DNA from: Candidatus Omnitrophota bacterium
Lineage (GTDB): Bacteria > Omnitrophota > Omnitrophia > Omnitrophales > Aquincolibacteriaceae
Assembly (NCBI GenBank): GCA_903819565.1
Contig: CAIJDY010000090.1
Coordinates: 1 to 38,843 of the forward strand
Direction of reading: 5' to 3'
Length of the DNA stretch: 38,843 nt
Shown here in pieces: positions 1 through 38,843 of this stretch. The notes below the pieces were generated by a model. That model worked only from the letters and a program-made list of their open reading frames with translations, was not told where the DNA came from and made no database searches. Position 1 is the stretch's first letter, and each line of letters opens with the position of its first letter. The position numbers were made by a program, and so were the translations under genes.

Positions 1-1
1 C

Positions 2-70
2 CTCAACCCCTTTAAACTCAGGAAAATAATCGATGAGAAAATTGCGGGAATTCACCGCCTTGCCCGGTAA
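2..70 (+). CDS. C-terminal tail of a truncated CDS entering from the left edge (LNPFKLRKIIDEKIAGIHRLAR*)
   Basis: Frame 2 is open from the window edge to TAA at 68-70; lysine/arginine-rich amphipathic tail. Too short to identify; possibly transposase-like. Confidence 0.35.
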   Translation, partial: LNPFKLRKIIDEKIAGIHRLAR

Positions 71-182
71 CATCTATCTTGAGGCAACGATTCAGCTCCC
101 CGGTAACATATAATTATGAGTCAACGCGCCAATTCAGGGCCGGGTCCGCGCGCTCCTTAAATTTGGACCGCGGTACGAAGAC

Positions 183-236
183 AAAAAAACGGCTTCTGGA
201 AATTCCGTCAATTGAACGAAATCACCAGAGGCCGTC
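183..236 (-). terminator. Rho-independent terminator downstream of the Spy-like gene
   Basis: On the minus strand ACGGCCTCTGG ... CCAGAAGCCGT (one mismatch) is followed by TTTTTTT. Confidence 0.65.
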
Positions 237-260
237 CCTCCGATCCATGTCCGTTACGTC

Positions 261-728
261 TTAATCCTTATCCTTTTTCCACCCACCGTGTTTCTGGTGC
301 TGCTCGGCGAACTTCGCCTGGACTTTCGCGAATTGTTCGGGCGTCAGGGTCTCTTTGAGAGCAAGGACACCGTCGATCCGCTGAGAAAAAAGCTGCCCTT
401 TGAGGGCATTAATTTCCGCGATCAAACCCTTCAGCACCGCCCGGTCCACGGCCGGCTTGCTCAACGCCTCATGCAAGGCCTGCATCTTGGCTTTCAGCTG
501 CTCTTGCACAGGCTGCCTGAGTCCCTTCTGGGCCTCCCGCTGCGCCTCCACTTTTGCTTTTTGTTCCGGCGTTAGATTAAGGTCCTTGAAAAGATCCTTG
601 TGCTCCCCGAATCTTTTATGTTCCGCCCCCGCACCTTCATTCGCGATAGCGTATGCTGCCGGACCTGCGACAGCCAGCCCCGCGATCCCCAAAACAACGA
701 TCATCTTTACGAACGTCTTCTTATCCAT
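261..728 (-). CDS. Spy/CpxP-family periplasmic protein (LTxxQ type)
   Basis: 155 aa; N-terminal signal peptide (MDKKTFVKMIVVLGIAGLAVAGPAAYA); two LTPEQ motifs (LNLTPEQKAK, ETLTPEQFAK); all-helical, charged. Confidence 0.8.
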   Translation of the reverse strand: MDKKTFVKMIVVLGIAGLAVAGPAAYAIANEGAGAEHKRFGEHKDLFKDLNLTPEQKAKVEAQREAQKGLRQPVQEQLKAKMQALHEALSKPAVDRAVLKGLIAEINALKGQLFSQRIDGVLALKETLTPEQFAKVQAKFAEQHQKHGGWKKDKD

Positions 729-785
729 GTTGAGATCCTCCTTTTTCTGTCCTCTTGGACAAACGGGCCCGGGAAAAAGTTGCCC

Positions 786-1280
786 TTAACTCATCATTTC
801 TGCGGACGGCAGCTCATATTCCGTTGCATCGCTGCCCGAAGACTCCGGATTCCCGGTTTGCAATTCTCCCAGAAACACCGCCTGCTCTTCCATGTATGCG
901 TATACAGGCTCCACCCGGCCGAATGGCCACCTCGCGAGCACGACCACCATGAGGACCATAGCCACCACGAAGGCTAACCGGAAAACAGGCAACGGCCGTA
1001 ACACCGGCTGCAAAAACCGCTCGACCTTCCTGAGCCATCCCTGAGAGCGATCTTCTTCCGCAGCAATCATCCCGCGGATCTTTTGCCAAACAACGGGGTC
1101 CGGCTGCAATTCCGCAAGACCCCTGAAGGGCGCCGCCACGGTCATCCTCACCGATTCCTCAAATTCCCGGCAGACCGCACAGCCCTCTATGTGTTGCCGC
1201 AGTTCCGAACCTTCCGCGGGGTTCAACTCCCCATCCCGATGATCCGTCATGAGCCATTCCTGGATCTTTTTACATTCCAT
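786..1280 (-). CDS. Anti-sigma factor with zinc-finger (zf-HC2) N-terminus and one TM helix
   Basis: 164 aa; MECKKIQEWL...LRQHIEGCAVCREFEE (H-x3-C-x2-C); TM segment LAFVVAMVLMVVVLARW; start overlaps the end of the sigma factor gene. Confidence 0.85.
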   Translation of the reverse strand: MECKKIQEWLMTDHRDGELNPAEGSELRQHIEGCAVCREFEESVRMTVAAPFRGLAELQPDPVVWQKIRGMIAAEEDRSQGWLRKVERFLQPVLRPLPVFRLAFVVAMVLMVVVLARWPFGRVEPVYAYMEEQAVFLGELQTGNPESSGSDATEYELPSAEMMS

Positions 1281-1833
1281 GGCTCTCCACCTCCTTTTTC
1301 CCGAGGGCCATCAAGGCCTCACGGGCTCTCTTGAGCCTCGAACGAACGGTATTGATATTGATCCCGAGACTTTCCGCGATCTCCTGATAATTCATCGCCT
1401 CAATCTCCCTCAGGAGGATACAAGCGCGCTGATCCGGGTTCAGCTGTTCTAAAAATCCATGTAATTTTTTCTCGGCTTCTTCCGCTTCAAGGCCCTTCGC
1501 CCCGTAGGCTTGCGTGACGGTCGCGGGATCTTCGAAGATCTCTTCGACCTCACGCGACGTCACGCGGCTTCTTTTTTTGGCCGTGTTAAGCGCCGTATTG
1601 ACCGTAATCCGGTAGAGCCAGGTTTTCAGGGAAGACTCGAATTTGAAATTCCGAAGATGCTTGTGGACCTTGAGGAAGACATCCTGCACGACTTCTTCGG
1701 CGTCGTGTTTGCGGTTCGTGACGCGGAAAGCCAGGCTATAAACAAACCCCGCGGTCCTCTGATAGATCGACTCAAAGGCCCTCAGATCCCCTGCTCCCGC
1801 CCGAATAATAAGTTCCCGCTCGCTCGTATCCAT
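1270..1833 (-). CDS. ECF-type RNA polymerase sigma-70 factor (RpoE-like)
   Basis: 187 aa; region 2 (YSLAFRVTNRKHDAEEVVQDVFLKVHKHL...FKTWLYRI-type) and region 4 (LREIEAMNYQEIAESLGININTVRSRLKRARE). Confidence 0.95.
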   Translation of the reverse strand: MDTSERELIIRAGAGDLRAFESIYQRTAGFVYSLAFRVTNRKHDAEEVVQDVFLKVHKHLRNFKFESSLKTWLYRITVNTALNTAKKRSRVTSREVEEIFEDPATVTQAYGAKGLEAEEAEKKLHGFLEQLNPDQRACILLREIEAMNYQEIAESLGININTVRSRLKRAREALMALGKKEVESHGM

Positions 1834-1853
1834 AGTCTCTCTTCACCGCATTG

Positions 1854-1880
1854 GACAACCGTTCCTTCTTAATAGTTCCC
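1854..1880 (-). promoter_or_regulatory. Candidate ECF-type promoter (GGAAC-N18-GTC) upstream of the sigma gene
   Basis: Minus strand reads GGGAACTATTAAGAAGGAACGGTTGTCC about 20 nt before the ATG; GGAAC -35-like element lies in an inverted repeat GTTCC-TGCG-GGAAC. Spacing is one or two nt longer than typical. Confidence 0.35.
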
Positions 1881-1916
1881 GCAGGAACAAAATCCTTCGT
1901 GGAAAAAACCTGCTCG

Positions 1917-2240
1917 CTAAAATAGTCCTTGCTGGGTCATTTGCTGGTAGTAGGCGGAAATGGTCTTGAAAGAGTTGATCGCGGCCGCCCCCAGGAAGAA
2001 GGTCAACGCGACCATCATACCGGTGATCACCAATTTCTTGAGAAGGCTGTACCGGGGATGGAACCAGACAAGCGGCAGGGCAAACGGCCCGAACGTAAAA
2101 CAGGAGAAGATCACGAAAGAATTCTTAAAACACCAGGGAACCGTTTCTTTCTTCGGGGGATTTATAAGAAATTCCCCGCAATAGCGGCATTTGACCGCCG
2201 CATCGAGTATCTCCTCTGCGCAAAAAGGACATGGCTTCAT
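1917..2240 (-). CDS. Zinc-ribbon domain membrane protein
   Basis: 107 aa; MKPCPFCAEEILDAAVKCRYCGEFL double CxxC zinc ribbon followed by two hydrophobic segments. Confidence 0.75.
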   Translation of the reverse strand: MKPCPFCAEEILDAAVKCRYCGEFLINPPKKETVPWCFKNSFVIFSCFTFGPFALPLVWFHPRYSLLKKLVITGMMVALTFFLGAAAINSFKTISAYYQQMTQQGLF

Positions 2241-2265
2241 GAGACTCCCATCATAACACTAAAAT

Positions 2266-2300
2266 AAAAATGGCCGGAAAGAAATCCCCGGCCATTTTTT
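2266..2300 (-). terminator. Bidirectional-looking intrinsic terminator after the 2324..2599 gene
   Basis: aaaaatggccgg ... ccggccatttttt; near-perfect stem with T-tracts on both strands. Confidence 0.8.
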
Positions 2301-2323
2301 CAAGATGGTGATTTTTCAAAAAA

Positions 2324-2599
2324 CTACATTCCGAATTTCTTTTTCAGATCGTTCCCGGCTTTTTTCGCAGCCTTAGCCGCTTCATCGGCCTGCTTCTTCG
2401 CACAGATCGCCAAGCGGTCCGCTTTCCGCTTAGCAAGGATCTGATCTTTCTCCATTCCCTTTTTACCGAGGGTCGCGAACCAATCGCCTGCCTGGTCCAC
2501 CGGAGTATCCTTGGTGCAATCCATGGCGTAAGCCGTTTGCATTGAAATACCGCCGAACACTAACGCGGTGATAAAAAACGCAATGACACATTTTCGCAT
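2324..2599 (-). CDS. Small secreted lysine/alanine-rich protein
   Basis: 91 aa; signal peptide MRKCVIAFFITALVFGGISMQTAYA; two further cysteines; terminator follows. Confidence 0.6.
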   Translation of the reverse strand: MRKCVIAFFITALVFGGISMQTAYAMDCTKDTPVDQAGDWFATLGKKGMEKDQILAKRKADRLAICAKKQADEAAKAAKKAGNDLKKKFGM

Positions 2600-2707
2600 G
2601 GTCGTTTCCTTTCGTTAGTCCATGTTGAAAAAGCGTTTTATTATAAGCAGAATCAGGGCTTGAAACCATAGAAAATCAACGCGCGGAACGGGCCACCACG
2701 CAGGTCC

Positions 2708-3817
2708 CTATTTTGTCCCAAGAAGCGGTTCCGCTAGGGCGGGATTTTCGAGCAGACTGCCGTAATGGAACACGACGCACGCGCCGGCACCTGCTGTCTC
2801 GCAAAGGCGGTATTCCTTGGCAAACACTTCAGGCGCGTTCCCCAGTCTGTACGCCCCGATGCCAATATTCATTTTGCGGAAATCCTTGACCTCCCCCTTC
2901 ACGTTCAGATTCCACCGCTCGAATTGCGCGGGATCCGGAGAATAATTCATGACCGTCACAAAATCCACAAGCCCCCGGTCGATCCAGGCCGGCCAATCTT
3001 GAAAAGCCTCGTCATAAGCGCGGGGATACGGCATGCAACCGGTCGCGGAGACCCGGATGCCGGGGCGAAACGCGCGCACCTCCCGGACAAGTTCGCTGAG
3101 AAAACCGGTCACCTGGTCGCGCTTCCACCGCTGCCAGACCGGATTCTGGTCCCTGACCGTTCCGAACCCAGTGACCTCTTTAAAACGCCGGAGATTAACC
3201 TTCGTGTGCCCGTAAACCGGGTGGACATCGGGATAACGGAGATAATCGAATTGGACACCATCCAGGTCCGGATACCTCCGGAGCACTTCTTCCACCATCG
3301 CGCCGAGCTCTTTCCTGACGCACAGGTCCCCGGGCTCAAGAAAATACTGATGATCAATCTTGTAATCCGCGAGCGCCCGTTTTTCCCCCGCGTCCCGCGT
3401 CAGGATCTCCGTTCCGTATTTGCGAAGAAGCGGTGCGTTTTCGTTATCGTTGAGGCTCAACATATTGAGCCAGGCGTGCACCTGGATCCCGGCAACGTGA
3501 GCTTCTTTGATAAGCAATTTCAGAGGATCTTCGCCGACATCCCTGAGACAGGCTTCATACGGCGCCGGATCCCCCACTCGGGACGGGAACCAGGCCCTGT
3601 TGGCGTAATAGATCTGCACGAAAAGGACCTGGATATCGGCTTGCTTCGCGAAAGTCACGAGCTTCACGATCGCCTCGCGGCTCGAGAGCACGGGCGGCTC
3701 CTGGATCACCGAAACAAAAAGCCCGCGGGAAAACGGCCTTGGGAACTCTTGCCCCTGGGCCCGGATCGGCAAAAAAACCAGCCAACAGACGAGAAGGACC
3801 GAAAAACGTATCTTCAT
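2708..3817 (-). CDS. Secreted family-10-like glycosyl hydrolase (GHL10/DUF187-type TIM barrel)
   Basis: 369 aa; signal peptide; RGLFVS..., ADIQVLFVQIYYANRAWFPS, DGVQFDYLRYPD, VMNYSPDPAQF motifs typical of this putative glycosidase family. Confidence 0.75.
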   Translation of the reverse strand: MKIRFSVLLVCWLVFLPIRAQGQEFPRPFSRGLFVSVIQEPPVLSSREAIVKLVTFAKQADIQVLFVQIYYANRAWFPSRVGDPAPYEACLRDVGEDPLKLLIKEAHVAGIQVHAWLNMLSLNDNENAPLLRKYGTEILTRDAGEKRALADYKIDHQYFLEPGDLCVRKELGAMVEEVLRRYPDLDGVQFDYLRYPDVHPVYGHTKVNLRRFKEVTGFGTVRDQNPVWQRWKRDQVTGFLSELVREVRAFRPGIRVSATGCMPYPRAYDEAFQDWPAWIDRGLVDFVTVMNYSPDPAQFERWNLNVKGEVKDFRKMNIGIGAYRLGNAPEVFAKEYRLCETAGAGACVVFHYGSLLENPALAEPLLGTK

Positions 3818-3877
3818 GCGAAAGATATTACTAAGGACTGCGCAAATTCGAAAGGGTTATGTTGCCCGGGCGCGCAT

Positions 3878-3911
3878 AAAAAAAGGCCACCGGGATTCAC
3901 ACCCGGTGGCC
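3878..3911 (-). terminator. Intrinsic terminator downstream of the cytochrome-like gene
   Basis: Perfect 10-bp stem GGCCACCGGG-TGTGAAT-CCCGGTGGCC followed by T7 on the minus strand. Confidence 0.9.
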
Positions 3912-3931
3912 CTGAAAAGATCCTGACTGTT

Positions 3932-4195
3932 TTAGGAGGCTTTGCCGGCCGTTTTGTACGTTTCCACGGTCGGTGTTTTGCTGACTTCGAGCACTTTTTT
4001 CCCGTAAGCGTTCATTTCATGCTGGCCATCCGCTTTTTTGGGGAGCGCATCAGCATGGCAAGCGACGCACTTGGGCTTCTCCCCCGGAAAAGCTTCTTTG
4101 TAATTCTTTATCTGCGCGATGTCCGCCTGCGCCAGAGAGGCCCCCACGAACATAAGAATACCGCCGTACACCCAAAACCGCTTACTGAGTTTCAT
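3932..4195 (-). CDS. Small secreted monohaem c-type-cytochrome-like protein
   Basis: 87 aa; signal peptide, single CVACH haem-binding motif (CxxCH); GGAGG Shine-Dalgarno upstream of the ATG. Confidence 0.7.
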   Translation of the reverse strand: MKLSKRFWVYGGILMFVGASLAQADIAQIKNYKEAFPGEKPKCVACHADALPKKADGQHEMNAYGKKVLEVSKTPTVETYKTAGKAS

Positions 4196-4264
4196 GTGAT
4201 AAATCCTCCGTTTATTGTCCGCTGCAATCGATAATTCATAGCTAAACTATGTGTTTATTATAGC

Positions 4265-4300
4265 AAAAAAAACGCCACGAGATCAAAATTTCCTGGCGCC
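4265..4300 (-). terminator. Intrinsic terminator downstream of glgB
   Basis: Minus strand CGCCAgGA...TCgTGGCG stem followed by TTTTTTTT. Confidence 0.6.
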
Positions 4301-4327
4301 GGGAAAAGCTGTAAGGACAATGTTCCG

Positions 4328-6667
4328 TCAGCAAAAACGGAAAATGCTTGCCGATAAGGGCGGCAACTGAAGATTCAGGGAATGAGGCCGTCCGTGCCAG
4401 GGAACGGATTCCGCGTGAAGCCCTCCCAGATTCCCCAGACCGCACCCGCCGTAATCGCGCGCCTGGCTGTTGAAGATCTCCTGGTAGTATCCCCAGCGCG
4501 GCACGCCGATGCGGTAATTTTCACGGATCACGGGCGTCATGTTGAAAGCAAAGACGAGCAGCTGTCCTTTGTTCCGGGACCAACGGAGAAAACTGAAAAC
4601 AGAACCGTCCGCGTCCGAACAGTCGATCCACTCGAAACAATCCGAAAAATAATCTCCCTCATAAAAAGCCGGGTTCTCCCGGTAAAGGCGGTGCAGGTCC
4701 CTCAAAGTAAAGTTCACGCGCCGGTGCCGCGAAGCGTTCATTAAGTGCCAATCGAGTGACCGGCCTTCGCTCCATTCGCTGCGCTGCGCGAAATCATTTC
4801 CCATAAAGAGCAGCTTTTTTCCGGGATGCGCAAAAAGATAACCCAAAAAGAGGCGAACGTTCGCGAATTTCTGCCAGTCGTCTCCCGGCATTTTTTCCAG
4901 CAGCGACCGCTTGCCGTGCACGACTTCATCGTGGGAGATCGGCAGGATATAATTTTCCGCGAACGCGTACCCTGTCGAGAACGGGATCATCCCCTGATGG
5001 AATTTCCGGAAAAGGGGGTCTTTCGAAAAATACTCCAGCGTGTCGTGCATCCAGCCCATGTTCCACTTCATGCTGAAACCCAGACCTCCCGAGAACGTCG
5101 GCCGGGAAACACCTTCCCAGGCCGTGGATTCTTCGGCGATTGTCATCACGCCGGGAAATGCGGCGTGCACCACTTCGTTGAACTTTTTAAGGAAGGCGAC
5201 CGCTTCCAGATTCTCGTGACCACCGTGGATGTTCGCCTCCCATTCCCCGGGCTGCCGCGCGTAATCCAGGTAGAGCATGCTCGCCACCGCGTCCACCCGC
5301 AAGCCGTCCGCGTGGTATTTGTCCAGCCAGAACAGGGCGTTGGAGATCAGAAAATTGCTGACTTCGTTTTTCCCGAAATCAAAGACCAGTGTCCCCCACT
5401 CCCGGTGCTCGCCCTTGCGCCAGCTCTCATAAGCGTAGATCTGCCGCCCGTCGAAATCGATCAGGCCGTGCTGATCCCTCGGAAAATGGGCCGGCACCCA
5501 GTCCAGGATGACCCCGATGCCGTTCTGGTGGCAAAAGTCCATGAAATACATGAAATCCTCGGGTGTCCCAAAGCGCCGGGTCGGGGCGTAATAATTGATG
5601 ACCTGATAGCCCCAGGACTCGTCCAGGGGATGCTCCATCACGGGCATAAGCTCCAGGTGCGTGTAGCCCATGAATTTCGCATACTCGACGAGCTGGTGCG
5701 CAAGATCCCTATAGTTCAGGAACCCCCAGCCATTCCGCTCCTCCTTTTTCCATGACCCGAGATGGACCTCGTAGATCGAGATCGGGGAAGTGAAAACATT
5801 CCCCTGTTTCCGTTTTTCCATCCAGGCCTGGTCGTGCCACTCGTGCGTATCCAGCCGCGTCACCACCGAGGCGCTGTTCGGCCGGACCTCGGTGCCGAAC
5901 GCGTAGGGATCCGTTTTAAACCGGATCTGGCCGTCCACACTGGAACGGATCGCGAACTTGTAAACTTCCCCCTCTTTCAGCCCAGGGATAAAGAGGCCCC
6001 AAATATTCGAAAACGGCACGTGCGTCATGGGATGGGCCCCGGGGATCCAGTGGTTGAAATTCCCCGCGACACTGATGCTTTTGGCGTTCGGCGACCAGAC
6101 CGTAAAAAAAACGCCTGGAACCCCGCGGACCGTCATGGGCTGTGCGCCGAACTTTTCATAACTTTTATGGTGATTGCCTTCGCCGATCAGGTAAAGATCG
6201 TAATCGCTAAGGTGATTGGGGAAAAAAGCGTAAGGATCATCCGTTTCTTGGGAGAAGCCCGCACCGTCGCGGAAGCCTATCTTGTAGGGGAAAAACTCCA
6301 CGGCCCGCTCGAACGTGGCCTGGAACAGGCCCTGGGGGTGGATCTTTTGCATCGGCTTTATGCCGTTCTTCCCGCGCTCGAGCGAGACCCACGCCTCGGT
6401 GGCACGCGGAATAAAAGCGCGGAGGACCATCCCGCGTTTCTGCTCCAGAGGATGGAGCCCGAGGATCCGGAAAGGATCATCCTCTTCAAAGCCGACGATC
6501 CTGCGAATGTCGTTCGCCGGCGGCGCTCCTTTGACCTCTTTTTCTGCTACTGGGGACATCATGTTTCCTTTTTGCCTGACGTTAAATCCTGTCTCCTGAA
6601 ACGGCCGGAGACAAGTCCGGAAAAACCGGCCAATCCCTTCGGGGACGGTTCTGGGATAGGGTACCAA
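4328..6667 (-). CDS. glgB: 1,4-alpha-glucan branching enzyme
   Basis: Full GlgB signatures: VWSPNAKSISVAGNFNHW, YEVHLGSW, YTHLELMPVMEHPLDESWGYQ, GLRVDAVASMLYLDY, TIAEESTAWEGVSRP, LPISHDEVVHGK, FMGNDFAQRSEWSE. Likely true start is ATG at ~6562 (MMSPVAEKE) preceded by AAGGAAAC. Confidence 0.97.
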   Translation of the reverse strand: MVPYPRTVPEGIGRFFRTCLRPFQETGFNVRQKGNMMSPVAEKEVKGAPPANDIRRIVGFEEDDPFRILGLHPLEQKRGMVLRAFIPRATEAWVSLERGKNGIKPMQKIHPQGLFQATFERAVEFFPYKIGFRDGAGFSQETDDPYAFFPNHLSDYDLYLIGEGNHHKSYEKFGAQPMTVRGVPGVFFTVWSPNAKSISVAGNFNHWIPGAHPMTHVPFSNIWGLFIPGLKEGEVYKFAIRSSVDGQIRFKTDPYAFGTEVRPNSASVVTRLDTHEWHDQAWMEKRKQGNVFTSPISIYEVHLGSWKKEERNGWGFLNYRDLAHQLVEYAKFMGYTHLELMPVMEHPLDESWGYQVINYYAPTRRFGTPEDFMYFMDFCHQNGIGVILDWVPAHFPRDQHGLIDFDGRQIYAYESWRKGEHREWGTLVFDFGKNEVSNFLISNALFWLDKYHADGLRVDAVASMLYLDYARQPGEWEANIHGGHENLEAVAFLKKFNEVVHAAFPGVMTIAEESTAWEGVSRPTFSGGLGFSMKWNMGWMHDTLEYFSKDPLFRKFHQGMIPFSTGYAFAENYILPISHDEVVHGKRSLLEKMPGDDWQKFANVRLFLGYLFAHPGKKLLFMGNDFAQRSEWSEGRSLDWHLMNASRHRRVNFTLRDLHRLYRENPAFYEGDYFSDCFEWIDCSDADGSVFSFLRWSRNKGQLLVFAFNMTPVIRENYRIGVPRWGYYQEIFNSQARDYGGCGLGNLGGLHAESVPWHGRPHSLNLQLPPLSASIFRFC

Positions 6668-6770
6668 ATAAAAAAGCCACCGTCACCAATACCTTGAATG
6701 AAGCGCAACGCTCAACGCGCGAAACACAACGCCAGAGCCTCATTTAATTCGTTGCGCGAGAATGAAGTTA

Positions 6771-9700
6771 TTATGCGGCAGCCGCGATCACTTTAGAAAT
6801 GACCACGTAATCGGTCATCAACTTCTGGAAAAAAGACCGGAGCGCGGATTGATAGCGGCCCGTCTTATCGTAACGGAATCCATTCTTGAGGGACAGGTCT
6901 TCGGGCTGCGCGACCAAAAGCGCCAGAAAAACGCCTTCCCCGCCCTCAAGGGCGAAATAATCCTTCACGCCTGCCGCGACCCGCGGGTTCAGCCGGCCTT
7001 TGAACGCTTCCGCCGTGTCCTGATCTTTATCCGAAAGACCGATCACCGCCGTTTTCGGATTTCTCGCGACCGCGGGAAGGTCCAGCGTGACCCGCACGCC
7101 GAGCTCTTTCAGATCCGCGAGATAGGGACTTTCGGGGCCTTCCAGAAGATCCGGCACCACCAGATGAAGTTGTTCCTTATTGATCGCGGCAAATGCCATG
7201 AGCTGCCGCATCGCGGTCCGGGACAACGCGTCGAGCCTTTTTTTCTCGACCACGATAACCGCCGGCTCCTGGAGCTTCAATCCCACGCCTGATTTCATCA
7301 CATCCGTACGGACTTCGCTTCTTTCCACATTCTTTAAAATCACCGCTTCTGATGAAGCTGGAGCCAAGGCTTCTTTATTTTGATTTTCCGCAGGAACAGC
7401 CCGTACTATGGGAGCCGCAACCTTTCGCACTTCAGACCGGGGCTTAACCTCATCCGCTTCGGAGGCGGCGGATCGGGTTTCACGGAGTTCGGAGCGAAGA
7501 AGGTTCATCGCTTTTTCGACCAGGGCCGTCCGGTCCATGCCGACCTCCTCATCGCTCACCTGTCTCTTGAAGGAGTAATCGTACTGGTGAACCGAGGGGG
7601 TGAAAAGCACAACGTGCTCGTAGGGCCCCTCAACTGCCAGAAGGTCGTGGACCGTTCCCGGCTGGACGAACGCGACATCGCCGGGCCGCAAAGTAACGAG
7701 CTCGGGATGATAGCGCCCCTCCGCATCTTTGACAAAATACACGAGAACGGCCGCGCCTTTCGTCACCATATACGTTTCCACCAGTTCCCAATTTCCGTTC
7801 ATCACGGGATGTTCATGAAGGCTCTCGGCCGCCCTTAGATCATGGAAAGAAAACACTCCCTCGTGCTGCAGGTACTCAACCCTGGAAACACCCACGATCG
7901 GCGGGAAATAACTCCCGGGAAATTCCTGGGTAGTCGAATCAGTCATCCACACCGTCGCATCCTCACCGCCGTTCTTGAGGTCATACCAGTTTTTCCGGTC
8001 CCGGTGCCGGTAGACCACGGCGTCGCCTTTCTGCCACGCCTTTCCGGATTTGTTTTTCCCGGAATCTTCCTTGTTCCATTTGTACCAGGCCGGAGATTTA
8101 TCGACCGTGATCACGACCACATCGCCGCGATCGACCAAAACCGAGGCCGCGGCACCATGGCTCATCCCGATCACACCGGGCTCTGAAAGTGTAAAGGACT
8201 CGCCTTCCGTCGTCACGGTCGCCGCCGCGCCCGCCGGAACGATGACCTGGGTTTCTCGCTCAAAAACGCGTGTTTTTTCCAATAACGCTTTCGCCGCCGC
8301 CCCCTGATAAAGGACCGCGTGGGTCTTGCTCTCCTCGCCCACAAAATCGTCCAGATGATAACCGCCGTCCTCGCGGAGCACGGAGACTTCTTGTCCTCTT
8401 CCCGTCAAACGCACGGCCAGCGGACCAGACGATGAAGCGGCATCGTCCCTGATTTCCGACCGCCGCTTACCCCTGACCACCTCGGAGGTGTACAAAGGTG
8501 CCACTTTTGAGCTGGCGGAGCGGGCCTCACGTATCTCGGAGCGCCCGACAAAACCGTCAGTGGAACGGCTGCGCACTTCGCTCCGCGAGGGGGCTACCAG
8601 CGGCAGGCCCGGCCGCGTGGTGCCCAAAATCGCGTGAACTCCCACGATCGTTTCCCCGGGCTGATAAGCATCCGTTTTGACTCCATCGAAGTGGACCCAC
8701 GCCCCGACGTTATCATCATTGGGGTTCGAGGATCTCGAGATCCACCCCTGGACCGGAAAATCCCCCGCGGATACGTCCGGAAGCATTTGAATGAAAGTCG
8801 TCGGCCGGTATCCCCACGAAGAAGGCTCCTGATCGGCCAGATACACCGGACTGCCGTCAAGCGGCCGGGGCTCCGCGATGATAAAATGGTCCCCTCCCGC
8901 GATAGGACTGCTCACCGTTTCCCCGTTCTTGAACTGCTGGACCACAAAATCCGAATCGTGCGCCGTCCCGACGTTCATGGAGCTGAATTGAAGGACTTTC
9001 CATCCCTCGTGATTTTGGGCGCGGAGCGCGTCCACCGAAAAACTTTTCTTCGCTTTCTGCGTGAACGAAACCTCTGCCTCAACACTTTCGGGAAGCGGCT
9101 GTTTGAAGATCATTCTGAAATCCCTGGCCTCCCACGCGCCCGCCTCGTCCTCCATAACGCCGTCCATGATGATCGTCCCGTCCGGTCCTTCCCGGAACTC
9201 CGCCTGAGTGATTCTTGGATTATGATGATAAACACCGCCGCTCCAGTATCCCGGCAGCACAAAACTGGTTCCCCAATCCACTTTTTCGCCGTTGGGTCCG
9301 CGATAACTTGCGGGCAGAGCGCCGCGGATGTAGCCGTTCCCTTTGACGCTGAACAACTGGTCCCCGTTGTAAGTGATCTTGATCTCCGTGAAACCCCCGC
9401 GCGAGGTCGTGATCGTCCGCGCGCCCAGCCCGGTATCGGAGGCGCCCAGGAGCTGCCAATCGCCCGATTCAAAAAGAACGTTCCCATCGGCGTTCCCGTC
9501 ACCGTCGGGTTTCTGCTTCACGCAGCATGCGGCGATCCCCATCACCGATGTGGCCGCAAAAGCCCGGGCCAACAATTCGACAAAGTTTCCCCGGGACATA
9601 TTTTTCGAAGCTTCGCGGCGGACTTCGGACCGGGGGTTGGAATGTTCTTTTGCGGCCAGCATTTCGATCCTGTTCAAAATATCGCGGCCCTGCGAGGCCA

Positions 9701-12700
9701 TGTAATGAAGGCTCCGGGAGAACGCCTCCGGATATTCCCAGATCTTTTCTTCAAAGGCCCTGATCGACATCACCCAGAATTCATCGCTTTCCTCCAGATT
9801 GAAATTCGCCTGTAGCGCCTCGCTCTCCGCGGGAGTCAGAAAATAAGCATAGACCGTGGTAAATTCGTTATTCTCTTCGCCGTCCGAAGAGTAGGAACGC
9901 TTGATCTGGTTGATGCCGGAGACCCTGTAGAGCCTGCGAGGATTCACGATGATCCCCGCTTCTTCCTCGCCTTCACGGATCGCCGCCACAGCCGGCTTTT
10001 CCCCTAAATTCACGTGCCCGCTCACGGAAACCTGAAGTTTCCCGGGCGATGAGGATTTTTTCATACTCCGTTTCTGGAGAAGTAACCGTCCCTGCGCGTC
10101 AAAGAAATAGATGTGCGCCGTCATATGCCAAAGCCCTTTTTGATGGGCCACCTTTTTAGAAACCCCCTCGCCCGTCACTTTCCCGTGTTCATCCACGAGC
10201 GCCAGCACCTCTTTTTCGTCCGAAAAATTTTCCCCGATCTTTCCTCCGCGTAAGACCGTGACGCCGCGCAACAATCCTTCCGTCTTCCAGAACTTTTCAT
10301 CGCGGACTTCAGAACGCTGGACGAACCCTTTGAGCATTTCGGGATGATGCAGGAAATACAAAAACGTCTGTTCAAACCCCGACTGGAGGGGCACCCGCGG
10401 CGCATAGCCGAGAATTTTACGGGCGCGCGTCAGGTCCGGACGCCGCCGGTTCGGGTCCGTGGGGTCTTTCACCGGCACGACCTTGATCGGGACCGTTCTC
10501 TGGAGATACTTTTCTCCGAGAGCGTTCGCAAGGTCCGCCAGTTCGCGAAGCGTGAATTCGCCGTCGTTCCCGATGTTGAAGACCCGTTCGGTGATCGGCG
10601 TTTCCGGGGCCAGTGCCTCCGTCCGCAAAAGTTTCAGGATCCCGTTCAGCGTATCGTCGACATAACCGAAGCTGCGGGTGATCCGCTCGTCGCCGTAGAT
10701 CTCGATCGGTTCATTCGCGAACAATTTTCCGATAAAATTCGTAACGACGCGGCCGTCATCAATTCTCATGTAAGGACCGTACGTGTTGAAGATCCTGACC
10801 ATCCGGAGATCGAGCCCTTCGGCCGCGTATTTTTCGTTATAAAGCTTGATGAGCGTTTCGGCGCCGCGCTTGGACTGATCGTACTGGGAGCGTTTCCCTA
10901 ACGGGTTGACGGACCCGGCATAGGTTTCGGGCTGGGGATGGACCTTGGGATCGCCGTAAACTTCCGAAGTCGACGTGAAAAGGAACCGCGCGTGCTTGCG
11001 CCGGGCCAACTCCAGAGCCTCGCGCGTCGCCAGCAATCCGGCGCGCAAAGTCTCGAGCGGCTTTCCGTAATAATCCACCGGACTCGCGAGCGAACCCAGA
11101 TGAAGCACCTGATCGATGGGCCCTTCGACATCGAAAGGCCGGGACGCGTCGAACTTCGCGAGATAAAGATCCGTCTCTCCCCTGAAAAGGTCCTCAAAAT
11201 ACGGATTGGCGCTCACCATGCTGTCCACCACGATCACCTGGTGCCCTTCGGTGAGGAACCTTTTGACGAGATTCGTTCCGATGAATCCCGCGCCGCCGAT
11301 CACCAGGATCCGCTGTTTGCCCTTAGGAAGCGGCGGCAGTTCCGGACGGATCGTTACCGGTTTGACCGCATCCTTCTCGATGCTCACGAAATCCTCCATC
11401 GCGCGCCGTTCCAGCAGGAGGTCCTTCGAAGCGACATTTTGTCTCCCGCCGAAAACCTTAACCCACGGAAAGATCCTTGCCGCCATCCGTTCCTCGGGCG
11501 TTCCGGTCCTCTCCTTGATCTTCTTTCCGGCCAGGATCTTGACGGCTTCCGCGATCCTTTCGCGCGAAACTCCCTGGCGCGGCAATTGCAGGACGCGAAT
11601 GTCCACGTTCCCAAGCCCTTTAAAGCGGTAATAGGCGCTGGCCCAGGCCATGGCCGTGCGGGCCCCTTCGATCCAGGGTGCTTCCTCGGCCAGCGGGCCG
11701 AACCCGTTGAGCTCCTCCGGGATCACAAGGACCACGGGTAATTTTTTACGAACGGCATATTCCAGAAGTTTCGGGAAATCGAAAACCGTTTTATGGAAAT
11801 CGCGCCACGCTTTATCAAGGTCCTTGGGACCTCTCGGTAAAACGGGTGTTTCATACACGATACCTTTTTCCGCGCCCGTCGCCGGGTCCCGCGCTACCCA
11901 CGTCGTCTCCCGCACCTCGGAGCGGGCGGATTTGTCTGAGGGCTCGGGGTCCGTCGCTGTCTTGATAGGTATGCTTAGGGTAAAAGTGGTCCCTTTATCA
12001 AGCTCACTTGAAACCTCAATCGCTCCGCCGACCCTGCGGATAATGTCAAAGATGATTGGAATGCCGTGGCCGCTACCTCGCTTCTTGGTGGTAAAACTTT
12101 CGCCCCGTTTCACACGTTCAAGCGTGGAAGGATCCATACCGACGCCGTTATCGCTCAAGCTGAATCTGAGAAATTTTTGATCATTTTGAACCATTACCCC
12201 AAAACGCATGCTCAAGGATAACGCGACATCTTTCCTTTTCGCCTCCACCGCATTGCCGATCAAATTATCAATGAGAGTCAACACATCAAGTCGCGACAAC
12301 GAAATCGGCTCCATGTTGAAGCTGTCACACTGAGTTTGCTCATCAATTTGATCCAATGATTCGATTCCAATCTCTTTAATCCTGTTTTGCAAATAGATCC
12401 GCAAATCGTTTGCTTTCACATACCTTTCAAGATCAGGAAGGCCTTTTTCACCCCACTCATTCAGTAGGTTAAACAGCCAAGTCGTGTCATAATTATCGAG
12501 ATAAACCTCACGAATCCAGGGAAACCCGCATTTTTTTAGAAACTCGAGATAACGCTTGTTCAAAGGGATCAGTTCGGTGAGATACTTTTTAAGAAGGCGA
12601 ACGATGTAAGCTGACACTCTTGCCGAAGTGTATATCCGGGATCTTCTACTACTGCTATATTCTCTTATGAGTTCAATGGCGTCGTGGGTGTCCTTTCCAG

Positions 12701-15700
12701 CTGATATCAGTTGCCGCGCTTCACCGTCTTCTTGAGGATTAGTGGTCTTGAAATCTTTAACCTCAACATAAGGGCGCTGGACATGATTCGACCGATGTTC
12801 GAAATCTTCCTCGTGTATGTGGGCGCCTATTTCCAAATACCGCTGTTCTTCGTCGGCTGTCATCGCCCTTGAAAAAGCCGCCTCATCAAAATTACGCGTA
12901 AGCAGAAGAAGCAAATTCAATCTCTCCCCGACCTCTTTAAGACGCGTATCGGCTGTAACAAAATAAATCGGCCTCATAACAAAAAAATCCGAGAGTTTGT
13001 TGATAAAGGCGCGATCTTCTTCGTTTAGTTGCGGCTTTAAAAACAATTGTTCGAGCCGCGCGATAGTTCTCTCCTTTTCCCGGAGTTCCTCCGGTATCAC
13101 CGTCGGGTCCGATTCAAGAGAACGCACCTCGGAGCGAAGCTCCGAAGATTTATGAGAATCCGGGTCGCTACTTGGAAGTTTGATGGCAGCAAGCCTTTCC
13201 AAAATCCTGTCAGCCAGCCCAAGGCTCGGCTCCTGAGGCATCCAGGTAAATTCAGGAGGATAATAAGGCGCGATTTGGTAAAAATTAAACGGCCCGATCG
13301 GGGAGTATTCGCCGACCTCACGGAAAACCGCTTCTGTTTCGTCATCCACTAAAAGGCTGTAGCCCAGGAGGGCGATATCTTTGCGATAAAGGATCTTGCG
13401 ATAAAATCTGTAGACCTTTTCAAGAGACGCCTCATCCAGTCCCGCGCCGTTCCTGTAGGCCGCCGCCAATTCTTTTTTAGTGGTCTCGGTGAGATCGCAG
13501 CGCTCCCGCGTGTAGGCAACCTGGAAATTTTGGCTCGTAATGATATGATCAAAATAGGACGCCATTGCGGCAACGTTCCCGCCGAGCATCTCCTCCACAG
13601 CCTCCCGGTCGTTCATGGTCCATACAACCATCCGTATTCCGCGCGCTTTGAGTTTGGCAAGCTCTTCCATGATACCGGGCCGCAGCGCATCGCCATTTCC
13701 CAGCGTTAGATCCAGATCGAACACAACGGTCGGCGTGACGGCCGAGATTGCCCGTTCCCTGCGAATGAATTCCGCGTCAAAGATGCTTCCTTCAAGAAAA
13801 GGCAGCCGCGACTCGGAGCGGGAGGCACTGTTCCCATACCGCTCAGCCAGCGCATTGATCTCCGCCTGAATCTGCGGGGCGATTTCCGCATGGGCTTTCG
13901 GGGTCAATACGGACGGAAGCCGTTTCAGGATATAGCTGAGCCAATACCGGTAGTTGTCCGGGTCCGTTGTCCAGGTTCTCATCCAATACCGGATAAACGC
14001 CCCCGAATCAGATTTGTCGGAAAATAAATAGATCAGGGCGGGAAGGAACAGCCCCATACTATCGAACCGCGTCTTGAGATCGTTCACGATCATCTCGAGG
14101 ACCGTGTCATTCTCCTGCGACATCTCAGGGACCCCGCTTCTTCCGGCGGATCTCTCCACCGAAGCCACGAGCGCGCGAACCAGTTTTCCTGCCAGGGCAT
14201 CCAGATCGGCACTTATAAACGGTTTCATGAAAAGCTGAGGGCTTTGATCCAGATGAGAAAGGATGTCCTCACGCGTCAGAAGCCGGTTCAGAGCATCCAT
14301 GATCCCGCGGTCCTCAAATTTCGCCGGCGTCAGACCGTAAGAAACCTGCACGAAGCCGCCTGACCTCAGGTCTTGGGCCAGGTTTTTCAGGAACAGGAAC
14401 TCTTTCTGATGGGAGTCTTCCCCGCCCGGCTTCTCGTAATGAACGTTCTTGGCGATGATCAAATCGAACTTTTGAGACCCCGCCAAAGCGGCCATGCCCT
14501 CCGCGTCTAGAACGTCCACCGGCTGAAAGGAAAATTGAATATTCCATCGTTTGGCGAACTCTTCGGGATCCAGGATCCGGCTGGTCGTTCCATCGACCGG
14601 CCGGAAAAACTTTTGGAACTTCGCGGCCGAATCTTCCGCATCAAGATCGTTGCCGCCGCGTTCACGCAGCGGGTTACGCGCCGTTTCCGTCCCATAAACT
14701 CCGCGCCGGGCGATCTCCACGAGCCGCGGGTCGATGTCCGTGATCGTGATCCGCGTCTTGAATTTCCTGGAAGTCTTCTCCGCGTGATCCGCCACCGCCA
14801 TCGCGACGTCGTATCCCTCCTGCCCCGACGAACTCCCCACGGTGAGAATGTTCAGTTCTTCCTGCGGGCCCAGGTTCTCAATCGCTCTCCGGACCGCATA
14901 GACCAAACTGTAGCCGTTGCGGCCGAAATAAGTTTTGGGAATGCTCAGGCTGGAGTCCTCTTCCCGCACTTCGGAGCGAATTGCCTCCGGAGTGCCGGAT
15001 GGAACTTTCCGATTTATATCACTGAGGTTTAACCCCGCGGACCTCAGTACCCCGTCCCAACCGCCTTGGTTTCTGAAAACTCTACAAGCCTTCTTGTAAA
15101 GCGTTGCCCCTGTCCGTCTGTGTCCGAATACTTTCTGTAAAATATCTGTCGTTTTCTGCGTTCGATCTTTTATGATGATTCTGGCGTGCAGGTCCACCCC
15201 GGCCGCGGCAAGGGCCTTGATCACATCGGGTATTTTTTTGATCTCTTCATCGGACCAGTAAAACACTTCACGAATTTCATTAGGATCTAACCCCGCAAAC
15301 TCCAAGGCCCCGTCCCAACCGCCCTGCTTTCTGAAAACCTGATGGGCATTGTTATAGAATCTCGCTGGGAGCAGCTCGTACCCGTATATTTTCTTTAAAA
15401 TGTCTTTTGATTCCGGGGTTTCGTCTGCCATAAGCGCGCTGGCTTTTAAGCCCCCCAGCCCCTTTTTCTCAAAAATCGCCTTGATCACCTGGGATATTTT
15501 TTGTTTTTCCTCTTCGGGTTGAACCGTGCGGAGACGGGCATCCTTAACGTCAAGCCCCTCGGCCTTTAATAACGCATACCAGCCGCCTTGATCTTTGGAA
15601 GCCTGACGGACCAGTTCATAAAATGTCAGTCCTGTCATTTCGCGGCCGAATATTCCCGTTAAAATGTTTTTTGTTTCCCGGGTTTCGTCCGTTATGATCG

Positions 15701-18700
15701 CGCCCCACTTTAAGCCTTCCGGCCCCTTTTTCTCATAAAGCGCTTTGACCGCCGCGGGAATTTTCTCGATCTCTTCTTCGGACCCGGGCCCTGTCAACCT
15801 GCCATTGGATCGTAATCTCAGGGGGAAAACTTCGCCGCCTCCAACCTGGCCCTGTTCCACTTCGGAGGTGTCTATAGCTTCTTCACCGGCGGTCGAGCGT
15901 ATTTCGCTTCTTTGCGAAAGCGCTTCGGCGCGGTTCATTCCGGCATCCGCTTCCATCGGCCCGGCTGGTTTTTCGACCTTGCGAAATCGAAGCATTTTTC
16001 CGTATCGTTGCTCGACCAGCAGCTGCTTCAGCTCGTTATTTTGTGGCAGGTCGATCTCGACGTACTGATCCTGTCTTAAAGGAAAGTCAGCAGACGCATC
16101 GCCTTGTGGTTTGCCTGAAACCCTTCCTGATGATGATGGGACTTCATGGGAAACATAGTGGTCATCGGTCACAAACCAGGCCCCTGCAGGCATGCCCGCG
16201 TAAAGAGCGCGGATGAAATTCTGCGGCCCTTCTGTCTTGTAAGATTCCGCGATCTTATAGCCCCGTTTGAGCAGAAAGACATCAAAACCCTGGCGGATGT
16301 TTTTCTTAAGGATCTCCGGATATCCATACGGATCGGTGATGTCCGCATTCACAAAAAGGATCGAGTGTTCCTGTTTCGGCTGTAGTCCGAAATAGTCCCA
16401 ATCAAAACGTATGCGCGGCACCCCCAACACGCCGTCAGCAGAAATATCAAAAATCTTTAAGGCATTGAGCTCTAATAAAAGGCTCATCCTCAAATATTCT
16501 TTGACTTCGGTATCGACCGAATGGGCCCCGCCCAGATAACGCTTGGCATGCAGATAACGCGATATTTGCTCCGGATCCCCCAAAGAAAGTAAAGCCTTGT
16601 TCCCCTGTTTTTTCAGAACCTTGAGATTTTCGGCCACCCATTGCAGATCTGCTACATCAAGCTCCGCGTAATCCGAAACAAAGATATTCTTCGTCGCCCC
16701 AAGCATCACAAGAGCCCCCGAAATGTCCGCCCCGGCACCCCCGGAAATGGCGGTCAGGGGCTTCCCTTCGGGATTAACAGTTTGATGCACATTCAAGGCG
16801 TAGAGAAAAAGATCATCACCGAAAAGTTCCGTAACCACCTGAGAAAATCCGTTTGCCAAAATACGCATCATGAGATCATCCGCAGATGCAGCTGAAACAG
16901 GCCGGTCTTCCCGCGCTTCGGAACGCGCGGCGGGTGTAGGAACGGATTGAATGCGCTGAATATTCAAAGGAATATCCGTTTTTTCTTTCAGCCGTTCGGC
17001 CCAGGCGGTTTGGTAAGTGCCGATGATCAGCGTCACGCCGAGCAGTTTGGCGAAGAACGCGAGCGCCGTATTCAGGATATCGATCAAAGTCCGGTTCGAA
17101 CCATAAAGGCCATCGACCACCGCCACGATTCTCCCTCCGGAGCGCATCTCTTGCAGGACCCTTCCGTTCAAGAGCTCCAGTAGCGCCTGAAAAAAGCTTT
17201 CGCCATGAAAGAACGAGAGGTGATCATTGATAGAATCCAGAAAAAGCGGGGCGCGGCTTGCAAAAACGAATTCGCTTCCGAACTTAACGTGTTTTGCGGG
17301 CACAAAAAATCCGTGGCGCACGCACGCCAGGACAAGTTCCGCGGTTTTAAGAGCCGCCCGCAGCTCTTTTTCGCTTCCGGCGGTCACAACATTCGTTTCG
17401 CCGAACCGGAACCGCATATCCGCGGTCCCGGAAGCGGCTCCCTTTTCTTCCGGAGAGAGCGCCGCGCCTTCGATAGTAAGAACATCCGCCTCCGCGCCTT
17501 TTTGCGGCAGCGTGAGATTTTGCTCCGCGACCGCCAGGGCAACCCCGGTCACGATATCCAGGTATCGCATGGTGTTTCCCGTATATTCTTTTATTTCACG
17601 GGGGTCCTCCTTCCGGGTTTTTGCCCAAAAAGCCTCAAATGATTTACTGTAAATATTCACGCCCAAACGCGACTGGAAATTATGGATCTCTTGAACAGCC
17701 TTCACGATCGCGGGGCCATTTTGAAGATCGCCCCGCGCACCCCGGTCATTCATAAACGCATACGGATCTGAAAAATATTCCTCGTTTTTAAGCAGGGCCA
17801 CATAACCCCGGATCTTCTGATGGAGTTCACCCAATTGCCGGGCGTTCATTTTTTCCAGAAGCAGCCGGACCTTTTTGACCAGATCCGTGACCTCTAGTCC
17901 CGCATAGCGCTCGGCGACCAGATATCCCGTCCCGCCGAAAAGGATAGCCTTACGGGGTTCGATATATTCGCCCTTGCCAGGTAGCGCAGCGTCAAATGCA
18001 AAATAACGGTTATCGATGAGGTGTCTCTCGTGTAATAACCTGTAAAAATCACTTTCATCCTCATCACGTCCCGTTTGACGAAAATCACGGATGGATTCCA
18101 ACGGGCCCAAAACGCCCTCTTTCAGAAAACGGCGCGCCGCATCGAACGCGTCGCCGAATGACATTCCGAGTTCCCGCCGCGCCTCGAGAATGGAGTGGTC
18201 CCTGACATCGGTATCGCCCGGCGTGTAGGGGACCGTGCTGTAATGGAATTTTAATTTCTCGTCCGGGTCTACCGTGGTCAGCAGTTTCTCGGCCCGGATG
18301 CGGCCGCTCAGGGTTTCGTCCCCGAGCAGCAGGTCCACGGCTTCATGGTGATGGGTCGCGACCATGACCGCCTGGCCTCTTTGGATCGCGGCTTTGGACT
18401 CGCGCAGGAAGTCCCCTTCGTTCGGAAAAGCCTCGTCCAGGATGATCAGCGTGCCGGTCCTCGCGGGGATAGGCTGTTCCTCGGCGGGCTTCCGGATCAC
18501 GATCTCTTCGTACCAGCTCGTCTCAAATTCGGAAGGAACGTACATGCCGAGACGCGCCATCACCGCGTACAGCGCGGCCGCCTTGAGAAGCGTCGACTTG
18601 CCCGAAGCGTTCGCTCCCACCAGGACGAGAAAAGGTCTTTCCGGCGAAAGGTCCAGGTCATTGACCACCCGCGGTCCTTCCAGAAAAGGATAAACGAGCT

Positions 18701-21700
18701 TGGGCGCGTGAAAATAGCCCGGCTCATTTTTAAGCGCCGGTTTTTTCCAGTTCTTTCCGGCCGCCAGGTTCGCCATGACCCAGTAAAAATAAAGCGCGTC
18801 GGTGAAATTGCGGCTGAAACTCTCGGCCTGACCTGCCCCCTTGGCGAAAGCGTTTAAACGCTCCCGCTTTGAGCCCCCGGACTTGATGGGCCGGTCCCCG
18901 GTCAGAAGACTGCCCACCCGGCTGCGAAAGCGCTGGAACGCTTCGGCTTTAAGCCCCCGGAAAATATCGCGGTCGCGCCGGAGGATCTCGGTCTGGGCCT
19001 TGCTCCCTTCGGCGGCGGCATAATCTTTTAAGAAAGTTGTAAACCGTCCCGTGAATTCCCGATCCTTCGCTTCGATCTTTTGGGCCAGTTCCCCGATGGC
19101 GGCGAAAGAATCCTCGGCCTGCCGGCGGGTCGGCTTCTGGCTCGTAAAGAGCTGCTCCAGATAATTGTAAAAAGGTTTTCTGAAAATCTCCCAGTCAGGC
19201 GTGTCGCCGCCGATGGTCTTGACCAGATCGGAAAATTTGAGACCCAGGAACGCATACAACGCCTTGGTCATCGGCTTCGCGGCAACCGCGGGACCTTTGT
19301 CCACCTCGGCCTCTGGCCCTACGGGCCCAATGGCCCGGAGGAAGGTGGCGGAGCGGGTATCGCGTATCTCGGAGCGAACAGCAGGCGCGGCAGAAGAACC
19401 GTCCTGTCCCTTGCGCTTCAACGCGTAAGCCTTCATCTGATCTTCTGCTGACAAATGCAGATCATGGACCCGCATGGCCCGGACATTCCCGTCCGCCATG
19501 GTTTCTTTAATGTCGCCCCAGTGCCGAACCTCCACAACGAATTCCAGGAGCGGTTGAACCCATTCCAATGCACTTTCGTTATAAGCGCTGAACACGAGTA
19601 GTCCTTGAGGAGCCAGAGAGCGCACAGCCTCTTTGGCGATCGTGTTCGCCTCATCCGCGGGAACGCCGTCAAGAACATTGGGCAGGATCACAACATCGTA
19701 TTTGAAAGCTTCCAGTCCCGCGTCCTGAATGGGACTGGCGATCAGCCTGTAAGGCTTGAAGGAGCGGCCGACTTTTTTCTCCAAATATTTCAGACTCAAT
19801 TGAAACGTTTCGACCATTCGCTTGTGACGATCATATCCCGCCTTGACCTGATATTCATCCGGCTGGACCACGGTGACATCAAGATCCGACAAGAGCGCGT
19901 AACCGACAAGTCCCACATCTCCCCCGGGGCCCACGATCAGAACTTTTGTGCCCGGAGAAAGCTTAAGCGACTCCAGGATGCGGATCATCTCGCGCTCATG
20001 AGAGTCCGCCTCCACCTTTCCGGAAAAAATCCGGCTTACAGCGGATGGCTCATCTCCGGCGGACGATCGCGCTTCGCTTCTTTGCGAAGACGGCGCGGAG
20101 CGGGCGGATTCAAATGCACCCGCTGAACGGTCGCCGCCCCTGTTTTGCTTGGTGACAACCACGACAAATTTATAATCATCCGGGGCAAGAGGCACGAAAT
20201 CATCGGCGCGTATTCTTCCGCCATAGGGAAAGCGGGAAAGGAATTTCTCATAAGCCTCTCCTTTTCCATCCGCATCGGCCGCTTCCCGGGAATATTCCGG
20301 AAATTCAATAGTCTTGATCTCAAAACCCGCCGGAACAATACTGGCGGCGAACTTCGACAATGCCGTCCTGAACGTTTCTCGGCTACTCTCCCGGCTCACG
20401 CGGAGAGCCACCGACGGGGTGTAAGTCTCCGCGATGATGAGCTCACCTCCCCTTTTCAACACCCGCCGTGCTTCCTGCAATAATATTTCTCTCGAGGACT
20501 GCCCCAGCCCTGGCGCGCCAACGACGTTCGCCATGTACACCTCATCAACGCTCTCATCTTCCATCAACAGTTTTCTTGCATCGGCTACGACATAATCTAT
20601 TTGCCCTATAAATTTTCCGCCCAACGCTTCGAGCCTCTCGTCATCTCTTTGCTTAGCCCGCGAAAGAGTCCCGCTTCCTCCAAATCCGTCTACTTCTTTA
20701 TTAAGTCTGTCTCTCTCTTCGCGGCTTTCAGTCCCCGAATTTAAATCCACCCGGATAATATGCGCATCCTTGTAAGCTTCTATGTTTTTATCGCTGAGCC
20801 ACGGTGAGAGAGACCCTCCCGGTCCTATTTCCAAAGAAACAAACCTCGCCTCGGAACGCGCGTTCTGTTTCGACAATTGATCCAGCGGAAGTTGTTCGAT
20901 CTCCTGAGACGTTAACAGGCTCTCGGCCATGTTCCCGTCCGCCATCATCGTCCCCAGAACATCCTGTTGCTTAAAGAAGTTCCGAAGGACCCATTTGAGG
21001 GCCGGCGGGATCTTTTGGAAATTAACGGTCAGGGAAGGAACCATCCGGTTCACCTGCGCCTGCAGGGCTTCCCGTTCTTCCGGGGTGGAACCGCCCATGC
21101 GCTGCAAAAGAACTGTCGCGTTGCCTGAAGACCCGACCAACCCTCTGGCTCCGAGGGCCAGGGCCTTCGCGGCATTCATTTCACTGCCTTGATAGACAAA
21201 TTGTTTTTCCGGATCCGTGCGCGCCGCCAGATACCCGCCGAGAATATCAAGGTCTCCGGAACTGTCCTTGATCGCCTCGATAAATCCCCTGCGCCACAAA
21301 TTACCGACAATGCCCGCCGCAAGGTTCCGGCCGTTCGATAATGCCGGGTTGTTATAGAGGGAGATCGGAAGCGCGTCGTGAAGGCTCTTATGGATCGCTT
21401 CGATCTCGGGTTCAACCTGCGCCGGGTCTTTTAAATAGAAGAGCGGCGCCACCACGAGCCCGTCGGCGCCGGCCTCCGCGGCCGCCTGAACATTTTCCAA
21501 AGTCTCCGCGGAAGAACTTCCCGTAACGTTGGTCAGCACCCGAAGCCCGGCCTGTTTGGCTTCCCGGGTAAGGATCTGTATGGCCTGCAAACGCTGATCG
21601 CGATCCATCTTGTGGAATTCCCCCGTCGCCCCAACGGCCAGGATCGTGTGAACCTCCAGCGTTTTTAAAAGCTCAAAATATTTTTTCATCGCCGCGGTAT

Positions 21701-24700
21701 CCACGACGACCTTCGCGCCGTCTTTTTTGAAAAAGGTCAGCGCGGGGACAATATTCTCCTGCCTCCAGACAAACTTTCCCTCCCGCAACTCAGCACGGCG
21801 GCGCCCCTTAGAAGCCGGCTGAGTAGTGCTTGAATCAACCGAATTCAGGCGCACTTCGGAGCGCCGGTTCTCCTCAGAAGTTGACCGAGTCGTCGAAGAG
21901 GGTTTTTCCGCGACAAAAGTCAGGATCTCCGCATGTTCAAAGACCTGTCCGGGAGGAATACCCGAAGATTGACTCATTTGGGTCGTACCATGTCTGTAAT
22001 CGAAAACATTGACATGCCCGGTCTCCTGGAGATGCATCGCTTGCCTTATTATTTGGTCATGCCGCAGTTCACGCGGGACCACCACGCTGGCTTCCACCTT
22101 GCCCGCTTTGAGAACTTTGAAACCGGCCGCGACCATTGCGCTTTTCATGCGCGGCAGAAAAATCTCCGTATTGATGGGGACCTCATAGTTAGATCTCAGC
22201 TGCGCATATTCCAGGCCTGTTTTCTCGGCTGCCTTCATATAAGAAGCGCCCCCCGTCCCCCGAATTGCTGCGCGCACATACGACCTCAGCACTTGCCGTA
22301 AATTATCCATATTCCGGAAATAGGCATCGAGTTGAGGGCAGAAAACATATCCTGTTTTTTTGAATTCCGCCGCGAAACTTCCCGAGAAGAAAGGATGGGG
22401 GCCCACACGAAGCGTCTGGAAAAGGATCAATTTCCCGCCCGGTTTGAGGGCCGCGAAACTTTCTGCCATGGCCTTTTCTAATTCTTCAAAAGTATCGTAG
22501 GCGTCAGCGCTGATCAGGACATCAGCGCTTTGGATATGTTCGGAGAGTTGGTAGACATTGCCCAGGACCGTCTCTGTCGCAAGACCCCGTCGTTTGACAC
22601 TTTCCAGAAAATTCGGATTAATGTCAAAAGCCACATAACGGCCGTCACGCCTCCATCGCGGATCGAGCATGCTGCCAAGCCACCCTTGGCCTGCGGAAAC
22701 ATCATAAAGGACCGGCGCAATAGTGCCCCTCAGATATTCAGCCAGAGTCTCATTGACGATCCGGGACAAAACGGTTCTAACAATTTCGCGATTTTCGCCC
22801 ACGCCAAATTTTTTTCGGTCCGCCGGCCATGAATCGTTCCGGAAGAGTTTCCCGAGTTCGGAGGGCATGGCCGCAATCATTTCTTCAACCATGGCATTTA
22901 CCGCGGTCGTCTCTTCCTGCTCCCGCATCTCGGAGCGGGCAGCAAGCCCGCCCTGTTTCCAGCGGTCGAGAATTTCACGCATGACGATCTTGTCTTTATA
23001 TCTTTCCGCGCGCGAAAGCCCCAGACCGTCTAAACGACCGAGTTTTTCCTCGATCTCTTTGAAGATTGTATCAAGATCCACCGGCGTTCCCGCGGCATCC
23101 AACCCAACGCTGATCAAGGGGCCTTTGATCGGCGAATACACGAAGCGCTTCCACCCAGCGTCTTCCCAGGAGGGTTTTTCCGTCCGGAAAATAACGACAT
23201 GCGGCGACTCGCCCGCGGTCAGGTTCTTTTCCATTTCTCCGGGATCCCGGAATCTCTGTATATTTTCCGCGGCATACCCCCGCGAGACCAGGGCCGCCCG
23301 GATCTCATCGCTTTGCTCCGGTTCTCCGCCAAGCCAGATCCGAACCTGACCTCTTTTGGAAACGTCGAAATCGCTCCCATTATCAAAATTCCACGCTGGC
23401 GAGTCAATAAAGTACAGATCCGCGTGATCCTCCGGAGTCCGGACTTTTTCGTTCTCCGCAAGCGCACGAAGGGCCTCTTCAACGACACCGCGTGTTCCAT
23501 CCGTTCCTCTCAATTCGGACACAATGAAGTCTTTAAAATGAGACAGCCCGACTTCCTGCGAAAGCTGGCTTTCTTTTTCATTCAGAAAATAACGGATCCC
23601 ATCGATCTCCCATCTGTTAAACCGCTCGTTATGGTGATATTGGGACTCCTCGCCTATTTTTTTCTTCAACCACGCTTTGTAATCTCTTAAGCCCCACAAA
23701 TTGCGAGCTTCCAAGCCCAATTTCTGCTGGTTACGGATCCTTTTCAATGTTTCGCTTTGCCGCGCAAGCAAGGGCTCGTACGCTTCAAGCCACCTCCTGA
23801 AAACCTCGCGGCCTTTTTGTTCTCCTAATTTCCGGACAAGCCCGCGACGCAGGCCCTCCATAACGTCTCCCGCCTTGAGGGCACCTTCCCCCGTCCCGTA
23901 GTAGAACAATTTGCCCCTGAAAAGAAACTCCAAAAAATCGACCGGATCGCGATCCTCGGAAATACCGCGCACCGTGATCCATTTCAGATCAAACTGCCCG
24001 TGTCCGATGGGCTTGATCATAAAATCTCCGGCCCCCGGCATGATCTCCCGGACAAAGGAGACCTTTCCGGTCCTGGGATCAAGGCTCATCACTTCGGTCA
24101 TGAGTTCTGCCACGCGTTGGAGCACGGCCGAGCGGGTGCGGTCATTTCGGGCAAGCTTGAAATAACTGACCCACTCGCGCCACCGCCCCGGGGGATTGAC
24201 CTCAAACGCATGGAATTTATGGTAATCGGTGACAAGTTCTATGTAGTCGCCGAGCCATTCCGTAAAAAGAAAATTGATCGATCCTTCCGGCGCGCCGGTT
24301 TTGTCCGCGGAATTCTTGCGAAGCGGCACGGCACCAAAGGCAAGCGGCTTCGGAAAAACACCGGGATGAGCGGCATGCAATTCCGAAAGATTCTTCCAAT
24401 CGGCTGCGATCATTTCATTGGACGTGCCCGTTTGCTGCGGGACCATCAGAACAAAATTTCCTTCCCTGCCGTCGCGAAGACGGATCGTCCCCCGAAGAAC
24501 ATAATAGAATGTTCCCTCCTGGAAAGTTTTCAGACGGATCGCCTGAATATCATAGATGTTTTCGGCACCTGAAAAAACCTGCCTTGCTAAAAGCTTGGCA
24601 TTTTCGCCGTTGTTGTCTGTCAGAAAATCTTTCACGGCCTGCTTGATCTGGGAATAAAGATAACGGGGCGGATCGTTCAGGTGCCCGTTCAGCGGCATAG

Positions 24701-27700
24701 TCGGGAGATCAACCGCGACATCTATTTCCTGAGTTTTACCGGATTCCCGTACTTCGGAGCGGGCATCGGTATCGAGGCGCTCTTGGGGTGTCAGACCGGC
24801 TTCCTCAAGCCATTCCGGTATTTTTTTTCGGTCCGCGGTACTGGTCACCATGAGATGAATCCCCGTGGCGACACCGGGATAGTCCCGCATGAGCTTTACC
24901 GCGGCCTTCATCCTGTCCTTGAGCCATGCGGCCCTTTCGAAAGTCAGTTTTTGTTTTTCACCAGACCACTGTTTGATCCTTTCGATCTCTTCCGGGGCCC
25001 CTTCGATCCTTTGGGGCGCAAGAATGCCCGTCATCGCGAACCAAAAATTAAGATTGTTCAAGGATTTGACGGGCGTGATCCCGATCTTGAATTGTGCCTG
25101 CGGGTATTTTTTGAGGAGTCCGCTCTGTTGGATCTTCCTGAAAGCTCTTTCCATGGGCTCCCGGACGATCAAGGGCTGGAGAAAAATGACCGTGGCCCCC
25201 GCGGCGAGCTTGGACTCTAACTTCTCAAACCATCCTTTCTCGTAAGGATTGACCGATGCCGCGAGAAGGATCTCTTTCGGGATCTCGCCCTTCTCCCGCA
25301 TGTCCCGGATCATCCGGAGCACGGCGGCCGTATCCAGCGGCAAAAGCCCTTCAAGCCCCATCAGCCGCAACACCTTCCTGAACCAATGCCCGCCCGCCAC
25401 CACAAAAAGGACCGACGCCTTCTGTTCGTTAGTCAGAGAAAGGACCGTCTCCCTGATCGCGGCCCTGGAATAAAGCTGCAGGGCGACCGGCGCGATGGAA
25501 CCGGGAGGGATCTCCATGCGGGTGATCCTTTCGAACTTGTGGACCTCGGCCCAAAGGGATGTCATCAGCCGGCAAAGAAACGTGATCCACCGGGCCGGGG
25601 CAAAACCCTGATCCTCAGGTTTTTGGGCCTGCCGTTCGATCCATCGGCCCAATCCCTTCAAAAAACCTTGGAACCATTTCCGGTAAGGCGGCACGCCTTC
25701 CCGAATCTCCCTGTCCCCCCGCGTCATGGCGGCGATATCAGCGGTCCGAAAACTGAACTCGGGAGGATCAATGACGCTGGCCCCATCGGTCCAGCCTGCC
25801 GCCTGAAAGCCGGCGAAAAGGGCTTTCTGCTCCTCAAAATTCGCCTCGCTTTGGGTCTCCCGCTGCCCCGGCGCGATCATCCGCGGCACCACCATTTCGG
25901 TCGTGACCGTGATCTTTTTCTGCCGGAGCCTTGCCGAAAGCGTCCCGAGCCGGTCACGGGTCGCTGTTTTTTGAGGCTCCAGGGCTTCCGCCGTCCGTAC
26001 CTCGGAGCGAGCCGCCCCGGCATTTTGAGACTCATGGGCAGGCATGACGGGAGCGGACAGAAAGCGCTGTATGGCGTCCCTATCGATGTCTGAAAACATT
26101 TTCCCAAACGATACCTGGGTATCGTCCAGCGATTCATCCCATTTGGCTTTGGGATCATCTTCGAACCCGGTCCTGACACGGCGCTTGCCGGTTTTCAATC
26201 TCACGTCACAAACGATCTCATCTTTGGAGGCCTCAAGAACATCCTCTCCTTTTTCTTCCACGGCGGCGACAAGGCTTCCCGTCGCGGCATGGAGGCGATG
26301 GATCCGGGAATCGATAATGACGGCCCCCGAGGCGACATTGCCGGAATCAATTTCGGTGCGTCCCAAAATAACCGCGCCCACGTCCACTTGGACCTCTTTG
26401 CCGAGCCGGACATCTTTCCCCAGGATCGCGCCTGTTTTCTCATCGATAGAAACTCCCATCAATTCCCTCAGGGCGGGATCCTCAAAAAGCCGCCTGGCCG
26501 CATCCCGGTACCCCCGGTTATCTCCGATATGGACATTCATCCCGTTCCTGCCAGTATCGATGAAACCCATGGACAACGACGGAAATGCCTCCCGTCTGAG
26601 CAGAAATCCCTTGTGCAGCGTCAGGTTCTTGTCTTTAATGACTCCGCGATCATCCAGGTATTCTTTGAGCAGAACGTCAACCGCCCGTGAGGACAAATAC
26701 AGGCCTGACTTGTTAAAAACGGCCGCCTCAGTCTTGCCACGCAGGAAATCCGCCGCCTCCCATGGGATAATTCTCACCACGTTATTGTCTTTATCCGTTT
26801 CAACTTTAGGATGGAGCGACATGAATTCATGGCCCACCGGCACGACGGCGCCAAAGAGCTGTATGTCCTTCGAGTCATATTGCGGAATGGGCCGGCTGAT
26901 CGACGTGATCCGGTCTACTTCAAATATCGAAACGCCGCGGACGCCTTTTTTGTAAAACTGCATCGATTGCCGCAACGCCTGCCAGACGTTGGGCTCGCCG
27001 TTGATCCCTTTCAGAAGCCCTTTGTTGCCTAATCCGTCTCCCGCCGTCAGAGGGTAATTCCTGGCCCCCGTGCCGCCGGAAAGGATGACTGCAATGTTTT
27101 GCTCGCCGTTATTCGCTCCGGTCTTCGTGAGCCCGTTGAGGGTCTCGATGATCGAAGAGAAAATACCGTTGGAATCGTCTGGGACAATGCACACGAGGAT
27201 CGTCGGCTTGCCGCTCTTGGGTGAAATCTTTTCAACCGGATCCTGAGTGAAATCAATGATCTTGAACTCGGAATTCGCCGGGACAACGATTCCCTTGGCT
27301 TTCTCGAGCGTTTCTAGCATGTAGGGAGCGTCGGCTCTTTTCACGGTCACGGCCGCCACATCGAAATAGCTCTCCGGATCCCGGAGGGCCTTCGCGATGT
27401 TGGACCGCTGCAGCCGGACGCCGTAATATGGGCTATCATGGAAAGGTGCGAGTTCCGAGTCGGACGTGCCTTCTTCCCGTACCTCGGAGCGATTCCCAGC
27501 GCTAGGGTCAACCGCCTTGCCGGTCCATGTTCTCCCGGCCTTGACTTCACCGTTCGCTTTCTCTCCGATGAACCGGACGCGCCATGTTCCCTCCTGAGGA
27601 CGGGTCACCGCGATCCGGAGGTGTTCGGAGTTCGTTCCGATCCATGTGTAATAAAACATTTCGGCTTCCTGCCCGTTGGGAAACGGCAGATCGTCGGGAA

Positions 27701-30620
27701 GTTTTCCTTCCTTGAGCTGGGCTGGGGTCAATAAGGAGGTGATATCCATTGTTGTTTCAGCGGGACCCGCCTGGGAATAAAATTCCCTCAGCGTCTGATA
27801 CTTGAGGGGACCAATCCTGACAGGCCCCTCCTCCGTCACCGCCCACTCCGTCCCGCTGCCTTCATCACGATCGCTCTTGTACCCGATGAACCGAAGACGC
27901 CATTGACCGTTTTTGTGCACCACGACCAGATCCGCCCGCTCACAATCCGACTCGATCCCCATATAAAAGATCTTCCGCGAGGCGGGAGTTTCCTGGGGGG
28001 AATTCAGCCCGCTCCTTTGACCTTTTGGAAAAGGGAAATCGTCGGGAAGGATCCGGTTCTTCAGCTGTTTCGGGGTCAGCATGGGCTTGAGTTCAAGCTT
28101 GGCTTCGAAGTCGTCCGTCCGTTCATAAAGGGCCCTCAGGGCACGGTATTTAAGAGGACCGTTCTCCGTAAGGCCCTCCGGGGTTGCCGTCCACTCGCCT
28201 CCGGAACTCGCTTCGCCGTTCTGTTCGTACCCGATGAATCCAAAATCCCACTGTCCGTTTTTATGGAACAGGACCATCTCGATCCTTTTGCAATCCTCTC
28301 CGATCTCGGGGTGAAACCGAAGTCCTGCCCGCTGGCCGTTGGGGAACGGAAATTCGGCGGGAAGCAATCCGTATTTCAACTGGTTCGGGGTCACTAAAGG
28401 GGTAATGTCGATGGTTTTTTCGAAATCATCCGTCCGATCGTAAAGAGTCCTCAGATCGTGGTAGCGGACATTCCCGGTATCGACGAACCCTTCTTTTGTC
28501 GCCGTCCATTCGTGACCGGGATTCGTTTCGCCGTTTTTCTTGAGTCCCACGAACCCAAAATCCCACCGGCCGTTCTTGTGGAAAAGGACCATCTCAATGC
28601 TTCCACACTCATCTCCGGTCCCCAGATGAAAACGCGCTCCGGCCCTGTGACCGTTAGGAAGAGGAAAGTCTTCGGGAAGCCGTGATTGTTCAAGCTGTTT
28701 CCCGGTCAGGAGCGAGGTGATATCCACCGACATTTCAAAATCATCCGTCCGGGCATAAAGGGCTCTCAGGGGCCGGTACTGGATGGGGCCGATCTCCGTA
28801 CGTCGCTCCCCTTTGATCTCCCATTCGTCCCCGGGACTCTCTTCCCCGTTCTCCTTTTCTCCCACAAACCAAAACCGCCACACGCCGTCTTTTTGACGGG
28901 TCATGGCCATCTCAGCGCGGACACAGTCCCCGCCGATCCTCATAGAAAAATCCATCCCGGCCTTTTGGCCGTCGGGGAACACAAATCCGTTGGGCAAATA
29001 CCCTTTTTTCAGCTGCTTTGGGGTCAACACCTTGGTGATATCCAGCATGCGGACTTTTTTGAAATAGTCCGGTTGGTCGTAAAGAGCGGCAAGTTGGAGA
29101 ACATGCTCCATGATCTTGTCTGTTTTTCCGGCCGCCTTCTCCCGGATTTCAGACCGTGCGGCGATGTTCGGGAAAAAAACCGTTTTCCCCATCGCTCCGG
29201 CCATTTCGCGATGATACTGTCCCCGGAATTGAAGCAACTCCACGCCGACGCCATAGCCCGACCAGGCCTTGGGGACCGTCACATCCGGTTTTTTGGGCAT
29301 GGCGAAATCCAGAACCTCAAAAGAACGGGTCTTGCTGTCCCAATGCAGATACACCTTCAGATCCGGATTCAGTCCGTTGCCGTGGACGATGGCATTTTTC
29401 AGGATCTCCCTCATGGCGTAATCGACGTTGACGAACCCGGCGGCTTCACTGGCGAGGCCGCACCAGCGAGCAACATGAGACACTTCCTCGACCCATGCGG
29501 CGTCACGCCCGGCATATTTATTAAAACCAAGCTCCACAACATCCCCGCGCCAAAGGGCCGCCAGAAAACGGACCTGCTCCGACGCTTCTTCCGAAGGCCG
29601 GTTCGCCAGAGCATCCAGATCAGATTCGACCATGTCCTCCCGCTGGAGTCCAAGAACGCCCAGGACGGCCTCCGAAACAGGCGCGTGACCCAAATATAGT
29701 TTGGGAAAACCCACTCTCTGTTTTACCTGCTGTTTAAAATCGCCGGCGATGGCAGGATCAGGCGTGGCGAGCACCTTGCGGACCATATCGACAACGATGA
29801 TCTTCCCGCTGGAAAGGCTCAGAGCGTACTGGTGATCGCCGTAGCGTCGGAGGAAATATCCATGCCCGCGGTTGGTGAAATAGGAGATGTCCGCATCTTC
29901 AAGCTCGAGCCCGGTGATCGGAATGCCGGGATACCGCCGCTCCATTTCAGTTCTTGCCGACTCCCGCATTTCCGAGCGGCGGGCCATGGCGGCCCGGATA
30001 TTTGAAAGGACGGCCGGCGAATCTACGATGTCTTGCATGATTCTGGAATATTGGTCCGGATCCTTCAGGACATCCCGGACGAGTTCCTCAAAAGTGAATT
30101 GGGCATCGAGCTTTCCGACATCCGGCGCGCTGGGTTCCGGTAAAACGTCCGGCGGAAGAAAATGGACCCAGACAGTGACCAGTTCCCTGTCATGCGCCTC
30201 CTCGCGGACAAAGCTGTGTTCCGGCCCGGCCATGATCAGTTCGCTTTCCGGGACATGGACGCCGAGTTTTTCCGAGACCGCCCGCGCCGCGCACGAGGCA
30301 AGCGTTTCCCCTTTGGCCAGATGCGCGCGCGCCGAAACGTCGTATTTGTATTGTTCCGAGGTCATCTTCCCCGTCTTAAGCTGGCGGATGACCTTGCCTT
30401 CCGGGGTCACCACAAAGACCACGCTGCGGAGATGGCGGTCCCCGTCCAGATGGGCGTTCACCAGCGGTTTTTCGCCGCGGATGTTGCCCCGGTCATCCAC
30501 GACCGGCACAAGGGTCAGTTCGGTCGGCATGATCGAGGTCTTATCCGAGAGTTTACGGAGATGCTCGAGGACCTCTTCCAGATGATCGGGCTCGGCGCGC
30601 CAGATCTGGCGGCTCTTCAT
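6771..30620 (-). CDS. Giant multidomain protein (7949 aa ORF); probably the C-terminal three quarters of a ~10.5 kaa polypeptide
   Basis: Single uninterrupted ORF of 23,850 nt containing many recognisable enzyme modules separated by RSE[VIAMLS]R motifs. The annotated ATG lies inside a frame that is open and protein-like back to ~30716. Confidence 0.9.
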   Translation of the reverse strand: MKSRQIWRAEPDHLEEVLEHLRKLSDKTSIMPTELTLVPVVDDRGNIRGEKPLVNAHLDGDRHLRSVVFVVTPEGKVIRQLKTGKMTSEQYKYDVSARAHLAKGETLASCAARAVSEKLGVHVPESELIMAGPEHSFVREEAHDRELVTVWVHFLPPDVLPEPSAPDVGKLDAQFTFEELVRDVLKDPDQYSRIMQDIVDSPAVLSNIRAAMARRSEMRESARTEMERRYPGIPITGLELEDADISYFTNRGHGYFLRRYGDHQYALSLSSGKIIVVDMVRKVLATPDPAIAGDFKQQVKQRVGFPKLYLGHAPVSEAVLGVLGLQREDMVESDLDALANRPSEEASEQVRFLAALWRGDVVELGFNKYAGRDAAWVEEVSHVARWCGLASEAAGFVNVDYAMREILKNAIVHGNGLNPDLKVYLHWDSKTRSFEVLDFAMPKKPDVTVPKAWSGYGVGVELLQFRGQYHREMAGAMGKTVFFPNIAARSEIREKAAGKTDKIMEHVLQLAALYDQPDYFKKVRMLDITKVLTPKQLKKGYLPNGFVFPDGQKAGMDFSMRIGGDCVRAEMAMTRQKDGVWRFWFVGEKENGEESPGDEWEIKGERRTEIGPIQYRPLRALYARTDDFEMSVDITSLLTGKQLEQSRLPEDFPLPNGHRAGARFHLGTGDECGSIEMVLFHKNGRWDFGFVGLKKNGETNPGHEWTATKEGFVDTGNVRYHDLRTLYDRTDDFEKTIDITPLVTPNQLKYGLLPAEFPFPNGQRAGLRFHPEIGEDCKRIEMVLFHKNGQWDFGFIGYEQNGEASSGGEWTATPEGLTENGPLKYRALRALYERTDDFEAKLELKPMLTPKQLKNRILPDDFPFPKGQRSGLNSPQETPASRKIFYMGIESDCERADLVVVHKNGQWRLRFIGYKSDRDEGSGTEWAVTEEGPVRIGPLKYQTLREFYSQAGPAETTMDITSLLTPAQLKEGKLPDDLPFPNGQEAEMFYYTWIGTNSEHLRIAVTRPQEGTWRVRFIGEKANGEVKAGRTWTGKAVDPSAGNRSEVREEGTSDSELAPFHDSPYYGVRLQRSNIAKALRDPESYFDVAAVTVKRADAPYMLETLEKAKGIVVPANSEFKIIDFTQDPVEKISPKSGKPTILVCIVPDDSNGIFSSIIETLNGLTKTGANNGEQNIAVILSGGTGARNYPLTAGDGLGNKGLLKGINGEPNVWQALRQSMQFYKKGVRGVSIFEVDRITSISRPIPQYDSKDIQLFGAVVPVGHEFMSLHPKVETDKDNNVVRIIPWEAADFLRGKTEAAVFNKSGLYLSSRAVDVLLKEYLDDRGVIKDKNLTLHKGFLLRREAFPSLSMGFIDTGRNGMNVHIGDNRGYRDAARRLFEDPALRELMGVSIDEKTGAILGKDVRLGKEVQVDVGAVILGRTEIDSGNVASGAVIIDSRIHRLHAATGSLVAAVEEKGEDVLEASKDEIVCDVRLKTGKRRVRTGFEDDPKAKWDESLDDTQVSFGKMFSDIDRDAIQRFLSAPVMPAHESQNAGAARSEVRTAEALEPQKTATRDRLGTLSARLRQKKITVTTEMVVPRMIAPGQRETQSEANFEEQKALFAGFQAAGWTDGASVIDPPEFSFRTADIAAMTRGDREIREGVPPYRKWFQGFLKGLGRWIERQAQKPEDQGFAPARWITFLCRLMTSLWAEVHKFERITRMEIPPGSIAPVALQLYSRAAIRETVLSLTNEQKASVLFVVAGGHWFRKVLRLMGLEGLLPLDTAAVLRMIRDMREKGEIPKEILLAASVNPYEKGWFEKLESKLAAGATVIFLQPLIVREPMERAFRKIQQSGLLKKYPQAQFKIGITPVKSLNNLNFWFAMTGILAPQRIEGAPEEIERIKQWSGEKQKLTFERAAWLKDRMKAAVKLMRDYPGVATGIHLMVTSTADRKKIPEWLEEAGLTPQERLDTDARSEVRESGKTQEIDVAVDLPTMPLNGHLNDPPRYLYSQIKQAVKDFLTDNNGENAKLLARQVFSGAENIYDIQAIRLKTFQEGTFYYVLRGTIRLRDGREGNFVLMVPQQTGTSNEMIAADWKNLSELHAAHPGVFPKPLAFGAVPLRKNSADKTGAPEGSINFLFTEWLGDYIELVTDYHKFHAFEVNPPGRWREWVSYFKLARNDRTRSAVLQRVAELMTEVMSLDPRTGKVSFVREIMPGAGDFMIKPIGHGQFDLKWITVRGISEDRDPVDFLEFLFRGKLFYYGTGEGALKAGDVMEGLRRGLVRKLGEQKGREVFRRWLEAYEPLLARQSETLKRIRNQQKLGLEARNLWGLRDYKAWLKKKIGEESQYHHNERFNRWEIDGIRYFLNEKESQLSQEVGLSHFKDFIVSELRGTDGTRGVVEEALRALAENEKVRTPEDHADLYFIDSPAWNFDNGSDFDVSKRGQVRIWLGGEPEQSDEIRAALVSRGYAAENIQRFRDPGEMEKNLTAGESPHVVIFRTEKPSWEDAGWKRFVYSPIKGPLISVGLDAAGTPVDLDTIFKEIEEKLGRLDGLGLSRAERYKDKIVMREILDRWKQGGLAARSEMREQEETTAVNAMVEEMIAAMPSELGKLFRNDSWPADRKKFGVGENREIVRTVLSRIVNETLAEYLRGTIAPVLYDVSAGQGWLGSMLDPRWRRDGRYVAFDINPNFLESVKRRGLATETVLGNVYQLSEHIQSADVLISADAYDTFEELEKAMAESFAALKPGGKLILFQTLRVGPHPFFSGSFAAEFKKTGYVFCPQLDAYFRNMDNLRQVLRSYVRAAIRGTGGASYMKAAEKTGLEYAQLRSNYEVPINTEIFLPRMKSAMVAAGFKVLKAGKVEASVVVPRELRHDQIIRQAMHLQETGHVNVFDYRHGTTQMSQSSGIPPGQVFEHAEILTFVAEKPSSTTRSTSEENRRSEVRLNSVDSSTTQPASKGRRRAELREGKFVWRQENIVPALTFFKKDGAKVVVDTAAMKKYFELLKTLEVHTILAVGATGEFHKMDRDQRLQAIQILTREAKQAGLRVLTNVTGSSSAETLENVQAAAEAGADGLVVAPLFYLKDPAQVEPEIEAIHKSLHDALPISLYNNPALSNGRNLAAGIVGNLWRRGFIEAIKDSSGDLDILGGYLAARTDPEKQFVYQGSEMNAAKALALGARGLVGSSGNATVLLQRMGGSTPEEREALQAQVNRMVPSLTVNFQKIPPALKWVLRNFFKQQDVLGTMMADGNMAESLLTSQEIEQLPLDQLSKQNARSEARFVSLEIGPGGSLSPWLSDKNIEAYKDAHIIRVDLNSGTESREERDRLNKEVDGFGGSGTLSRAKQRDDERLEALGGKFIGQIDYVVADARKLLMEDESVDEVYMANVVGAPGLGQSSREILLQEARRVLKRGGELIIAETYTPSVALRVSRESSRETFRTALSKFAASIVPAGFEIKTIEFPEYSREAADADGKGEAYEKFLSRFPYGGRIRADDFVPLAPDDYKFVVVVTKQNRGGDRSAGAFESARSAPSSQRSEARSSAGDEPSAVSRIFSGKVEADSHEREMIRILESLKLSPGTKVLIVGPGGDVGLVGYALLSDLDVTVVQPDEYQVKAGYDRHKRMVETFQLSLKYLEKKVGRSFKPYRLIASPIQDAGLEAFKYDVVILPNVLDGVPADEANTIAKEAVRSLAPQGLLVFSAYNESALEWVQPLLEFVVEVRHWGDIKETMADGNVRAMRVHDLHLSAEDQMKAYALKRKGQDGSSAAPAVRSEIRDTRSATFLRAIGPVGPEAEVDKGPAVAAKPMTKALYAFLGLKFSDLVKTIGGDTPDWEIFRKPFYNYLEQLFTSQKPTRRQAEDSFAAIGELAQKIEAKDREFTGRFTTFLKDYAAAEGSKAQTEILRRDRDIFRGLKAEAFQRFRSRVGSLLTGDRPIKSGGSKRERLNAFAKGAGQAESFSRNFTDALYFYWVMANLAAGKNWKKPALKNEPGYFHAPKLVYPFLEGPRVVNDLDLSPERPFLVLVGANASGKSTLLKAAALYAVMARLGMYVPSEFETSWYEEIVIRKPAEEQPIPARTGTLIILDEAFPNEGDFLRESKAAIQRGQAVMVATHHHEAVDLLLGDETLSGRIRAEKLLTTVDPDEKLKFHYSTVPYTPGDTDVRDHSILEARRELGMSFGDAFDAARRFLKEGVLGPLESIRDFRQTGRDEDESDFYRLLHERHLIDNRYFAFDAALPGKGEYIEPRKAILFGGTGYLVAERYAGLEVTDLVKKVRLLLEKMNARQLGELHQKIRGYVALLKNEEYFSDPYAFMNDRGARGDLQNGPAIVKAVQEIHNFQSRLGVNIYSKSFEAFWAKTRKEDPREIKEYTGNTMRYLDIVTGVALAVAEQNLTLPQKGAEADVLTIEGAALSPEEKGAASGTADMRFRFGETNVVTAGSEKELRAALKTAELVLACVRHGFFVPAKHVKFGSEFVFASRAPLFLDSINDHLSFFHGESFFQALLELLNGRVLQEMRSGGRIVAVVDGLYGSNRTLIDILNTALAFFAKLLGVTLIIGTYQTAWAERLKEKTDIPLNIQRIQSVPTPAARSEAREDRPVSAASADDLMMRILANGFSQVVTELFGDDLFLYALNVHQTVNPEGKPLTAISGGAGADISGALVMLGATKNIFVSDYAELDVADLQWVAENLKVLKKQGNKALLSLGDPEQISRYLHAKRYLGGAHSVDTEVKEYLRMSLLLELNALKIFDISADGVLGVPRIRFDWDYFGLQPKQEHSILFVNADITDPYGYPEILKKNIRQGFDVFLLKRGYKIAESYKTEGPQNFIRALYAGMPAGAWFVTDDHYVSHEVPSSSGRVSGKPQGDASADFPLRQDQYVEIDLPQNNELKQLLVEQRYGKMLRFRKVEKPAGPMEADAGMNRAEALSQRSEIRSTAGEEAIDTSEVEQGQVGGGEVFPLRLRSNGRLTGPGSEEEIEKIPAAVKALYEKKGPEGLKWGAIITDETRETKNILTGIFGREMTGLTFYELVRQASKDQGGWYALLKAEGLDVKDARLRTVQPEEEKQKISQVIKAIFEKKGLGGLKASALMADETPESKDILKKIYGYELLPARFYNNAHQVFRKQGGWDGALEFAGLDPNEIREVFYWSDEEIKKIPDVIKALAAAGVDLHARIIIKDRTQKTTDILQKVFGHRRTGATLYKKACRVFRNQGGWDGVLRSAGLNLSDINRKVPSGTPEAIRSEVREEDSSLSIPKTYFGRNGYSLVYAVRRAIENLGPQEELNILTVGSSSGQEGYDVAMAVADHAEKTSRKFKTRITITDIDPRLVEIARRGVYGTETARNPLRERGGNDLDAEDSAAKFQKFFRPVDGTTSRILDPEEFAKRWNIQFSFQPVDVLDAEGMAALAGSQKFDLIIAKNVHYEKPGGEDSHQKEFLFLKNLAQDLRSGGFVQVSYGLTPAKFEDRGIMDALNRLLTREDILSHLDQSPQLFMKPFISADLDALAGKLVRALVASVERSAGRSGVPEMSQENDTVLEMIVNDLKTRFDSMGLFLPALIYLFSDKSDSGAFIRYWMRTWTTDPDNYRYWLSYILKRLPSVLTPKAHAEIAPQIQAEINALAERYGNSASRSESRLPFLEGSIFDAEFIRRERAISAVTPTVVFDLDLTLGNGDALRPGIMEELAKLKARGIRMVVWTMNDREAVEEMLGGNVAAMASYFDHIITSQNFQVAYTRERCDLTETTKKELAAAYRNGAGLDEASLEKVYRFYRKILYRKDIALLGYSLLVDDETEAVFREVGEYSPIGPFNFYQIAPYYPPEFTWMPQEPSLGLADRILERLAAIKLPSSDPDSHKSSELRSEVRSLESDPTVIPEELREKERTIARLEQLFLKPQLNEEDRAFINKLSDFFVMRPIYFVTADTRLKEVGERLNLLLLLTRNFDEAAFSRAMTADEEQRYLEIGAHIHEEDFEHRSNHVQRPYVEVKDFKTTNPQEDGEARQLISAGKDTHDAIELIREYSSSRRSRIYTSARVSAYIVRLLKKYLTELIPLNKRYLEFLKKCGFPWIREVYLDNYDTTWLFNLLNEWGEKGLPDLERYVKANDLRIYLQNRIKEIGIESLDQIDEQTQCDSFNMEPISLSRLDVLTLIDNLIGNAVEAKRKDVALSLSMRFGVMVQNDQKFLRFSLSDNGVGMDPSTLERVKRGESFTTKKRGSGHGIPIIFDIIRRVGGAIEVSSELDKGTTFTLSIPIKTATDPEPSDKSARSEVRETTWVARDPATGAEKGIVYETPVLPRGPKDLDKAWRDFHKTVFDFPKLLEYAVRKKLPVVLVIPEELNGFGPLAEEAPWIEGARTAMAWASAYYRFKGLGNVDIRVLQLPRQGVSRERIAEAVKILAGKKIKERTGTPEERMAARIFPWVKVFGGRQNVASKDLLLERRAMEDFVSIEKDAVKPVTIRPELPPLPKGKQRILVIGGAGFIGTNLVKRFLTEGHQVIVVDSMVSANPYFEDLFRGETDLYLAKFDASRPFDVEGPIDQVLHLGSLASPVDYYGKPLETLRAGLLATREALELARRKHARFLFTSTSEVYGDPKVHPQPETYAGSVNPLGKRSQYDQSKRGAETLIKLYNEKYAAEGLDLRMVRIFNTYGPYMRIDDGRVVTNFIGKLFANEPIEIYGDERITRSFGYVDDTLNGILKLLRTEALAPETPITERVFNIGNDGEFTLRELADLANALGEKYLQRTVPIKVVPVKDPTDPNRRRPDLTRARKILGYAPRVPLQSGFEQTFLYFLHHPEMLKGFVQRSEVRDEKFWKTEGLLRGVTVLRGGKIGENFSDEKEVLALVDEHGKVTGEGVSKKVAHQKGLWHMTAHIYFFDAQGRLLLQKRSMKKSSSPGKLQVSVSGHVNLGEKPAVAAIREGEEEAGIIVNPRRLYRVSGINQIKRSYSSDGEENNEFTTVYAYFLTPAESEALQANFNLEESDEFWVMSIRAFEEKIWEYPEAFSRSLHYMASQGRDILNRIEMLAAKEHSNPRSEVRREASKNMSRGNFVELLARAFAATSVMGIAACCVKQKPDGDGNADGNVLFESGDWQLLGASDTGLGARTITTSRGGFTEIKITYNGDQLFSVKGNGYIRGALPASYRGPNGEKVDWGTSFVLPGYWSGGVYHHNPRITQAEFREGPDGTIIMDGVMEDEAGAWEARDFRMIFKQPLPESVEAEVSFTQKAKKSFSVDALRAQNHEGWKVLQFSSMNVGTAHDSDFVVQQFKNGETVSSPIAGGDHFIIAEPRPLDGSPVYLADQEPSSWGYRPTTFIQMLPDVSAGDFPVQGWISRSSNPNDDNVGAWVHFDGVKTDAYQPGETIVGVHAILGTTRPGLPLVAPSRSEVRSRSTDGFVGRSEIREARSASSKVAPLYTSEVVRGKRRSEIRDDAASSSGPLAVRLTGRGQEVSVLREDGGYHLDDFVGEESKTHAVLYQGAAAKALLEKTRVFERETQVIVPAGAAATVTTEGESFTLSEPGVIGMSHGAAASVLVDRGDVVVITVDKSPAWYKWNKEDSGKNKSGKAWQKGDAVVYRHRDRKNWYDLKNGGEDATVWMTDSTTQEFPGSYFPPIVGVSRVEYLQHEGVFSFHDLRAAESLHEHPVMNGNWELVETYMVTKGAAVLVYFVKDAEGRYHPELVTLRPGDVAFVQPGTVHDLLAVEGPYEHVVLFTPSVHQYDYSFKRQVSDEEVGMDRTALVEKAMNLLRSELRETRSAASEADEVKPRSEVRKVAAPIVRAVPAENQNKEALAPASSEAVILKNVERSEVRTDVMKSGVGLKLQEPAVIVVEKKRLDALSRTAMRQLMAFAAINKEQLHLVVPDLLEGPESPYLADLKELGVRVTLDLPAVARNPKTAVIGLSDKDQDTAEAFKGRLNPRVAAGVKDYFALEGGEGVFLALLVAQPEDLSLKNGFRYDKTGRYQSALRSFFQKLMTDYVVISKVIAAAA
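7497..8447 (-). other. Giant-protein module: cupin domain
   Basis: LHEHPVMNGNWELVETYMVTKGAAVLVYF ... LVTLRPGDVAFVQPGTVHDLLAVEGPYEHVVLFTP. Confidence 0.7.
8586..9617 (-). other. Giant-protein module: beta-rich domain preceded by an internal lipoprotein/Tat-like signal sequence
   Basis: MSRGNFVELLARAFAATSVMGIAACC with lipobox-like IAAC, then ~330 aa beta-rich sequence. Confidence 0.55.
9633..10301 (-). other. Giant-protein module: NUDIX hydrolase / isopentenyl-diphosphate isomerase-like
   Basis: LWHMTAHIYFFDAQGRLLLQKRSMKKSSSPGKLQVSVSGHVNLGEKPAVAAIREGEEEAGI. Confidence 0.85.
10317..11909 (-). other. Giant-protein module: NAD-dependent epimerase/dehydratase (UDP-glucuronate decarboxylase-like)
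   Basis: ILVIGGAGFIGTNLVKRFLTEGHQVIVVDS, TSTSEVYGDPKVHPQPE, YDQSKRGAETL, RIFNTYGPYM, SFGYVDDTLNGI. Confidence 0.92.
11925..13121 (-). other. Giant-protein module: histidine-kinase-type HATPase
   Basis: DNLIGNAVEAKRKD (N-box), SDNGVGMDPSTLERVKRGESFTTKKRGSGHGIPIIFDIIRRVGGAIEVSSELDKGTTFTLSIP (G1/F/G2). Confidence 0.88.
13137..13805 (-). other. Giant-protein module: HAD-superfamily hydrolase
   Basis: TVVFDLDLTLGNG (DxDxT motif I), IRMVVWTMND (motif II), LLVDDE (motif IV). Confidence 0.75.
13821..14963 (-). other. Giant-protein module: CheR-type methyltransferase
   Basis: NILTVGSSSGQEGYDVAMAVADHA ... RITITDIDPRLVEIARRGVYG ... FDLIIAKNVHYE. Confidence 0.7.
14979..15820 (-). repeat. Three tandem ~85-90 aa repeats resembling the homing-endonuclease-associated (HNH_repeat-like) domain
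   Basis: Units end KDQGGWYALLKAEGLD, RKQGGWDGALEFAGLD, RNQGGWDGVLRSAGLN; each preceded by DET.ETKDIL.KIFG...FY. Period ~255-265 nt. Confidence 0.85.
16926..19361 (-). other. Giant-protein module: MutS-family ATPase, with a second degenerate MutS-like half
   Basis: PFLVLVGANASGKSTLLKAAAL (Walker A), GTLIILDEAFP (Walker B), VATHHHE; later FVFASRAPLFLDSIND ... IVAVVDGLYGSNRTLIDILNTALAFFAKLLGVTLIIGTYQ. Confidence 0.75.
19377..20066 (-). other. Giant-protein module: class I SAM methyltransferase-like
   Basis: SPGTKVLIVGPGGDVGLVGYALLSDLDVTVVQPDE ... YDVVILPNVLDGVPADEANTIAKEAVRSLAPQGLLVFSAYN. Confidence 0.65.
20082..20843 (-). other. Giant-protein module: class I SAM methyltransferase
   Basis: VSLEIGPGGSLSPWL ... 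IIRVDLNSG ... DYVVADARKLLMEDESVDEVYMANVVG ... EARRVLKRGGELIIAETY. Confidence 0.7.
20859..21782 (-). other. Giant-protein module: dihydrodipicolinate synthase / N-acetylneuraminate lyase (DapA) family
   Basis: VHTILAVGATGEFHKMDRDQRLQAI ... AAEAGADGLVVAPLFY ... ISLYNNPALSNGRNL ... EAIKDSSGDL. Confidence 0.85.
21864..22922 (-). other. Giant-protein module: class I SAM methyltransferase
   Basis: APVLYDVSAGQGWLGSMLDPRWRRDGRYVAFDINPNFLESVKRRG ... SADVLISADAYDTFEELEKAMAESFAALKPGGKLILFQTL. Confidence 0.75.
22938..24746 (-). other. Giant-protein module of unknown function (possibly degenerate phosphotransferase-like)
   Basis: ~600 aa between two RSE motifs with no motif I could assign confidently; FYYVLRGTIRLRDGREGNFVLMVPQQTG ... 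FLFTEWLGDYIEL vaguely kinase-like. Confidence 0.25.
24762..25994 (-). other. Giant-protein module: methylenetetrahydrofolate reductase-like TIM barrel
   Basis: ILLAASVNPYEKGWFEKLESKLAAGATVIFLQPLIV ... FKIGITPVKSLNNLNFWF resembles MetF core motifs. Confidence 0.5.
26010..27476 (-). other. Giant-protein module: nucleotidyltransferase plus left-handed beta-helix-like segment
   Basis: NIAVILSGGTGARNYPLTAGDGLGNKGLLKGING (NTP-transferase GGxGxR...PLT...K) followed by hexapeptide-like LGKDVRLGKEVQVDVGAVILGRTEIDSG. Confidence 0.65.
27492..29110 (-). repeat. Five tandem ~105-115 aa repeats within the giant protein
   Basis: LYxRTDDFExxxDITxLLTPKQLKxGxLPxDFPFPNGQRAG...HKNGxWxFxFIG occurs five times; DIT anchors near 29043, 28724, 28409, 28093, 27745 (period ~315-348 nt). 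Confidence 0.95.
29157..29963 (-). other. Giant-protein module: RsbW-like HATPase domain
   Basis: VDYAMREILKNAIVHGNGLNPDLKVYLHWD (N-box E-x3-NA-x2-HG) and a later GYGVGVELL segment. Confidence 0.6.
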
Positions 30621-30716
30621 GTCGATCGCTCCGGCAAGCTTTTGAAGGCTCTTCTCCGAACCGATGCAGACCAGGCATCCTTCCGGATTCGGGATCAGGG
30701 GTGCGCGTCGAGGCGA
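29979..30716 (-). other. Giant-protein module: NUDIX-like domain with degenerate Nudix box
   Basis: LTLVPVVDDRGNIRGEK ... VFVVTPEGKVIRQLKTG ... GETLASCAARAVSEKLGVHV (box RAVSEKLGV instead of REUXEEXGU). Confidence 0.55.
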
Positions 30717-33700
30717 TCACCCCGCGGGCGAAATCGATCCACGGCACGTGCGCGGGCTTTCCCTTCCGGAGCCGGTCCATCACGTCCGCGAAACGGGCAA
30801 GATCGAAATCATCAAAGACCTCGATGTCGCCGTCCGGCTGGATCGCGGAACGGTTCCGATCCTTGAGAAAATTGCGCGCGTAAAGCACCAGGTTGTTCGC
30901 GTCCCGGAGCCGTTTGACAAAAGCTTCCACTTTGGGACTGCTGAGCACGGAGACACGGTCGCGGCCCTCCTCGAAAAGCGAATCCACCGCGATAAAGATC
31001 ACGGGCTTGGCGATGCGGGAACGCTCCAGGGCTTTTTGGACCTTTATTTTGAGTTCCTTGGGGAAAGGCGCGGGACGGATCCGGTACAGATAACGGAGAT
31101 AGCGTTCGCTCAGCTCCGCGACGTTGATGAAATTCCCGTCCAGGGATTCTATAAGGATCCGCTCGAAGGCCTGGGCGCGCGCGCCGTTCGCTTCCCGCTC
31201 GACCAGGCTGTGGCGCGCGATCGCCCAAAGCGCGTGTTCGCGCACCGTCGGGTCCGGGTCTTTCCATAACGCCCCGATAGGCCCTCCGTTAATCAGGCCC
31301 CGGAGAGGCTCAAGACCCGGGTGCGTGTCTTCCCGCAAACGTGCCAAGGCATCCACGGCCGCGACACGGACCGCCACGCTTCTTTGCTCTTCGGGATCGA
31401 GCTGTGCCAGGAGCGCGTGGATCGCGTCAACGATGACGTCGCTTAGCGGCACCTCCCGGTCCAGTTTTAAATGTTCCAGGATCTTTCCGGTCGATTCCGC
31501 GGCGTATTTTTTCGCCCAAAAACCGGCCTCCGGGTCCTTTAAAACGCCCGTGAGGATCTCCAGCGAACCGTCGCAGGGCAGCGCCCCTAACGACCGCAAA
31601 ATGGCTTCGCGGACCGTAACCTCTGTCTCCTTCGAAAAACGGCCGACCAAAGAGCTGTAGGCCCGCATCCCATCCCCGAAATCGAGCCGTTCGGCAAATT
31701 TTCCGATAGCGCCCGCGCAGACCTTGCGCACCCACGGATCGTTGTCTCCCAGGCCCCGGAGGATCAGTTCAAAACCGCGCCGGGCGTCTTTCGACTTCAG
31801 CCCCTCTTTCCGCAAAATGCGTCCCATGCATTTGAAATAAAGTTCGCGAATGCTGATGTGCGTGACGGAAGAAACGTCGCCCGCGTCCTCGGCCCGAAGT
31901 AAAGTTTCGTTCAGCAACTTCGGCAGGTTCGGGTGGATCCACAAAAGCTTTTTGACGGCTTCCCACCGGCCCTTGACGCCCGCCGCTTCGGAAAGCCTGT
32001 TCTTTAAAAAGCCCCTTAATTTTTCCTTTTCCGCGGGCCGCAGCTGTTTTTGGAAGGTCTTCTTCAATTTTTGCCGCACCGCAAAATACGCCGGATAGAC
32101 GATCCATTCAAAATGGCCGAAAAAGACGAAGGCGGCAAGGGCCGGCATTTTCAAAAACAGCAGGATGGGGCTCAGCAGGTAGTCTTCCAGAAGATTGTAG
32201 GCGACCACAAAGATCACGACGTCGCGGCCGTATTCGGACAACTGCCGCCACAGGGCCTTGAAAGTTTCCTTGAACCGGAAAATGGAAAAGAACTTTTCCC
32301 TGAAGGTTTCCACAAAGAATTCCCTGAGAATGTTCCGCGCCCAGACGAGCGATATTTTTTCTTTTTCGTCCTGGTAGCGCTGGAAGATCTGGTCGACCAT
32401 GAAGCCATGAAAAGGCTTGACCCACGTGGAGCGCCCCCGGCGGGGCGTCTTGAGGTTGCTTCCCCGCTCGAAAGCCTCGAAAGAACGGAACGCTTTTTCC
32501 GTCTCTTCCCGAGAGCCGAGGCCTGCCGGCTCCCCGGCAACCCGCACCTCGGAACGCGACTGGCCATCGTCCACCTCGGAGGTGGTGGAGCGGGTGGCTG
32601 TGAAATCCGGGTCTTCCTTCGAGGACATTTTTTTCGCCGTGATAAAGGCCTCGTCGTAATCAAAGTCGTCTATTTTGAAATCCGAAAACCCCAGACCCGC
32701 CAACACCCACCAGTGCTCCTTCTCCGGCCACACATCGCGCCACATGCCCGGATAATGTGAAAAGATCCAGAGATCCCCTCCCGGCTTCAAGACCCTCGCG
32801 GCTTCATAAAGGGCCTTATAACGCAATACCGGAGGCATCAGATTCAGGTACCGGTCGCAGATCACCACGTCAAATTCGCCGTCGCGGAGCGTCAGATCGA
32901 GAGCATTCATGTCCCGGTAATCAAGCGGCACGCCTTTCTTATTGATGAAAACCTTGCCTAAGGAAGCCGCCAGCGGATTCGACTCCACGCCAACGACCTC
33001 TTTGGCCCCCGCCTGATACGCCCAGACATAAGAGGATTCCCCATAACCAGCCCCGAGCACAAGCACCCGTTTTCCCTTAATAGCTTCTGCCGCTCGCGGG
33101 AAATTCGATTCCATCATCTCCGTGACATTGGACAACACATCGTCCGGGGCGTAGAAGTCCCTGCCTTCCGAGATCCTTAACGTGATCAATCCCTCGTAAC
33201 GGCCTCCCGGCCTGTAATAAAACGCTTTAATATCCTCCACAAGTTTTGTTGACAGGCTTTCATGCCCGGAGATGATCGTCTTCAGTTCTTCCCGCTCGGA
33301 AGGAGTGATCCATTCTTCCGTTTCTTTCTCGACCTCCCGTACGCCCGCGACTCCCTCGCCGTACCTCCCACGCAACAGGTCCTCAAGCGACCGCACCTCC
33401 GAACGATCAGGAGTTTGATCGGAACGGACGTCGCGGTCCCGAGAAATCCCCGGTTGAGAACGGGAAACGTCGCCGTTCCTGCGGTAAAAGTAATAGACGC
33501 TGACGGACGTGATGAGCAGGGCGGCCACACCGGTCGTCGCGGAAACCAGAAAGCATCCGGCGGACATCAGAAAGCCCCATTTCGCCACGCCTTTGGTTGA
33601 CAGCGTGGGGTTTTTCGTGAAGGCCATCATCGATCTGAAAGTATTATTGAAAAAACTGAGCCCGAAGTAAACGAGAGGCCGCAGGGCCATCGGCACGACG

Positions 33701-36700
33701 TTCTGGACCACGGCCTGCTGGAGATAAACCGATGCCAAACGTCCCATGATCCCGTCCCAGATGCGCCACAATTGACGCCGGACCACGAGGTCCTGGCGGA
33801 TCTCCTCCGCGCGGGCGAAGTCCCCTTTGGCCTCGTGCTGTTTCGCGTCAAGCCGCCCAAGGACGACCGGCTCGAAGAGATCGAAAATGATGCTCGCCAC
33901 GAACCCCAGGACCAGGGAAACGAACGCGCGCATTGCGGGCTCCTGAAAATGCGCTTCAATGAACCAGTTGACCGCGACCTGATAAGCGCCCACCAGCGGC
34001 CGCCAGAGGACCTGCATGCCGAACATGACCGAAACGACGAGCGGGGAACGCCGTGTCGCCGTGTCCGAAAGGATCATGCCGATGATCCTCGCGGCAATGC
34101 CCATCACGAGAGCGATGCCCGCGGCGATCGCGCTCGCCGAAAAACCCGGCGTCTGCTGCGCCTGCCGGAACTCCTGCCATAAATTGATCCCGGTCAGACC
34201 GTAAACCGCCCACTGAATGACCGCCGCCGCGCCCGCCACCGCGCCGAGGATGATCCCGATCTTGATGATTTTTTTGTTTCGAACAACCTTCGCGTCCGCT
34301 TCCCGAACCTCGGAGCGGAGCTTTTGCTTAAAAGACGCCAGGGTCCCGCTGTTCTGCCGGATCCATCCCCCCAGATTTTTATGACCTTCTATTTTGTTGA
34401 TCGCGTCGATGATCTCCCGCCGGTCCTCTTCGCTCAGTGTTTTCCGGTGTTCCCCGATCAGCCCGCCGATCTTGTCCAGTTCATGCTGCAGGTCATTACC
34501 GTATTTTTCTTTTTCCTCATAACTCCGATCGTCCAGTCCTTTCGTCCCGACCCAGGCCTGGGCAAGAGTGGCCAATAGGGAGATCCCGTGCAGGATGGCG
34601 TTCTTCCCGGCATGGGGCACTTGATCGAAACCTGCCTGAACCGGTTCGCCCGCCCGCACTTCTGAACGAAGAACTCGATAACAATGGATCTCTGGACCAA
34701 AAACAGCATCGACGGCACGGCTTGCGATGTATTCAAACAATTCCGGAGGAGGAGTCTTTGTGTCGGTGCCAAGAAAAAGATAACGTTTGGTTTGAGAGTG
34801 GATACGCCGCCAAAATTCAGGCCTTTCGGCCAGGTGCCCCGCCATGCCCGGAAATTGGACAAAAACGGCATCAAACTGTTCATCGACTCTGAAAAGGTCC
34901 TGTATGAGGTAACGGATCGTCATCCGGCGACCGGCGACATCCTTATCCCAAAGGCGGGTGTGGGTTAGGTTGATCGCAAGATCTTCGCCCTGTCTTTGAA
35001 CTTCCCATTCAGCAAAAAGAAAACCGAGTTTTCCAAGAACCTTTTTCATCTGCCACAAAACCCCTACCGCGCCGCCCCCTCCAATGATATCCGGAAGGGC
35101 TTTCTCGTAAGGATCGAAGTTGTCCGCAAAGGTCAAACTTTTAAGTTTGGGAAATATCTTGGCAAGGTTCCGCACGCTGTAAAAATCCGTTCCGCCGGCC
35201 GGGTAGTAGATCGACCCTTCGAACGACGCCATAAAGCTGTCGAGTTCCTCCCGCACTTCCGCTCGGGCGGAAATTTGGCTCGTTGCCGTTTGAATTTGCG
35301 ACTTTAAATTACGGAAAAGAACGCGGATTTTTTGGATCGGAACGGAATATTTTTGCCGAAGCAATTCTCTTTCCTCGAGATGGCCCAGAGCGCGCAGCAA
35401 TGCCTTGGAGGTCAACAAGCCTTCCGTAATCTCAATACCCGCTTTCAATGAAGGAGGGACTTCAAACGCAGAACCCCCATTCCCGAGAAATTGATCCAGC
35501 AGCTGGGTGCTAAAATCCAGATCCGTGATCTTATTGTTCAAAATCTGAATGTTTAAAGAAGTGCCGAGCTCTCGGTCCGTCTTTCCCGCGATCGGCCGGA
35601 TAAGCCCCAGCGAATTTGCGGACCCATGCCGCAATTCTTCATGGAATCGTGTTTTTTCGAAGCCGCGCGCAGAACTTTCCGCCTCTTCAATAATTCTGTC
35701 GAGAAAAACAAAAAAATCTGTGACATCTTTTTCCAACTGGGCCGCCACATTCCGCGCCTCTTGATCCGCGGCCGTCCCCCGCAAGTCCGCCGGGATATCA
35801 CTTCGCACTTCGGAGCGGGAGGGAGCGATTCCGAAAATCTCAGAAGCAGGGGTTTCGGTAGATTCCGAGTTCCTGAAAATAACGGCGATGAGTGCCGCGT
35901 GGAGACCATAGCTGAAGGCGCAGGCAGCGGCGATCGCGGCAAGGTCCCAGACTGAAAACGTCGCACCGGCGAACTTCGGGTTTTTTAAAATCCAGGGCCC
36001 GGTGATCTCTGCGGCCATAAATGCAACCAAAGCGACCATGTGTACGGCCCTGGCAACACGATCCATCATCGGCCGTCCCATTTCTTTGATCATCAAATAT
36101 AATCCGCCCATGACAAAGTGGACGAACGTCCAGGGAAGAAGAAAATCAGGAGCCCAGCCCAAGGCCCAGTCTAAAAGAGGGCTGATTGAACTTAAATGCA
36201 AGGCACTCCGCATGGCTTCCAGTTTGAGATCTGCCAACATACCCACCACAAAAAAAGAAAACGAGAGACTGGAAGGCAAGGCCATTTTTATTCTCGATTG
36301 CCACCGGCTCGGGTCCGCTTTGTCGCGCGTCCCGTTACCCTCTCGAGGGAGCTCCGTTGCTTTTTTCCGTGCCTCCGAGCGAATCTGCTCTCCCGCGACG
36401 GGCGATCCCACCTGTCCGACAGGCAGGCCTGCCTTCGCGGGAGGCAGGTATTTTTCCAGAAGCGAAACGTCGGCCCCGGGATTCAAACGCGCGGCATCGT
36501 AAACCGCGTGGATCTCGAAGGAACCGTTCACGTTCTCGAAAATACGCTGAGGGCTCGTCGCCGTGGCCTGAGCGATCGCGCGCTCGAACGGCAGCGATCC
36601 GACCGTCATGAGTTTTTTGTAATAATCTTCGTGGCGCGGGCTGGGTTTCATGATGCGCGGACTGACGACGCAATAACTGATCCCCTTCGCCTCGAGGATC

Positions 36701-38217
36701 CGCTTGATGTTTTCTTTGTGGAATCCGCCATACACAAGAACCGCCGTACGAGGGTTTAGGGTATAGGGTTTAGGCGCGGGTTCGTTTTTTTCGATTTTCC
36801 TATCCCCTGTCCCCTCCACGGTATTCGCTAAGAAGTACTTATCCAGCGTCGCCGCAATCGCGTTGTCACGTTCTGCAGCGATCTCGTAAAACCTGATCGC
36901 GTCCAGGACGTTCCGCTCCCATTGCTTGGAAAGGACCAGGGGCTTGAGGGTCTGCTCGTGGATGAAGCGGCCCAAAGATGTCGTGCTGAAGGTTTTGAGC
37001 TCAATCTTGACGGCTTCGTACTCTTCCTGGGTCACCTGAAGATCGTTCAGGCGCTCCAGCAGTCCGAGGACCTTGGCGTAACCAAAAAGCTCCTTGTCCG
37101 CCGGGTCCTTAAGATACCCTTCCCGGATCGTTTCTTCGAGTTTCCCGAGCGCGCCATAAACCTCGCGGGCATCGATATGTTTTGCTTTTTCGATGACGGC
37201 GGGATCCTGGGTCTTCGCGGCCTCCACGACAAACCGGAGCAACGGAGCCATCCCCGCGCCCCGCCCTTCCGCCCGAGCATCAGGGGCGGACATTCCCAGC
37301 AACGGCATCGACCTTTCGAGATAGGTTAAAAGATCGATCGTTTTATGATCAAATTGGTTTTTAAGCTTGAGCCATCCCAGGAGCTCTTTGGGGAACCGCT
37401 TGTCGGCGTGAGAGCGGACCTCTCTCCCGAGGGCTTTCAGATCTTGGGCGATCGCCTCCTTTTTCCCGGCGGAAAGCCGGTACTGAAGGATGTTCTCTTT
37501 GTGGAGCTTCAGGCTGTCAGCGCCGATCAACTGAAAATCAACGCTTCGGGAATAGAGATGAGGGGTTAGTCCTTTCGTATCTTTGATTTTTCTATCCGCT
37601 ATACCCTCAACCCCAGACGCGAGTTTCCGGTTGATGTGCGCGTACTCCGCCCCGCCGACGCGCAGATGGTCCATGAGAAAGTACGAAACCTTTTCTTTGA
37701 TCGCGGGATCCTTGATGAATCCGAAAAATTGATCCGTGGGGACCGGACCTTCGTACCCTTCCTCGAAAACGGTTCTGACGCCGCAGTTCGCGACCATGCG
37801 GTTAATGATCTTTGAGATATTCTCCTGCGCCTCGAGCGAATCGTGAGCGTCCTGGATGAAGACGATCGTCTTCCGCGAATCGGGTCTCGGTGTCCGGTAG
37901 ACTTCGTCAATTGTTCCAAGTTCGGGAGGGACCGCGATCTTACCGTCAAGGACTTGACCGGTCGAAGCGGTGACCGGATCACCTCCCGGAACTTTGGAAT
38001 CTTGAGCCTGTTTACCACCTGTCTGGCCGGTAGACATGGCAAGGCTAACTGGGGACGGAAGCAGGGCTTGAGTCGCAATGAAGGAAAGCAGGGTGAAGAG
38101 CGCGACGCTCCTCAAATAAGTTGCTCCCGTGAAGACAGTTTTCTTAGGTTTTTTCATTGGGGTCAAGTCCTTTGAGCATTCGTAGGGAAAGGTTAACACT
38201 TCCATCAGAGAATACAA
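30553..38217 (-). CDS. Giant multidomain membrane/secreted protein (2554 aa ORF); probably the N-terminal part of the same polypeptide
   Basis: ORF with N-terminal signal/TM segment (MKKPKKTVFTGATYLRSVALFTLLSFIATQALLPSPVSLA; likely start at 38157 with an AAGGA upstream), seven R[SA]E[VA]R motifs, and a C-terminal ~50 aa that becomes low-quality (PDPESGRMPGLHRFGEEPSKACRSDRHEEPP...) where the other frame becomes protein-like. Confidence 0.88.
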   Translation of the reverse strand: MYSLMEVLTFPYECSKDLTPMKKPKKTVFTGATYLRSVALFTLLSFIATQALLPSPVSLAMSTGQTGGKQAQDSKVPGGDPVTASTGQVLDGKIAVPPELGTIDEVYRTPRPDSRKTIVFIQDAHDSLEAQENISKIINRMVANCGVRTVFEEGYEGPVPTDQFFGFIKDPAIKEKVSYFLMDHLRVGGAEYAHINRKLASGVEGIADRKIKDTKGLTPHLYSRSVDFQLIGADSLKLHKENILQYRLSAGKKEAIAQDLKALGREVRSHADKRFPKELLGWLKLKNQFDHKTIDLLTYLERSMPLLGMSAPDARAEGRGAGMAPLLRFVVEAAKTQDPAVIEKAKHIDAREVYGALGKLEETIREGYLKDPADKELFGYAKVLGLLERLNDLQVTQEEYEAVKIELKTFSTTSLGRFIHEQTLKPLVLSKQWERNVLDAIRFYEIAAERDNAIAATLDKYFLANTVEGTGDRKIEKNEPAPKPYTLNPRTAVLVYGGFHKENIKRILEAKGISYCVVSPRIMKPSPRHEDYYKKLMTVGSLPFERAIAQATATSPQRIFENVNGSFEIHAVYDAARLNPGADVSLLEKYLPPAKAGLPVGQVGSPVAGEQIRSEARKKATELPREGNGTRDKADPSRWQSRIKMALPSSLSFSFFVVGMLADLKLEAMRSALHLSSISPLLDWALGWAPDFLLPWTFVHFVMGGLYLMIKEMGRPMMDRVARAVHMVALVAFMAAEITGPWILKNPKFAGATFSVWDLAAIAAACAFSYGLHAALIAVIFRNSESTETPASEIFGIAPSRSEVRSDIPADLRGTAADQEARNVAAQLEKDVTDFFVFLDRIIEEAESSARGFEKTRFHEELRHGSANSLGLIRPIAGKTDRELGTSLNIQILNNKITDLDFSTQLLDQFLGNGGSAFEVPPSLKAGIEITEGLLTSKALLRALGHLEERELLRQKYSVPIQKIRVLFRNLKSQIQTATSQISARAEVREELDSFMASFEGSIYYPAGGTDFYSVRNLAKIFPKLKSLTFADNFDPYEKALPDIIGGGGAVGVLWQMKKVLGKLGFLFAEWEVQRQGEDLAINLTHTRLWDKDVAGRRMTIRYLIQDLFRVDEQFDAVFVQFPGMAGHLAERPEFWRRIHSQTKRYLFLGTDTKTPPPELFEYIASRAVDAVFGPEIHCYRVLRSEVRAGEPVQAGFDQVPHAGKNAILHGISLLATLAQAWVGTKGLDDRSYEEKEKYGNDLQHELDKIGGLIGEHRKTLSEEDRREIIDAINKIEGHKNLGGWIRQNSGTLASFKQKLRSEVREADAKVVRNKKIIKIGIILGAVAGAAAVIQWAVYGLTGINLWQEFRQAQQTPGFSASAIAAGIALVMGIAARIIGMILSDTATRRSPLVVSVMFGMQVLWRPLVGAYQVAVNWFIEAHFQEPAMRAFVSLVLGFVASIIFDLFEPVVLGRLDAKQHEAKGDFARAEEIRQDLVVRRQLWRIWDGIMGRLASVYLQQAVVQNVVPMALRPLVYFGLSFFNNTFRSMMAFTKNPTLSTKGVAKWGFLMSAGCFLVSATTGVAALLITSVSVYYFYRRNGDVSRSQPGISRDRDVRSDQTPDRSEVRSLEDLLRGRYGEGVAGVREVEKETEEWITPSEREELKTIISGHESLSTKLVEDIKAFYYRPGGRYEGLITLRISEGRDFYAPDDVLSNVTEMMESNFPRAAEAIKGKRVLVLGAGYGESSYVWAYQAGAKEVVGVESNPLAASLGKVFINKKGVPLDYRDMNALDLTLRDGEFDVVICDRYLNLMPPVLRYKALYEAARVLKPGGDLWIFSHYPGMWRDVWPEKEHWWVLAGLGFSDFKIDDFDYDEAFITAKKMSSKEDPDFTATRSTTSEVDDGQSRSEVRVAGEPAGLGSREETEKAFRSFEAFERGSNLKTPRRGRSTWVKPFHGFMVDQIFQRYQDEKEKISLVWARNILREFFVETFREKFFSIFRFKETFKALWRQLSEYGRDVVIFVVAYNLLEDYLLSPILLFLKMPALAAFVFFGHFEWIVYPAYFAVRQKLKKTFQKQLRPAEKEKLRGFLKNRLSEAAGVKGRWEAVKKLLWIHPNLPKLLNETLLRAEDAGDVSSVTHISIRELYFKCMGRILRKEGLKSKDARRGFELILRGLGDNDPWVRKVCAGAIGKFAERLDFGDGMRAYSSLVGRFSKETEVTVREAILRSLGALPCDGSLEILTGVLKDPEAGFWAKKYAAESTGKILEHLKLDREVPLSDVIVDAIHALLAQLDPEEQRSVAVRVAAVDALARLREDTHPGLEPLRGLINGGPIGALWKDPDPTVREHALWAIARHSLVEREANGARAQAFERILIESLDGNFINVAELSERYLRYLYRIRPAPFPKELKIKVQKALERSRIAKPVIFIAVDSLFEEGRDRVSVLSSPKVEAFVKRLRDANNLVLYARNFLKDRNRSAIQPDGDIEVFDDFDLARFADVMDRLRKGKPAHVPWIDFARGVIASTRTPDPESGRMPGLHRFGEEPSKACRSDRHEEPPDLARRARSSGRGPRASP
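30717..32541 (-). other. Giant-protein module: TM segment plus HEAT/armadillo-like repeats
   Basis: Repeated helical pairs with D-P-x-V-R signatures: LGDNDPWVRKVCAGAIGKF, SKETEVTVREAILRSLGAL, WKDPDPTVREHALWAIARH. Confidence 0.7.
32557..33390 (-). other. Giant-protein module: class I SAM-dependent methyltransferase
   Basis: GKRVLVLGAGYGESSYVWAYQAGAKEVVGVESNPLAASLGKVF ... FDVVICDRYLNLMPPVLRYKALYEAARVLKPGGDLWIFS. Confidence 0.8.
33406..34302 (-). other. Giant-protein module: multi-TM membrane domain
   Basis: Successive hydrophobic segments (IIKIGIILGAVAGAAAVIQWAVYGL, AIAAGIALVMGIAARIIGMIL, FVSLVLGFVASIIFDLF, GFLMSAGCFLVSATTGVAALLITSVSVYYF). Confidence 0.7.
34669..35250 (-). other. Giant-protein module: methyltransferase-like (Rossmann) domain
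   Basis: SVRNLAKIFPKLKSLTFADNFDPYEKAL ... FDAVFVQFPGMAGHL ... RYLFLGTDTKTPP; order is consistent with a degenerate class I MTase. Confidence 0.35.
35818..36366 (-). other. Giant-protein module: multi-TM membrane domain
   Basis: Several hydrophobic helices (LSFSFFVVGMLADL, FVHFVMGGLYLMI, AVHMVALVAFMAAEI, LAAIAAACAFSYGLHAALIAVI). Confidence 0.7.
36398..36448. repeat. Palindromic repeat inserted in frame (encodes YLPPAKAGLPVGQVGSPVAG)
   Basis: ccacctgtccgacaggcaggcctgccttcgcgggaggcagg contains hairpins CCTGT-CCG-ACAGG and CCTGCCT-N7-AGGCAGG and the perfect palindrome GGCAGGCCTGCC. Confidence 0.65.
36751..36818 (-). repeat. In-frame interspersed repeat element, copy 1 (encodes VEGTGDRKIEKNEPAPKPYTLNPRT)
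   Basis: agggtttagggtatagggtttaggcgcgggttcgtttttttcgattttcctatcccctgtcccctcc; aligns with 37561-37614. Confidence 0.65.
37561..37614 (-). repeat. In-frame interspersed repeat element, copy 2 (encodes VEGIADRKIKDTKGLTP)
   Basis: aggggttagtcctttcgtatctttgatttttctatccgctataccctcaacccc; aligns with 36763-36818. Confidence 0.65.
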
Positions 38218-38361
38218 ACCTGGAGATGACTCTAGTGATTTTCTATTGATGAAAGCTATATATTGCTATTTTTTGCTAGTTCGCGTTTTTAAGGACTTTA
38301 TAAAAATTTATACACGAAGAGACTCGTGAGAAGTGAACGGAGAAATCTTTCGAATCAAATG

Positions 38362-38622
38362 CTATTTCGGGGAAGACGCTTTAAGGGTCTTTCTTCGCTC
38401 GTTGGCGCAAAGAAGAAAAGCCAGGAGGGTCGGCACGGGCAGGATCAACTCAAGAACAAAATGCCCTTTCACCTTCAGCACATAGATGCAGATCAAGACG
38501 AAAGGAATGAAACAGACAAGCTTCTTCGAGACCGGAAGGTTAAATCCGTCGCAAAAAGAAAAACCCAAAAAAAGCGTGTAAAGGCAGAGCGCTAAATATT
38601 CCAGCAAAAGAGTGTGGTCCAT
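38362..38622 (-). CDS. Small multi-TM membrane protein of unknown function
   Basis: ORF track gives 96 aa from 38652; the better start is ATG at 38620-38622 (MDHTLLLEYLALCLYTLFLGFSF...) with GGAGGG 8 nt upstream. Confidence 0.65.
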   Translation of the reverse strand: MDHTLLLEYLALCLYTLFLGFSFCDGFNLPVSKKLVCFIPFVLICIYVLKVKGHFVLELILPVPTLLAFLLCANERRKTLKASSPK

Positions 38623-38682
38623 GGAATTTCCCTCCAGAGTCAACCGATTCAAGATCAGGTTCTGAGACCGCCAGACAGGCCG

Positions 38683-38711
38683 ATTATAGTCCTGCCGGAA
38701 TGGACTGACAA
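38683..38711 (-). promoter_or_regulatory. Near-consensus sigma70 promoter: TTGTCA-N17-TATAAT
   Basis: Minus strand TTGTCA (38706-38711), 17-nt spacer GTCCATTCCGGCAGGAC, TATAAT (38683-38688), 60 nt upstream of the preferred ATG at 38622. Confidence 0.65.
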
Positions 38712-38759
38712 GGCGGGTTTTTGTACCTGTTCAGCCTCCGGGGTTGAACGGGTTTTTGC

Positions 38760-38843
38760 CTAGTGAAACCGGAGGATCGTGTCCAGGTGCCGCTCCATCT
38801 TGACCTCGATATCGGAGAAGGACCTTTCATAAACATCCATCCC
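38760..38843 (-). CDS. C-terminal fragment of a CDS running in from the right edge
   Basis: Minus frame reads GMDVYERSFSDIEVKMERHLDTILRFH* with TAG at 38760-38762. Confidence 0.45.
   Translation of the reverse strand, partial: GMDVYERSFSDIEVKMERHLDTILRFH

Follow-up and report, generated by a model that had tools for sequence, protein, structure and literature searches.

Short peptide tags of the PEP-CTERM/exosortase and LPXTG/sortase kind occur genome-wide on many otherwise unrelated proteins, with a presumed dedicated enzyme; the tag stands once per protein, at the C-terminus, and adjoins a transmembrane helix. The MARTX toxins (multifunctional autoprocessing RTX, Vibrio) are very long exported proteins, in which unrelated effector enzymes are separated by unstructured segments cut by a protease (PMC2900308). 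One of the MARTX effectors, RRSP, belongs to the TIKI family of endopeptidases (PMC6254334). In E. gracilis, the units of RBCS are cut out after import (PMC6242988). The giant ORFs of the Omnitrophota (Velamenicoccus archaeovorus) were described as having adhesin-like domains and few annotated domains (Seymour et al. 2023; PMC10066038); in a term search, that paper showed neither a linker motif nor a head domain nor a polyprotein reading. None of the motifs reported here was mentioned in the literature within reach of our search, which excluded bioRxiv and most subscription papers.

An Omnitrophota bacterium has many giant polyproteins, and the window (the whole stretch of DNA analysed, 38,843 nucleotides) encodes one of them. 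Its two giant ORFs, A and B, are listed in Table 1; ORF A has a length of 23.8 kb, and is thus a >20 kb giant ORF of an Omnitrophota genome. The earlier note had claimed 32 copies of R[SA]E[VIAMLS]R, hereafter the mark (25 in A, 7 in B), and none in glgB or the other small genes. All 32 copies were recovered on recount, compared with 0.23 expected from shuffling (means of 0.18 for ORF A and 0.06 for ORF B; maximum 2 in 1000 shuffles). The small neighbouring genes, glgB included, contain none, and the limits given earlier, 7308 and 36381, coincide exactly with those of the outermost copies. Among gapped pentamers, RSE.R has the strongest over-representation in the two proteins (30 vs 0.28 expected). 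An eighth match in ORF B, RAEGR (37261-37275), lies inside the folded N-terminal domain with a fourth residue outside [VIAMLS], and is probably a chance match. ORF A probably continues ORF B, because it lacks the head domain otherwise present in punctuated giants. The overlap of the two ORFs probably reflects a frameshift in a single polyprotein of about 10,500 residues; a check of the A/B junction in relatives found no homologue.

Table 1. Features of the two giant ORFs, listed along the chain; residues are numbered within ORF A or B.
Feature	Residues	Position	Strand	Basis
ORF A	7949 aa	6771-30620	-	
ORF B	2554 aa	30553-38217	-	
A/B overlap, 68 bases, different frames		30553..30620	-	translations
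Predicted Sec signal peptide, starts MKKPKKTVFTG...SVALFTLLSFIATQALLPSPVSLA	B 21-60	38038..38157	-	sequence
N-terminal head domain, TIKI/erythromycin-esterase-like	B 91-545	36583..37947	-	
First mark RSEAR, just behind head domain		36367..36381	-	motif match
Mark RSEVR	B 801	35803..35817	-	motif match
Mark RAEVR	B 985	35251..35265	-	motif match
Mark RSEVR	B 1184	34654..34668	-	motif match
Mark RSEVR	B 1301	34303..34317	-	motif match
Mark RSEVR	B 1605	33391..33405	-	motif match
Methyltransferase module (Methyltransf_11)		32752..33078	-	Pfam E 3e-14
Mark RSEVR	B 1888	32542..32556	-	motif match
HEAT-repeat module		31525..31770	-	Pfam E 2e-8
Mark RSEMR	A 215	29964..29978	-	motif match
HATPase_c_2-like module, weak, below Pfam cut-off		29286..29492	-	Pfam E 0.005
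Mark RSEIR	A 489	29142..29156	-	motif match
Mark RSEVR	A 1044	27477..27491	-	motif match
Mark RSEVR	A 1538	25995..26009	-	motif match
Mark RSEVR	A 1954	24747..24761	-	motif match
Mark RSEMR	A 2562	22923..22937	-	motif match
Methyltransferase module		22422..22703	-	Pfam E 2e-23
Mark RSEVR	A 2920	21849..21863	-	motif match
Mark RAELR	A 2942	21783..21797	-	motif match
DHDPS/DapA-like module		20988..21752	-	Pfam E 1e-19
Mark RSEAR	A 3255	20844..20858	-	motif match
Methyltransferase module (Ubie-like)		20409..20618	-	Pfam E 1e-9
Mark RSEAR	A 3514	20067..20081	-	motif match
Mark RSEIR	A 3749	19362..19376	-	motif match
MutS_V-like ATPase module, just below Pfam cut-off		18498..18632	-	Pfam E 5e-6
Mark RSEAR	A 4566	16911..16925	-	motif match
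Mark RSEIR	A 4904	15897..15911	-	motif match
Mark RSEVR	A 5215	14964..14978	-	motif match
CheR-like methyltransferase module		14676..14897	-	Pfam E 4e-11
Mark RSESR	A 5601	13806..13820	-	motif match
HAD-like hydrolase module, below Pfam cut-off		13527..13697	-	Pfam E 5e-4
Mark RSEVR	A 5829	13122..13136	-	motif match
Histidine-kinase ATPase (HATPase_c) module		11961..12284	-	Pfam E 6e-15
Mark RSEVR	A 6233	11910..11924	-	motif match
NAD-dependent epimerase module		10368..11309	-	Pfam E 3e-39
Mark RSEVR	A 6769	10302..10316	-	motif match
NUDIX module		9771..10127	-	Pfam E 5e-13; Nudix box intact by inspection
Mark RSEVR	A 6997	9618..9632	-	motif match
Three-mark cluster RSEVR, RSEIR, RSEIR	A 7346, 7360, 7387	8448..8585	-	motif match
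Three-mark cluster RSELR, RSEVR, RSEVR	A 7709, 7728, 7767	7308..7496	-	motif match

The modules of one chain belong to unrelated Pfam families and are not homologous repeats, as seen in A, B and six further giants. Among the Pfam matches of these eight giants, no internal cysteine protease domain (CPD) was found at E<=0.01, and no RTX/glycine-rich repeats. The module names proposed earlier were partly borne out: Pfam recovered HATPase, methyltransferase, DHDPS/DapA-like, MutS-like, CheR, HAD, epimerase and NUDIX modules, some weakly, but gave no confirmation at E<=0.01 for a first NUDIX, a nucleotidyltransferase, an MTHFR-like module, a cupin or a lipoprotein. By inspection, the DHDPS/DapA-like module has both the Schiff-base Lys (in AIKDSSGD) and the Tyr (in LYNNP). 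The idea that modules are the sole copies of housekeeping enzymes was rejected: NAD synthase occurs as a standalone protein in nearly all genomes and additionally in some giants, and most genomes of the other families have a standalone NDK, its copies in giants being divergent.

The mark is confined to giant ORFs. At the DNA level, the pattern coding for RSE[VIM]R has 119 matches in the source genome vs 8 for the reversed control; in gene calls, the density of RSExR is 2.05 per 1000 aa in ORFs of >=2000 aa, and ORFs of 300-600 aa have none. Loci from an independent set, picked solely by the shared N-terminal domain, contained 383 marks in giants (11.2 expected) and 13 in small ORFs (6.8 expected), most of the latter being contig-edge or broken pieces of giants. 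The mark is a signal at the protein level, because its DNA consensus occurs 88 times in the coding frame and 0 times in the other frames; a DNA-level repeat or recombination site was rejected on this ground. The 330 copies are encoded by 262 different 15-mers, and the synonymous sites are largely saturated with four residues fixed. Enrichment over expectation is 94-fold for RSE.R and 14-fold for RAE.R, other substitutions showing nothing comparable; Ala replaces Ser in about a fifth of the copies. Since the Ser codons of the mark are 96% TCN, compared with 68% in ordinary RS dipeptides, the mark probably spread within a lineage through copying (common descent). The first Arg (CGY 82%) and Val (GTG 56%) have an unexplained codon bias, and the Glu codon has none.

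The claim that marks fall at almost every module boundary was supported by a placement test on 32 confident Pfam domains in eight giants. None of the 119 marks lies inside a domain (16.3 expected; 0 of 10,000 circular shifts as low), and 21 of 25 neighbouring domain pairs have a mark between them, compared with 16.9 by chance. The head domains are also free of marks (0 in 67 heads, 28,373 aa, vs 2.71 per 1000 aa downstream), and the first mark follows the head within 120 aa in 51/62 giants (17 expected). Marks are internal, with a median spacing of about 250 aa and no hydrophobic flank common to them, unlike PEP-CTERM or sortase substrates. HSP ends within 10 aa of a mark are only modestly enriched (10% vs 4.8%). 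Transmembrane helix counts between marks were odd in 34 cases and even in 15, by a predictor too crude for the excess to be interpreted. Intergenic repeats translated in frame also occur in the linkers.

The punctuated giants have a common head, consisting of a Sec signal peptide and a TIKI/erythromycin-esterase-like domain, followed by the first mark. Each inspected punctuated giant with a complete N-terminus carries it. A strong hydrophobic helix precedes the domain in 61/67 homologous heads, vs 7/67 background windows. The domain is present in 49/49 genomes of the class, with up to 56 matches per genome; the related loci are from Omnitrophota MAGs, bar one weak Elusimicrobia match. The heads are about 20% identical to one another. 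H35, E63, R360 and H410 (A2 numbering) are invariant in 55 sequences; the conserved residues of ORF B are H125, E153, R450 and GGFH with H500. The spacing of 28 residues between H35 and E63 is the same as that of H3902-E3930 in RRSP, and R360 and H410 match R4001 and H4030 (comparison with PMC6254334). The position two before the first His, E3900 in RRSP, is D/N/E/T/S in the heads, and not a fixed Glu. With an AF2 model of the domain (pLDDT 82), 4 of the 15 best PDB fold matches were erythromycin-esterase-like; EreC and BcR135 were among these 15, at E>=0.39 and TM-scores below 0.25. Sequence search of the head against PDB found nothing, and against Pfam only weak ChaN matches. Marks are few or lacking in some large head-bearing ORFs (G011, G009; families f9, f10, f14, f23, f41), so neither the head nor such length depends on punctuation; in f10, f23, f41 and f14, heads occur without any detectable mark.

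Across the sequences compared, the mark is a lineage dialect, uniform per genome and different across lineages. The window's family uses RSExR, as do two or three further families; the other dialects are LSDSR, [AG]xSLG and [AS]GFGA, with [AG]ARLA in a family outside the class. Observed/expected counts were 576/23 for RSE, 24/22 for SLG and 22/22 for GFG in f1; 1/4 for RSE and 71/1.3 for GFG in f5; 0/6.3 for RSE and 123/2.9 for SLG in f6; 45/0.7 for SLG in f7; and 23/0.07 and 17/0.17 for GARLA in f20, of the same phylum. In loci fetched later by the head domain, xSLG stands <=400 aa behind 28/28 f6 heads. At equivalent boundaries, homologous modules carry marks of different dialects. For one module, the flanking marks are ARSEMR and FRSEVR in the source genome and TGFGA and SGFGA in G042, the swapped marks lying 4-9 residues from both alignment ends. 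The dialects interleave in the head tree (15 changes, at least 8-9 forced by supported branches), and the window's own head subfamily (support 100) includes an f5 member with GFG marks. On this phylogeny the head paralogues are older than the dialects, so punctuation goes with the genome, not with the attached head. That dialects swap at homologous boundaries and follow the genome favours one trans-acting reader per genome, and we infer that the mark is read in trans. Between dialects, the marks share little beyond small and hydrophobic residues; a single protease family would thus have to shift its P1 preference from R to G/A.

The earlier note had suggested an Arg-specific protease site, a docking/sorting tag, or a conserved seam for module exchange. 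The Arg-specific protease is unsupported as a general mechanism, since the marks of other lineages end in G or A, and of the Arg-specific families clostripain (C11) is absent in the class and caspase-like (C14) rare or nearly absent. Both were rejected as the reader, as was a protease gene conserved beside the giants, because no conserved neighbour gene resembles a protease. A protease site and a docking/sorting tag both still stand, each needing a trans reader of the peptide, for which the dialects are strong support. The chain would consist of a Sec signal peptide, a TIKI/Ere-like head, and largely enzymatic modules on flexible linkers, nearly every linker with one mark, sometimes two or three (here R-[S/A]-E-(hydrophobic)-R). 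One lineage-specific factor, most likely an endopeptidase, may read the marks in trans across the cell's punctuated polyproteins, cutting the linkers after export and freeing the modules. As its specificity drifts, the marks might drift along genome-wide, giving RSExR, LSDSR, [AG]xSLG, [AS]GFGA and [AG]ARLA. Cutting by a lineage-specific endopeptidase, with release of exported enzymes, is the best explanation, and we give it about an even chance. We are less sure that the reader cuts, and that the modules work outside the cytoplasm. Counting against the explanation, numerous modules resemble cytoplasmic enzymes despite the Sec signal on the chain; so do the P1 shift that it requires, the searches above that yielded no processing enzyme, and the large head-bearing ORFs with few or no marks. 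A wider proposal is tentative, its chances a little below even: much of the Omnitrophota may export dozens of multi-enzyme polyproteins per genome, cut at a genome-wide five-residue mark, the enzyme and hundreds of sites having co-drifted into at least five dialects.

The mark might also be a docking peptide (short linear motif), bound but uncut by a secretion chaperone, surface scaffold or assembly factor; a binder at every linker could keep the exported chain unfolded or lay it on the cell surface. Docking needs the same single trans reader and co-drift as cleavage, several copies per chain would suit avidity, and giant Omnitrophota proteins have been viewed as surface or coat structures (PMC10066038). 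However, a docking site need not fall at almost every joint and in no domain, and a mark right behind the head is where a cut would have to fall to set the head free. Neither point is decisive, and docking is somewhat unlikely, with appreciable weight. It seems rather improbable that the head is the reader, an N-terminal TIKI-type peptidase cutting its own chain or those of paralogues, like the built-in protease of MARTX. Its presence on the complete punctuated giants inspected, the RRSP-like His/Glu spacing, Arg and His (PMC6254334), and the erythromycin-esterase-like fold matches would fit, and one head column (S/A/T/G vs K/R/E) tracks the RSE/SLG split strongly. This signal lies on a strong phylogenetic background, however, with 61/468 columns exceeding z=4. 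As the heads are so divergent and arose before the dialects, a joint switch of specificity in 10-50 paralogues per genome would be required; heads also occur in the mark-free families, and the first acid of the TIKI 2His/2Glu set is not conserved.

The module-exchange seam is disfavoured as the main explanation, because the consensus is never out of frame and genomes differ at homologous boundaries. Its inert form, DNA copied along with modules in recombination or fusion and without protein function, appears highly improbable: the Ser codon bias makes shared ancestry of the copies probable and the linkers do hold intergenic repeats, but four residues stay fixed at near-saturation of synonymous sites, and a seam does not predict a different mark at the same place of homologous modules. 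The mark may otherwise direct covalent modification, or a pause in translation or folding, which we consider quite unlikely. The unexplained Arg and Val codon bias would suit it. Modification could not be general, since Ala often replaces Ser and [AS]GFGA and [AG]ARLA need no Ser; a codon-level pause is unlikely because the Glu codon has no bias.

Beyond the earlier note, the common head, the Sec signal, the dialects, the swapped marks and the greater age of the heads are new. The giant ORFs of the Omnitrophota were known but unexplained; punctuation supplies a grammar of module starts and ends, allows separate annotation and expression of each module, and predicts exact neo-termini. If the marks are cut, the giants would work on the polyprotein principle, and these bacteria would possess a processed polyproteome whose own recognition code evolves. 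If related lineages have swapped a short peptide at scores of unrelated sites, this would be an unusually clear natural case of co-drift between a recognition enzyme and its whole target set. No bacterium is known to us in which tens of exported multi-enzyme chains are arranged in this manner.

Among known systems, the giants share phylum and class of very long ORFs with those of Seymour et al. 2023 (PMC10066038). The His, Glu, Arg and His of the head are placed as in RRSP of the TIKI/TraB/ChaN/erythromycin esterase superfamily; however, the head has no significant sequence or fold E-value, a variable acidic residue and a large helical insertion. Like the MARTX toxins, the giants are long exported chains of unrelated enzyme modules, with a head resembling the superfamily of RRSP. 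They differ in having neither a CPD nor RTX repeats among the Pfam matches of the eight giants, in the N-terminal position of this head, its up to 56 matches per genome, a pentapeptide mark in place of single Leu sites, lineage dialects, and a module release that is putative. The plastid polyproteins of Euglena and dinoflagellates (RBCS, LHC) also have a targeting sequence followed by units with a conserved short linker, but their units are monomers of one protein, whereas those of the giants are unrelated enzymes; moreover, the giants are bacterial, with a lineage-dependent mark of 5 residues. Unlike PEP-CTERM and LPXTG tags, this mark stands within the chain and recurs at nearly every linker.

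The giant ORFs A and B of the window contain a short peptide between their modules, R[SA]E[VIAMLS]R (RSExR for short), here called the mark. An earlier note on this DNA had counted 32 copies (25 + 7). The count was borne out; composition shuffles of A and B gave 0.18 and 0.06 copies, and the interval named in that note is the one between the outermost copies. RSE.R also ranked first among the over-represented gapped pentamers of the pair (30 vs 0.28 expected). The motif search in the genome and its relatives, which the same note had proposed, extended the enrichment. Genome-wide, the DNA pattern of the mark matched 119 times, vs 8 for the reversed control. In the gene calls of 60 loci from this and related genomes, partly picked by motif presence, ORFs of >=2000 aa have about 2 copies of RSExR per 1000 aa, and those of <1000 aa have almost none. 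A further 67 Omnitrophota loci, the independent set, were picked solely by similarity of the N-terminal domain (the head); the 75 head-bearing ORFs of this set contain 383 copies (11.2 expected), and its 402 small ORFs contain 13 (6.8 expected), mostly in pieces of giants, broken or at a contig edge. ORF A has neither signal nor head and overlaps ORF B in a different frame; A and B are likely to represent one polyprotein of ~10,500 aa split by a frameshift, real or an assembly error. Published descriptions of giant ORFs in Omnitrophota (PMC10066038, PMC11573180, PMC12057145) make no mention of such a motif, in a search that left bioRxiv and most subscription journals outside; PMC11573180 considers it possible that huge proteins are cleaved.

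Coordinates of features in the window (nucleotides) and in related loci
Feature	Position	Strand	Remark
ORF A	6771-30620	minus	7949 aa; 25 marks
ORF B	30553-38217	minus	2554 aa; 7 marks
B/A overlap	30553-30620		different frames
Outermost mark copies	7308-36381
Small-gene cluster	261-1833		resembles small exported helical protein + anti-sigma factor + ECF sigma factor (inspection); looks unrelated to the giants
TPR-ending module, this genome (locus L011)	ORF residues 142-810		flanked by ARSEMR, FRSEVR
Homologous TPR-ending module, genome G042 (locus L227)	1958-2660		flanked by TGFGA, SGFGA
NDK module, giant ORF of locus L201	residues 1468-1590		Gln at the expected catalytic His position
Head	G038:C37:183453-185114		fronts open frame of 35,113 aa
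Head	G008:C5:147087-148967		fronts open frame of 26,995 aa

The window proteins and six giants of the independent set were scanned with Pfam, which gave 32 confident domains covering 4545 of 33,718 aa. These domains contained 0 of the 119 marks, where 16.3 were expected, and an equally low count was reached in 0 of 10,000 circular shifts. Of 25 adjacent domain pairs, 21 have a mark between them, compared with 16.9 by chance; CN_hydrolase-NadE, among the four pairs without one, is a known single enzyme. In composition the flanks resemble linkers, with much P, S, T, and A and little L. The marks fall at module boundaries rather than at random, as the earlier note had described. In linkers of G042 and G046 giants (L134, L138), in-frame translated sequences (SFPRKRESS...PRLRGGD, SFAKATEGRQ) resemble repeats that are common between genes, as though the ORF had taken up what was once intergenic DNA.

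The modules include methyltransferases, DHDPS, epimerases, NUDIX, HATPases, CheR, HAD, glycosyltransferases, PLP enzymes, oxidoreductases, NDK, GNAT, HTH, HEAT, TPR, and NAD synthase with its glutaminase and an adenylyltransferase. Inspection showed several window modules to have their catalytic residues intact (DHDPS Lys, Nudix box, epimerase YxxxK, HATPase boxes). Transmembrane segments occur, by a crude criterion, in about a fifth of all modules. The giant modules are not the sole housekeeping copies: NAD synthase is standalone in nearly all genomes, some of which have giant-borne copies beside it. The NDK copies within giants are divergent. A standalone NDK gene is missing from nearly all genomes of the window's family (f1), G007 excepted, and is found in most genomes of other families; just a few f1 genomes have the divergent giant-borne copy. 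The L201 NDK module adjoins NadE, CN_hydrolase, and NadD-like modules in one predicted exported chain; another giant NDK keeps the catalytic His.

The logo of 321 sites reads R-[S, less often A]-E-[V,M,A,L,I,T]-R, with a weak A/S before and E after; at the four fixed residues, no other substitution is enriched to a comparable degree. The DNA consensus was found 88 times in coding frame 0 and never in the other frames, and 330 mark copies are encoded by 262 distinct 15-mers; selective constraint therefore acts at the peptide level. Ser codons of the mark are 96% TCN (68% in ordinary RS dipeptides), third codon positions seem mixed, and Glu codons show no bias, a pattern that suggests shared ancestry in the lineage and subsequent peptide-level selection. 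The first Arg codon is CGY in 82% of marks vs 42% of other RS dipeptides, and the Val codon is GTG in 56% vs 29% of other EVR; common descent is the sole explanation offered for these two biases.

The complete N-termini of punctuated giants consist of a signal peptide and a single conserved head domain of ~450-500 residues. A strong hydrophobic signal helix precedes 61 of the 67 heads of the independent set, compared with 7 of 67 background windows. These heads (28,373 aa) contain no marks, vs 2.71 per 1000 aa downstream, and in 51 of 62 giants (17 expected) no more than 120 aa separate the first mark from the head. All 49 genomes of the class have the domain, with 1 to 56 matches apiece, and it fronts ORFs as long as 35,113 aa; across the phylum, it was present in 104 of 193 sampled genomes. 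A weak head relative (L225) lies on a contig binned as Elusimicrobia, possibly because the contig was misbinned or because the head arose earlier.

Even families of the class that lack RSExR possess the head and giants. Each genome was therefore searched for other recurrent short peptides, with sites counted only where their flanks were dissimilar. Several families use other marks; the lineage variants of the mark are here called dialects. Block-shuffled controls score ~8-18, and real dialects 15-123 in the same test.

Dialects in head-bearing and other large ORFs (copies observed vs shuffled)
Family	Peptide	Copies	Remark
f1	R[SA]ExR	576 vs 23	foreign marks at background
f2	R[SA]ExR	4 vs 0.3	on little sequence
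f3	R[SA]ExR	52 vs 1.3
f4	R[SA]ExR	8 vs 0.3
f5	[AS]GFG/GFGA	71 vs 1.3	RSE 1 vs 4
f6	[AG]xSLG	123 vs 2.9	RSE 0 vs 6.3
f7	[AG]xSLG	45 vs 0.7
f8		11 vs 1	weakest dialect signal

One f3 genome (G036) has LSDSR instead, with 9 copies within a single 3,958-aa ORF. Outside the class, f20 uses GARLA (23 vs 0.07 and 17 vs 0.17), again with the first mark behind the head and marks hundreds of residues apart. Within f1, the fourth residue is genus-specific: L almost exclusively in G023 and G030, often M in G025, and A in G018 and G024. Loci fetched later by head alone agree, with xSLG <=400 aa after the head in 28 of 28 f6 heads. No clear mark was seen in the sequence examined from f9 (little sequence) and f10 of the class, or from f14, f23, and f41 outside it. 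Several of the largest giants (G011) have hardly any marks in the parts sampled; therefore, punctuated and unpunctuated giants coexist.

The same boundary of homologous modules bears different marks in different families. The clearest case is that of the TPR-ending modules of L011 and L227, each with marks 4-9 residues off the alignment ends; two more cases were found between an f8 giant (L107) and f1 giants (L143, L106). Such swaps are not predicted by an inert conserved seam, one of the readings in the earlier note, which is disfavoured accordingly. In a FastTree tree of 127 heads, where some long branches meet and single joins are unsure, 15 RSE-SLG genome changes are needed, at least 8-9 of them forced by well-supported branches. 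The window's head subfamily (support 100) includes an f5 head with GFG marks behind it. On this tree, head paralogues predate the family split, and each is trailed by the dialect of its present genome, as would be expected of a trans-acting reader. With a cis-acting reader, 10-50 divergent heads in each genome would have had to change in parallel. Very probably, each lineage has a single trans-acting factor that reads the peptide. Column 183 of the head alignment, which tracks dialect most strongly, has S/A/T/G in RSE genomes vs K/R/E in SLG genomes; this may be phylogenetic.

What the reading does is less certain. Cutting is the best single explanation, at roughly even chances, because it would explain why almost all linkers have a mark and domains have none, and why a mark directly follows the head. 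Its main rival is a docking peptide that is bound and left uncut. No processing enzyme was identified among the C11 and C14 families in the class or the genes adjoining giants. The head itself would be an attractive protease by its active-site pattern, but the head tree argues against this.

H35, E63, R360, and G-G-x-H410 are invariant in 55 heads at ~20% identity. The AlphaFold2 model of the head is confident (pLDDT 82, pTM 0.80). Its PDB fold search gave no significant match; erythromycin-esterase-like structures (EreC, BcR135) accounted for 4 of the top 15, none significant, and Pfam gave weak ChaN matches. The head may be described as TIKI/Ere-like, rather than as a proven superfamily member. 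In RRSP, a TIKI endopeptidase of solved structure, the active residues are E3900, H3902, E3930, R4001, and H4030 (PMC6254334). Although the first Glu (E3900 in RRSP) is not conserved in the head, the H35-E63 spacing of 28 equals that of H3902-E3930.
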